Source: Diphasiastrum complanatum (Eukaryota; Streptophyta; Lycopodiopsida; Lycopodiales; Lycopodiaceae). Taken from it: a stretch of DNA of 64,000 nt. The position numbers and the translations under genes were made by a program. The notes below the pieces were generated by a model, which was not told where the DNA came from, ran no database searches, and saw only the letters and a list, made by a program, of their open reading frames with translations. Where the stretch lies: the NCBI GenBank assembly GCA_029204225.1, contig CM055113.1, positions 7,035,852-7,099,851 of the forward strand. The letters run 5' to 3'. Of the stretch, positions 1 to 64,000 are shown piece after piece. How positions within the stretch are numbered: the first letter of the stretch is position 1; every line of letters starts with the position of its first letter.

Positions 1-2390
1 AATATCAAAGGAGTGCGAAGAAAAATTTACAAAGATGAAAACTTGTTTGGATGAAAATGAGATGCTCAAAGAGGAGATCCAAATGTTGAAATCTTCTTTG
101 CATCATTATACAACTAGTAATGATGAGATAAAAATTGCATTTCAATCCATGCGTATCTCATATTTGTCTCTTGTTAAAGATATGGATGTGCTCAACAAAA
201 AGGTCCGAAGCAACAAGAGGAAAAGACTGGTAAACAAGGATATATGTGATCTATCATCCAGAGGAGGTCATAGAAAAAGATGAATCCATGCATTCAAGTA
301 AGTTATAGCTTATTTGGTATTGAATATTGCTTGAACTTTTTGATTCATTCATAATCACTAATTTTGTTATTTGTTCATTTCAACTTTCTGTTGATTTGCT
401 TATTATATACTGTTGTGAATACTATGAGTCCTAATTTCTACTGACATTTTCATGAACATTATGTTTGCAATGCATATCAGCATTGGTTGTTGAAGACCAT
501 TTGGCCGATGAGATTTCAATTGGAAACTCACTAGGCTCTATCTTGACTTCTAGATCTATGAAATCAACTTCAATTACTGATAGCATTATGGATGAAGTTG
601 GAAAAATATTAGACACTACATTGCTTCAGGGGGCATGTGACTTTTCTAGCATCAGTAGGGAAGCATATGCAACAATGCTTAAGATGATAAAGGAGGCATT
701 TGCACAGGTACATATAAAAAAGTTTCCAATCCCATGACCATTTTATCTTTAAAAAAAAGGACATGTTAAACCATGGTATGCAGACAATAGTTGGTAATCC
801 ATCTCATATCAATGAAGTGTATTGCTCGAAAGGAGAAAGTCTAGCATATAACAATTCCAACAATTTATTTATTGACATTAATCAGTTCTTGACATTCATC
901 ATAAATTTTTACGGTATTACAAATGAGAATGTCAATAATAATTTGATAGTTGTTCTCAAGTTAGATGAGTCTGAAATTATAAAAGGACAAAAAATGGAAA
1001 GAGTCAATCTCACAATCATGAATGGAGCACTTTCAAATTTAGAAGACTCAGAAGGCCTCAATTTTAGTGTTCAATCAGAAAATGATATCTGGTGGTTGAC
1101 AGCATTTCAGGTATAGCAGGGATAATCATTTGAATATGGATTTCATATCTAGAATCTTCTCTGTGTTAATATTATGAGGCTAATCATGTTTTTGTATTCT
1201 CTTATAGGTGCTGAAAGAAGACCATAACATTCTCTCATGGATATTTAGTAGAACCTCATATCCTGCCACCATAAAAAATCACATGGAGGGAGTTCCACTC
1301 AATATTCCTGGAATTGGCACTTTCAACATTGAATGGCATTTAGCAGGAGATCTGAAGACATTAAAATGTATGCTCAACGTATCTCATGGCACTAACTCTA
1401 AACACCCTTGTTTGTACTGTATGAAAACAACAAAAGACATGACAAGGAGTACATGAATATCAAGAGAGTGAGAAGATCCTAATTGGAAACTTGTACCACC
1501 GATTCCTCTACGAAATGTTCATATCTGTACATTGCATGCGGAGGTGCGTATTATAGAAAAAATAATATATCTGAATTCCGAGCCAGAGGCCTCTGCGAAG
1601 GAAGCTATTTTTAGATCAGAGGATGTGTTGTCCAAAGCAGGCTTACATAAAGGCCACGTTAAAATAAAAAAAGATGACAAGCTATCAGGTAAAACAGGAA
1701 ATATTCCATGCAAGCGGAGCATTGGAGGATATAAAGCTCGAAGATTTTTATCAAATTATTCTGGCAAACAATATAAGGTTCAATACACGGTTTGGAAAGA
1801 AATTATTGCAACAACTCAAGATTTTGAAGAAGAAGGTTCTACTCGTATACACAAAGTAGAAGTCTGGAAAAAGTTAGACAACATGGTGAAATACTTGAGA
1901 AAAGATAAATTTTCAAATACTGATGTTCAAATGATACAGAAAACAACCAATGAATTTGTGGATGCAGTTCAAAGTGCATGGGGTGTTGATCATATAACAC
2001 ATTATATGATAAGATTTTGATTTTACACTACGATAGACAAATATGTGCAATTAAATTAATTACTTTTGGTACTGATTTAGATTATGTTTTTATGAGCACA
2101 TATTACGACATCATTCGACATTCTTTGCAAGAAATAGTGGAAGTCTTAGCATATGGTCATCGCGGATGGAAAAATCTCATTGGCAAGTCAGAGCGACATT
2201 TCATAAAGGTACACAACATGGCAGGACTAGCACAAAAAATAGCTATATACTGCAACTTTTCCAATGGTTTTACAGAAAAATCCAAATTCGTCATAATAAA
2301 AATCGACGGATTATAAAAAATTTCAAAAAGCATGCAGATTTATACAAGCCAGTAGGCTATAGACACAATAAAATTTTGTATATTAAATAA
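1..2390 (+). pseudogene. Element copy A gene X: RAG1/Transib-like DDE transposase, left end cut by window
   Basis: Multi-exon transposase-like gene, broken by frameshifts. An opening coiled coil with a basic end (KRKR about 217) is followed by a likely exon 481-707 and exons from about 757 and 1208. Candidate catalytic Asp residues are at 964-966 (in KLDES) and 1349-1351 (in AGDLKT), 96 residues apart. The second Asp is 20 residues before a Cys-x2-Cys pair (1409-1420, CLYC), then a CTLHAEVRI block (about 1524-1550). A GGYKARRF motif lies at 1724-1747. A His-x4-His pair is at 2097-2114 and a Glu at 2169-2171 in GMEKSHW-like context. From memory, RAG1 has D600, D708, C727/C730, H937/H942 and E962, a very similar spacing. 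Frame changes occur near 1455, 2015 and 2095. The closest superfamily is uncertain; other C/D-x2-H transposases share parts of this layout. Confidence 0.6.
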
Positions 2391-2420
2391 AAGTACTTAC
2401 AAAGAACAATTCAACAGTAT

Positions 2421-2890
2421 CTAATTTAGATCAACGTAAGCAGCATACACTGCAAAATGAGATGGTTTGAGCATGGAATTCACTGGTCTATATCCTAAAA
2501 TTTTAACCGCAATAGTTTTCTTTACAAAAATTATTTTAAGCACCTTGTTGAAACTATGTCCTCCAAGAAAATGAGACAATGCCTTGATTGCCATAATCAT
2601 AGTTTCACCATATTGATGAAACTTTGAATGGGCAACACTTATCTCATTATTCTTGAAGGACTTCAGATAGTGCCTAGTGCATGATCTCTTAAAAATTCTC
2701 CAGCAGAAGATCTTTGTCCTCCTCGACAAATTGCGAAATCATCAAGAAAAATTGTTTCCGGAAATGATAAAAAACAAAGTAAGCTCCAATATATAATCTG
2801 ACATAACAAATCTACTAGTACTTGATAAGAGACAAAAACTTACGCATTCGACTTTGTCTTCTCTGATTATTGTCTCTCCATCAACGATTA
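2421..2890 (-). pseudogene. Element copy A gene Y, 3' part
   Basis: Reverse-strand remains of an unrecognised protein, convergent with gene X (about 30 bp between their ends). It matches the 3' half of the forward-strand gene at 49,600-50,179, including SHSKFHQHGETMIMAIKALS-like and NFNKVHKIIFVKKTIAVEI-like blocks and an intron between the parts ending IREDK and beginning at the next exon. The match to copy B stops near 2,890, where the protein should continue upstream; instead about 5.4 kb of foreign sequence follows and the gene resumes at 8,276. I know no domain for it. Confidence 0.55.
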
Positions 2891-3519
2891 GGAGGCCAAA
2901 GTTAAGCTTAAATTTAGTTTCTAAGTTTGTAAAATAGTCGAAGGTCAAATGGTGGTAGGTGGGGTGTGCTTCTTCTTACACCATAGATTCATTTGTGTTT
3001 CTTGTGAATGGTGTGGATCTCAATCCCACCTTTTTGCAAGTAGCCAATAGGAAGCAAGGGGCAACGGCCACCCCAAAGATAAAAAGACATCATTTGTAAC
3101 CATTTTCCATGCTTAATGAGAAGGAGGAAACTCTACCATTTTGGAGAGAAGCATCCTCATTTGCTATTCAATACTTGCTAATGCTATTGTGTGTTTGCTT
3201 CTTGCTTTCTAGTTTCCATGTTTTTGGTTTCATTAGTTAATGTTTCTCTATTAGCATGCACAATGAGAAAATGAGCTAACCTCCCCTCTCACCCTCGTTC
3301 TCTCTCTCTTCCTCTACTTCTTCCATCTATCTAACTATCTCTCTCCCTCTCTTTCTCACTCCAAATCATGATGTGTGTGTGGTTAATGTAGGAAACAGTA
3401 GTGTTAAAGTGGAGTAGTGTTAGGAAAAAGAGGAGAAGGCATCTAAATCTAGCAACTTGGCATAGTTAGGTACCTATCTAGTGTTCTAACCCTTTTTGAC
3501 AAGCGGAAGGGTTGCTCAC

Positions 3520-3960
3520 CATCCAATCTACACACCCTAGAAAAGGCAATCAATGGGGTCCAATCATTCTAGAGCATTTTCTCATGCTAGATCTTATGCT
3601 AGTACTATATGGAAGAGCTCTCTCATTGTACATATGGTTCTTTTGAGAGTTAATCACACTTTTTGAGTGTTTCTCTTCTATTCTCTCTCTCTACTCGAGA
3701 GCTAGCCTCTCTTTCTCTCTATACCTGAGAGCAAGCCTCTCTTTCTCTCTCTACCCGAGAGCAAGGGCTCTCTCTCACTCTTTGTATGTGTTTGGGACTT
3801 CTTTTTTCCCATGCTAAGTGTTCGGTTTGAGTGAGAAAGTCTAGGAAGATTTCTTGTACAATCAAGTGATAGTTTCATGTACAATCACACCCACCTGATT
3901 TGTGTGTCCTCACACGCGCTAAAAAGTACACAAAATCTATGGGATCTAATCAATCTAGAG
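3520..3960 (+). mobile_element. LTR-like Copia fragment, forward
   Basis: Contains three near-copies of a CTCTCTCTACCCGAGAGC-type motif (about 3,680-3,765). The same motif, reversed, is in the LTR-like stretch near 7,650 and in the full LTR at 18,035-18,859. It also has a CCAAT context (about 3,562). Boundaries are not resolved; assignment rests on the shared motif and base composition. Confidence 0.4.
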
Positions 3961-4214
3961 GATGTGATATGCTAGAACTTGAGCCATTTCTCCTTCTAAA
4001 TCTAAAAGCTACACATATGATGGAGTTCTAGTAGTGTCACATCATTATTCAGGTATGCATAAATCCTAAACAAATTATATTGTTTGTTAGGTTATATGTT
4101 CATGCACTCATTTCTATGACAACAATACTATTTTGTAGTTATTGCAAAAAAAATACTTTCTAAAGATAATGTGATGTTGAAAATTTGAAATAAAATATAG
4201 TATTTTGAGCAAGC

Positions 4215-4700
4215 TTGGATTATGAAAGAGTTCATTCATGTCCAAATGGCCACATTTTGTACATAAGGACGTATATGAACCGAACCTGCCACAAAAGTGT
4301 TACGTCATTTCTCTATAAGTTCATGACTGCAATTGTTGTTCCAATGCAAGTGTGTGGCACAACTAGTAGATTGGCGTGCCAAGAATCATATCTCTGGATG
4401 TCAATGAGAAGTGAGTAGTGGTTTGAGTTAAAAAATAAACCTCATTATGTAAAGTTTTTCTTGGAAATGGATGACATAAATTCTTTTGGTGTTTGAGCTT
4501 CAACATGATCGACATTGTTCTTGTTAACTATAATGGTTCTCCGTAGTTGAGTATGAAGATGGGGCATTGGTTACTAGCTCTATAGGTTCCCAAAAAGTAC
4601 AAAGTTCAAAACATGGATGTTTATTTAGATCTACTAATTGAAGAATTGTCATGCTTTGAAATGTTGCCAATGTGTAAATAACATCTCAAGGCCTTTGAAC
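4215..4700 (+). pseudogene. CACTA (En/Spm) Tnp2 transposase fragment
   Basis: Broken translation matches the pattern of Tnp2-type transposases: an opening VHSCPNGHILY-like stretch resembles the Tnp2 zinc-ribbon segment (usually CPxxC...YRKEYE), and about 4,605-4,660 reads MDVYLDLLIEEL, like the conserved IDVYLxPLIEEL stretch. Several stops interrupt it. It is a small relic inside the composite insertion. Family is recognised from motif memory only. Confidence 0.45.
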
Positions 4701-5705
4701 AAAAGAAATTTCATTCTTCATGGGATTCTAATGTGGACATATTAAACTATTTTCTAGCTAGGCATTGAACCAACTGGAAAGGTTTAGAGGGTAGATCTAC
4801 AATTTCAAATTTCAGATCTCACATCACGCACATATTTATAATTTTTGTAACGTCAATTCTTAAACTTTATAATATACAACATATGATCAAAGATTATTTC
4901 AAGCTCTTTATACATGTAGTTGAGCTAAACTGGAGTAACTATTCAAGGGAGGGACTCAGTAATTGTTTCATTTCCATTTAACATGTATTCAATATTGATC
5001 ATACATTTGAATTATAGATACTTGAATATATATAGACTTGAAATAAATGATAAATCTGATCATTCCACTTTAGGTATCTGCCAAAAATGTCAATATCCTA
5101 TGGTCAATATCATGCCATCTTTAGTCAACTTTATTTCCATAGTGATCGATGATGAGTTCATTTACGACCGATCAATCATAGAATTTACTTGGTAGAAGAT
5201 ATGACATATAAATTGTGTTTTCCAACAATGTTCCTCTCTATATATTAATATCCCAAATTGTATGTTCCAATAGAAATGGGCAATAATCAACTTCTATGTT
5301 CCAATAAGCCGTAATACACATAGACTTATTATTAGCAACATTAGATAGATTATATATGGAATATTGCTTCAGGATTCATTTAAATCCGAATTCAGATAAG
5401 AAATTTATGGGCATTTCAAATTTGCCAACTCATTTTTTCACAGTGACATTCAGAGGAATATTTTTTAGAATAATAGAATTTGGAAAACATGTTACCTCTA
5501 TAAGCAATCCTTCATATTTAATCAAGGTTATCCCTGAAAACTCAAAGACGGAGCATTAAGAACTTCTTTCAAGTTGAAATAGCAAAATCTTTGAAAAGTT
5601 CAATGTGGGTTCTTAAATTGCAATGAAAGATTAACTCTTGTGACAATGTTAAATCATGTCTTAACATTCAAGGCTCTCTCCCAAGGTTAAAGTCAGGGCT
5701 TATAT
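4701..5705. other. AT-rich stretch without a recognisable gene
   Basis: Short open frames only, none with a motif I recognise. Probably decayed repeat sequence within the insertion. Confidence 0.5.
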
Positions 5706-6039
5706 TATGATAGCCGATTCTTGCTTTTTCATTCACTTTTGGTGGGCCCTTGAATTATTTGAACCATGGAATCACGAGGCGTGGTTCACCCTCCAGGCCG
5801 GCGGAATGGCCGAGTAGGTGGGTGACCTTCCGTGGCATGAAAACTTTTTATTATTATTATTTTCTTCGTTTTTATGATAGCCGATTCTTGCTTTTTCATT
5901 CACTTTTGGTGGGCCCTTGAATTATTTGAACCATGGAATCACGAGGCGTGGTTCACCCTCCAGGCCGGCGGAATGGCCGAGTAGGTGGGTGACCTTCCGT
6001 GGCATGAAAACTTTTTATTATTATTATTTTCTTCGTTTT
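5706..6039. repeat. Perfect 167-bp tandem duplication (2 copies)
   Basis: The unit starting TATGATAGCCGATTCTTGC at 5,706 is repeated base for base from 5,873 to 6,039 with no mismatch seen. It contains a GC-rich middle (GGCCGGCGGAATGGCCGAG) and a (TTA)n tract. The identity implies a recent duplication or an assembly artefact. Confidence 0.9.
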
Positions 6040-6048
6040 TACCGTGAA

Positions 6049-6106
6049 TTTTTTTTTACATGCACCTTCCGCATCTCGCTTCTTGAAAGGTGCATGTAAA
6101 AAAAAA
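6049..6106. repeat. Inverted repeat, 20-bp perfect arms
   Basis: Arms 6,049-6,068 (nine T then ACATGCACCTT) and 6,087-6,106 are exact reverse complements around an 18-nt loop. It lies directly after the 167-bp duplication. The T/A runs at the outer edge could mark an insertion end, or it could be a hairpin in a transcript; nothing decides between these. Confidence 0.85.
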
Positions 6107-6110
6107 AATC

Positions 6111-7290
6111 AAAATAGGCACAAAAATCAAGTTTTGTGAGTCAACTCTTTTTTCTTCATAAAAAAATCAAAACATCATTTTACTAATCTGTGAAAGAGTG
6201 GGCCACCTGATTTTGAACGGCCCTTCTCCGTCGCCTTTGCATAAACAATGGGTCCCACAATCGCATTCTTTGCTCAATGCTGATTTTTCTCTTCCGCTAC
6301 AAAGGCGACATTGAGATTCTTGACAGATCGCTATAGTCGCCTTGCTCCCTCAACACCAATCAGCAGTCGCTGTTGTTGCCTTCGCACTTCAATGTTTATG
6401 ATGCTTTATCCAACAATCACAAACAAATACATTAATCCGGATGTTGTTTCTGAAGCAGCCCTCTTTCTACAGATTGAATGCTGATTCACTCTCTTGGAAA
6501 CTTAACTTCCGGCAATTTGTTCAGTTTTCCAAATTAAAATCAATAAAATATCAGAAGATCAGGAATAGTCACTGAAGGGACAAATAAAGAGAACTTCAAT
6601 TCAGGGTCTGGCTGTAGTGATCAATTGCTAAAAAATAGCTTGCATTGGCAGCACGATCCTTCTAAAGTGGAAATGGAAAATACTGATATTCTTCAGAGAT
6701 CATAGTCGGCGTAGTCAAGATGCTCCATGTACGTCGGAAAAACTCCCCTTGGAATGCGATTATCTCTTCACGGTTCACCACAGGCGAACTTCGTAGAATA
6801 TCCTTTTTCAATACTCGGTTTTACATGGCTTGATCCAACGCTGCTGCTACACAAACAACAAACGACTCTTTCTTCACAAATCTCAATCTCGAACTGTTCT
6901 TCAATTCTAGTTTCTAATTAGGCGCACTCTTTCCCAAATTCAAATTTGAAATGCTAGTACCAATGAAGTTAAATAATTTAAACCTTATGTGACTCGGCAG
7001 TTGTATTAAACTATAACAGATTATTCCGCTCTGAAGCACTATCTTACTTTCTTATGAAGACTCTGAATCGGCCTCGTTCACGTTGAACTTTCAGACAGAA
7101 ATGTCAACGCAGGCAAGACTAGGTTTCCATCGCTAGAGAATCACGTATCGTTTCAAAGATTTTGAGACAGCCTTCACATGAAATTAGCCGTAGATTTCAA
7201 TAAAGGTTGGCCTACTTTCATCAATACTTCAACATTTTAAACTCTAAATGTTACCCCGGGTCTATTGATCTATTAATGAGGGTAACTGAT
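6111..7290. other. No gene recognised
   Basis: Less AT-rich than its surroundings around 6,190-6,380. No convincing open frame or repeat. May be ordinary host sequence captured within the insertion. Confidence 0.4.
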
Positions 7291-7499
7291 CTAGTAATGA
7301 GGGTAACACTCTAACATGAGAATTTTGAAAGTCAAAATTTTGCAATATGAGAAACATGTATCACTCACATCACTTCTTGTAATCAAAACGAGTGAATTGA
7401 CACAATTGCCTTTGTTAAAAATGAGCATTTGTGGACTTTTCAAAGATCTATCAAGATCTATATGCATGAGAGATTGCACACAATCAAATATGGATTGAT

Positions 7500-8000
7500 C
7501 AACTCAGATTTTTAAGAGCTACCAAACATGATTTGAATCTAGGCAAGAGCTCTTACACACAAAACGTAATCATCACTCAAACACAAGCAAGTTTATTACT
7601 CATCCTTGAAAAAACAAAGTATTTTTCATTATGAGAGAGTGAAACCAACATCTAGCTCTCGGGTTAGAGAGAGAAAGTACACAAGAGTTATGACTCCAGA
7701 AATAATCTATCTCTCAAAAGTGTAAATAGTACAAGGAGTATTCACTTCCATATAGTGAAATCTCCTCATGATATGCACCTCACAATATGATTGGGCCTCA
7801 TGGTTTGCACCCTACAATATGATTGGGTCTCATGATTTGCACCTCTTAACATGATTGGGCCAAATGATTAACACCTCTTAATATGATTGGTCTCATGATA
7901 TCTACACCTCTTAACATGATTGGATCTCATGAGCTAATGAGATGTGGATTAGGTTGCATTACTTGCAAATTTTCAATCCTTACATTTTTTGACAAGTGTT
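7500..8000 (-). mobile_element. Copia LTR-like sequence, reverse orientation
   Basis: Lies directly downstream (in the reverse sense) of the Copia RNase H remnant at 8,010-8,275, as a 3' LTR should. It has the GAGAGCTAG...CTCTCTCTAACCCGAG motif shared with other LTRs in the window, and a five-unit minisatellite (7,767-7,927). LTR ends are not resolved. Confidence 0.5.
7767..7927. repeat. LTR minisatellite, five units of about 32 bp
   Basis: Units follow the pattern TCATGATTTGCACCTCTTAA then CATGATTGGGCC. On the reverse strand, the LTR's own sense, each unit presents a CCAAT box. A related unit (ACCTCTAAATTCTATTGGAC) is repeated four times in the LTR at about 18,430-18,550. Confidence 0.8.
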
Positions 8001-8009
8001 ATCATCTCA

Positions 8010-8275
8010 TTAGAACTTGAGATGGAAGCTTATTGACTTTTCTAAATCATTATCAAAGTATGTACAAGGTGGTGGTGGACATGAATCCAACTCCATGATG
8101 ACAGGTGAGTGCCTTGTATTTAGCTTTAGTTGAAGAGAGAGTGAGATAGTGTCCTGCTTCTTTAAGAGCCAAAAGATGGCTCCATCTCCAAGGAATATTG
8201 CAAATGCACTTGTGGAGTTCCTATCAAGCTTGTCACCTACACAACAATAAAAAGCGTGACTTTTGACACAAGGCT
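8010..8275 (-). pseudogene. Copia RNase H fragment fused in frame to gene Y
   Basis: The reverse frame has a decayed Copia RNase H signature: GDKLDRNSTSAFAIFLGDG followed by FWLLKKQDTISLS, where intact elements read WSSKKQxTISLSSTEAEY. It is joined without a stop to gene Y (8,276-8,957), giving an accidental 315-residue open frame. The usual acidic residues after the ISLS block are missing, so it is not a working RNase H. Confidence 0.7.
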
Positions 8276-8957
8276 TGTTATCTATATTATAAGTAGGCAA
8301 AGTGATCAAAGATTTATCAGAAGGAGAAAGGGTAGTGGGTGTTCTAGGGCCTATAAAAGTAGCCCTATTTCGAGCAGGATCAAAATCAGAACAATCATCT
8401 AAATTAACACTCGTATCAATAATAAAAGTATCTATATCTACAATCTTTGACTTTTCAGACTTTGTACCACTAGAAGAAGCTGCCTCAAAAGTGGAGTGCA
8501 CAGCCTCCGAATCGTCAGAAATATTTGACAAAAGGAAAAAAACAAAAGCAAACTGAAAATCAACAAATCTATATTTTTTATTATGAATTGGGCACTCATC
8601 TACAAACTTGAAATCATTATGTAAGTTGGTAAACGTTCTCTCAAACTTAGCTTTATAGATATGCTTGTCGAGTGCCACCAGGTCCTGATAATGATTCATG
8701 TCCTTATTCTGATATCTGAATAGCGGAGTACTGAGCAGGGACTTAAATCTTAGATATATCTCAGAAAATGCCTCCACACCAGGGCCCTCAGTTATAGAAG
8801 GTAGAATAAATAAAAAAAGGAGAAAAGAGGAATTTGAAGTAGTCCAACCTATCAGTAATACCAGATTCATTAAAAAAAGAAGCAAACTAGATTCAAAATT
8901 AGACATTTTAAACAAAAATAACAGAACTAAAGTTCCAAATATCACTCTCGGGCGCAA
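8276..8957 (-). pseudogene. Element copy A gene Y, 5' part
   Basis: The reverse frame includes the blocks SSSGTKSEKSKIVDIDTF, DFDPARNRATFIGPRTPT and LSPSDKSLITLPTYNIDN, which match copy B at 49,090-49,285. Upstream are a Phe/Leu-rich start and TGPGVEAFSEIYLRFKSLL-like residues that copy B lacks. The likely start is near 8,905 (MSNFESSLL) or 8,957. The gene diverges from the H3-like gene across about 830 bp. The protein is soluble-looking, rich in Ser/Asp and has no domain I recognise. Confidence 0.5.
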
Positions 8958-9236
8958 ACCGCAGGTCAGACAAGCACGTCAAGGCAACATGAGCTCGAGA
9001 GAGATATTTGAAGTTGGAGTATCGGATCCAAGCGCAAGAACACCGAGCAGAAAAGAAAAGGGATGCGAAGCATGCTTGAATACGATACCAGATGATGTAC
9101 TATCAGATCCAGGCGCACAATAGTCAGCGAAAGGTAATGAGAGCAAGCGGCACGCTTGAAATCGATATCCAGGAAAGCAATCGTAAATTTGCATGAAAAT
9201 CTGAGTCGAAAAAGACCTATTTGTAAAAAAAAATTG

Positions 9237-9493
9237 CACGTGTGGAAGAGTGTCGAATGAACACGTGTCAACATGTGATTGGTCAAAATAAATGCGTCGT
9301 ACCTAGAATGATTGATCTGACATCTGTCACGTGCGAGAATGACACGCGTCGATATCGGATTCGCGCACGTCTCAGCCCACGGGGCCTCATAATTGGGCCA
9401 TCATTGTCAGTACGGACATTCCACGTGGCCTAATAATCTAACGACACATGTCTTTGCCATCTTTTCACACGTGCAAAAATTTTGTATATATAA
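9237..9493 (+). promoter_or_regulatory. Promoter with five CACGTG palindromes and a TATA box
   Basis: CACGTG occurs at 9,237, 9,262, 9,328, 9,422 and 9,468, followed by TATATATAA at 9,485-9,493, about 290 bp before the H3-like start codon. CACGTG is the G-box core bound by plant bZIP and bHLH factors. The region lies between divergent genes Y and H3-like, so it may serve both. Copy B has lost it. Confidence 0.65.
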
Positions 9494-9784
9494 GTGCTCG
9501 GTTTTTATATTTTTTTCCGCAAAATTTTCGCTTCTAGCTCCCGATATCGCTCTCAAGCGCGCTCTTTCACCGTTCAAGCTTCCGCCCTCTCACAGTGCAC
9601 TCGAGTTCGATACCGCTAGTAGTGCAATATCGCTTTCGAGCGCGCATCTCTTTTCTTCAAATAATCTGTGTAGATCTTGCGCTCGAAACCGATATTCAGT
9701 TCTGGTATTGATCTCAAGTGTCCTTTCATTGCAAAATTTTTTGTTTTCATCCACTTTTGTTTTGTTATTTCTTTTCTTCTGAGA

Positions 9785-10537
9785 ATGATGGCCAGGACCA
9801 AATCCACCACCCGTGCCATCATCACTGTACAGCCATCCCAATCTCGTGTTCCCTTTGTTACTTGTCGTAGGCATGGCAGGAAGCAGGTCTGGCTAAGGGA
9901 GATCAGAAAACTTTAGAGATCAATCGAATTGTTAATCCCTAGAGTTCCTTTTGGCCGATTTGTTTGGAATGTCACTCTGTCACTTGGGCTGAATGTTTGT
10001 TTTGCCGTGACATCCATGCAGGCCTTACAGGGTGCTGTAGAAGATTTTATGTCCCAGTTTTTTGAGGATACTTGTCTTTTAGCAGTGCATGGTAAGGATG
10101 TCACCATCATGCCAAAGGATTTCGTCATTCTCAAAAGGCTTCGGGACAGATATTCTGGTTTGCATGTTGATAATGCCAGCACCTCCAGAGACCTGCCTTT
10201 GGATAGAACCAACGTGCCTACTACCTCTAAGAGGAAGAGAAAGCAGTCTATCCCCAAGAAGGCTGGATCTCGACGGTCAGCTGCTTCCCTTCCTCCTAGA
10301 TGTATCCCGGCCAAGAGACCCCATGTCTTTCTGAGCTCCGAGTCAGATGCTGGAGAATCTGACTCAAATCAAGAATCTTCACTCCTTCATGTTAATCGTC
10401 TAGCTCCTCAACAGGTTTCATCACCAAAAGTGTTGATTACCCAAGAGGAGCTAAACAAAATAATAGAGAAATTTGTAAATATTGTTTTTGCTCCTGTACA
10501 TAATCTTTTTGTGAGAATTCCATACGACCCAGCCTAG
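9785..10537 (+). pseudogene. Element copy A histone H3-like gene with long C-terminal extension
   Basis: The product begins MMARTKSTTR, like the H3 tail (ARTKQTARK). It continues with WLREIRKL then RSIELLIPRVPF (H3: [20 protein letters not shown]) and ends the histone fold with FFEDTCLLAVHGKDVTIMPK and DF (H3: [20 protein letters not shown]). An in-frame TAG at 9,914-9,916 sits at the H3 Gln position (RKYQKS); copy B has CAG there, so this is a C-to-T nonsense change. The tail keeps the K4 context but lacks K9 and K27 equivalents and is shorter. After the fold come about 120 residues: Lys/Arg-rich (KRKRKQ), then acidic Ser-rich (SSESDAGESDS). Possibly one gene with the C48 protease downstream. 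A TATA box and G-boxes lie upstream. Confidence 0.85.
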
Positions 10538-10779
10538 GTTTTTTTTTTATTTTGACCATTATAATCAATACGAGTCCTACCTAGCTAACAAAATTGATCT
10601 TCTCGGCAATTTTTTTGATTTTTTTCTTTGAGATACACGTAGAAGCTTTAGATTAGGTCCCAAATTTTGTGCCGAGCTAAAGACCTCAAAGATTTCAGAT
10701 GCAATAGTAGAGGCCGGAATTTTTTTTTTGCTAAATAGTATTAGTTTCGATTCCCATGATACATTTTTTGTACTTAGTC

Positions 10780-11851
10780 ATGGGAGCGGTAAAGGCGAAA
10801 GAAGCCAATTTTGAGAAGGCTGTCTATTTTATCGAGTGCAGTCCTATGGAAAAATTCTATTTGATTCCATATGAAAATAAGTAAGGATTGCTCTTTTGTT
10901 TTTGTTGCTTTAATCTGGATTTTTGCATGCTTCATTGCGAAATTTTTTCATAAATATGAATTTATCGATATTTGTGTTTGGTTCTTGCAGTCGACATTGG
11001 AGCCTTAATATTCTTTTTGTAAAGATAAATAAGGAGGGAGTATCAAATTTTTCATGAGTAAAATTAAACTCAGCTGCAAATACACATAGAGAATTTGATT
11101 CTCTACTTCATGATGTCGTTTGGAAAATACCGACAACGACAACTTCAATTGGAGAGATAACCATTAAATCTCTCAAGGTATATTCAATGTATCTCTGATA
11201 TGCATGTATTCCGTTTTTAATTCAAATGTATCTTCATAGCATAAATAAAAAAATTTATCACTATATTACTAATTTTTGTTCTATATATGCAGTGTGTACA
11301 GCAACAAGACGCTTTTAGTTGTGCATGGTTCATCCTGTACAATACGAAGCTATTTTTTGAATGGTATAATTTACAAACGGATGTAGATATTGAAAAGGTA
11401 ATATTCTATTCATTTGTAGTTCATTTTATTCTGATTCATATTTTATTACTATCATTGTTTGTAATTAGCTGATTCTCGTGTTTTGTGATGACAGTTCACT
11501 CTTGAGCCGTATACTCCTGATGATGTATATAGATTTCGGCAAGAGTTGATCAGAACTTATGCTCAATACGGTGTAGGCGTTGCACCTGCAATCGAGGGCC
11601 CTCAAAAGGAAGCTGCTCCTGCCTTAACAGCCTTTCAGGTTGCTCAAGATGCAGATCTTATTTTATATGATAAAAAAAGAATAAAAGTCCTTACTAATAC
11701 AGAAGAAGGCAATTTTGTAGCAGATATTCCTCTTGCCTTAAAAGGCATTGAGGCCCTTCTTGAAACAAAGGAGGGCGAGATTATAGAAGGAGCTGTTGCC
11801 TTATTAGTTCCTAATACTAATATAGAGAATATAAAAAAATTGATTGAATAG
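10780..11851 (+). pseudogene. Element copy A C48 (Ulp1/adenain-like) cysteine protease
   Basis: Four exons join in phase: 10,780-10,880, 10,991-11,177, 11,293-11,397 and 11,495-11,851, each with GT..AG borders. Exon 2 opens with NRHWSLNILFV (catalytic His at 10,995-10,997). Exon 3 has CVQQQDAFSCAWFILYN, the C48 Q...D-x2-C signature (Cys at 11,320-11,322). C48 enzymes cleave SUMO-like or viral precursor proteins. Damage: in-frame TGA at 11,055-11,057, and Asn (11,067-11,069) where the catalytic Asp of an LDS motif is expected. Coding-like sequence at 10,545-10,770 may be an earlier exon linking it to the H3-like protein. Exon 4 encodes an acidic/Leu-rich tail of unknown role, shared with copy B. 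Confidence 0.75.
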
Positions 11852-12190
11852 AGATCTATTTGTAAATAAAGAGACATAAAAAAAAAAGAAACAATCATTT
11901 TACTTGTAAACAACCTGTTTATGGGTTTTTTTTATTGATATCACAATAGATTCTTACAATCAGCTTGTGTCCATAGTTTAACAATGGAATGCAATTTTTA
12001 TATAATGATAAAAAGACATTGGCATGTATTTGCTGATAGTGAATCTCAATGTTCTTCCATAAGTTGGATTGTTTCGCCAATATCTCTGCATTTGATCTTG
12101 AGCTCTCATGTCTTTTACGTACATGCATAAAACTAATACAAAGTTAGTTAGAATTAGTACAGAGTTTGTATTAGAGAGTTTTGATTGAAA

Positions 12191-12923
12191 CTATTCATAA
12201 AAAATCGAGTGTTTACAGTTACTTACGAGTTTACCATTGAAAATGAATCTAAAGTCTGAAAGTACATCATCTTGTAGGAGCAATAGTTTTCGTCGGATGT
12301 AGTTTAGACTCCAATCTTCTTCCAATTCAACACATGTCAAAACGACATCATTGTATATAATTTCAATATTTTTTTGTTTTGAATGTCCACTGGCTTCCAA
12401 GTCTTGATCGAGTGGCACCCATTTATCTTTATTTTTTTCCATCTTTGATAATGGAAGCATAAGCTCAACATTTGTTTTTCAATTTGATAACGGAAGCACA
12501 TGGAAGACATTTTAATTCTGCATTCTATTTCTCCATCTGATCTTTTGTCCCAGCCTTTATCCATAAGTTCAGATAATAAACTATTTGCTAAATTTTTGCA
12601 TACAAACATCGTTGGGATTTTGTGTACATTGACACTTGAAAAGAAATCCACAAATATATTCAAGGAAATAAACCAACTCAATCTGACTGTTTTTTATCCC
12701 GTGCTCATTTTTAATGAATTTTTTACATCATTATATATCTTGCAACAAAATGATTCTGAAAAACTGTAGCATCTGGTGTAATCCATTCATCACTTTCAAA
12801 ACTAGGTAATGGAATTGGTACTATTTGTCCAAAATTTCCTTTTGTATCAGGAATGTACATTGATTCATAAAAAGAGATCCCACTATCAGCGAGATCTTTT
12901 GCAGTTCTACCTCGATATTGCAC
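12191..12923 (-). pseudogene. Element copy A gene Z, truncated
   Basis: Reverse-strand pieces match the forward gene at 45,757-46,500. In order they hold RTAKDLADSGISFYESMYIP, a middle exon (CKNLANSLLSELMDKGWD) and a C-terminal WVPLDQDLEASGHSK with DWSLNYIRRKLLL and FRFIFNGKLVS. The first exon seen in copy B is absent: homology stops at 12,921 (GATATTGCA then CACAAGGG). The gene is convergent with the protease gene. The last segment could be a small ubiquitin-like beta-grasp fold, but that is a guess; I do not recognise the family. Confidence 0.5.
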
Positions 12924-14220
12924 ACAAGGGCAAAAATTATACTAGAAAAGGTGACATTTTGACTTTTTAGGAATAAAAAATGTTAAATGAAATAAATAGT
13001 GGCTTATAATTGGCCTTTAATTATAATTTACGGCTTTTTTCAATAACGTCGAGTTTTATGCCATTCTACAATGTACTCTTTACACGTTAATGAATAACGC
13101 CTGGGTACTTTTAGGAGCTATCTTAAAATTTAAGGGGGTATCCTAAAATTAAGAGTCATGAAGATGAAAACAAAGTAAGTTGCACTTATTGATGGTCAAT
13201 GAGAGTTTAATGACTTTACGATAACATGGAATAACGGCTTGTTCTTATACACAAGGGCAAAAATTATGTTCACCCTAAAAGAATGCAAAGCACAAAGTTA
13301 AGGTGTCAATTGAGTTGACAAATTCTAGCTAGAAGGTTATAGAATTGATAGTACAATGGCAAGAGATTATAGAATCTACATTATAGATGAAGGACGAGAA
13401 ATGCCAATGGGAAGTATAAAGGGAAAATCCGTTTACAAGGCCTAAAAGATTTGTGGGTTCATTTATTCATTACGAAATACTAGATAGGAGACCGTTCAAG
13501 AAAGACTGTCTAAAGAGATAAAGTTTTAGTTATGAAGGAAACAAGATTTGGAGTTTACGGAAATGATACTTCTGAGTGCTTATGAGGCTCAAAATTAATA
13601 CTCAAAAATTTGAACTTGTGAGAAGAACGGTTGTTGTGATGGACATTAATGTATCCTTAATGTTGAAAGGAATTTTCTGATTTCATTACTGGATTTATCA
13701 TTGATTGATATCATTCCATTGACTGTGGCAAATCTAAATGGAGTAGGGTCGCGGTTCTGCCTGATGTCCGTGTATACCTTGGCTACATATAAGAGTGAGG
13801 ATTCTGTAATCAGGGGAGGCGTTTTCGTATACTAATTGTTGTTTGAATGCCCACATCTGATTTGAATGACTAGCAATAAATACATGTGGAGATCATACAA
13901 ATCCGTGAACAATACGGTCACAGTTCTGCCTATAGTTGTTGCGTACTTCTATGAAACTTTGAAGCAGATTATAGAGTGTTAGAGAATGGATGCATTGATC
14001 TGATTGATCTCCAATGGAGTCAACGGACAGTATGTTAGTGAGACTGAAGCGGCGGCCGTGAGTGCGATTAGCCATTCATATAATAATCTACTATGAAAAG
14101 AACAAGGAGGTTGAAGTTTTGGAGGAGAAGGCCAATGTGTCAAAAAGATTAGAGTGACGGTCTTTCTTGTTGTACCATATTATGATCCCTATAAGAATGT
14201 GGGATGGCGTCAAGTGAAGT
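12924..14220. other. No gene recognised; short direct repeat
   Basis: An 18-bp direct repeat (CACAAGGGCAAAAATTAT) starts at about 12,925 and about 13,249. The first lies exactly where homology to the copy B element stops, so it may relate to an insertion or deletion border. No coding signal was seen in the rest. Confidence 0.4.
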
Positions 14221-14685
14221 TTGATAGTTGATCTTATGGATGTAGAAAAACAGATACAAAGAAACAATACTAAACAAAATCTATATAGAGCAAAAGATCA
14301 TACAAAAGTTCACATGAGCACAACAATTTATTCTCATAAAACCTTTTGGAGAAAAGGCAGCCACAAACAACCTAAAATAGTTGATGATTTTATTGATGAG
14401 GTCACTAGTGACTACACACCAAGTAATGTGGAGGTCATGCATATTCCTATGTCTCATATATCCACTCACTCCACCAGTCTTGACATTGATCCTACTTGCA
14501 TGGATTTTGATCATCCCATAGTGTCATCACACCTAGATTGTATCCAATCCACAACACCTTGTGAAAATCCTATCAAAAGCTCTATCCATCTCATGACATC
14601 ACCACATACAGATATTGTGCATCCCATCACATTCAACGTAAATCATATAGATTTTTCTATCTTAGCTACTCCATTAAAAAAATAA
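14221..14685 (+). pseudogene. Hypothetical 154-residue open frame
   Basis: Opens MIVDLMDVEKQIQRNN and is rich in Ser, Thr, His and Asp (for example SHISTHSTSLDIDPTCMDFD). I recognise no domain. It ends 111 bp before the SET-domain frame on the same strand and could be its upstream exon or an unrelated transposon frame. The low-complexity composition keeps confidence low. Confidence 0.3.
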
Positions 14686-14796
14686 CGCGACGCATTTTGA
14701 CAAGATTTGAAAATAAACAAAGGTTTTTACGTACTATCGACTTGTCCAAAAATGTTTTAAATTCGTTGACCGAATCTCCCCTTCCTCCTCATCTAC

Positions 14797-15473
14797 ATGC
14801 AATTATTTAAGTCGTTTGATAGAAAGAAATATTCATGTTGGCCTGATACGGTACCACTGCCATTATGTGGGACATCATTTTCATATTGGGTTCATATGTA
14901 TATAAGTAAGCCTAGTGAGCGGTTTCCTAATGTCGGATTAGGTTTACTTTCTTTGACTAGCATTGATGTCCCTTTGAATAGTGTTGTCACATTAATGCCA
15001 TATGCAGGACCTCAATACAATTGGGGTGATTGGCATGCTCTATGTTGCCACCAATGGAGAATGCAAATATATGGTTTAAATTCCAATGCTTGTTCTTTGG
15101 AAGAGAGGCGCATGCAAGGAAAAAGTGTTTCAAAATCACATCGTATGTACATCAATGGGCATCCAGAAATACATGGAAACATTGCTGCATATATATATAT
15201 AGTTCTATTTGTCACCCTTCATCAACTAATTGTGACTTTGAAGAACGCATCAATGGAAAAGAAGATTATTTTTCTAGATATGTGAAAGCTACATATGTAA
15301 TGGCTTGTGCGATCAAACCTATTAAATGTGGTGAAGAACTATTCATCAACTACAGCTTCAGTCGTCCTCTACCAAGATGTGTACAAAAAGTTTTGACCAA
15401 GCACAACCATGTGCGTTGTAAATACCAAAAGTACATCCTTTTCATTCGAGTTCAATTTGGATGTCTTCTTTGA
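14797..15473 (+). pseudogene. SET-domain protein gene, frameshifted
   Basis: SET proteins transfer methyl groups to lysine. The first frame has SERFPNVGLGLLSLTSIDVP and a DW-containing stretch, like the SET-N opening (...GLGLFA...I..G). It continues to EIHGNIAAYI; the second frame then gives SSICHPSSTNCDFEE, like GNIxRFINHSCxPNC, and AIKPIKCGEELFINYSF, like the closing IxxGEELxxDY block. The two frames are separated by a (TA)n run near 15,188-15,200, where slippage explains the frameshift. It lies between element copy A and a CACTA fragment and has no partner near copy B. It could be cargo of the CACTA element or a host gene relic. Confidence 0.65.
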
Positions 15474-16145
15474 CTTTCAATTTGTATATGATGTTTCTTT
15501 TGGATGTCTTATTTAAGTCACATTTGATATATGCTTGATGTTAAGTTTTTAAAAATAATGCTCAATTTTCAATGTCTTGTTTCAGTTTCAATTATAATAT
15601 AATGTTCGATGATGTCTTATATAAGTTTCAAATTGGATATGATGTTTGATGTTTAGGTTTTAGAAATAATATTCAATTTGCATGCCTTGTTTAAATTTAA
15701 ATTTGAATATGATGTTCGATTTTGATGTCATATTTAAGTTTCAATTTGAATGATGCTTAGTGTTTAGGTTTTAACACAAAATATTCAACTATATTGAAAC
15801 TGTATACAATGGTTTTAATCTAATTAGTTATCATACTTGATATTTGATACTTGAACTATAAGGTGATATCTTTTATTTGAGAACATGAATAGTCTTAATA
15901 GTTGTATTTGTGTTTTTTTAAAATAATATTCAATTTTGATATCTTGATTTAAGTTCCAATTTGTATATATTGTTGTTCAGTTTTGATGTCTTATTTTTTT
16001 TTTTAATTATAAGGTGACATCTTTTATTTGAGAGCGTGAATAGTCTTAGTAGTTGTGTTTGTATTTTTTTCAAAATAATGTTCAATTTTCATATCTTGAT
16101 TTAAGTTCCAATTTGTATATATTGTTGTTCGGTGTTGATGTCTTT
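15440..16145. repeat. Degenerate AT-rich tandem repeats
   Basis: Repeating phrases such as TTTAAGTTTCAATTTGAATA, TGATGTCTTATTTAAG and TTTTAGAAATAATATTCAAT recur every roughly 110-130 bp with many changes. They sit just before the CACTA Tnp2 fragment and could be subterminal CACTA repeats, but no terminal CACTA motif was found. Confidence 0.6.
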
Positions 16146-16461
16146 TTTTTCCATGTTTGAAAAAATACGAATTGTCATCTAGTTCTAATAATGATGATCA
16201 CATACATTCCGTATCCACCACAAGATTGGGATACAATGGGCCACATATAGATCAACTATCTCGTCATGAGTGGATGAGATTATGAGCCATGATGAGAATA
16301 GATGAACAACAACGTTGCAAGACAAATCGGTCTCGACCTAACTCTTCTTCTTACTCAAAATCAAGTTCAAGTGAACATGATTGTTCTATGCAAGATAAAG
16401 TCGAATTTATGAACAACTTGATAAATTATGTCTATGAGCATCATGACAATATAAAAGATTG

Positions 16462-17401
16462 AAAGAGCCCCTTGGATTCTTACCAAGGAAGAGTACAAGT
16501 ATGTACGGTCAGTCATTTGCGAGATGAGAACTGGTTTTGCTCATTCACTACGAACATCAATCACAACAGAAGAAAAACTTCATGGTCTTAAATCTCGTGA
16601 TTGGGCTTGAGTACATATTTCCAATGTGTGTTCGTGGTTGTCTAACCGATCAACTTCGCGATACCATTTACATATGATGATCATATACTACAAATATGAT
16701 GTAGATGAATGTGTGACAACGTGAGATAGATGTGAAAAAAAAACATGAAAATATAGTGGAGGCTATATGTATGCTTGAGATATATTTTCCATCCTCCATC
16801 TTGGACAATCTGCTTGTGCACTTAGTCCAAGAAATTGGTATTGTTGGTCCTGTGCACTCAAGGTACAAAATATATGATTTTGGTTTTTGTGGCTTCAATA
16901 TATTGTGCATCATTTTTTTGTCTGTCATTGATCATTGCTCTCATCATGCAATAAATGTTTATAGGTGGATGTTTTTTCTGGAGGGATTCATGAAAGTTTT
17001 GAAAGATTTTGTGCGTCAAAAATATGGCCATGTTGGAACCATTTTTTAGCTTAACATTGTTAAATGTGCAAGTATTGTTTCAACCGGATCAACTAAACAA
17101 CAAGTGGTGGTAGGTTGTTTAAGTAAATCCACGCGCAAGACATGTATTTGAAAATGCATACATCGAGAAAGAAATGGAGGACTTGAATATTGACAACACA
17201 AACATGGTTGATGAGGATATAGAAATATCTCCAAGTTCCCTAAATATTATAGAAAATATCATAAATGAATCGAATGATTCTAACACAAACAACAATATTG
17301 AGAGAGGATCTGATTACTTTAGTGATGATGAAAATCATCTAAGCGGAGATGAGTTGCAAGATGTATTGGCTGATGAATTTGAATCTTGTGATGGTGAATA
17401 G
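16462..17401 (+). pseudogene. CACTA Tnp2 C-terminus with DUF4218
   Basis: Frame pieces read APWILTKEEYKYVRSVICEM and LHGLKSRDW, the Tnp2 block before DUF4218, then ICMLEIYFPSSILDN, LVQEIGIVGPVHSR and WMFFLEGFMKVLKDFVRQKY, the DUF4218 signature. An intron is visible between CACTCAAG (16,863) and GTGGATG (16,966), joining HSR to WM. An acidic Asn/Ser-rich end (17,174-17,401) runs to a stop. Stops and frame changes elsewhere show it is dead. It belongs to the En/Spm (CACTA) superfamily, whose transposase moves elements by cut and paste. Confidence 0.7.
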
Positions 17402-17403
17402 AC

Positions 17404-17404
<1 letters not shown>

Positions 17405-17485
<81 letters not shown>

Positions 17486-17494
17486 CACATATAT

Positions 17495-17533
<39 letters not shown>

Positions 17534-17558
17534 CACATATATGTATCTATATATATAT

Positions 17559-17598
<40 letters not shown>

Positions 17599-17637
17599 CT
17601 ATATATACATATGTATATATATATATGTATATATACC
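17405..17637. repeat. Compound microsatellite (TA)n-(CA)n-(TA)n-(TG)n-(TA)n
   Basis: (AC)n runs about 17,417-17,479, then ATATATACACATATATGTGT, then (TG)n to about 17,530, then TA-rich repeats to 17,633. The CA and TG blocks are reverse complements and could fold back. Open frames here coding Thr-His or Val-Cys runs are not genes. Confidence 0.95.
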
Positions 17638-17682
17638 CATCCATTTATCTACTTGTAGACAACCAATTTATTTGAAGAACAT

Positions 17683-18034
17683 CTACAACGGGCCTCCGGC
17701 TGATCTCCTCCTTGCCTTGAAATTTTGCATCCTACTCTCCTCGGCCACAAGTAGACTATGGAGCTTTTCAATAGGAGGTATATGAGTTTTGATGGCAAAA
17801 ATTTGGACTAGATTAGTGTACTCATCATCTAGTCCATTGAGACTGACTTTTAGAAGTTCATGATCTTGGATTCTATCTCCAATGAAAGCCAATTCTTTGT
17901 TCAAAGATTTGATTCTAAGCACATACTCTTATGCACTCTCACCACTTTCCTTCATGCTTTGAAGTACTTGATTTCTAAGCATGAAAATTCGAAGTGTTGT
18001 TGGATTCATAGATTCCTTTTAATGAATCCCAAGC
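17683..18034 (-). pseudogene. Outer Copia gag fragment, 3' piece
   Basis: The reverse frame has LRIKSLNKELAFIGDRIQDH and [15 protein letters not shown], typical of plant Copia UBN2-type gag. It begins with AWDSLKGIYES, which directly continues the SAKEA end of the gag piece at 21,328-21,600. The two were one gene before the nested element inserted at this spot. The gene is interrupted by stops. Confidence 0.75.
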
Positions 18035-18859
18035 TGTTGATTTCACACGTGTGGACTGTCCACAACATGTACTTGTGATCTCTTAAGGTGTGTTGATGCA
18101 CCAAGATCAAGACTAGATTGAGATTCAAGATCTATCTTTGATTCTATGGCAAAAACACACTAGTACATGCATTCAATCACTTCCAACTCTCACTCACATG
18201 TGTGGGAAGTGTTCCAAAAGTAATCTAAGTAAAAACAAGCTGCTCTCCTTAGGTAGAGAGAGAAAATCATCAATAGCTCTCGGGTAGAGAGAGAAAGCTA
18301 GAAAATCACTTACACTCAAAATCCACCCAATCTCAAAATCAATTAGATCCAAATGAGGAGTACAATGATACTAGTAGATCCACGAGCTACCACTATACTT
18401 AACTATGATTGGACCACACTTTGTCACCTCTTAATCCTATTGGACCATTGATCCATGCACCTCTAAATTCTATTGGACCATTTTCAAGCAAACCTTAAAT
18501 TCTATTGGACCACTCATGGTTCCACCTCTAAATCCTATTGGACCTCTTAAACTTCATCAAACAAAAGCATTACACTTGTCTACACTCTAATTGGCACAAG
18601 TTTGGCCTCCTACTCTATTTTGGCTCAATAGTGGCATTACAAGTGGAAATGGATAATTTGCCATCTATGCCAAATTTGACCCTATCAACATCCTACACCT
18701 AAATGCTTGACTACGAAATTCTATGAGACCCCTATATCAAACATTTTTATTTACTTTAAAATTCTCCACACTTGGGAACATCCTCCACACATGTGAGATT
18801 CACTTACAAACTTCTATCATAAAAAATACCAAGCTAGATTTTTGCCAATTTCTCACACT
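18035..18859 (-). repeat. 3' LTR of nested Copia (825 bp)
   Basis: Starts TGTTGATTTCACACGTG and ends CCAATTTCTCACA on the plus strand. It contains the CTCTCGGGTAGAGAGAG motif and about four copies of an ACCTCTAAATTCTATTGGAC-type unit (18,430-18,550), which gives CCAAT boxes in the element's sense. Confidence 0.85.
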
Positions 18860-18983
18860 CCTCCTCAAAAAATAGCTTGGAAAGGGACTAGATCACTTGA
18901 GAAGTTTGTAAATCTTTTTGAGTGGTTCCTTTGGTATGCATAAGAAGTGAAGATCAGCCAAGGGATCCATCATAGCAGCACTC

Positions 18984-20817
18984 TCACCATATCCATGATA
19001 AGATCTCTTTGGTAGAGATCTTGTGCCAATGCCTTTGAAAAGTGCTCCACCAATATGCCACTATGATCATGGGCTTCCTCCATGCTTGATGATGATTTTT
19101 GCTTTGAAAGTTCCACTTGCATGATGGATGCACCATAAATAGAGAAATCTGAGGCTTCCAAGCCTCATAAGGATCATGGAGATCAAGATCATAAGATGTG
19201 AAACAATGATGATTATCAAGATTATGCTTTCTAGCTTGACTAGTCCACATACAATGAACTATATCCATGATGGATCTAATCTTGATATCAAAGACTATCT
19301 TGATCTTTTTTAGGCTAGTTACTTTCTCAAGGATGTAAGTGTCCACTTTGGATGCTTCACTTAATCTCAAAAGGAGTTTACAATTTGCCTCAAAACATGT
19401 GAAAACATGATTTTCAAAAAAGTGAGTACCAAGCTCAATCTTGTTCTTACTAGAATCAAGAGCATACTTTTGACAATACAATATCTTGCTTTCAAAAAGT
19501 ATTGGAAACACATCTAAGTCAATAATGACAAGAAACATGTCCATAACATAAGCATAATACAAAACTAGTATAGCTTTTCTTGAATTTTGAGATCCAAAAA
19601 ACTCAATGAAGCAAGATAGCATTTCAAGCAAAGGAAGAGAGGCATATATGAATGTGTTGTAGTAGATACAACATGAAAGATGCCCCTCTTTGCCATGTAA
19701 GGTGATCCATAAAGACTCGGCCATGCATCTTGAAGATCTTCTTGAAATCATATGAAGAAGAAACTCCTCCTCACACTTTGGCCCCATCATAACTTGAATA
19801 CCTTCAAAAAAGATAACTTGTGATGCTTCTTGAGAAGCCTTGATCTCGGCCACTTTCAAGATTGAATCTTCATGCAATGTGACATGTCTATTCACAATCA
19901 CTTTTGAAATAGAGTGTAAAGACACTAAGGGCCTCCTTGATGGATGAGTATCCAATCATGATCCATGAGCTTGGATCATCCTTCCTTCCTTGTTTCCAAG
20001 GGAATATGTGCAAAGCAAGCTTAGGCTTCATCTTGAATAAAACTTCATATGGTGCTATTCCTTCAAGAGCTCCAATACTCCTCAAAGCTTTGATCTTCAA
20101 TGAGAATTTCTTCTCAACATATGCTTTGAATAATAAGGAATAATCATACACCATAATACTTGAAGAGAGAAGATATGTGCATCTTGTGTGATCATCCTCC
20201 TTTGAAATATTGGACATATAAGAAACATCAAGAGAGTTTGCACTCTCACTTGGATCCAATTTGTAGATGCCTTCAAATCTTGATCCATTTGCAAGGATCT
20301 CACCATCCTTCTTGATCACACAATTGTCAATATTGAAATTGACATCAAAACCACTATCAAGAAGTTGGCCAACACTTAAGATGTTCTTTGTAAGCTTTGG
20401 GACAAAAAGAACATTGTTGAGAAAGAGATCTTTGGAAGATGCAAGAATAATCCCTACTCCTTCAATATTGCACTCATGCTTACTTGCAATGTATATGGTC
20501 TTCTTGACTCCATCATAAGGCATAATAGATGAAAAAAAGTTCTTGGAGCCACACATATGTGAAGATGCTCTACTATCAATTTACCATGAGTCATCCTTGT
20601 TGAAGGTGGAAGAGGAGAAGCTTGATGCCATAAGAGAGCCTTCTCCATCACTTGCAATATAGTCTTCTTTCTCATTGGTGATGTTGGCTTGATTAAGTTG
20701 ATTCTTCTTCTTGAAGCAATTGGTGGCATAATGGCCTTTCTTGCCACAATAAAAGCACTTGATCTTCTTCTTCTTAAGATTTGAATTAGAAGCATGAGAG
20801 GTATCCTCCTCCTCTCA
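18984..20817 (-). pseudogene. Nested Copia polyprotein, internally deleted
   Basis: Reading right to left: a CCHC zinc knuckle (about 20,760-20,720; pattern C-x2-C-x4-H-x4-C), a protease block (SSHMCGSKNFFSSIMPYDG, Asp-Ser-Gly damaged), the NILSVGQLLDSGFDVNF stretch, then IKALRSIGALEGIAPYEVLF. That last phrase joins the integrase start straight to its end, skipping the catalytic core. After PSSWIMIGY comes about 300 residues of open frame unlike reverse transcriptase. The Copia at 58.9-60.4 kb has the same junction, so the deletion predates amplification of a non-autonomous family. Confidence 0.75.
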
Positions 20818-21327
20818 GAAAATAATATACACTCGAAAAATATACATCTCAAAATCAATTAGATCCAAATGAGGAGTACAATGATACTAGTAGATCCACG
20901 AGCTACCACTATGCTTAACTATGATTGGACCACACTTTGCCACCTCTTAATCATCCATGCACCTTTAAATTCTATTGGACCACTCATGGTTCCACCTCTA
21001 AATCCCATTGGACCTCTTAAACTTCATCAAACAAAAGCATTACACTTGTCTACACTCTAATTGGCACAAGTTTGGCCTCCTACTCTATTTTGGCTCAATA
21101 GTGGCATTACAAGTGGAAATGGATAATTTGCCATCTATGCCAAATTTGACCCTATCAACATCCTACACCTAAAAGCTTGACTATGAAATTCTATGAGACC
21201 CCTAAATCAAATATTTTTATTTACTTTAAAATTCTCCACACTTGGGAACATCCTCCACACATGTGAGATTCACTTACAAACTTCTATCATAAAAAATACT
21301 AAGCTAGATTTTTGCCAATTTCTCACA
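20818..21327 (-). repeat. 5' LTR of nested Copia, truncated
   Basis: Collinear with 18,318-18,859 with few changes, but missing the first about 285 bp of the LTR (plus-strand left end) and one or more of the 32-bp units. It joins directly to gag zinc-knuckle sequence at about 20,818, so a deletion removed the LTR end, primer site and gag start. Confidence 0.85.
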
Positions 21328-21600
21328 CAAGCCTCCTTGGCCGAGATACAAAATGAGACCTCTTTCAAGAGGTCATTGCTCACATTATTCTTTATGCAAT
21401 GTAAGGCCAATCTAGCCTTTCTCTTGTATCTAACTTTTCTTGCCCACAACAAGAGGATCATCTTCTTCTTCTTGGAAAATGTCATAGAGATCATGGAGCA
21501 CCAAAAGTAGTCTCCAATCTGACTTTCCATATGGCATAATTTGTGGATGTAACCTCTCATTGGCTTGAAGCAAGAATCCACCCATAGATGCCATGATGAA
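21328..21600 (-). pseudogene. Outer Copia gag fragment, 5' piece
   Basis: The reverse frame reads KARLALHCIKNNVSNDLLKE then VSFCISAKEA, the N-terminal half of a UBN2-type gag. It stops at the nested insertion and resumes at 18,034. The start Met is near 21,590 in a MASMG-like context. Confidence 0.75.
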
Positions 21601-22137
21601 TGATTTAGCTCTTGAAATTCACAAAGATTTCACTTTTTGGAATGATTCAAGGTGAACTTATAGCACTTTAAATTCTTCTAGTCTCGGCCCAATCAATCTA
21701 GCACAAAGCTTGGATGATGGTCCAGTGAAATCAACTCACAAATCTAGCAAATTACTCTCTAAATCTCTAATTTATGGCAATCAAACCTCTAGTTCTCACC
21801 ACTCTCCTATCAAGATCTAAAAAAATAATTTTTGAGAACTGATTCAAGCTCACAATCATTCACATCAATGATCCAATCCAAGATCTTATCATTGAATTAG
21901 AAACTATGGAGTAAATCTTTGCAATGCATCAAGAAATTTCAAAAAAGGATGCATGTGAAAATTATGGGATCAAATCGAACTTAGGCACTTGAAAGACAGA
22001 TACAACACAAGAATTCGAGCCAAAAATACTGAAGCTACCACTCACTTCTAGCTCGCCCTCTCAAAACTAGATCAAAAACTCAAAACTTACTAATTTTGGA
22101 TGTGATTATTGATCAAACAAAAAGCCTCTTGTTCTTG

Positions 22138-22500
22138 GCTCTAATACCATGTTGATTTTAATAGTTTTAGGACCATAAATGGATCATCCGATTGATCCAC
22201 AAGAGGTGTTGGATGCTAGTTCAATTGTTTGTCACAATTCTATTGATTAGATCTTGATCTAGATAAAAGAACATGCATTTAACTAGCAATAACAACAATT
22301 AATTGATCAATTAAGTGGATGGGTGGCCTTACACATGTGAAAACCTATCATAGTACAGACAATGGACAAGGAGTGAAGTACTTTAACTATTGATAGCATT
22401 CAATGCATAAAATTACAACACAAATGTGTTGGAATTCATGCTCAAGCCTAATTCCATTAGGTAATGAGCATCCTAAAACCTGTTCATACTTATTTTGAAA
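22138..22500 (-). mobile_element. Outer Copia primer-binding site and 5' LTR
   Basis: GGCTCTAATACCAT (about 22,137-22,150) is the reverse complement of TGGTATTAGAGCC, one change from the initiator Met-tRNA primer site. The LTR begins TGTTGATTTTAATAG at 22,150 on the plus strand. Its right end is not resolved and is placed near 22,500 by guess. Confidence 0.6.
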
Positions 22501-23199
22501 AACCTACACAAAAATATGAAGGCTCAAAATTTTAGCAAAGGATCGAAAAATTCAGGATTGAATTTTTCCAACCCAGCCTACTTTTTTGACCCAATGTTAA
22601 TTCCATCAAAGAGAGATTTTCCAACCCTGGATCGGATCGAATTGGTCTAATAAATTCGACCCTTTGTATAAATTCAACCCTGTGTATAAATCCAACCCTG
22701 TGTATAAATCTGACATCCGTAGTTAATTTTTTGATACCCAAAAGTCATAATTTCTCGATACGGTATCGACTCGAAAAAATTCGTAATTTTTCAAATCATT
22801 GTAATTTTTCGGAGTCAGTGTATATTTTTTGAGTCTTTGTTATTTTTTCAAATCTTTTTAAATTTTTTATACTGTCAGATATTTGACCCACGTCGTAACA
22901 TTGACAGTCCACCTGCCTCTGTATTGACATTCATTGTAAAATGACGGCTAGACCTACTATAGGACAAATGTAGTTAATTAAGTAGGTCAATGTAAGCTTT
23001 CAATGTACTGATCATCTGACTTCCAGTCATCAAGGAAGATCTACTGGAGTCAACGCTCTGAGCAGACTATCATCCTGCAAGCATTATGCTGTAAATAGTT
23101 AAGTTCTGTTTTTCAGTTTCTATGCAATTTATCAACGAACTCAGCTGAAGTAAGCGCCTACTATTTTGCGCCCACCTTTAAGCATTGTAGTCGGTTTTT
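22501..23199. other. No gene; short 18-bp tandem repeats
   Basis: About 22,665-22,715 holds three near-copies of TGTATAAATTCAACCCTG. The rest is AT-rich and unassigned; part may be the LTR whose end and primer site reach 24,052. Confidence 0.5.
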
Positions 23200-23867
23200 G
23201 TTTCTCTAGGAATTCGATGGGCCTTCAACGGATACAACTTAACTTTTTTAGTTCAGAGGTTGCACCAAAATCATGGGGCCTTTTTGCCCCTTCTGTGAGC
23301 CACGTTCCAAGATCCCGTCCCTGGATGCCTAGTCGTCCATGAATCCAAGTGGTCCCCCTTACCCGCAAAGGGGCTGGTACCAGTGTACATTAAACACTTA
23401 GACATTTACCACTTTGAACAAAGTCCCACTTCTACTTATGGGATTTCTTTGAGCGTGGACTGTGGCTCCACTTTGTCATTCCAATGCTCCCCCTCAAAGT
23501 GGGGCACAGGTCACGTTGCCTGCTCTGATACCATGTAGAAATTCGGTGGGCCTTCAACAGATACGACTTAACCTTCTAGTTCAGAGGTTGCACCGTGATG
23601 CAATCTAACCTTTCTGGTTCAGAGGTTGCACCAAAATCATAGAGCCTTTTTGCCCCTTCTATGAGCCGCGTTCCAGGATCCCATCCTCGAATGCTAGCCG
23701 CCCATGAATCCAAGTGCTCCCCCTTACCCACAAAAGGGTTGGTACAAGGGGACATTAAACACTTAGACATTTACCACTTATATCCACTTTGAACAAAGTC
23801 CCACTTCTACTTATGGGATTTAAGTTGAGCGTGGGTTGTGGCTTCACTTTGCCATTCCAACAGTTTC
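23200..23867 (-). mobile_element. TRIM: miniature LTR retrotransposon with GTTTC target duplication
   Basis: Two direct repeats, 23,205-23,484 and 23,534-23,862, flank only 49 bp. The spacer carries GCTCTGATACCATG, the reverse complement of a Met-tRNA primer site, next to the right repeat, and CTCCCCCTC, a reversed polypurine tract, next to the left repeat. The whole is flanked by GTTTC (23,200-23,204 and 23,863-23,867). The right repeat is about 40 bp longer because AGTTCAGAGGTTGCACC is duplicated inside it. It has no coding capacity, as expected of TRIMs, which rely on proteins from full elements. Confidence 0.85.
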
Positions 23868-24052
23868 TATTAATCAAAGTGCATTTCTGTGTTCCACTAC
23901 TGTTCTGTTCTATTTGCGCATTATAACATCTGATTCATCTTGAACTCAATCTTTACTGGTAACTGTCACATTTCCGATCCACAACCACCTGCTCACCACT
24001 TCTGCTGCTAATCTCAATTTTCTCTGATTTTTGACATAGTATCAGAGCGGGT
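23868..24052 (+). mobile_element. Forward LTR end with primer-binding site, truncated
   Basis: Ends TTTTTGACA then TAGTATCAGAGCGGGTGGCTC (24,033 on), a near match to TGGTATCAGAGC in forward sense. Sequence left of the TRIM is probably the same LTR. At about 24,053 it is cut and joined to a reverse-strand Copia, a rearrangement border. Confidence 0.55.
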
Positions 24053-24055
24053 GGC

Positions 24056-26107
24056 TCAGTAATCTGCAATTTTCATTATGGATTTAGTCTCATTTCTACA
24101 TTCTTTGGAGTTCAATGCATCTTCAACATTAGATGGTTCTTCAAAACTAGATAAAGCATAAGAAGTGGATGAGATACCCTCAACTTGCTGTCCTTTGCCT
24201 TGATATGTGAGCCTTGATGGCTCCACTTTTGCCCTTGAAGATCTCCTTGGTGTGATAGGTGGGTTTGGTGCTTGCTCCTCCATGAGCTCCTCCTCAAAAC
24301 CAAGATCTTGCTCCTCGGCCATCTTCTTCTTGATTGTTGGAGCACTTGAGCCTTCTTCAAGCATATGCATATGATGTTCATCAAAGATGACATCCCTTGA
24401 AACAAAAAATTTGTTCAAGGATGGGAGATAGACTTTGTAGCCCTTGCTTGAGCTTGCATATCCAAGCATGATCCCTCTTGTGGAAGATGGATCCTCCTTG
24501 GTTCTTGTTTCCAATAGCACATGCACATAACATATACACCCAAAAACTTTCAAGTGATTAAGATTGGGCTTTTTTCCATACAACATCTCATAAGGAGTTT
24601 TGCCTTCAATTGCTTTGCAAGACACCCTATTCATCAAGTAGTTTGCACATACAAGAGACTCACCCCAAAAGGATTTGGGCAAACAAGCATCTAGTCTTAA
24701 AGCCTTAGAACATTCACATAATGTTCTATTCCTTCTTTCACCAACTCCATTTTGTTGAGGAGTGTAAGGACAAGAAGTCTCTTTCTTGATCCCTTCCTCC
24801 TCACAAAAGGCCTTGAACTCATTGGAGATGAATTCTCCACCATTGTCACTTCTAAGAATCTTGATGCTATGATTATGATGCTTTTCCACAAACAACTTGA
24901 ACTTTACAAAAGTATCAAATACTTGAGACTTGAAGGAAAGTAAGAACACCCAACAATATCTTGAGTAGTCATCAATGAAGGTTAAAAACATGGATGAGCC
25001 TCCATTAGATTTGGTGCTAGCAATGTGCACATCCGAGTGTATGAGTTCAAGAGGATGAGATGACTTTGTGATGGAGTTAGGAAACACCTTCTTATGTGCC
25101 TTGGATAAGGCACAAGCTTCAAAAACCTTGTCTTCCTTCCCAATAGACCTTGGTAGGCCTAAAGCATACTCCTCCTTGATCATAGCCTCCATGGAACCCG
25201 AGTTGACATGTCCAAGTCTTTTGTGCCATAAAAAAGTAAAGGTAGATATCTTGCTCTTCTCGGCCAACATGACAACATTAGTATCCACAAATGCATCCAA
25301 CTTATAAAGTTTGCCAAGTCTAGTGCCCTTAGCCACTATCTTACCCTTCTTCTTGATGAAACATTCATTTGAAGCAAAGTCAACATTGAAACCATTGTCT
25401 ACCATTTGGCCAACACTTAGTAGATTCTTTGTTATTGTAGGAATGTACAAAACACCTTCTATGTTGATCTTTTTGGAAGATCCTAAGCAAAGGGGAATGC
25501 TACCAAGTCCTTCAATCTTACAAGCTTCATCATTTGCTGTATAGATAGACTTTATAGGTCCATCATAAGATAAGAGAGAAGAGAAAAACTCCCTTTTACT
25601 AGTCATGTGTGAACTAGCACCCGAGTCAATCCACCAAGGATCTTCTCCTTTGAAGCTTGTTGAAGAAAATATGGACATCATGAGAGAGTCCTCATGTGAA
25701 CTCTCCTCCTCCTCCTCTTTGCTCATGTTGGCTTGGCTTTGATCTTGCTTTCTCTTGAAGCATTCCGAGGCATAATGCCCCATCTTGCTACAATAGTAGC
25801 ACTTCACCTTTTTTCTTAATATTGGATTCTAAGGATAGCTATACTTGGAAGTTTTTTATGAATTGTCTGCCAGAGTTTGTGGATAATTTTTTGCAACATT
25901 CAATTTTATGCAATGTAGTGCAACATTGCACCTCTTGATGTATTTGGCTTTTTCTTGAGGATGAATAGGTTCACCCTCCTTACCATTTACAATTTCCATC
26001 AGATCTTGCATGATCATGATGGATTCCATTCTAACTTTCCATATGGAATAGTTAGTTTTGTTGAGCCTTTCATTAGTATCCAAAAGATATGCATTTATAG
26101 ATGCCAT
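24056..26107 (-). pseudogene. Copia polyprotein (gag, protease, integrase), truncated
   Basis: The 583-residue open frame at 24,056-25,807 begins at the zinc knuckle (CYYCSKMGHYASEC) and continues with the protease active site (WWIDSGASSHM), GAG-pre-integrase (LWHKRLGHVNSG) and integrase. Its catalytic residues are in LIHSDVH, SDNGGEF and QQNGVGERRNRT (D, D, E). After FWGESLVCANYLMNR and GIMLGYASSSKGYKVY it stops before reverse transcriptase. Gag N-terminus (MASINAYLLDTNERLNKTNY) is at 25,856-26,107; most of gag between them is deleted. Integrase looks intact, so this is the youngest coding piece of its type here. Confidence 0.85.
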
Positions 26108-26903
26108 CTAGTCTCCTAATCAAGGACTTGACACAAATGAAGGTTACTTCTATTGATTTGATTGAAGGTCTACTTTATCCCACTTCTTAGGGACCTGAAA
26201 AGATCAGTAATAGACTTCCTATAAAGATCTAAGAATGATCTCTAACAAAATCAAATCATAGAATACTAGAAACAATGCATTTGCTTGATTGAAGTAGACA
26301 ATACTAGTAGAATTGCCCCTCTTTCTATAAAGAACATTAAAGATTCCAAATGATCTGATCAAGAGTGAATTTAAGAAACCTAATATACTTCCAAAATCAC
26401 TTGTAAAAGATCTAAATGGAACTTAATGAGGATGCAACACAATCTACTATCCAATCACAAGCAAAAAATGACAAAATTGATGAAAAATTGATCTAATTTG
26501 GTGCATAAGTCAAGCAATGGTTGGACTGAACCTAAATCACTTTAGGAGGTGCCTACTACACATTAGAACAGCCTTGAAGAGTCCCCAAAACTCTGATCTT
26601 CCCTCTACTTGAATGCTAGAAAGCCTCCTCTATGAAATGACCTCCAAAACTCGCTTAGAAATCAATGCTTGGAGCAAGCAAAACTTGCTATCTTGGTAAT
26701 GTGAATTGAATTCAACTTTGCCTCTAGTTTTAGACACCTAAACACCTGCAAATGAAGTCACACAACACCAATCTCCAATGTATTTGACTCACTTTGAGTT
26801 CTAGAATCAATACTAGATGCTAAGATCCAATTACACAAGATTTAGATCATAAATTGTGATCAAATTGAATGAAAACCAAGGATTTAGCTCATTTCAGCCT
26901 TTA

Positions 26904-26916
26904 GGCTCTGATACCA
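26904..26916 (-). other. Copia primer-binding site
   Basis: GGCTCTGATACCA is the reverse complement of TGGTATCAGAGCC, the site that pairs with the 3' end of initiator Met-tRNA to prime minus-strand synthesis. It abuts the LTR starting at 26,917 and belongs to the Copia at 24,056-26,107. Confidence 0.85.
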
Positions 26917-27579
26917 TGTAAAAATTAGAGCAAATAAGGATCCCAAAACACTTGAAATGATGAGGGAAACAATAGATTATGATTTCATAAGATTAGCACA
27001 AGTTGAACCATCAAAATCCATCAAAAATCTATGCTTGAACCTCACTAAATGGCCCAAATCCTTGAAGAAGGCTTCACACGTGTGAAATTACGGCCTACAC
27101 CAGACCTACATTCAATCCTATAATCATTAGTAATCACAAGTACTCAAACAATTATGAACATAGAGAGCAATTGCACCATTATGAGAGAAAAAGCATGAAA
27201 TTGCTTGATTGATTTTGGTGAGATATCATCACCTATATATACATGATCCATCACGGTTTTGGGCAGGTATGAGTAGCCCTAAACCTATACCTAATGCTAA
27301 TTTTGGTGGATCTTTCATCCCTACCAAGTTAGGGTTGGAATCTTGGAGATCCCTCAACAATGCAAAAATTACCAAAAATAGCTCCTATTTTTTCTCCCTT
27401 GTATCTAAGCATAATTTGGACTCATTCCAAAGGTTCTAACACTTAGGTCTACTTGAGAACATCCTTATGAATGGAATCCTATGCTATTTAGCATGTGTGA
27501 CAAGCCACATCATGACCATCTAACTATTTACAAGTCATATGACCAAAACTAGTCAAGCTAGAATTGTGAATTTTTAACA
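26917..27579 (-). repeat. 5' LTR of that Copia (663 bp)
   Basis: Plus-strand ends are TGTAAAAATTAG and GTGAATTTTTAACA, giving the TG...CA termini. It is followed by GATTC at 27,580, the expected target-duplication position. Its 3' partner LTR is missing because the element is cut at 24,053. Confidence 0.75.
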
Positions 27580-28900
27580 GATTCTTGTTCGAATGTTCAA
27601 GTGATATAAATTTCCTTCTCTATTGCCTTTAGCAACCAGGCTATCAAAATCTTCCTCGAACAATTTACAAGAGTCCTTTGTGAAGGTTACTGACATGCTT
27701 GTATCGACTATCTTTGCTACGGATAGAAGATCTTTGTCAAGAGTAGGGACATAGAAAACTTCCTCTAGTTTCTTGTCTCCTTGATTCGTGTCCAGCCATA
27801 ATACACCAATTCCATCAACCACGTGCTTAGAACCGTCTCCAAGTATAATGAATCTTGAATAGTTTGTCTTCTTGTGCTCAGACAAAATTTGTTTCGAGGA
27901 AACAAAATGTGAGGTGACTCCTGAATTAAGTACTACTTCTCGAATTGAATTAGATGAACATCATAGATCAGCACTAACATAGGTTGTTGAGTTTCTTGTT
28001 GCTCTGTCTTCTACTGCTCTGGAGCATTCTGCTTTGTCTTCGACATAGTTTGAATCTGAAGGTTCGCTTCGATTCTGCTAATTTTTGTTTCTGAGATTCT
28101 GATAACAGTCTACTACTGCATGACCCCATTTATGACAACGAACGTATTCAATCTTTGGATTTAGCCAGCACTTTTTTTTCTGTGTGACCTGATTTTCTAC
28201 ATCTGTTGCAGATCTTCTTATCACCAAAATTTTTCTGTTGTTTTTCAGATTGTTGTTCATTTTTCTTAGACTCATTCTTTTTAGAAGACTCTCTCTTAAA
28301 CTTAGACTTCTTAGAAGATTTATTCTTCTGAGTAAATAGAGTATTTTTGGAATCACCGTTGTCGTCATAGCGTTCACGAGCTTCTACTTCCTCTTTAACT
28401 CTGTCTATTGCCTTTTGAAGTGTCATTGTCTCATCTTTTGCCAATAAGGTTCTTGTTGTCTAGAATGACCTGGTTAGGGCTCGAAGAAAATAACTAAGCT
28501 GTTTTTCTTTAGAAATTGTATTTTCTGCACCAGAATTCTACAAGTAAACAAACAGATCTTTTATCTTTAGCACGAATATGTTCAGGTCTTTGTCGTCCCA
28601 CTGTAGGTAAGTTAATTGGTCTTCCAAGACCATGATCTGATTACGAGATCGAGTCTCATTCTTGATTTTCAAATCTTCCCATAAATCTTTTGCGTTCGAA
28701 ATTGATGTAATAATTGCTATAACTTTGTCATTTTTTAAACTCCATTCTCGAAGTTCTTTGCCAGGATTAGCTACTGGCTTCTCCTCTATTGGTTCTACCC
28801 ATTGCCATAGACCTTCGCCCTTCAACAAGAGTGAAGTCTCTAATTTCCAAATCAAGTAATTTGAACCTTCTGGACCCAAGATCATGGTGATCATATTTTC
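27574..28900 (-). pseudogene. Second Copia: gag and protease region, decayed
   Basis: Gag N-terminus near 28,894 (SNYLIWKLETSLLLKGEGLW); knuckle region 28,148-28,444 with CNRCRKSGHTEKK and, in a shifted frame, CHKWGHAVVDC; then a protease-following stretch LGDGSKHVVDGIGV and VFYVPTLDKDLLSVAKI (27,574-27,885). It ends where the 26,917-27,579 LTR begins, so that element inserted into this one. Frames differ between pieces, so it is inactive. Confidence 0.75.
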
Positions 28901-29056
28901 TGAATCACTCCAAATAGCGGCTTGCTAATGGATGTATGAAGAATGCTGAGAGGGATGCGAAGATACCACTATATCGACTATGATTCGTTCTGATATCAAT
29001 GTATCAGCTTTGAACCTGTATACTCTGATACCACTGTATCAAATTTAATTCTGTAA

Positions 29057-29639
29057 GCTTTGATACCACTATAGAAAAAATAGAAATTATTCTTCCACAG
29101 AGGACACGATGAAAGTTTGAATAAATCAAATTAATTTCTGTGTCTTCAATCGGGTCTGTATCTGATCTATGTACTAATAGAACAATGTTTGCCTTGATTG
29201 AATATGCGTGCGGAAATAATATGCGGAAGTAAGAGACAACTTAAAACATTTTAGAAAATAAGAAACTATTGATCAAAAACGAATTTTTATAACTCTGAAT
29301 CTGAATCATCAATATACATCTCTTGCTGTCTTATCTCATTGTTGTGTCTCTGATTGAGTGAGTGAGTTACGAGTAGTGCACATGTATTTATATTACTACA
29401 AGACAAGTCTTTTGGCCTTTTATTTACAGGTCTTTGGTCTTTTAATTCTGTAACAGTAGATATCTAACTGTTTACGATGGTTGATATCCAAATAGATGCT
29501 TTGTTTCTAGGGTCGAATAAATTATGTTCGTGAATTATTCGCGACAGGCCATCTTTTTGTCTCAACTTCGTGTTTCGCGAATTGTTCGCAACACTCGTCT
29601 CTTCACGACATTTTTGTCTTTCGCAAATTATTCGCGACA
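29057..29639 (-). mobile_element. Primer site and 5' LTR of the second Copia
   Basis: GCTTTGATACCACT (29,057-29,070) is the reverse of a Met-tRNA primer site with one change. Two related sites lie at about 28,990 and 29,028. The LTR runs from about 29,071 to TTCGCGACA at 29,639 and holds repeated TTCGCGAATTATTCGCGACA-like palindromic units. Confidence 0.6.
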
Positions 29640-29641
29640 GA

Positions 29642-31240
29642 TGACAACTTTGAGAGTGAATCTATTTAGGAAGGCACTTATTATTGACTTTTCATGATTT
29701 AGATGTTTTCATGTGTCATCTTAAGTTCTTGCTATTTTAGCCCTTTTTAGCATATGTGTTTAATCTTGTGTGGTTCTAATTTAGTTAAGCTTTTAGAGAG
29801 GGTCTGGAAGAGTGCATGTGAGTGAATAGATAGGGAAAAGAGTGTGTGTGTGTGGAAGTGTGTGTGAGAGTTAGGAGAAAAGTAGAGTTAATGTTATTTG
29901 GTTTTGGTTATGTTCTCATGGCATTTTGTTTGTAAATAGAAGTAGTGTTTAACCCTTTTTATTATGCAAGCATCTCCAAGGCTCTTAGGTTCGAGCCCAT
30001 TCCCCGTGCTACAAACGACTTAGAAAGAGGAGGTAGAAGCCCTCTTCTTCTTGACAACATTGGCGCCGTTGCTGGGGAGCCAAATGTTTGCTAAACTTTT
30101 GTTGTTTTTCACTTTTTCTACTTGCTTTGTTATAGGGACTGGTCACTCATTTTTAGTGGCTACTTTGTAAAAAAAAAAATTATGCGTGTTATGCTTGTGG
30201 TTTGGATGTGTTGAGCATATGTGTGTGTGGGCCTATTATTGATCTAACATCTCTCCACAAAATGGTGCCAAAAACAGCCTTCAATCTATTTTTTAAGCTA
30301 TCATGAATCTGCCTTCCTAGAACTGACTGTGAGAACTTGTCACAAAACTGCCAAATAGGATTCACAATCCCCAATACCATATATCAGAGGGGTGAACCAG
30401 AATTGTAAGATTTGAAGATTTTATTGAGAAAAGACACTCTGAACCTGTTTGCTATTCCCAGAGCTCCAAATCTGCCCATCTAGACTCACCTAGCTCAGAT
30501 TAGAGACTTCATTACCTATTGAAACCATTATCCAGAGAGGGCGAACCTAGACCATGAACCATTTCCAAGAAATCTGATCTCAAAGTTCTAGACATTCTTG
30601 CCTCTACAGCCTCAGTAGTAACCCATTTTGGCTCGCCTCCTTCATCATTGACAGATCTCACTGAGGCCAGTACACTGCCTAGTGGGCAAGCTCAGATCCC
30701 AAGGATCAATCCTTGCAGATTGGAAAGTGTGAAAGTCTTGATTTTTGCACTTTTTGGCCTCCCAAGAGTACTTTTGAGCTCCCCCACCTACAAGTGAAAA
30801 AGTGCTTAATTTCACTTGAGTTTTACCTACTATACTCAAGGGGATTACAAAATCCATCAGATCATTCCCCAAATGCAAGTCCAAGTCCAAATGCTAGCAA
30901 TTATGGATCCCAAAAACAGAAGGGAGTGGCACCATCACCTCCCTCCTCAGTATCAATGGCAGATGATCAACCCTTAGCCGTAGGACCATATCCTAATGCC
31001 AAGGAAGAAGGACACCACTACCAGTAAATACGCCATTGGATACAGGAGGCACGGGTAGAGAAAGTTGAACAAGCCAAGGAAAAACCTGCAGAATCTCTAG
31101 CCACTAAAGTTCCAGCACCACCAGCAGGCTCACAGTTAAGAACAAATTTTAACGACTATTTGCACCATCACGAATTATCGTTCCAGATGGGAGAGCCTGA
31201 GGTTCCACAAACATAATTGCTCACAAGTTTATTGACTAGC
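29642..31240 (+). mobile_element. Ty3/Gypsy LTR, primer site and start of internal region
   Basis: The LTR runs from TGACAACTTTGAG (29,642) to TTCTTGACAACA (30,059). Directly after is TTGGCGCCGTTGCTGGGGAG (30,060-30,079), the standard primer site of plant Tat/Athila-type Gypsy elements. Internal sequence follows to about 31,240 with a decayed forward frame rich in Pro, Ser and Asn (30,713-31,027), probably gag leader. No pol was found, so the rest is lost. Confidence 0.75.
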
Positions 31241-32990
31241 CAAATTGAGTTCTTATAAACTCTCACACATTCAAACATGAGCAAATAACTCACATATGAG
31301 ATGGTGGGAGCTGTTTCTCCTGTTTATTAATTTTCCAGTGATGGTCACTCCACAAATATCATCGTGCACAATAAGTACATTAATATCCCAAGTAGGCCTT
31401 GCCCAAATGTCAAAGATGAAATAACTATGACTTGAGTCTACACCTTCGAGGCACAAATTTTTCTCTTATCCAGCTTAACCAACTGCAAAAGACAAATTTC
31501 CCCATGCACATAGCGACATGCATTCCCCTATAAGACTTATATAATATATGTTTGCAAGATAACAAATTTGCATGTAAGAATCAATGTGCTCTCCCACAAC
31601 CTCTCATGCATGCAATTTATGAAAGTTGAGCTTAGATTAGTAATGTGGAGCATCTTCTTTCGCTTATTTGTTTTAACCTCTTTAAAATAGTACATCACAA
31701 AAGATAATTGATGATTGATCATTTGGGTGGGAGTGGGATGCTCATGACCCTACACATACATTAAAGATATGTGGATTGCTCATTTGGTGTAGCACGTGGG
31801 AGGAGTCTATGTTTCTCTTGGATGGTTATGTTCTTTAACTTCTTGAGGTCGTTATTTCAAACTTTATCTCAAATGACTAAGTCGAACAAGTCAACTTGGG
31901 TAGGAGCACTATTATGGCATCCCCTATGGCGTAGGCTCAAATCCTGCTTGTTGCGAACTCAACATATTGGAGTATTGAGCCTGTGTCTAAGCTTGGTCTA
32001 CTAATCTTTGTATACTTCATATATGTACATAGAATCTATGTACAAGTAACTACCTTGCAGTGTAACAACAAGAAGAATCTATGTACAAGTAACTACCTTG
32101 CCGTGTAACAACAAGAAGAAAAGGAAAACATGTAAGCCAAAAAACATTGGGAGTGGCAAAAGATGAAAAGGCCTTTGGTCAAGGGACACATGGGCATTAA
32201 TCATGGAGACTTGGCAACTAGGGTGCTTGTGGCTTGCATATATCCCCCACTATGGATGAAATGTGTGTAGACTTAGGTGCCTGACTAGTATCGAAGGTAT
32301 CAACTTGAGTATCAAGGAACCGACAAGTCTTGTATATGATATTAAGATGTTGGGGTTGATAGGTAACAAGTCGATAATCATATTGATACTTGGACTAGAG
32401 GCAAAAATATGGATTTTGCCTTGGTATCAAAGATAGTTTCAAATTTTTATTTATATCCAAAATTTACAAATGTAATGCATTTGATTCATGGTGCACCAAA
32501 TACATTGGTGGGCACCAACAACGTATTGGCTTGTCAAGTCATGTTCGTATTGATGATTGCATGCTACCTTTCAAAAATGCGTGACTTTAAAGAAATTAAA
32601 TATATTTATAGCTAGGTTGAAAATTTGATGATATCACCATTGCAATGCCAGTCCAAAAGATATGAGTCATCAGCTCTTAGAACATGCTTATATTAATATC
32701 GGCCTGGCATGAAAAATCTTAAAAAAGTGTAATATCGGGACCCGGCTGGTATGAAAAATTTCAATACCCACCGAAATCCCTTGCAAGGGGTGGGAAGAAA
32801 GGAGGTTGGCATATAAACTAGGTGATGCCACATTGAGACAGCACCAAAATGGCTTAGACATAGAGATGCTCAAGCCTCAAGGTCCGAGGTCCATTGACCC
32901 AAGTTCCAAGGTCCAACTTCCAAGCCTAAACTTAGAGTAGCCTCCTCCGCCTAAATAAGGCCTGCGCTTTGGGGCACGATAAGGCCCTAA
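31241..32990. other. No gene recognised
   Basis: Short open frames without motifs. The only structure seen is the 43-bp duplication listed next. This is spacer between retrotransposons and the HD-Zip IV gene and may hold distal promoter elements. Confidence 0.5.
32031..32116. repeat. 43-bp tandem duplication (2 copies)
   Basis: The unit starting AGAATCTATGTACAAGTAAC is repeated at 32,074 with one difference (TTGCAGTG versus TTGCCGTG). Confidence 0.9.
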
Positions 32991-32999
32991 AAGTCTTCA

Positions 33000-34396
33000 G
33001 TCCTCCATCGACGACGCAGTGGCAGCAAGCAGCACATAATAGACCCTCTCTCTTTCTCTTTCTCTCTTTCTCTCTCAAAAAATGTTCAGTACTGATACTT
33101 CCACTCCTGTCCCTCTGTACTATCTAAGACTGTATACAGTCTAGCAGCTACTTTTATTTTTTTCTCTTCTTCTTCTGCAGCAGTGGCAGCCGCCTCTTAA
33201 TGATCTCAGCATGGATGATGTCCGTCCCTTTTCTCTTTTCTCGTCTTCTCCTCTCTTTGATGTTCGTGGCTGGTACACAAGCGAGAGACACAGAGAGCGA
33301 GAGAGAGAAACTTACTTACTGCTGGTTTTTATCAGAGATTAGAATGATCGTGAGTAGATGAGTGTAGGCTGATGGGTTTGTCAGCCGCCATAATTTTGTC
33401 GCATGGAGTGTTCGTCTCTCAGAGCGGAGGCCGGTGTGTGCCGAGGGGGGCTGCCCACGTTGGATGCCATGAAATTTTGCCTATTTTTGTATGTGAGAAG
33501 AAAGTTAGAATTACCTTGAGATGAGCTTGAAAAGTTTCTAAATTTGCTTTTGGGTTTAGCCCTGTGATGCTTGAGCAACCTGATCCGATCCGTCTTAAAT
33601 CGGGTGCTTTGATGATTTTGCGAGCTGCAACCTAGGAGCTGTTGGCAAGCTTCGGGGCTCCCATGTTCTGACTTGTATGAAGAGAAAGTCTTTTGCACCG
33701 CAGGCTTTGCCAGGGTGGATCTAAGAAATTCACGTGTTAATAACTCCATCGAAGTTGTGTCACTGATTCCTTACCCTTTCAACTTTCGACCACCTTTAGC
33801 AGAAGTCTATTTGGTATGAAGGTACACACATATACACAGATGGGGACTAAACACCCAGCGATTTTTGTTCACCTCCCTCGCTACAGTGGATGAAATCCAG
33901 TGAGTGTTATATGCAGATTTCGCTATTTTCTGTTTCCTCTACTTTTCAGCTCTCCCTGTAGCACTAGCTTAATGAATACGATACAAGGAGTTCGAGCAGT
34001 ATGGTTTCGGTTGGACAGCAGATGCTAAGTAGATTGCCGTTTGACTTCATACTTAGTTTTCGAAGCCATGCTAGCTGTCTTGCTTCTAATATTTTGAAAT
34101 TAGCTGTGTCTCCGTCCTCATTGCAAATACCATGGCAAACAAATTTCTTTCTCTATAGATCTGTGTATACCGACCAGACAACGAATGTAATCTCATGTTG
34201 CTTATTGAATAGATCCTGTAAAGCTCCCTACTTTCCGAGATTGTTGTTCTCATGAACTCAACCATGTCATGACAAGTTTCAGTAGCAAAGATAGATTTTT
34301 CCCCAGATCTTTGCGTCTATCTATATTCTAGACATTCAGGCCAAACCGAAATGGAATATCAAAAGAGATGATCAGTTATCTAAAACAGCTGCAAGA
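33000..34396 (+). promoter_or_regulatory. Probable 5' leader and promoter of the HD-Zip IV gene
   Basis: CT-rich tracts (33,045-33,078) and a GA-rich tract (33,280-33,310) are typical of plant core promoters and leaders. A 20-codon upstream frame starts at ATGTTCAGTACT (33,082). The transcription start was not located, and a leader intron is possible because the first coding exon lies 1.4 kb downstream. Confidence 0.35.
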
Positions 34397-37300
34397 ATGA
34401 GCGAAGGACCGAGACCCGGAGGTAGTTTGGTCAATCAGCAGCCTGCGATTGGGACCGACGTTCGAGCTTCGACCAGCACATCCAACATTCCTGTTCGAGC
34501 ACTGACACCTACTCGAGTGATCGCCCAGCTGGAATTACCGCAGCTGCTAGAAAATGTTTATGGATCTTCAAGCTTATCTCTTGCTCTGGTAAGTTAGTTC
34601 TTACAAAATTTATTATGTACACTTTTCTGATCTAGCATAATCCGCAGCTTTAAGAAGAATCACATTCAACCACCCCATGTACTGATTATGGTTAGAACCC
34701 AACAAGACAACATGTGGACCTGCAACTGGATCATAAGTGGTGTGTTGGCCGCAAGGAGTTCCTTTCCTCTCCTTCGGTCAGAAGTTCTATTGCAATAAGC
34801 TGCACAAAACGAGGACATACTGAGGAGAAAAAAAACATAAGGGTTTCAGTTGAGCTGCATATTTTACCCTTCCAGTTGAACAGGTGCTACTGCAAACTAG
34901 AAGCAAGAAGCTACTAATTCTTGATCCTATAAGGAAGAGACTTTTCGATCCAATAATGTCTGTCCTGATTGCTGTGAGTTGTAATCTATGTTAAATTCAT
35001 GTAAATGCACGTAGCTCGCGTTTTCGCTGTCGTCCCTATTAGGTAAGACTTTCAAACTCCTGCGTCTACTAAGATCTGTGACTCGCACGCAAATATATCA
35101 TGGTTTGTTCCTGGAGTAAACAGGCGCGACCTAATCATGACCCTGAGGACACGCAGCTATCGAAGTTGTAAAAGTCGGTACGAATGCAAGAATCATGTAG
35201 CAGAAGATTCATTGTGAATATTTTGACAGTATTCGTTATATTATGCAGCCGAGCGGACAGAGGGAATTCGGCCAGTATTCAGAAGGTGGGCAATTGAGGA
35301 ACAAGGACGACGAATATGAAAGCAAATCTGGTAGTGAAAATATGGATGGAGGTTCGGGTGAAGAGCAGGATCCGGATCAGCCGCCTCGCAAGAAAAGATA
35401 TCACCGTCATACTCCGAGGCAAATTCAGGAAATGGAAATGTAAGCTAAATTTCCAGGAAAAGATCCAATGAGATTGTTGAAAAGACTCGCATTGGAAGAG
35501 ATAAATAACATTTCCGCTTATCACAGAAATCGTGCTTCTCTAGAAATTAGCTGGTTTTTGCATGTCGTTACTTATACTTAATTACGTAGAATCTGACATG
35601 ATGCAAGAGTGACTGATTGTCAGAAGGCATTACAGATCATCTTCAATTTGGTAGATCAGCGAGCCTCATGAATGAGATGGATATGAATTTGTAGGGTGTT
35701 CAAGGAATGCCCTCATCCGGATGACAAGCAAAGACAGGAGCTGAGCAAGGAGCTTGGGCTTGATCCTCGGCAAGTGAAATTTTGGTTCCAGAACAGACGG
35801 ACACAAATGAAGGTTCGTTGCTGCCTGCTTACAATAGCGTTTCGTGATGAGAAACACAACTCTCTTAAAATAATACCTCATTATCAAAATATGGAGCTCC
35901 ATAGTCCTGATTTTTCACATTTGCAAGTGTGATATTCCAGGCTCAACAAGAGCGTGCAGAAAACTCCATGTTGCGAGCCCAGAATGAGAAGCTTCGTGCA
36001 GAAAATATTGCTATGAGGGAAGCCCTAAAGAATGCTTCATGCCCAAACTGTGGAGGACCTGCCGCACTTGGAGAGATGAGTTTAGAGGAGCAGCAGTTAC
36101 GCATCGAAAATTCTCAGCTTAGAGACGAGGTAAGCAAGAACGTGCTTCAAGATCGGCCATAAAATAGTGCTCAATTTTGCCGCGTAGATCCATTTGCTCA
36201 TGTTTCACTAAATTCATAATAATAGGTTCTGGAAGCTGCTTAATCTGCTAATTAACTTCTACACGAATAAATCTTCGATGCAGCTGGATCGTGTGTCTAC
36301 GTTGGCAGCAAAACATCTCGGGAGACCTATTTTTCCCTTAACATCCGTAGGACCTCATCATCAGACGCCTAGATCAACGTCTTTGGATCTTGGTGTTGGC
36401 GGAAGCTTCGCTGTGCATACAGTTAGCCCTTCAGTTTCAGATATAACAACCCGACTCGGAGGTCTCAGTGATGAGGAAAAACCTCTCGTTGTGGAATTGG
36501 CCATGCTAGCGATGGAAGAACTCCTTGCTCTGGCTCAAGCTGCAAAGCCATTGTGGACTCCTGATGCTCACAACGAAATTTTAAACCACGATGAGTATAT
36601 GCGGAAGTTTCCTAGAGTTATGGGTGTTCGTCCATTGAGTCTGAAGACCGAAGCAACACGAGAAACAGGTCTAGTCATGATCAATGGAGTTAGTCTGGCC
36701 CATACTCTCATGGACGCTGTAAGTGACTTCATCATCATATGTTTCAGTTTTCTGGTTCTAGCAAAAGGCATCTACAAGGCTCTATGAATCACCCATGCCC
36801 TCCGTTTGACAGAATGTAGTGCTTGTTTCTGCAATAGGAAATATGGATGAACACATTCTCCTGCATTGTCTCGAGAGCTTCAACGCTGGAAATTCTCTCC
36901 ACAGGCGCTGCGGGAACATGCGATGGTGCATTGCAACTGGTTTGTCTTGATCCTTTTACAGTGTTTCTATTTTTTGCTTCAATCTTTCAGAAAATCCATC
37001 TATTATGTTCTGAACTTTGAACTCCGAAGGATACCTGAATAGTTGATCGGATCGGTCAATGTTTTCATGGGTGGTTTAAGGTCTACGCAGAACTGCAGGT
37101 TCTATCGCCTCTCGTTCCCACCCGAGAAGTGATGTTCTTAAGGTATTGCAAACAGCATGGAGATGGGGTTTGGGCAATAGTAGATGTTTCATTAGACAGC
37201 TTCCGAGATAAGAACCCTTCCTTGCTAAGATGCCGCAGGCGCCCTTCTGGGTTCATCATCCAGGATATGGCCAACGGTTTCTGTAAGGTATTTCTTCCAG

Positions 37301-39170
37301 CCTCTAGTGCAGCTACAGTCTTATTCACGAAACACCTCCCAAATCAGTACATTACACCACCTTGCTTTAACCATAAATTTCAATATTCTGACACTTGACC
37401 TCCTCAACCTAGCATACTGTCCAAATTGTTTGTAGAGAATAGTTCTGAAGGTGATGAGTGTGTACTTCGAGTTGTGGAAGTCAGCTGTAGATCTAGTGGA
37501 AATGAATGTCTTCGTGATTGTTACAGGTAACTGTTCTGGAGCACATGGAGTATGACGATCGTCAAGTACATCGCATGTACAAAGCTTTTGTGAACAGTGG
37601 AATGGCGTTCGGAGCTCAACGGTGGCTGGCAACTTTGCAGCGAGAATGTGAGGGCATGGCTAGCTTGTTAGCCAATAACATTTCGCCCAGAGATCTCGGT
37701 GGTATGTATGTACGTTCGTGTGAACCTTTGGTTTGATTCAGCTTGCTGATCAAATCTACCTTTGTTGTTATCAGAGATTAGGCCGCTCCCTACCGTGCCC
37801 TTGAGCCTTTGTTAATTATTTTGAATGATTTAATTGTTACCCGCAGAGATTGAATACAGGTGTGCATCTTCTCAAAATTTTCTGATTTTTTCAACCGATC
37901 TCAGAAATGGAGCTCAGCAGCTAATCTGTTACTCGTACGCTGTTGTTTTCTCTGCAGTGATACCAAGCGCCAATGGACGTCGAAGCATGTTGAAGCTGGC
38001 TCAGCGCATGACGAACAACTTCTGTGCGGGCGTTAGTGCATCCACCATTCACACATGGACCACACTCTCAGGGACTGGAGAGGAGGATGTGAGGGTGATG
38101 ACACGCAAGAGCGTGGACAATCCAGGTGAGCCTCATGGTATCGTTCTGAGTGCTGCTACTTCATTGTGGTTACCAGTTCTACCACATCGGGTGTTCGATT
38201 TTCTACGAGATGAACGTCTGCGCAGTGAGGTAAGCAGTTTTCTTTCTCTAAATTGCAAATAAATGTTTTGTTTTTTGTACTTGTGCGTCTTAGCTGCTGC
38301 GTCTATGAACATCTTCCCTATTTTTGAATATGAACATGATCATTGGAAAATCAGTCTGAACTGATCTTAAGATAGAGAGAGATGAAGAGCAACTACATTA
38401 AGGTCGACTCAGGTTACTGTTTGTGAGTAAAATCGTCGACGCAGGTTAGTGTTAGTTACTCGATGGTATCAATATTATAGATCAAGCTACATGTTACTGT
38501 ACAAGTTTCGTAGAGAGATTAAGCGTTGATCTTATTGTTTCGGAATTTGATAAAGGAGCTATGACTACTGCAGTGGGATATTCTATCAAACGGTGGCTTG
38601 GTGCAGGAGATGGCTCACATTGCCAAAGGACAAGACCCTGGAAATAGCGTATCACTTCTTCGTGTAAATGTAAGTGGCAGGCTGTGAAGATTTAGGTGAT
38701 GCCTCTTACAATTTCGCCATGATGCTTCTTAACATTCTGCTAGTCTGTTGACCTCGATTTTGCTTGTCACCCAGGCCTTAAATTCTTCGCATAGCAATAT
38801 GCTGATTTTGCAAGAGAGCTGTACAGACGTGTCTGGTTCGCTCGTTGTGTATGCGCCTGTAGATATCCCAGCAATGAATCTCGTAATGCAAGGTGGTGAT
38901 CCTACCTACGTTGCACTATTACCCTCAGGGTTTGCCATTTTCCCGGATGGGCCACCGCATCATGCTGGCAGAAGTGAGAATGATGAAACTGGAGTGGCTC
39001 CCGATAGCTCTACACCTAAGGCGGGTTCTCTACTCACTGTAGCTTTCCAAATTTTGGTTAGTAACACCCCGTCAGCTAAGTTGAGCCTGGAATCAGTGGC
39101 AACTGTCAATAATCTCATTTCATGCACTGTACAGCGGATCAAAGCTGCCCTACAATGTGAAACTACTTAA
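34397..39170 (+). CDS. HD-Zip class IV transcription factor (homeodomain, ZLZ, START)
   Basis: Eleven exons join in phase to 790 residues: 34,397-34,588; 35,249-35,439; 35,695-35,812; 35,941-36,129; 36,284-36,718; 36,838-36,939; 37,081-37,287; 37,527-37,701; 37,958-38,229; 38,574-38,669; 38,775-39,170. All introns are GT..AG. Residues about 110-167 are a homeodomain ([21 protein letters not shown]). It is followed by the loop-interrupted zipper of class IV with a CPNC pair (residues 201 and 204), a START lipid-binding domain (about 297-527) and the C-terminal START-adjacent domain. The family (GL2/ATML1/ANL2/PDF2) are nuclear regulators of epidermal cell fate that bind L1 boxes. Exon 1 (ending SSSLSLAL) matches family N-termini, but the start could differ. 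No damage was seen; it is the one intact gene here. Orthology to a named member is not claimed. Confidence 0.93.
35002..35009 (+). promoter_or_regulatory. L1 box (TAAATGCA) in intron 1
   Basis: An exact TAAATG(C/T)A match in the first coding intron. HD-Zip IV proteins bind this octamer, so it is a candidate for self-regulation. A single octamer occurs by chance about once per 32 kb per strand for the two-fold degenerate motif, so the evidence is modest. Confidence 0.45.
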
Positions 39171-42100
39171 TTGGGAGGTACCCTGTGAGGTTTATACGCA
39201 TAAACAGAAACAAGCAAAGAGCATTTTTAAGAATCATGGAGTCAAGCAATTATGGGAATATGTGTGCAATCACGAAAGGATCAATTCATTTGATTCTCAG
39301 CCTGGAAGGAGCTTCTATCACGATGAGAAGCTGTCCTGGAATATCGTCATTCAATGCAGTTTGATTTTAACAAACCTGTGGATTTCTCACAAGTATGCTA
39401 TGAGTGGGTACACTCAGTGAAATAGTTTGCTGGAACAAGTCAAGAACGCACCATAGATGATCCTTGCCTCGTGGTAAAGAAAGAACAGCAAGTTATAGCT
39501 TATCGAGGCTAGACATGACAAAGGAACATCATCGGCATCATCGACGATGAATGTTCTTCACCACTCGGCAAGGCTAGTGGTTCGGGTATTGACTTCATTC
39601 CATCCTTTCAAACATTGATGAAAATTTTGGAAAATAGTTTGTGGCATCAGGTAAAGCACTGGAGCTGACGAGTATGCAAGTTCCTTAGGAAAGGTATTTT
39701 CCAAACATAATTACTAGATACTACGTTTTGTTGCTTTGGAATCTGTAAAATAATGTGAGCTCAAATGGCTTCATCTTAAGTAAATGGCAGCTATTCATTC
39801 CTGCTCTGCACCATATAGGGTAAGCACTGAGCAGTTCATCCTCACTCGTCGCTCTACAGTTGGGTTGTCTACTTCTTGATGTGATTACTTCTATTTGATA
39901 AAATAGTTGTATATTGCATGCTTGAGCTCTAGCTCTCAGCTCAGATGCAGATGGAGAACAGTAACCGATGCGTTAACTATTGCCATCCAGATTGAATTTT
40001 CTGCTATTGAGGTATTGCATCTAAGTAGGGCCGTTTGATTGCCATGCATATGTCCAGCAGCCTAATAAAGAACTGCAAAATCTCAAAAGAGTACAGTGAC
40101 TTCAGCTTGTGATCAGCTTCCTATCTGTCATTTGTCCTTTTCTTACCCTTGGAAGTTCAGGTCAGCTATATGTTGATCTGTTTTCAGTGATGCCTTTTCT
40201 TGACGTTGAAGTGATGAAGCTAGAGCATTTTGTACTTGAATCAGATCAGAGCCCACTCATTGAGCAGCATAGCATCTGTTGACCATGGCCAAAAAATTCT
40301 GAAAAACACCAACAAACATAGAAAACAAGTCTTGATTCTTCTAATTACCCAGCTACTTCAGTAATGTGGAATTGATGTTGGAATTTTGCAACACTTTTAC
40401 CACGAGTCCCTTCCAGCCTCTTTCCATACCACCTATTCACCTGGGCATGGTGACGTTTTCAACAGCATGGGTCGCTGAACTGGTGAGTGCATTTGTAGAT
40501 TTCTTTGAAATTAGGTGCTGGAGAGAACGGGTGAGCTGTTCAGCCAGGTGAAAGCATGACGGAGCGCCCGGGTGAACGGGCCACATGGAAAGAGGCCCTT
40601 CGAGCACGTCTACATATAATGTGTTTATTCCTTGAAGATCATGTCAACAAGGGGTGAGGGGATCAACATTGGCCTTTAGATGCAACCTGTTGATGATGAT
40701 CTCAAGCCCCTAGGGGGTGAACATGTATGCAGCTTCTAAGGAGAAATTAGCTCAACCAGTTTGGGGATAATATCTCCACCAATCAGAGTGCAAGATAATC
40801 ATCAATGATGACATTTGATGACATCCTTCCATTTCTCCTCACCTCTATAGGATTGGAGTTTTCCCTAACGGTCAGATCATTCTACTCCACATTGCAAGGA
40901 TCGTTCACCTTCACTTATGTATCAAGGGGCACAAGATATATGTGTATATGTCATTCTTGGGCGAACTGGTAAGATGTAAAGAGCTCCTAAGGGATATGGG
41001 GCCAACACAAGTGCTTTTAAATTGTTACTTTAGCATGGATGAAGCTTGTTGAATATATATTCTTGATCTGCAACCCTAATTGGATGTCAACATGGGGTGA
41101 ATGAAGTTAGCCTTATTTGGGCCTTTAGATGAGATTTCTTTTGACTTTTGAAAAGGAGAAAAAAGGAGCTCAATATAAAAGGAAATAATTTTGTGGAGTG
41201 AGATAATTTGAAAATCTGGAAGTGTCAAGTTTGGTAGAAAATGTTAGTACTAATTAAAGAATGGGAAAAAGGCTACTAGCCTTCCTCAAACAATGTGTAG
41301 CCCCCTTGTCGTTTTTCAAAGCTTGTCGAGACTAGTTTCACAAAGCATACCGTTATGCTTGCCCTTTTTTAAGAGTTCTGCCTAGCTCAAGAGAGTACGT
41401 TGTTATGAAATTTGTGGTTGGGTGGTGAATGTCTTATTCATTCAAGAGTAAGGTCAATTGCTATGGGGAGCCAAATGTGTAAGAGCCTTCTTGTGAGAGG
41501 CGTAACATCTTCATACTTACGTATCATGTTATTTTAAGTTGGATTCAATACATTACTTGTACATATTACTCAATCAGAGGCAACAGATTTCATGAGCATA
41601 AATCACGATGAATATTATAGTAAAAGTAACTTCATGTGGATTAAGCACATGAGACCTAGCCAAGATGGTTATGTCCTATTTGACCAGGTTATGCTAGGGT
41701 GGGTTGATAGCAATTGATACTGAACATAGGTTCTAGAGAGACTCTTGGTGGTAAGGCAATGACTTTAAGCCTAGGACTAGGGACTAGCCATAGAATTCTA
41801 GAACGGATATGCACAAAGAGTTGTTAATCTCGCAAGCACCTTGGGGAGCATGGCTTTAGTTGTACCTATATAGGGGTGGCCTTGGAAATTTTGTAGACAT
41901 CCATTTCTAAGTGTGAGGCTTGGACTATGGAAGGAGCATGTGAATCTTCCAACATTCAGGTGAGGCATATTTGGGAGAGAGTTATGGTGGTATTGTTACA
42001 TCCCTAACTTTTACTAGGGTTATGTTGGGATTGATTTGGCACTACCTTGCTTTGTGACCTCATTTTGTAGCATGGCCACCATTGTCTTCAATTGAGTTTT

Positions 42101-42820
42101 TCCAACTCAAATTGCTTGGCAAGTTAATGGATATGCAACTTCCATCTATGCTCATTTCTCCTTTGCCTATTGTTCAATAGTTGCCATCTACCGAATCTTG
42201 TTCAAATAAGCATTGTGTGCTCTCACTGCATTTAGTCCATAATGATTCGCCACCTTGTTATAAATTTAGTTTTTTAGACTTCATGATCTATCGTTGCTTC
42301 AAAATCTTGATGGCTTTGAATAGGGTTCCCTTCCTACCCCTTGCATCTTGTTGACATTTAGCTAGAAAGTGGGTGGTTGGATCATATGTGGATCAGTCAA
42401 TGATGTTGAAGGCCCTATTTCGGATGTAAAGGCTCTCAAAGGTAGTGAACAAAGTGACATCTCTAAACCCAACTTGGGGTAGCCAATTGCCACTAGATAT
42501 TTGCCATCATATAACAAGACTTGGGATTCCCTCTAGGAAGAGAAAACCATTGAACTCTTCTATGATGTGTGGAGGGCCCTATGACACATGAGATTAGATA
42601 GTTTCTTCTTCTCTTGTTGTGGATATTCTTATTTTTTCTTCACTGTTTTGTTGTTCTCTCATAATAAGAGTGATGAGGTGATGACCATGCAATGTAGCCA
42701 TCTTCTACATTCACTATTATGAGTGCAAGCATATACCCATAATCAAATTGGCTTTATAAGTGTCCCTTAGATTGTTGAGCATAATTTGATTCAAGAATAT
42801 ATCATTATAGCTTGTGCATT
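39171..42820. other. 3' region of the HD-Zip IV gene, then unassigned sequence
   Basis: 39,171-about 40,200 probably includes the 3' UTR; its base composition matches the gene. From about 40,600 I see only short broken frames without motifs, and no strong repeats. Confidence 0.4.
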
Positions 42821-42823
42821 GTA

Positions 42824-43478
42824 TCATGGTGGTCTTCTATGAGCATGTAAGCAAATGCAAGCCTCGATCTCATCTTTTGTCAGTATCCCCATTAATAGGA
42901 GGATCAAAGCTTGTCTAGCAAGAATAGTATCTCTATCATCCACCATGTGTTTCCATAATATTGTAGCCACACTCTTCAACGTGTGCATAGGATCAAACAA
43001 ATGATTGATCAAAAGGTTATTGCAATATGGTAAAATATGAAAGATAAATAATCTTTTCATACCATTAATTGGTTTACTTTTAGATTCAAACCAAGATTTG
43101 TGCCAATCTGCCCTGACATTCTCTTTGGAGGATTTGTTGTCTTGGGTCTTACTCCAAATCTTCTTCCATGTGTATTTTTAAACAAAGTATTTTCACATAA
43201 GAATTTGTGATGGTTTTTATATAGAATTGTTTCGAATGCATGAATGTTGACTAGCAATATTTGGTTTCAATTGAGACATGGACTCTATCTCCACAAGTTC
43301 TAAAGCCTAAGAAAATAAACTTCAATTTGTGTAATGAATATTTACAGCAAAATATCATAAATATGTTACTAGTTACAAGGTCACAAATATATAATATATT
43401 TGACCTCATAATTAGATTACCTAAACATTCACCCAATCTTAGATAGTCATCCATTGTCCACATTAGAGTGGAACACAA
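42824..43478 (-). pseudogene. CACTA Tnp2-like transposase fragment, reverse strand
   Basis: The reverse frame at 43,251-43,478 has MWTMDDYLRLGECLGN, like the Tnp2 WTIxDYPxxGxxSG block. 42,824-43,060 has LFDPMHTLKSVATILWKHMV and RDTILARQALI, like the DxMHxxKN...KD...AR block. The usual GY.ACPxC segment between them is missing or intronic. This is a different lineage or region from the fragment at 16.4-17.4 kb. Confidence 0.5.
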
Positions 43479-45224
43479 CTAATATTTTGCCTTGTATTAA
43501 ATGTGAGATGTGATAAATTCAATCTGCCTTTCAAAGTTGTTCATTTTTTTTTAACTAAGAGTGTAAAATAAACATCCATGGTTATGTACTATGTGTTTTT
43601 GGAATAAGAAGTGCTTGCATTAGAAAATTTATTTTTATGTTTAAGCAAGGTGGTTAGCCAAGTAGACCATGTGCTTGCCAGTTTGCCAAATGAGCTTACA
43701 CCCCATCCACTGCAACTCCAAACCTTATATTTGCAAAGCATGAGTGCTCTTTGTCGATGTTCTTTGTCAATGTATCTCCATGCAAGTGAATTTGAGGGAA
43801 CACTAGTAGTCCCATCTAATGGGTAAGAGATTGTGAAACAAGTTGAATAGCAAGTTAACTAGGCGTCCAAGAGTTGAGAAAGGTAGTTGAGTCTTGGCTA
43901 CAAGCCACAACCCAAGAAATCAGATGTCATTAATTAATGAATCATTTGGAAAAATCAGTCATTCAAAAGAAATGTCAGAGCAAAAATGCAATGGACATTT
44001 CATTATTGATATAGAAAATAGCGAGGACACCTTTTCTTACATCAATTTTCATATCAAGATGAAAATATAACATGAAAGAAGTACATAGAATATCAATAGA
44101 TAGGTTTCTCCATACTTTGACCTTTGATATCTTTGTAAAATAGCAACAAACATGATTGAAATAAGAAGACCATGCTATGTTGTAGCAAAAGAAAAATGAG
44201 ACTTCATTAGTGCTATTCTTTTGGAGAATGTATTTATGATAGTACTATATTGGATCTTTAGAGTTGGAGTGGACAATTCAATCATACTAATGTGCTAAGT
44301 ATGCTTCATTGTCTTGTAGGACTGAGCCTATACCTAGCAATCTATTTACAATGTTTTATTGATTGAATTTGGAGCTACGAGTCACAATATTTGGAAAAAA
44401 TAGTGTAATGGCAATAAGCTATTACTTGTTGGGATCGAGCTTGTCTGTCCTAGATACATACTTGTTCTTTGTTGTATCGAGTTACAATATTTGAAAAAAA
44501 TAGTGTAATGGCAATAAGTTATTACTTGTTGGGATCGAACTTGTCTGTCCTAGATACATACTTGTTCTTTGTTGTATCACATGTTCCAAAACAGTAAACA
44601 CTCTTGATAAATGAAGTTTCTCTTCAACACTCTTATATTTTGTGAAGATTACTTGTGATTTTTTTCTTTATATCTATTTGAATTTAGTAAAGCTATATTT
44701 TATAGCCAGAATATAAAGCAAACCATAAAGTTTGCACCTTGGTGGCCAACTATGGGTTTGGTAGAACTACAAATTACTATCTAATCTATCAACAGTTCCT
44801 AAAGAGAGAAATAAACCCGTGAATTGTGCTCCTCTTTTACTAGTAATTTGGAGACTAATCAGAAATGTGGTGAAGCATTAGAGAAACTTAGAGCCCAAAG
44901 AGGGCCTTTGAAAAATATGTTTTTTTATTTTTTTTCTTATTTTCGTTGCCATGTGGACCAATGGAAACCTTGAAATCAGGGTTCGGACTGCCACGTGGCA
45001 TTTTGGGATCGGATAACATAAATTCAAGTGCCCATTAGAGTTCATAAAGGTCGTCTGCCTCGGGTTATTGGTTGATAAGGCCTGCCCTTCCAGCTCATCA
45101 CTGTCCGAAGAGACCCAAAAATATTGAAAATGAATATGACAGATAGTTGAGATGAGAAATTGAAGTACCATTAATGTATATGCATTGTCAAACAATGGTT
45201 AATAGGGTTAACCAGAGTTAATTC
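43479..45224. other. No gene; 100-bp tandem duplication
   Basis: 44,378-44,477 is repeated at 44,478-44,577 (CGAGTTACAATATTTG... CTTTGTTGTATC) with a handful of changes. At about 44,993-45,000 a CCACGTGGC G-box precedes gene Z of element copy B and may be its promoter. Confidence 0.55.
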
Positions 45225-45350
45225 GTGGCGCCAAATAGATCAGTGTTTCAAATTTACCCCAACACATTTTCTCATATTCATGGCTTTTTGTCTACGCAAA
45301 TTTTCAGATTTATAGTTCAGTGTTTCAGATTTTTACATGCACATTACGAA

Positions 45351-46520
45351 TGGTGCCATCAAGGAAGCCGTGCTCCTCAATCGACTATGTGCTTCTATTC
45401 AACGAGAAAGATGATAATGGATTATGGGTGCCAAGAAAATATTCAAAAAAATCTTGGGTTTTGATACATCCATCGCCAAGAGGAGCATTTTGAAAAAGCA
45501 AAAGGTCAAAACTATCATTTCGATCTTATTGGAAGGCCAGAATATTGGATTTCAGAACATCATCAAGAGGAAAATCTATTTCTAAAATTCTAGTCCAACA
45601 TGTATATATGCATTCAGAGATAAATGTGCAAGGATTCAATCGTCAGGATCACACAAAAAAAAACAACTATGAGTATTGATATTTTTGATACTTAGATTTT
45701 TGTCATTCATAAATATCCAATATTAAACTTGCCAATCTGATCATTTTTCTTTTGCAGATTTATATCCATCCAACATAAATGAATGGGAGCCAAGTGGATT
45801 TTTAGCAGGTGTGTTAGATATTACTCACACTGATATTGGACAGCTGCAATATCAAGGTAGAACTGCAAAAGATCTAGCTAATAGTGAAATCTTTTTTTAT
45901 GAATCAATGTACATTCCTGATACAAAAGAAAATTTTGGACAAATAGTATCAATTCCATTATCTAGTTTTGAAAGTGATGAATAATATATAATGATGTAAA
46001 AAATTCATTAAAAATGAGCACGAGATCAAAAATAGTCACATTGAGTTGGTATATTTCCTTGAATATATTTGTGGATTTCTTTTTAAGTGTCAATGCACAC
46101 AAAATCCCAACGATGTTTGTATGAAAAAATTTATCAGATAGTCTATTATCTGAACTCATGGATGAAGGCTGAGACAAAAGATCAGATGGAAAAATAGAAT
46201 GTAGAATTAAAATGTCTTCCATGTGCTTCCGTTATCAAATTGAAAAACAAATGTTGAGCTTATGCTTTCATTATCAAAGATGAAAAAAAAATAAAGGTAA
46301 ATGGGTGCCACTCGATCAAGACTTGGAAGCTAGTGGACATTCAAAATAAAAACTTATTGAAATTATATACAATGATGCCATTTTGATGTGTGTTGAGGTG
46401 GAAGAAGATCGGAGTCTAAATTACATAAGGTGGGAACTATTGCTCCTACAAGATGAGATGTACTTTCAAACTTCAGATTTATTTTCAATGGTAAACTCGT
46501 AAGTAACTGTAAACACTCGA
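45351..46520 (+). pseudogene. Element copy B gene Z, with first exon
   Basis: Fuller copy of the gene truncated at 12,921. A first exon from ATG 45,351 reads MVPSRKPCSSIDYVLLFNEK then WVPRKYSKKSWVLIHPSP, with an in-frame TGA near 45,489. Exon 2 starts after CTTTTGCAG (about 45,758) and holds EWEPSGFLAGVLDITHTD and YQGRTAKDLANSEIFFYES. Later parts match copy A (WVPLDQDLEASGHSK, SLNYIRWELLLLQD) with stops. Function unknown. Presence in both copies, opposite the protease gene in each, shows it is a constant element gene. Confidence 0.5.
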
Positions 46521-46869
46521 TCTTTTATGAATAGTTTCAATCAAAACATTCTAATACAATCTCTGTACTAATTGTAACTCGCTTTGTATTAGTTTTATGC
46601 AGGTACGTAAAACACATGAGCTCGAGATCAAATACAGAGATATTGGCAAAACAATCCAACTTATAGAAGAACATTGAGATTCACTATTAGCATATACATG
46701 CCAATCATCATGTCTTTTTATCAATATAGAAAATTGCATTCCAGTATTACACTATGGACACAAACTGATTGTAAGAATCTATATTGATATCAATAAAAAA
46801 AACCCATAAACGGGTTGTTTACATGCAAAATGATTGTATCTTTTTTTTTTTATGTATCTCTATTTACAA

Positions 46870-47254
46870 ATAGATCTCTATTCAGTCAATTTTTCTATAT
46901 TTTCTTTATCAGTATTAGAAACTGATAAGGGAACAGCTCCTTCTATAATCCCATCTTCCTCTGTTTCGGGAAAGGCCTCAATGCCTTTTAAGACAAGATT
47001 ACTCTCTGTTATAATATCGTCTTCCTCTGTATTAGGAAGGACTTCAATTTCTTTTTTGTCATATATTATAAGATCTACATCCTGAGCAACCTTAAGGCTG
47101 TTAAGACAAGAGCAGCTTGTTTTTGAGGGCCCTCGATCTCAGGTGCAACACTTACACCGTTCTGAGCATAGTTTTTCATCAACTCTTGCTGAAATCTATA
47201 TACATCGTTAGGAGTATACGGCTCAAGAGTGAACTGTCATCACAAAACACGAGA
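46870..47254 (-). pseudogene. Element copy B C48 protease, last exon only
   Basis: The reverse frame matches exon 4 of the copy A protease (YTPNDVYRFQQELMKNYAQN, VSVAPEIEGPQKQAA). It retains the splice acceptor context (TGTGATGACAG). The exons with catalytic His and Cys are gone, replaced by the Copia fragment at 47,255-48,278, so this copy cannot encode the protease. Confidence 0.65.
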
Positions 47255-48278
47255 AGTAGTTATTACGGTGGCATACATTAGTAATTGGTGTCCGACAAAA
47301 GCCTTGAAGATTTTGACTCCTTATGAAGTTTGGTATCATTTGGTATCACCATCTAATGTTGAAGAGGAGGGACTGCCATCATCCTCTAATGGATAGCCCA
47401 CTGGTTCTTCAAGCGAACAGCCCATAATTCATCAAGAGGAGCAGATTTATGAAGAGGAACGACTTGTTGAAAACTTTGGACAACATAGTCCAATTTTAGA
47501 GCACTTTGGACAGCAAAGTGTTGACAGTTCAGATCACTTTGGACAGCAAAGCGTTGATCAAAGTAAGGCTGTTGGACAGCCTAAACCAGTCCCTAAATGG
47601 CTGTTGCAGACTTTGCAGGACAGCAAAGTGAACCGCTTCTATGAAGGGAAGACTCGTGTCTCATCTAAATCAGTAGAATTTGCTGATTTTTTTTATTTTG
47701 CTCTTACATCTATTGAGGATAGTGCAATAGAACCTGTTTTTTATGAGCATGCCAGAGGAGTAAAATGTTGGGAGGACGCGATAAAAGAGGAGTATGACTC
47801 ACTCATAAAGAATCAAACATGGGTTTTTGTTGATCTTCCACATGGAAAGAAAGCAATTGGCTGTAATCAAGTACAAGTTCGATGGTACTGTTGTAAGGTG
47901 CAAGGCAAGACTTGTTGCCAAAGGTCATGCGCAAAAGGAGGACATTGATTATGAGGAAACTTTTGCACCTACCGCACGAATAACTACCGTACGGATAGTC
48001 ACTACTTTGGCTGCCCATCATGGTTGGCGTATGCACCAACTTGACATAAAGACAACCTTCCTCAATGGTGATCTTAATGAGGAAGTTTACCTTCAGCAAC
48101 CTGCTGGTTTTTTGGTTGCAGGTCAAGAAGACAAAGTGTGTCTTCTCAAGAAGGCTCTCTATGGACTAAAACAAGCCCCAAGGATGTGGTATCAAAAGAT
48201 ACACACATACTTTTGTGATCGTGGGTTTTCTAGTAGTCATAGTGAATCTACGCTTTATGTCATGCATACATCTCTTGG
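47255..48278 (+). pseudogene. Copia integrase end and reverse transcriptase fragment
   Basis: Starts in the integrase end (ISNWCPTKALK, LTPYEVW), then a linker with repeated FGQQSVD and FGQHSP units, then WEDAIKEEYDSLIKNQTWVF and, after a frame change, ARLVAKGHAQKEDIDYEETF, MHQLDIKTTFLNGDLNEEVY and LYGLKQAPRMWYQK. These are Copia reverse-transcriptase blocks. It ends abruptly inside the RT before the YxDD motif, where H3-like sequence begins. No LTRs are attached. Confidence 0.8.
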
Positions 48279-48962
48279 GTAATCAACATTTTTGGTGACG
48301 AAACCTGCTGAGGAGCTGGACAAATAACAGGAGGAGGAAGGGGTGATGATTCTTGATCTGAATCAGATTCTCCAGCATCTGACTCAGAGCTCAGGACGAT
48401 CCGAGGTCTCTTGGTTGGGATAACTCCAGGAGGAAGGGAAGCAGTTGGCCTTCGAGATCCAGTCTTCTTGGGGACAAGCTGCTTCCTCTTCCTCCTAGAG
48501 GTAGTCGGCAAGTTGGTTCTATCCAGAGGCAGGTCTCTGGAGGTGTTGGCATTATCAACATGGAGAGCATAAAAATGGTCCCGAAGTCTTCTAAGAATGA
48601 TGAAATCTTTTGGCATGATGGTGACACACTTACCATGCACTGCCAAAAGATAGGTATCCTCAAAAAAACTGGGACAAAAAATCTTCTGCAGTACCCTGTA
48701 AGTCCTGCATGGCCGTCATGGCAAAATGAACATCTAGCCCAAGTGACAGAGTGACATTCCTTACAGATCGGCTGAAAGGAGCTCTAGGGATCAACAATTC
48801 AGTTAATCTCTGGAGTTTTCTAGTCTCCCTCATCCAGACCTGCTTCCTACCACGTCTACGGCCAATATCAGGGAGAACACGGGCATGGGATGGTTGTACA
48901 GTGGTTATGGCACAGTGGTTATGGTTGTATAGTGGTTATGGTGATTTGGTCCTGGCCATCAT
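48279..48962 (-). pseudogene. Element copy B histone H3-like gene
   Basis: Reverse-strand counterpart of 9,785-10,450. It starts MMARTKSP, then has an in-frame TAA at 48,936-48,938 within an expanded (CCATAAC)-type repeat. The histone fold follows with RKLQRLTELLIPRAPFSRSV, keeping the Gln codon that is a stop in copy A. A run of seven T on the reverse strand (48,662-48,668; six in copy A) shifts the frame just before EDTYLLAVHGK and VTIMPKDF. The basic/acidic C-terminal tail is well kept (LSSESDAGESDSDQESSP). It ends at the Copia border. Confidence 0.8.
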
Positions 48963-49039
48963 TCTAAAAAAAAAAAAAATTTAAAAAAAAAAGTCTGAAC
49001 AAACGCGCATAGAATGAAAACAAACAAATTTGCGATAAG

Positions 49040-50179
49040 AGGGCGCTTGAGATCGATTGGGAAGCTATCTCTTCCACTTATGAAGCTGCTTTTTCTAGTG
49101 GTACAAAGTCTGAAAAGTCAAAGATTGTAGATATAGATACTTTTTTTTTATATGAGCGTTAACTTAGATGATTGTTTAGATTTTGATCCTGCTCGAAATA
49201 GGGCATCGTTTATAGGCCCTAAAACATCCACTACCCTTTCTCCTTCTGATAAATCTTTCATCACTTTGTCTACTTATATTATAGATAATAATTTTTTTTT
49301 GACAATATTCGATATATCAGATCTTTTCTATTTCACTGAAGCTGAGATTCTTTACATTTTGAGCAAAGAGCTTGATGAATTTTCGGATATAATTGATTTT
49401 GATGCTGATGATCTTCTCCCTTGTGTTGACAATGTACATAATGATAAGTTTTATTCAGGAAAAGATTGCTTGAAAATGGTTGTGGAGAAAATGCGCAACG
49501 AAGTAGATGATCTACCTTCTGAGGAGGAATTTCTCAGAATCCAAAGTCAACTTGGTTTTCCACAACCAATTGTCTATTCACCAACAATATTGACATCAAA
49601 AGGTGGATATAATATTGATGGAGAGACAGTAATCAGGGAAGACAAAGGTAAATGCGTAAGTTTTTGTATCTTATCATGTACTAGTAGATTTGTTATGTCA
49701 GATTATATACTAGAGCTTACTTTGTTTTTTATCATTTTAGGAAACAATTTTCCTTGATGATTTCGTAATTCGTCGAGGGGGGCAGAGATCTTCTATTGGA
49801 GAATGTTCAAGAGATCATGCACTTGGGGCACTATCTGAAGTTCTTCAAGAATAATGAGATAAGTGTTTCCCATTCAAAGTTTCATCAACATGGTGAGACT
49901 ATGATTATGGCAATCAAGGCACTGTCTCATTTTCTTGGAGGACATAATTTCAATAAGGTGCATAAAATAATTTTTGTAAAGAAGACCATTGCGGTTGAAA
50001 TTTTTAGCATATGGACAGTGAATTCCATACTCAAATCATCTCATTTTGCATTATATACTGCTTACGTCGATCTGAGTAAGCATGAAAACTATGAGCTGTT
50101 GGATCCATACGAAAGAAGAAAATTGTTGCATGATTCTAAGTTGCAACTTTCATTGGAGAAAGTATCGGAAGCAGAGTAG
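49040..50179 (+). pseudogene. Element copy B gene Y
   Basis: More continuous copy of gene Y. 49,040-49,140 reads ALEIDWEAISSTYEAAFSSG; after a T-run frameshift (about 49,142) 49,152-49,645 has DFDPARNRASFIGPKTST, an Asp/Glu-rich middle (EFSDIIDFDADDLLPCVDN) and IVYSPTILTSKGGYNIDGE. An intron with GT at about 49,650 and AG at about 49,740 precedes ETIFLDDFVIRRGGQRSSIG; a frameshift near 49,850 leads to KFHQHGETMIMAIKALSHFL and a Lys/Glu-rich end. Its start and the shared promoter are deleted here. No known domain. Confidence 0.55.
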
Positions 50180-50239
50180 ATACTACTGAATTGTACTTTG
50201 TAAATATTTTTATTTAATATACAAAATTTTACTGTGTGT

Positions 50240-50770
50240 CTATTGCCTATTGGCTTGTATAGATTTGCATGCTTTTTGAAATTTTTTATAATCTGTCAAT
50301 TTTGTATTATGACGAATTTGGATTCTTCTGTAAAACCATTCAAAAAGTTGTAGTATATAGCTGTTTTTTGTGCTAGTCCCGCCATGTTGTGTACTTTTAT
50401 GAAATGTCACTCTTGCTTGCCAATGAGATTTTTCCATTCCTTGCGATGACCATATGCTAAGACTTCCACTATTTCTTGCAAAGAATGTCGAATGATGTTG
50501 TAGTATGTGCTGCATGTCATGAAAACATAATCTAAATCAGTACCAAAAGTATCTAATTTAATTGCACATATTTGTCTATCGTAGTGTAACATTGAAATCT
50601 TACCATATAATGTGTTATATGATAAACACCCCATGCACTTTGAACTACATCCAAAAATTCACTGGTTGTTTTCTGTATCATTTGTACATCAGTATTTGAA
50701 AATTTATTTTTTCTCAAATATTTCACCATGTTGTCTAATTTTTTTTAAACTTCTACTTTGTGTATACGAG
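50240..50770 (-). pseudogene. Element copy B gene X (transposase), C-terminal part
   Basis: The reverse frame at 50,240-50,515 has His-x4-His at 50,507-50,509 and 50,492-50,494. Exactly 20 residues on is Glu (50,432-50,434) in SLSIWSSQGMEKSHW, followed by STQHGGTSTKNSYILQLFEW. From memory, RAG1 has H937, H942 and E962, the same H-x4-H and +20 spacing. Upstream, 50,620-50,770 matches copy A (RIHKVEV, SAWGV-HITHYM) in another frame. This copy keeps Gln-Gly before Met-Glu; copy A has lost one codon there. Confidence 0.6.
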
Positions 50771-51600
50771 TAGGACTAATGCTTTTTCTTTTGATTAGAT
50801 CTTTTAATTTAATCAGATCCCTGGTTTGATCACATAAAAGAATCAACGGAGGATACATAAAGATATACAGAGATAGATAGAACTGTAAGTTTTTGACATA
50901 GCGATCAATAGTAGCTAGTCGCATTACTCGTGAGAGAGAACATCTCTCTTGTGCCAACGTGCTGATCTGGAAAACAGATAGTGCTCAAGAAAATGTTGTA
51001 TATTCGGTTCTTATAATAGAAGCAATTTTTGCAATACTCTCTTCTGTAATGTGTAAATGTTTGAATGCATGCTAGTAGTAGCTATCTTTCTGTTGTTGTT
51101 TTACTCAACATTATCTACTGTGTACAAGTTTAATTTTTACAATAGATCTGCAGTAGCGATCTGAGGCCTGGAAGAGAATCAGACCGCAGTTAGTAGCAAT
51201 AGCTACTCCTGTCAAGTCGGCTCTATTCGGCCTTCATCCTTTGGGAATTTCTTTATTAGTGCTATCAAAGCGTTCTGACGTTGATAGAATTTTTTTCATC
51301 AGTGGTATCAGAGCGTCTTGACATTTTCGAGATTCCATCAAGTTGGTCGAGGCACTAGTAGTGCACTATGACACCTTAGTGGACACCTCAGCAGTCTATC
51401 TGGGCCATGTCATCTAGTTTCCCAATGGTAGACTCATACAAATCCACCATCATGAGTTTAGGCGTACAACCATGAAATATGACCTTATGCACATTAAGGC
51501 CCCAATTCCCTTATAGTCACAATCAACTACCCGAGACCAGTCGTGGGCATGACATTCTTCCTCTCTTATTCAAGTTTTGTCCTCAGAACTTAAAACTGGG
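50771..51600. other. Border zone between element copy B and Gypsy insertion
   Basis: A short reverse frame (50,745-50,957) shares no similarity with copy A beyond RIHKVEV. About 51,268-51,320 has two tandem primer-site-like phrases (GTGCTATCAAAGCG and GTGGTATCAGAGCG), suggesting a forward LTR border. No gene otherwise. Confidence 0.4.
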
Positions 51601-51629
51601 AAGTTTCTTCTTAAGCTTCCTTCTTGTTC

Positions 51630-54600
51630 CTAGGAATCATCACCGTCTATGTGTCCCTTCCATCGAACCAGATGCTCGATAGCTATACGATTTCTCAATC
51701 GTTTAGTTCTTGTACCCAAGATCTTTTCGGGTTCAAGTCGAGACACACCCGATGATTCATCCAACAGATCCAATTGGTCTCCAGAACCAAGATGCTCACC
51801 TTCATGTAGACTCTTCTTGAGTCGGCTTACGTGAAAAATTGGGTGCACTTGAGTTCCTTCCGGGAGGTCCAACTGCTAAGCTAAGGATATGATCTTTTTC
51901 AAGATCTGATACGGTCCTCTATACCTAGGGGACAATTTATAATGCTTGTCGGTACTCATTACACTAGAATCCTTCGAGATTCTCAAATACACCCAATCCC
52001 CCACTTGAAAGTCTCGTAGTGATCTTTTCATATTTGCATAATGTCGGTCCAGCCTATCTTGGGCACACTGGACATTTTCATGTGCAATGCGTAGCATTTT
52101 GTGCATATCATATAGGAAATCCGCTACCTTTTGAAACTTGATCGTCAGAGTCTCTACTGCAATGGGTGACCTAGGCTCAAAACCATACATAAGCATAAAC
52201 GGGCTATAACCGGTAGCCGAATGCTTACTATTATTATAGGAAAGCTCGATTCAATGGAAGATACTTCTCCCAATCAGATTGTCATTGGAAAACATATGCT
52301 CATAGCATTTGTTCCATCGCCTAATTTGTTCTTTCCATCTGTCCATCCATCTTAGGATGATCAAACGAACTTAAGCTCAAAGTCGTCTCTAGTTTAGCAA
52401 ACATGGCCGACCAAAAGTGACCTGTGAACTTCGGATCGCGATCACGATCGCTCACAATATCACTCAATTATCCATAAAGTGTAAATAGATGCTCTACAAA
52501 TGTCTGAGCTAAATCAAAAGCCTTCACGGTGGTCTTTACTAGAATAAATGTAGCCAATTTGGTAAGACGGTCGACCACAAGCCAAATTACATCATGCTGT
52601 TTATTTGTCCACGGTAACCCAACCACGAAATCCATGGAAATACTATCCCATCTCTTATCGGGGATATCCAGTGAATGCAACAATCCACCAGCCTTAAGGC
52701 GTTCAACCTTATTCAACTGGCATTGATCACACTTGACCACATAAGATTCTACAAAGGGCTTGAGTTTTGGCCAATAAAAGTCCTTTCGTACCAAATCTAA
52801 TGTACGATGTATGTCGGGATGTCCTACGCATAGTGAGTCATGACATTCATAAAGAATTTTATTTTTAACAACATCCACATCAGGCATACAAACCTTCCTT
52901 TTCGTGAACAAAAGTCCATTACAGATAGAGAAGTCATCAGCACCCTTTTTATTATCCCCCCCAGATTGATCACCATGAACATCAGTCTCGCTTGATGAAA
53001 CTGTCAGAGCCCTATTCCAGATTGGTCTAAAATGTGGGTCTTTCTCATACAGACCTCTCAGAGAGAGATAAAATCCTGTATTGATCTCAATGAAGGAAAG
53101 TTCGCTTACTTTACAAATTTCACTAAGTGCATCAACCACCTGATTATAGGTGCCTTTGATATATCACACTTATTATCATACAGGTAATGTCTCCATGATT
53201 TCAATGCATGGATCACCACAAACAGTTCTTTTTCTTGCGTGGTATATTTGACCTGCGCATGGATTAGTTTTTTGCTTTCAAAGGCAACGGGTTGGCCCTC
53301 TTGTAAGAGAACAACTCTAATAGCCGTATCACTCATGTCAATGTTAGTGACGACAAATCTGGATCTGCTATCCTCAAGACTGTTGGAGGGTTTGTGGATC
53401 CCAAGGCAATCCTAACCCTAGTTAATAAGTGAGAGGGATTTGGCACCCTGCGTGTGTAAGTCCAACCCAATGATCACATAGAGATTTGATTAATTAGAAA
53501 GTTAATAAAAGGACTTTAGGTCTTTTTGCGAGACTTTTAATGTCGCAGGGCCTAAATGTCAAGTTAGTGAATAAAGTTGGGTTCGTTCCAATTTGGATAG
53601 TTCCCACTGTTTTTTAAATTTGAATAGTTAGGGAGTCAAAAATGGACCAATAGGATTCAGAGGCCAGGGTCCTCCTCTCTACTATAAAAAGGGACCAACT
53701 CGAGTCTTCATCTCAATAAAGCAGATTGGTTCTCTTGTGAAATGGATTTATGAATGTCCTTGCTCTCTATCACTTTTCTTTCATCTCTCATGCTTTTATT
53801 GTGTTTTGCTAATTGTTGAATTTGATTGTTATTGGGATTGCATGTTTTTATACTTTTTATGAGAGAGAAAGGGAGAGAGAGAAAGTGTAAGTTATCTTCA
53901 TTGTGGATCTAGTGTTAATGGATGTAGTGTTAATGCTTAGGGTTAGTGGATGGTAGAGTTAGATGTGAGTCTTCCATTCATGCTGAATCTGAACTATGCT
54001 ATCGCTCTCATGGAAACGAATCTACGCGTGACAACTAAATTCATCTCCTCGATGCTAGATTGATTAGATCTTGGGTTGAGGATAGGCAAGGAAAGAAACC
54101 CACTACAAAGACTAGAGTTGAGACAATTAGAAGCTTGAGTTTTCGAAAACTCTCATCTAACTTCTCATTCCACCTTATAGGAGGACTTGGCCTACCTTTG
54201 CAGCTTTTCACTCCTTTCAACATATTGTTGAGAGGCATAGCAATCTTTGAGTACTCCTCTACAAATCTACAAAAAAACGTAGTGAAACCTAAAAATGACT
54301 TAAGTTCACAAACCGTTTGAGGAACTGACCATTCCACTACCGTCTTCACATTTTCCTCATCAATCTTGATCCCGACAGAGGTGATCTTATGACCAAGGTA
54401 AAGTTCTTTTTTAATTTGCACTTTGATTCCTTTGCATAAAGCTTCTCTTGACTTCAGGTACCTAATACAGTACAGAGATGCTTAGCATGCTCTTTGAGTG
54501 TTCTACTATAGATCAAAATATCGTCCATAAACACTACCACAAACTACAAAATAAATCGTTCATTTGTTGGAAAGTTGTCGGAGCATTGGTTAAACCAAAG

Positions 54601-54981
54601 GGCAAAACTAAAAACTCGTAGTGGCCAAACCTGGTCTTAAAACTGGTCTTAGATACATCTATGGATGTATTCTGATCTGATGATATCTCGTACGTAGATC
54701 AATTTTCATGAAGTATTTAGTTCCATTTAACCGATCTATGAGATCATCTATCTTGGGCAACAGGTATTTATTTTTTTATAGTAAAGACCCTTGTAATCTA
54801 CACATAATCGAAAACCCCCCATCTTTCTTACTCTTAAGAAGGATAGGTGCTCCCCATGGAGACTTACTTGGTCTGATGTGCCCCATCTTAAGATATTCCT
54901 CGATTTGCCTAGCCACTTCATCCTCTTCCTTTTGACTAAACCTATAAGGTTGTCTGAAGATAGGACGACTATCGGGTGTCT
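51630..54981 (-). mobile_element. Ty3/Gypsy chromovirus fragment (RT, RNase H, integrase, chromodomain-like)
   Basis: Read right to left: reverse transcriptase (RPIFRQPYRFSQKEEDEV, HIRPSKSPWGAPIL, FRLCVDYKGL); RT end (LYLGHKITSVGIKID, ELKSFLGFTTFFCRFVEEYS, 54,041-54,421); RNase H (53,106-53,336); integrase with HHCC-type zinc residues and core start (CDQCQLNK, SMDFVVGLPW, VVDRLTK, 52,468-53,139); integrase tail (VGDWVYLRISKDSS); and a chromodomain-like end (HPIFHVSRLKK, EPEKILGTRTK, HLVRWKG, 51,630-51,872). Gag, protease and RT start are missing. The right border (54,981) abuts the coiled-coil exon of gene X. Integrase has stops near 52,250-52,470. Confidence 0.85.
53381..54050 (+). mobile_element. 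Solo LTR-like insertion inside the Gypsy RNase H
   Basis: Splits the RT/RNase H frame between VVGFFPCLSS and DSRSRFVVTNIDMSD. It starts TGTTGGAGGG (53,381) and has TATAAAAA at 53,693-53,700 with AATAAA at 53,725-53,730, as LTRs do. The right end and target duplication were not identified, so it may be a truncated LTR. Confidence 0.55.
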
Positions 54982-55640
54982 TTTTCTATGACCTCCTTTG
55001 GATGATAGATCACATATATCCTTGGTTACCAGTCTTTTCCTCTTGTTGCTTCGGACCATTCTGTTGAGCACATCCATGTCTTTAACAAGAGACAAATATG
55101 AGATACACATGGACTGAAATGCAGTTTTTATCTCATCATTACTAGTTGCATAATGATGCAAAGAAGATTTCAACCTTGTGATCTCTTTCTTGAGCATCTC
55201 ATTTTCATCCAACCAAGTTTTCAACTTTGTAGATTTTTCTTCGCACTCCCTTGATATTTTTCTTGATTTCTCTTCCAAATAATGTATCCTTTGCATTGAA
55301 TGTGCATTCCCATAGAGCATCAAAATCTCACAGTAACCCAAAAGGCCATTTTTGTCATGACACATAGATTATTAACTGATTTATCGAATGAAAATCTAGA
55401 TGTTGCAATGAACATGGATCAATAGGATACAATGTTTCCGATGACCACAAATCTACATGTTTTAGCTTTTCCTCCTTGTATCGGACCATATCAGACGTTG
55501 ACAATTTGGGTTGCTTTGAATTTCTCGTCCTGAGCGGTGCATATTCTGGTGACAGATCCACATGAAGATGATAAAGCTTTGTCATCAGTATAGTAGTATA
55601 GTAACAAACAACACAATGACAATAACAAAGCTGGAATGGC
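54982..55640 (-). pseudogene. Element copy B gene X, N-terminal coiled-coil part
   Basis: The reverse frame matches 1-283: TWLDENEMLKKEITRLKSSL, DVLNRMVRSNKRKRLVTKD. It also extends further upstream than the window shows for copy A (YLEEKSRKISRECEEKSTKL and a likely first exon from ATG about 55,585, TKLYHLHVDLSPEYAPL). Heptad-like Leu/Ile/Met spacing suggests a coiled coil, followed by a basic patch that could bind DNA or direct nuclear import. It is cut by the Gypsy border at 54,981. Confidence 0.6.
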
Positions 55641-55936
55641 GCTAACCCTGCTGGAGATAGAGATGGCGCTAAACACTTGTTTGACCCTAGAGATAGAGAT
55701 GGCGTAGACTTTGTTTCAAAGATGTCACTCCTAATTCAAATGCAGCGGAAGTTGGAGCGATCAGTGGTTGAGGATTGGAAGCACATCATTCACCAACAAA
55801 TTACTAAAAAGAAGAATTCATTACAAATGCACAAATAAACGAAACAATAGTGTAGACAGAATTTGCACTCTGATTGATTGAACAAAAATTTGCACTCTAT
55901 ACTTCATACAATTCATCCACAAACAGTTTTATATAT

Positions 55937-55956
55937 GGACATGTGTGTGTGTGTGT

Positions 55957-56021
<65 letters not shown>
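55937..56021. repeat. Microsatellite (GT)n-GCGC-(AC)n
   Basis: A GT run then GCGC then a long CA run. The two halves are complementary. Open frames across it are not genes. Confidence 0.95.
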
Positions 56022-56022
<1 letters not shown>

Positions 56023-56584
56023 CCCTCACCCCATCCCCCTCCTTTTTTTTCACCTGTGCTTTTTTTGGCCCATGGATAAAAGCTTGTGGATAATGATTTA
56101 GGAGTTAAAGCTAGTGAGTTTGGGCTTGTGGTTAAACATTCCTGAAAACGAGCCAAGATAGAAATTTGAAGGATTGAAAAAAAAAAAAAAGCAGTTTAAG
56201 GTAGTCAAGAAAAAAAATTTGGTTCATGGTTTATGGGTAAAACTTTGGTAATTTAAAATAATAAGAAAGCCATGTAATAAAGATTATTGGCTAAAGTTTA
56301 AAGCACATTGAAGTGTGTGAAGAAAATAAAACCTTAACTTCAAGCTTCAAATATTTGAATTTAGAGGAAGATATTTGAAATTAGTGGGTGGGAGGGAGGG
56401 TGGAGAATCTTTTTGGGGCCCACCCCTCAATGCACATAATGTGCAAATGTATGGGGATATGCACTTTCCCCATACATGCATCCTCCTCCCTTCACTTTTT
56501 GGTTAGAAAAGGTGTATGCATGGGTGGGGGAGAGGAGGATGCATGTGCGTCCATACACATGCGCACCACATGTGCACAAATAGT

Positions 56585-56632
<48 letters not shown>
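56585..56632. repeat. Microsatellite (TA)n-(CA)n
   Basis: A TATATATA run followed by about 16 CA units. Confidence 0.95.
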
Positions 56633-56635
<3 letters not shown>

Positions 56636-56709
56636 TTGTTTATGCTTTCTCTCTCTAATCATTCTCTCACTAACTTTGGATTTCTTATACGGCCCTTTTT
56701 GACTTGAGA

Positions 56710-57163
56710 TTTCCCCTAATGTTATTGCTACACTGAGGGAGATGCATTGGAAGGTTGTGAAGCGGATTCTTCACTATGTTAGAGGTACAACTACTTATGG
56801 TTTGTTGGATGATGGGCAATATGCTTTGCCAGTATTATGAGATATGTTGGTTTAGATTGGGCAGGTTGTATTTTTTACAGAGGATCCACCACAAGTTATA
56901 TTTCCAACTTTGGTGCATTTTCTTGGTCACGTAAGAAACAGGAAACAGTTCCACCACAAAGCACTATGCTCAGCCACCAAGGAGGCAAACTAGTTGAGGA
57001 TAATGTTGGAAGATATTGCATTTTGCAATGTAAGCCCACCATGATCATGTGTAATAGTCATAACACCATTCAACTAGCTAAAAATCTTATATTTCATACA
57101 TGTATGAAGCACATAGAAATTAAGTATCATTTCATTAGAGAAAAGTTGCTCTCTAAGGGATAG
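56710..57163 (+). pseudogene. Copia RNase H fragment
   Basis: Begins with HWKVVKRILHYVRGTTTYGL (RT end), then GLDWAGCIFYRGSTTSYISN, FSWSRKKQETV and IQLAKNLIFHTCMKHIEIKY, matching Copia RNase H (DWAG...RRSTTGY; WSSKKQ; NPVFHxRTKHIEIxYHFxRE). The TEAEY catalytic stretch is corrupted (STMLSHQGG). The first part is in another frame. Confidence 0.8.
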
Positions 57164-57552
57164 CAAGGAAGTGTGTTTCTATTCTACCTTACTTATCTTA
57201 CTTCATGTTTGGGCAATTTCATGTTACTGTGTAAAAATTGCCAAGTTTTGGTGAAACTAGATTTATTGCTCTACATTCTCAGGATCTTCAAGATGGACAA
57301 GTATTCTTTGCTAGACTTTAGATGGAAATGAATTAGAAAAAGCATCATTATGGCATGTATTCACTCATAGGTTTCAAATGTTTGAAGAACTCTTATGGCA
57401 AGATGGCAATGGAGGCTCATTAATGGGAATTCATGTTGCAATAATCTCAAATCAAGAGCAATATGGAGAAAGCAAGCAAACACTCATTCACATTTGGTTC
57501 ACCATGAAGGCTTCCTACTCTTCGTCGTCTGTGACATTCTGCTTCGTGTTGA

Positions 57553-58385
57553 CTACATGGGCTTGCTGATTTGGCTGTTTCTTCTTATCGTTGTTGAACT
57601 TGAAGATTCGACAGTCCTAGATTTTGTGGTTTGTCCTCTTGCAGTACTTGTAGAATAATCTCTTCTTGCTCTGAGCAGGTTGTTGATTCTGGATTTTCTA
57701 TGACTGCTTCTGATTGTTGTCGAATTATCAGACAACTTTTTTCTTCTGTTCCTTCTTTGTGTTCTTCTTTAGAATAATGTTTGTTAGCCGGGAGGACGAG
57801 GATGCTCCATTTCTTCTTGACTCCTCCTGAAGAAGCATAATTATGACTCTGGACAATGTTATCTTTGTGTGTGTGGTAATCATCATCACCCAGTTTTCAT
57901 ATGAGGACGACAAACTTGACAGCAAGGTCATTACAACATCCGAGGTTTCGATCACTGAACCTTTTGCCACCATCTGCTCCATCAAACTCTTAAATTGATT
58001 AATGTGATTTTGAACAGAATCACCTTCTAACATTCAGAGAGAGAAGTCTTAGAACTTTCTCTTCAGATGCAGCTTCGAAGTGACATCTCTCACTTTGTCA
58101 CAGTGTAATCAATATATCCCAAGCTTCTTTCGAGGATGTGACTTGTTTGATATGGCCAGTCTGTGTGTCAGAGTTGTTAAGGGTGATCAAGACAAAAGCC
58201 TTGCCATCCATGAGCTTCCACTTGGAAATGTCTTGCTCATCGACACTAGGAATTAGTTCGGTTCCATCGACTATTTACCAAAGTTCTTTGGCCATCAGTA
58301 CTACTCTCATCTTGAATTTCCACAAGTGGTAATTCAAACCATCAAGTTTGTCTACCATTAGAGCAGACTGTGATTGCAAATCCAT
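57553..58385 (-). pseudogene. Copia gag fragment
   Basis: Start MDLQSQSALMVDKLDGLNYH at 58,385, then DISKWKLMDGKAFVLI, SKEAWDIL, ending SVQNHINQFKSLMEQMVAKG and SLSSSYENWVMMI (57,728-58,033), the UBN2 gag pattern. A degraded knuckle-like CKRTNHKIWDC lies near 57,640. Several stops. Confidence 0.75.
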
Positions 58386-58414
58386 CTGCAATTTTAGGAT
58401 GAGTGTATGCAGAT

Positions 58415-61153
58415 AGTGTGTCACAAGTGTGGGAATGCCCTAATGTGTGAAATTGATCTCCTAAGCAATGCTTTTGAAATTAGATTGACTATGGATTGAA
58501 ATCCAAGATCAATGTCAAATTTTTAGGCAAAGAGACAAATCTACATGCATACATTCATTCATGAAGATGGTTGCACCATGATGAAAATCAGAGGCTTCCA
58601 TGCCTCATAAAGATCACAAAGATCATAGAGATCAAGATCAAAAGATGAGCAAAAGTGTTGATTATCTAGATTAAGCATACTAGCTTGACTAGTCCACATA
58701 CTATGAACTTTATCCATGATGGATCTAATGTTGAAATCAAATGAGATCTTGATCTTCTTGAGGCTAAATAATTCTCAAGGATGTAAGTGTCCTTAAAGGA
58801 TTATTCACTTAATCTCAAGAGAAGTTTACAAGTTGCCTCAAACCATGTAAAAGCATGAATTTTTCAAACATCAAACTCATTCTTGCTCTTACAAGATCCA
58901 AGAGCATACTTTTGATGACACAATATCTTGCTTTCAAAATGTTTTGGAAACATATCTAAGCCATAAATTACAAGAAATATGTCCATACAATAGGCATCAT
59001 CCAAAACTAGAACTGTCTTACTTGAAGTTTGAGATGTATAAATCCCAATAAGGCAAGATAGTACATCAAGTAATGAAAGAGAAGCATAAGTGAGAATGTT
59101 GGAGTGGATACCACCTAAAACTTGCCTCTCTTTACCATAAAAAATGAGCCATAAAGACTCGGCCTTCCATCTTGAAGATCCCCTTGAATACATATTTTGA
59201 GGAGGCTCCCCCTCAAACCTCGACCCCATCACATCTTGATAGTCTTCAATAGATATGATTTGTGATGCGTCTTGAGATGCCTTGATCTTGGCCCCTTCCA
59301 AAGTTTAATGTTGATCTTCATAAAATATGACACCTTTATTCTAGATCATTTTTGAAATAAAGAGTATAAAGTTTTAAAAGCCTCCTTGGTTGATAAGCAT
59401 ATCCAACCATGATCCATGAGCTTGGATCATCCTTCCTCCTTGTTTCCAAGGGAATATGTGCAAAGCAAAATCTTTCAAGGACACTAAGGTGAACAACCTT
59501 AGGCTTATTTTTGAATAATACTTCATATGGTGTATTTACTCCAAGAGCTCCATCACTTCTTAAAGCTTTGATCTTCAATGAGAATTCCATCTCAACATAT
59601 GCTTTGAATAATAGGAAATAATCATGCACCATAAATCTTGAAGAAAGAAGATATATCCATGTGCATCTTGTGTGATCATCCTCCTTTGAAAGGTTGGATA
59701 CATAAGCAACATCAAGAGATTTTGCACTCTCTCTTAGATCCAATTTGTAGATGCCTTCATATCTAGTTCCATGTGCAAGGATCTCATCATCCTTCTTGAT
59801 CACACAATTGTCACTATGGAATTGACATCAAGGCCACCATCAAGTAATTGTCCAATATTTATAAGATCTTTTGTAAGCTTGGGAACAAAAAAAAACCTTG
59901 TGAAGAGATAGAACATTTGATGATGCAAGTTTCATGGGAATAGTCCCTACTCCTTCAATTTTGCACTCTTGGTTACTTGCAATATATATGGACTTCTTGA
60001 TTCCTTCATAAGGCATAATAGATGAGAAGGAATCCTTGGAGCTACACATATGAGATGATGCTCCACTATCAATATACCAAGATTCATCCTTCTTGAAGGT
60101 GGAAGAGGAGAAGCTTGATGCCATGAGTGAGCATTCTCCATCACTTGCAATTAAGTCTTCTTTGTCATGAGATATGTTGCTTTTCTTGAATCAATTTTTT
60201 TTCTTGAAGCAATTTGTGGCATAATGGCCTTTCTTGCCACAAAAGAAGCACTTAAGCTCTTTTTTCTTCTTCTTTGCAGTAGAATGTTGAGAGGAATTCT
60301 CCTCCTCTTCATCTTGGTCTTTTGCTTTGTCCTTAGAGAAGTGTTGGTGTTGCTTTTTGCTCCTCTTTTTGTGCTTGGCAAATAGAAGTTTGCCATCACC
60401 CTTATGATTGAGTGACAATTTGTCCATCCTTAATAGCTTGTTCTCATGCCTTGATTCTTCAACTATTAGCACTCCTTGCAAAGCCTCCAAGGTCGGTAGC
60501 TCTTCCGTGATAGCATAGGATTGGACAAGATTCTCACATTCATCCTTCAAGCCATTAGGTATGACTTGGACTAGCTCACTTTGTTTGATGGAATCTCCAA
60601 TACAAGCAAGCTCCCTATGAATGCCTTGAACTCTCAAAACATAATTAGTGGCACTCTCATCATTCTTTTGACAACTTTGAAATATTTGATTTCTAAGATT
60701 GAGGATCCTAGAGGTATTTTTGGCCTCATAGATTGCTTTCAGAGTATCCCAAGCATCCTTGGCCGAAGTACAAGCACCAATCTCTCTCAAAATCTCATTA
60801 GAGACATTAATCTTGATATAATGGAGAGCTATCCTATCTCTCTTCTTATACTTTTTTACTTCTTGAAGAACTTGAGGCTCCTCCTCAATCCCAAGTATAA
60901 TGTCCATCACATCTTGGAGTGTCAAGATTGACTCCATTCTAACATTCCAAATAGAATAGTTGGAGGTAGATAGTCTTTCACTAGATTCCAATAGGTAGAA
61001 ACCCATGGATGCCATCAAAAGTAGTAAAGACTCCTTGTAATGAGACAATAAATGTTGCTTATCTCTCACTATAGGATCCTGGAAAGGTGTACTACCAACT
61101 CCTATGCAAGATCTTGCAAGAAAATGTGGGATGGATCTCACTAGCTTTTCCAA
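58415..61153 (-). mobile_element. Second copy of the internally deleted Copia family
   Basis: The gag frame (60,191-61,153, 320 residues) is intact to the zinc knuckle CFFCGKKGHYATNC. Then come protease (WYIDSGASSHMCSSKDSF, 59,840-60,124), and 59,336-59,803 with the deletion junction IKALRSDGALGVNTPYEVLF and IPLETRRKDDPSSWIMVGYA. 58,864-59,301 matches the same non-RT open frame as the 18-21 kb element (QDASQIISIEDYQDVMGSRF, FLVIYGLDMFPKHFESKILC). Leftward, 58,415-58,560 has LTR-like traces. Gag start and knuckle, deleted in the 18-21 kb copy, are kept here. Confidence 0.75.
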
Positions 61154-62640
61154 TCTCTCTTGAACTAGATCTACTTCACATCAATTGATATAGGCAAAGT
61201 TTGTGTCAAACAATCTTTGGCACATGTGAAACAATGAAAGAATCCACAAATCACTCTAATACAATGGAATTGTAAGAAAACAATGTGACTATCACCTCAA
61301 AAGATTGACTAGATCTCAAATAGATGGGATTGACAAGCCACTTCTTGAATTTTTTGGTCAAACTAGCAAGATATGGATCAAACCAAAAGTGTCCACACAG
61401 GTCTAGGTGTCCTACCTAACCTTCTTCAAAGCTTATAACTTTTTATCGGCTCAACCAAATGGATCGAAACAAAGTGCTACGAAAACTAAACAATTCTAGC
61501 TTTCAAGGATATGTTTTGTTGATAACCATGCCACATTCATCAAATTGATTCCATATGTGATTTATGTATTGATTTTTTCTATTTTTGAAAGTTACTAGAA
61601 ATTGGCTAGGAGTTAATCTTCTTCTTCTTTCAAGGATTTATGTCCACCAATCTAGACTTGTCTGCAAGATTAGAAGTTCTTAGAAGAGGAATATGAAAAT
61701 ATTGCGTCTGATAGCAACTTTTGGCACTCTTTTTCTTTCTTTTGTGAAACCTTCACATTTTTGGATATTTTTTTATTTTCAAGAGATTGTTACCATAGAG
61801 GTATTATCTCCCCTTCATTGTTCATCATTCTAGATCAATCATGAATAGAATATTCAACCAAATAAAAATAAATAAATTAAACTAACTTCTCAACCACCAT
61901 AATCTTACCCTAATCCACCACAATGCAAAAACTAGCTCTACATGCCAAGACCAAGATGCCTAAATGCAAATCAACCACCATTCTGTCATAAAAGAAAAGA
62001 GTCAATCAATCCCCAACAATGGAGCCAAAGTTGTAGTGGCTTTACTCAACCTTCCTAGGATTCTACTTGGTTGATATGACAATGAGATGTAAATTAGTTT
62101 AGGAGGCTAGTTTCTCCTTTCCTATCACCATGCGGTAGTTTGTTCTCATGGGAGATATGCCTAATTTTGAGTTGATTAGCAATCTTCTATGGATTCCCAA
62201 CTAGTAACCACTAACCACACAATAAATTTTTTCAACCACAATAATCATCCACACCAAAGATGCATAGGAGGTAAGTTATTTTTTCTTCTCTCTTCTCCTC
62301 TCTTAGAACTAGCAAGAATAGCAAATAACAAACAATAATACAAATGTAAAAGAACCACAAAAACCACAAGCAAAATGAGAGAGATAAGAGACAATGATGT
62401 CCAAAATGCAAAATTGTAGAGTCTTCTCCTCTTGATTGAACATCCAAATGAAGTTAAAATGATACTCTATTTATAGTTAAGAAATGGCATTGTCCCTTCT
62501 TCCCGTCAACTAATTTTTGCCTCCCTTATCTTTCAATGTCATATATAAGATGGAAAGTACCTTGTAATATTAAATTGACTTTTAGGCCTCTAAATAATTT
62601 TATTAATACCATGGCTCCTCCTATTCCTAAGTTATAAAAT
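61154..62640. other. No gene recognised; possible Copia leader
   Basis: 61,154-62,040 is probably the 5' leader of the adjacent Copia. CCCCAACAATGGAGCC (about 62,016) ends it, but it is not a clear primer site. The remainder is AT-rich without motifs. Confidence 0.35.
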
Positions 62641-62651
62641 TTGCCTAGTGT

Positions 62652-62725
62652 GGTTGGACTTATAGGGTGGGTCCCAAAGCCCTCACACTTAGGAGGGCTC
62701 TGGGACCCACATTATAAGTCCAACC
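62652..62725. repeat. Inverted repeat, 32-bp arms, 10-nt loop
   Basis: The left arm GGTTGGACTTATAGGG... (62,652-62,683) and right arm ending TTATAAGTCCAACC (62,694-62,725) pair at about 29 of 32 positions around CACACTTAGG. It would form a strong hairpin if transcribed. It could be the palindromic core of a MITE or a small-RNA-like foldback. Confidence 0.85.
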
Positions 62726-64000
62726 CCACTGGGCACATATTGGGTCCTACTAAGTGGGTCCCATGGGAAAGCTACCTCAAGTTTTTGAAGGCTAAAAAAC
62801 ACCACAGGCCAAGCCAATCTACAGGTCAGCCTCAAGTTCCTAAAGCCAGCACAACCACACAATGAACAAGTGCTTCCACAATTGTGAAATAATCCAACAA
62901 TATTGCACCTTTTGCACATCAAAAAATCATGATATTTCCACCTACATATATAATCTTAGGCAACATGTTGAAGTCTAAGTAGAAGTTTTAAAAGAAAATT
63001 GCAATTCTTAAGATGTTAAAAAATGAGGTGAATAAAAAGACTTTGATTGTGGAAGAGACTTAATCTTGCCATCCTTTGCACTTGGGAATGGAGTTATGAT
63101 TACCTTACATGGTGAAAAGATCAATAGAAAATCCACTTTTCAATTCTTAGCAAGTTCACCAAGTTCTATTTTAGATACAATTTATGGATTCCAAAGTCGT
63201 CCCTAACGCGACTCATGCATATCATGTGATACATGTGCAATGCAACACCACCACAAAAAGTACATTGTGTTGGCCCACATAAGTCTTTTTCTCACCAATG
63301 TCTCTAGTGATTTGTCTACTTTTGGATTGTTACCATCACCTAGACATTGTCACTCCTTGTATTATATTGTTCTTGTTGGTACTTTTATAAACATGAGTTG
63401 TCTAATTTTTTTTTTATAAATTCTTTGTTAACGACAATGGTGTGATCTTCAATAAACTCAAAACTCTACGACATATGCAACAAGAACAATTATAAGCATG
63501 TAGTCAACTCTTGTCAAGATAATGTATCATATGATGCATGACTACTTAGGAAACTTCAGGAGATTAATATACAAAATGTTTCACAACATAGCATGTGAAT
63601 ATTCCAGTACTTTCTACAACATGCTCATATGTATTCCTTAATCAACTATCTTATTCTTAAGGGTTTGGAGATGGAAAAGTTGAATTTTTTGAAAGAAGTT
63701 CATTATTGAGTTAAATACTCATAGCTTGAAGTGCATAGGTCTCTAATATATGAAGGATATTGCTCTAGAAATCCATAGCATGGTGGACTAGACTTGGGTA
63801 AGTGAGTTTCTCCATCCACGTTTGAGATATGATCTTGTCATGAGGATTTGTCCACTAGATTTGAGTCCACATATTTGTGTGTGAGGATATATTGTAAATG
63901 TTGGTGGATGAAGTTTGAAGGTCATCCTCTGGAGGATATTACTACTTGGACTAAAGCTAACCACTACCTATTGGGGCATGTTGATGCTTGGATGATAGTT
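62726..64000. other. No gene recognised
   Basis: AT-rich with short frames only, and no repeat or transposon motif I can support. Confidence 0.45.

What the first reader, a model, noticed from the sequence alone, without database searches (positions are those of the whole stretch)
1..55640. An undescribed multi-gene plant mobile element present in two inverted copies
The gene order X> <Y H3-C48> <Z is shared between 1-12,921 and 55,640-45,351 (reversed), although each copy is broken by different insertions. A transposase with a histone, a cysteine protease and two unknown genes in one repeated unit of roughly 8-9 kb is not a layout I know from plant transposons. It could be a large DNA transposon or an integrated virus-like element.
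Basis: partly seen in the sequence, partly recalled or inferred. Interest (0 to 1): 0.87.

Follow-up and report, generated by a model that had tools for sequence, protein, structure and literature searches.

The report
Plant transposon carrying its own histone
The two inverted blocks are two damaged copies of a repeated plant DNA transposon with four genes, one of them a histone H3 variant joined to a protease-like domain, which suggests a mobile element that brings its own chromatin protein.

Summary
Confirmed and extended. Window 1-12,922 and 55,741-44,876 are two damaged copies of one repeated DNA transposon in a 1.74-Gb plant genome. Genome copies give the termini, 5'-CATTAGAG...CTCTAATG-3' (25 of 31 bp match as inverted repeats). 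None of five two-ended copies shows a target-site duplication beyond chance 1-2 bp; a copia reading frame at one site and two paralogous empty sites at another indicate 0 bp, though two closer paralogues lack 9 bp there.

Gene order is X> <Y H3-C48> <Z. H3 and a C48-like (Ulp1) domain lie in one gene. The H3 domain is unmistakable (up to 79 bits) but only 44-52% identical to canonical H3. Its tail keeps K4 (7 of 8 rows), has A/V at K9 (9 of 9) and lacks the K27 region. The H3 fold shows purifying selection between copies; the linker behind it does not. X has the D..D..C2C..H4H pattern of CACTA/Transib-group (CMCT) transposases but no accepted Pfam or PDB match.

Most likely a cut-and-paste transposon whose H3-C48 protein acts on chromatin, perhaps against silencing; that mechanism is inferred. 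C48 is sub-threshold, no open copy of the H3-C48 gene was seen, and other plants could not be searched.

The parts
1..2387 (+). Copy A, gene X (transposase candidate), from the coiled-coil part to its end; its 5' part and the element's left end lie outside the window (L029:2306-3000)
   Evidence: ORF pieces, match to copy B, left flank; motifs LKLDES, GDLK, CLYC, HICTLH
2428..2884 (-). Copy A, gene Y, 3' part
   Evidence: 90% match to copy B 50073-49615; ORFs
2885..8274 (.). Foreign DNA inside copy A (not part of the element)
   Evidence: Absent from copies c3198, c9, wB, in which Y continues
8275..8978 (-). Copy A, gene Y, 5' part
   Evidence: ORF 8013-8978 minus; match to copies
9785..10880 (+). 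Copy A, H3-C48 gene, first exon: H3 tail and fold, basic/acidic linker, start of the C48-like part; H3 domain about 9785-10159
   Evidence: PF00125 4.9e-14; tblastn of copies; frame followed across copies
10991..11851 (+). Copy A, H3-C48 gene, later exons 10991-11177, 11293-11397, 11495-11851 (GT-AG borders read from the sequence)
   Evidence: Sequence, translations; PF02902 E 0.055, below cut-off
11950..12922 (-). Copy A, gene Z, 3' part; copy A ends abruptly at 12922
   Evidence: 87% match to copy B; copies
54979..55741 (-). Copy B, gene X, 5' part; left end of the element missing
   Evidence: Matches to L029 and c23
50777..54978 (.). Foreign DNA inside copy B, gypsy-like by eye (not part of the element)
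   Evidence: Absent from copy A and from c9 and n1/L033, in which X continues
50177..50776 (-). Copy B, gene X, 3' part
   Evidence: 91% match to copy A 1836-2423
49054..50176 (+). Copy B, gene Y
   Evidence: ORF 49137-49754 and match to copy A
48272..48962 (-). Copy B, H3 domain and linker of the H3-C48 gene (frameshifted)
   Evidence: tblastn pieces; match to copy A
47256..48271 (.). Copia-like fragment in copy B in place of the first C48 exons
   Evidence: ORF 47809-48279; aligns with copia frames
46878..47255 (-). Copy B, last exon of the H3-C48 gene
   Evidence: Match to copy A 11473-11851
45222..46780 (+). Copy B, gene Z (approximate limits)
   Evidence: ORFs; copies
44876..44906 (.). 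Copy B, Z-side terminal inverted repeat, CATTAGAGAAACTTAGAGCCC... on the + strand
   Evidence: Conserved boundary in 10 fetched copies and copy B; 25 of 31 bp match the left end in three right ends tested

Best explanation
SHOWN: the finding is two damaged copies of a repeated, TIR-bounded DNA transposon of about 9.7 kb (my sum of parts) with gene order X> <Y H3-C48> <Z; one gene fuses a divergent histone H3 to a C48-like domain. LIKELY: it inserts without duplicating target bases. INFERRED: X is the transposase, probably a divergent member of the CACTA/Mirage/Chapaev/Transib (CMCT) group; it would bind the CATTAG ends, excise the element and insert it at an unstaggered cut. INFERRED, less sure: the H3-C48 protein enters or tethers to chromatin through its histone fold. 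Because its tail keeps H3K4 but lacks K9 and K27, chromatin containing it would escape H3K9/K27 silencing, while the protease-like domain would strip SUMO or a similar modifier from silencing factors. The element would thus carry its own anti-silencing protein, as VANDAL transposons do with VANC/KIU, but built on a histone.
For: Copies: 42 matches from 40 scored of 2,945 first-look candidates; left end 40 scored of 1,589, 36 of 40 starting at the same base; right end 40 scored of 1,881. Termini. No duplication beyond chance 1-2 bp in 5 of 5 two-ended copies; copia frame intact across the joined flanks; two empty sites with 0 bp. H3: 4.9e-14 and 78.8 bits; present in 6 of 7 non-redundant fetched copies, which were found with a query outside the H3 domain. 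Tail: K4 in 7 of 8, A/V at K9 in 9 of 9. H3 fold dN/dS 0.456 against a neutral null of 0.79, 0 of 200 simulations as low; linker 0.86 against 0.85. X: 3 of 5 stretches at 0.37-0.59 against 0.73-0.76, 0 of 100 each; intron control neutral. X motifs: D1 10 of 11, D2 5 of 6, C2C 6 of 6, H4H 6 of 6, matching the CMCT signature given in PMC12730594 (passages). Precedent: Ulp1 domains in VANC-type genes of VANDAL elements (PMC13317346 passages).
Against: C48 is below Pfam's cut-off, gives nothing in the PDB and for another copy's pieces, and its usual Asp position looks like Asn by eye. C48 stretches show no purifying selection; the last exon lies above the null (0.92, 199 of 200 simulations at or below it). 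Stop codons are not depleted in the H3 fold (59 codon pairs against 58 expected; the null carries existing stops along). Frame-shift controls in the first run were not discriminating. X has no accepted Pfam match and no PDB match; its last catalytic E is not assigned; CMCT elements make 2-5 bp duplications. At the C19 site two closer paralogues lack 9 bp spanning the insertion point. No open copy of the H3-C48 gene was seen among the copies read. No expression, protein or activity data.
Confidence: 0.5

Rival explanations
1. The H3-C48 protein serves transposition itself: the histone fold tethers the transposase complex to nucleosomes or to H4, or helps pack the element's ends, and the protease-like domain is structural or processes element proteins. 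No anti-silencing role.
For: Fold constrained but C48 stretches not; the H3 contact residues H113, D123 and R129 are kept in the 8 rows that cover them.
Against: Does not explain the tail that keeps K4 and lacks K9/K27, nor the parallel with Ulp1-bearing anti-silencing genes (passages).
Confidence: 0.25
2. An ordinary capture: a known type of transposon (CACTA-like) picked up a host H3 fragment and a Ulp1-like gene as passengers, without function for the element.
For: Gene capture by plant transposons is common (PMC13317346, passages); the copies read are all decayed; C48 and linker evolve neutrally between copies.
Against: The H3 fold is constrained between copies, is found in nearly all copies at one place, is only 44-52% identical to canonical H3 yet keeps the whole fold, and shares a reading frame with the following gene part.
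Confidence: 0.2
3. An integrated virus-like element (Polinton-like or other DNA virus) with its own histone and a viral-type protease.
For: Ulp1-like proteases and histones occur in some large DNA viruses (recalled).
Against: No polymerase, capsid or ATPase family in the larger ORFs scanned; no relative of an X or an H3 ORF in IMG/VR (close relatives only); unit only about 9.7 kb with short TIRs.
Confidence: 0.03
4. The two blocks are a segmental duplication of host genes, or a pile of unrelated repeats.
For: Segmental duplications do exist here: copy A's region recurs at C22:25.58 Mb at 99.7% over 4,450 bp.
Against: Dispersed copies with shared termini and unrelated flanks; constant gene order.
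Confidence: 0.01

Closest known systems
[quoted passage not shown]
   Same: D..D..C(2)C..H(4)H order in X and CA..TG termini; PlavakaB ends are CATCA..TGATG (PMC12730594, section 20 and passages).
   Different: No target duplication seen here against 2-5 bp there; no sequence match of X to Pfam or PDB; H3-C48 gene.
VANDAL / KIU (Kaonashi) Mutator-like elements of plants
   Same: Multi-gene plant transposon with a Ulp1-like domain in an accessory gene, there tied to anti-silencing (PMC13317346, passages).
   Different: No MULE transposase match; no 9-11 bp duplication (that length recalled); the protease-like domain is fused to a histone H3.
Spy (PHIS) transposons
   Same: TIR-bounded DNA transposon without target duplication (PMC4482050, passages).
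   Different: Spy inserts in AAATTT and its families were reported without new ones beyond the earlier set; here 0 of 5 sites is AAA^TTT, termini begin CATTAG, and no PHIS transposase match.
Histone H3 (canonical and CENH3)
   Same: Whole histone fold, ARTK start of the tail, fold alignment without loop insertion in most rows.
   Different: 44-52% identity, short tail without K9 and the K27 region, C-terminal linker and protease-like domain.
TET/JBP- or SET-carrying DNA transposons
   Same: Transposons that carry a chromatin or epigenetic gene (PMC12730594, passages).
   Different: They carry enzymes; here the gene encodes a histone-fold protein.

Membership tests
TIR DNA transposon | Many dispersed copies with common termini and unrelated flanks | tested here: met
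TIR DNA transposon | Terminal inverted repeats | tested here: met
   25 of 31 bp match, three right ends against one left end
TIR DNA transposon | Target-site duplication | tested here: not met
   5 of 5 two-ended copies lack one beyond chance 1-2 bp; known exception class is Spy
[quoted passage not shown]
   C2C 6 of 6 and H4H 6 of 6 in the right order after D1 and D2; last E not assigned; no profile match
CMCT clade | CA..TG termini | tested here: met
   CATTAG in 11 of 12 left ends; CTAATG at the right ends listed
CMCT clade | 2-5 bp target duplication | tested here: not met
   caveat
Mutator-like / VANDAL / KIU | MULE transposase domain | tested here: not met
   No such Pfam match in X pieces
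Mutator-like / VANDAL / KIU | 9-11 bp target duplication (recalled) | tested here: not met
Spy | Insertion within AAATTT | tested here: not met
   0 of 5 sites
Histone H3 | Core histone fold | tested here: met
   PF00125 4.9e-14 and 5.4e-22; PDB H3 chains
Histone H3 | Assembly into nucleosomes | not testable with these tools
   No experiment; structure model failed
Peptidase family C48 (Ulp1) | Profile match above cut-off | tested here: not met
   E 0.055 and 0.017, below cut-off
Peptidase family C48 (Ulp1) | His, Asp/Asn, Gln, Cys catalytic pattern | tested here: inconclusive
   H-W and QQxDxFSC present, Asp position reads Asn by eye
Polinton / integrated DNA virus | Polymerase, capsid and ATPase genes | tested here: not met
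   None among the ORFs scanned; small ORFs were not scanned

The most novel reading that the evidence does not exclude
A new lineage of plant DNA transposon with blunt, zero-duplication insertion that encodes its own hard-to-silence histone: an H3 variant that keeps K4, lacks K9 and K27, and carries a SUMO/ubiquitin-type protease domain to disarm silencing at its own copies.
Probability: 0.33. Interest if true: 0.95.

Novelty: new variant of a known kind. Interest (0 to 1): 0.85.

Why it matters
Transposons are known to fight silencing with sequence-specific anti-silencing proteins, SET methyltransferases or TET enzymes (PMC13317346 and PMC12730594, passages). My searches of the open-access library (listings only) showed none described with its own histone; that library lacks most subscription papers. 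If the reading holds, the element attacks silencing at the nucleosome itself, and a natural H3 lacking K9 and K27 would be a direct test of how far transposon silencing depends on those residues. A TIR element that inserts without a target duplication would be a second point: the one eukaryotic group I met in the papers with that property is Spy (passages).

Tried and rejected
Rejected readings: segmental duplication of host genes (dispersed copies with shared termini); unrelated nested repeats (constant gene order); MULE, Spy, Polinton (see membership test). A first TIR search around copy B alone found nothing because B lacks its X-side end; a first guess of the left end at window 55741 was wrong and was corrected with L029.

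Led nowhere: Rfam at gathering thresholds; scans for an X ORF in IMG/VR and genome contigs and for an H3 ORF in IMG/VR (they find close relatives only); PDB searches with C48 and X; AlphaFold of the H3 ORF with five near-identical sequences (pLDDT 33). The first dN/dS run with frame-shift controls was not discriminating, so a mutation-spectrum null was used. In one search part names with spaces were cut, so its columns for the left end and the X N-terminus read as absent and were ignored. Near-identical duplicate loci (c370, c4b, c8b) were dropped before the selection and motif counts. The host's own H3/CENH3 and an empty site for the C4 copy could not be obtained (server busy).
Full report
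WHAT IS THERE. The window is G000:C22:7035852-7099851 in a genome of 1.745 Gb and 5,176 contigs. Contig lengths that I saw run from 101.6 Mb (C1) to 42.5 Mb (C23), then 10.9 Mb (C24) and 0.39 Mb (C25). From memory this would fit the clubmoss Diphasiastrum complanatum with 23 chromosomes, but no call names the host. The inverted similarity is real: six collinear blocks at 80-93% identity. Neither copy is complete inside the window.

A REPEATED ELEMENT. Searching the genome with window 11473-12922 gave 42 matches at 83-100% from 40 scored of 2,945 first-look candidates. Ten copies were fetched with 10 kb upstream and 8 kb downstream. Three are duplicates of others (c370 of c8a 99.8%, c4b of c4a 99.7%, c8b of c3198 99.7%), leaving seven. 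All ten and copy B end at one boundary...TCTAATG, after which the flanks are unrelated except between duplicates. The left boundary was found by fetching 3 kb left of the window: L029 and copy c23 start together at TTAGAGAAAATATNGGCCC. Searching with that end scored 40 of 1,589 first-look candidates; 36 of 40 matches begin at the same base, two begin seven bases earlier, and the other two are the query's own place and its duplicate. Twelve left ends read show CATTAG in 11 of 12, with unrelated flanks; L029 itself reads TCTTAG. A right-end search scored 40 of 1,881 candidates, at 94-100%. First-look counts are not copy numbers. The two ends are inverted repeats over 31 bp with 25 matches, for three right ends against one left end.

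INSERTION WITHOUT DUPLICATION. Five copies have both ends: c23 (4.79 kb), L032 (1.72 kb), C19 (3.7 kb), C4 (6.5 kb) and C8 (8.4 kb). Their flanks share no direct repeat except 2 bp in C8 and 1 bp in L032; 8-bp comparisons have 5-7 mismatches and 9-bp ones 5-8. The C8 copy sits in a copia reverse-transcriptase frame: the joined flanks read ...FKIKY|NANGAIDRRKARLVARG..., and the 10 listed matches that span the junction (some of them duplicates, four with stops elsewhere or partial) have no gap. A 2-bp TA duplication would break that frame. The C4 flanks also keep an open frame across the junction. For the C19 copy, places on C70 and C3 carry the joined flanks as 77 bases without a gap (71 of 77 identical). 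Against this, two other places on C3 are closer outside the junction (66 of 68) but lack 9 bp that span the insertion point, 7 on one side and 2 on the other. Since C19 and the less similar pair share those 9 bp, I read this as a later deletion, perhaps an imprecise excision, but it makes C19 less clean. I conclude that 0 bp is likely; a larger sample is needed.

GENE X. Its pieces (about 1-2387 in copy A; more complete in L033) give a coiled-coil N-terminal part, then LKLDES, GDLK, CLYC and HICTLH. D1 is kept in 10 of 11 copies covering it, D2 in 5 of 6, C2C in 6 of 6, H4H in 6 of 6. PMC12730594 (section 20 and passages; [quoted passage not shown] Motif order and termini point to CMCT; the duplication length does not, the last E is unassigned, and no Pfam match reaches its cut-off (best E 0.0049), nor does PDB give a match. 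X shows fewer amino-acid changes than a neutral null in 3 of 5 stretches (dN/dS 0.37-0.59 against 0.73-0.76, 0 of 100 simulations as low) but not in two (0.69, 0.70); an intron control is neutral.

GENES Y AND Z. No family match above cut-off.

IS H3 ALWAYS THERE? The copies came in by a query outside the H3 domain. The H3 fold is present in 6 of 7 non-redundant fetched copies (c5 is truncated before it) and in both window copies.

MECHANISM. The anatomy shows a transposon. That X moves it is inferred from motifs, termini and constraint. That H3-C48 counters silencing is inferred from the constrained fold, the altered tail, and the precedent of Ulp1 domains in VANC-type anti-silencing genes of VANDAL elements (PMC13317346, passages). 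A role in tethering is the main rival.

NOVELTY. Library searches (listings only) showed no transposon-encoded histone; the library is open-access only. Whether X, Y, Z or the fusion occur in other plants could not be tested: the protein database was off and the contig collections searched are viral and prokaryotic.

Noticed in passing
window 9973-14422 and G000:C22:25584093-25588542 (L002): The region of copy A recurs on the same contig at 99.7% over 4,450 bp, with the element's left end likewise repeated: a segmental duplication or an assembly duplicate.
   Followed up: partly
L009/L010 (copy c8a), concatenated 12423-15953: The right end of one copy abuts an inverted partial copy (X-Y-H3) of the same element.
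   Followed up: no
L032:59-1779: A 1.72-kb internally deleted, two-ended derivative that keeps X's 5' part and the right end; it may belong to a non-autonomous subfamily.
   Followed up: no
L055 and L056 against L053 and L054: Paralogues of the C19 insertion site differ by 9 bp exactly around the insertion point, possibly an excision footprint.
   Followed up: partly
window 18984-20556, 24056-25807, 58566-61153: Copia-like retrotransposon pieces by eye from the ORFs; 19123-20815 and 58566-60308 are 79% alike.
   Followed up: no
window 5705-6041 and 44378-44578: Two perfect 167-bp tandem copies, and two 100-bp tandem copies 96% alike.
   Followed up: no
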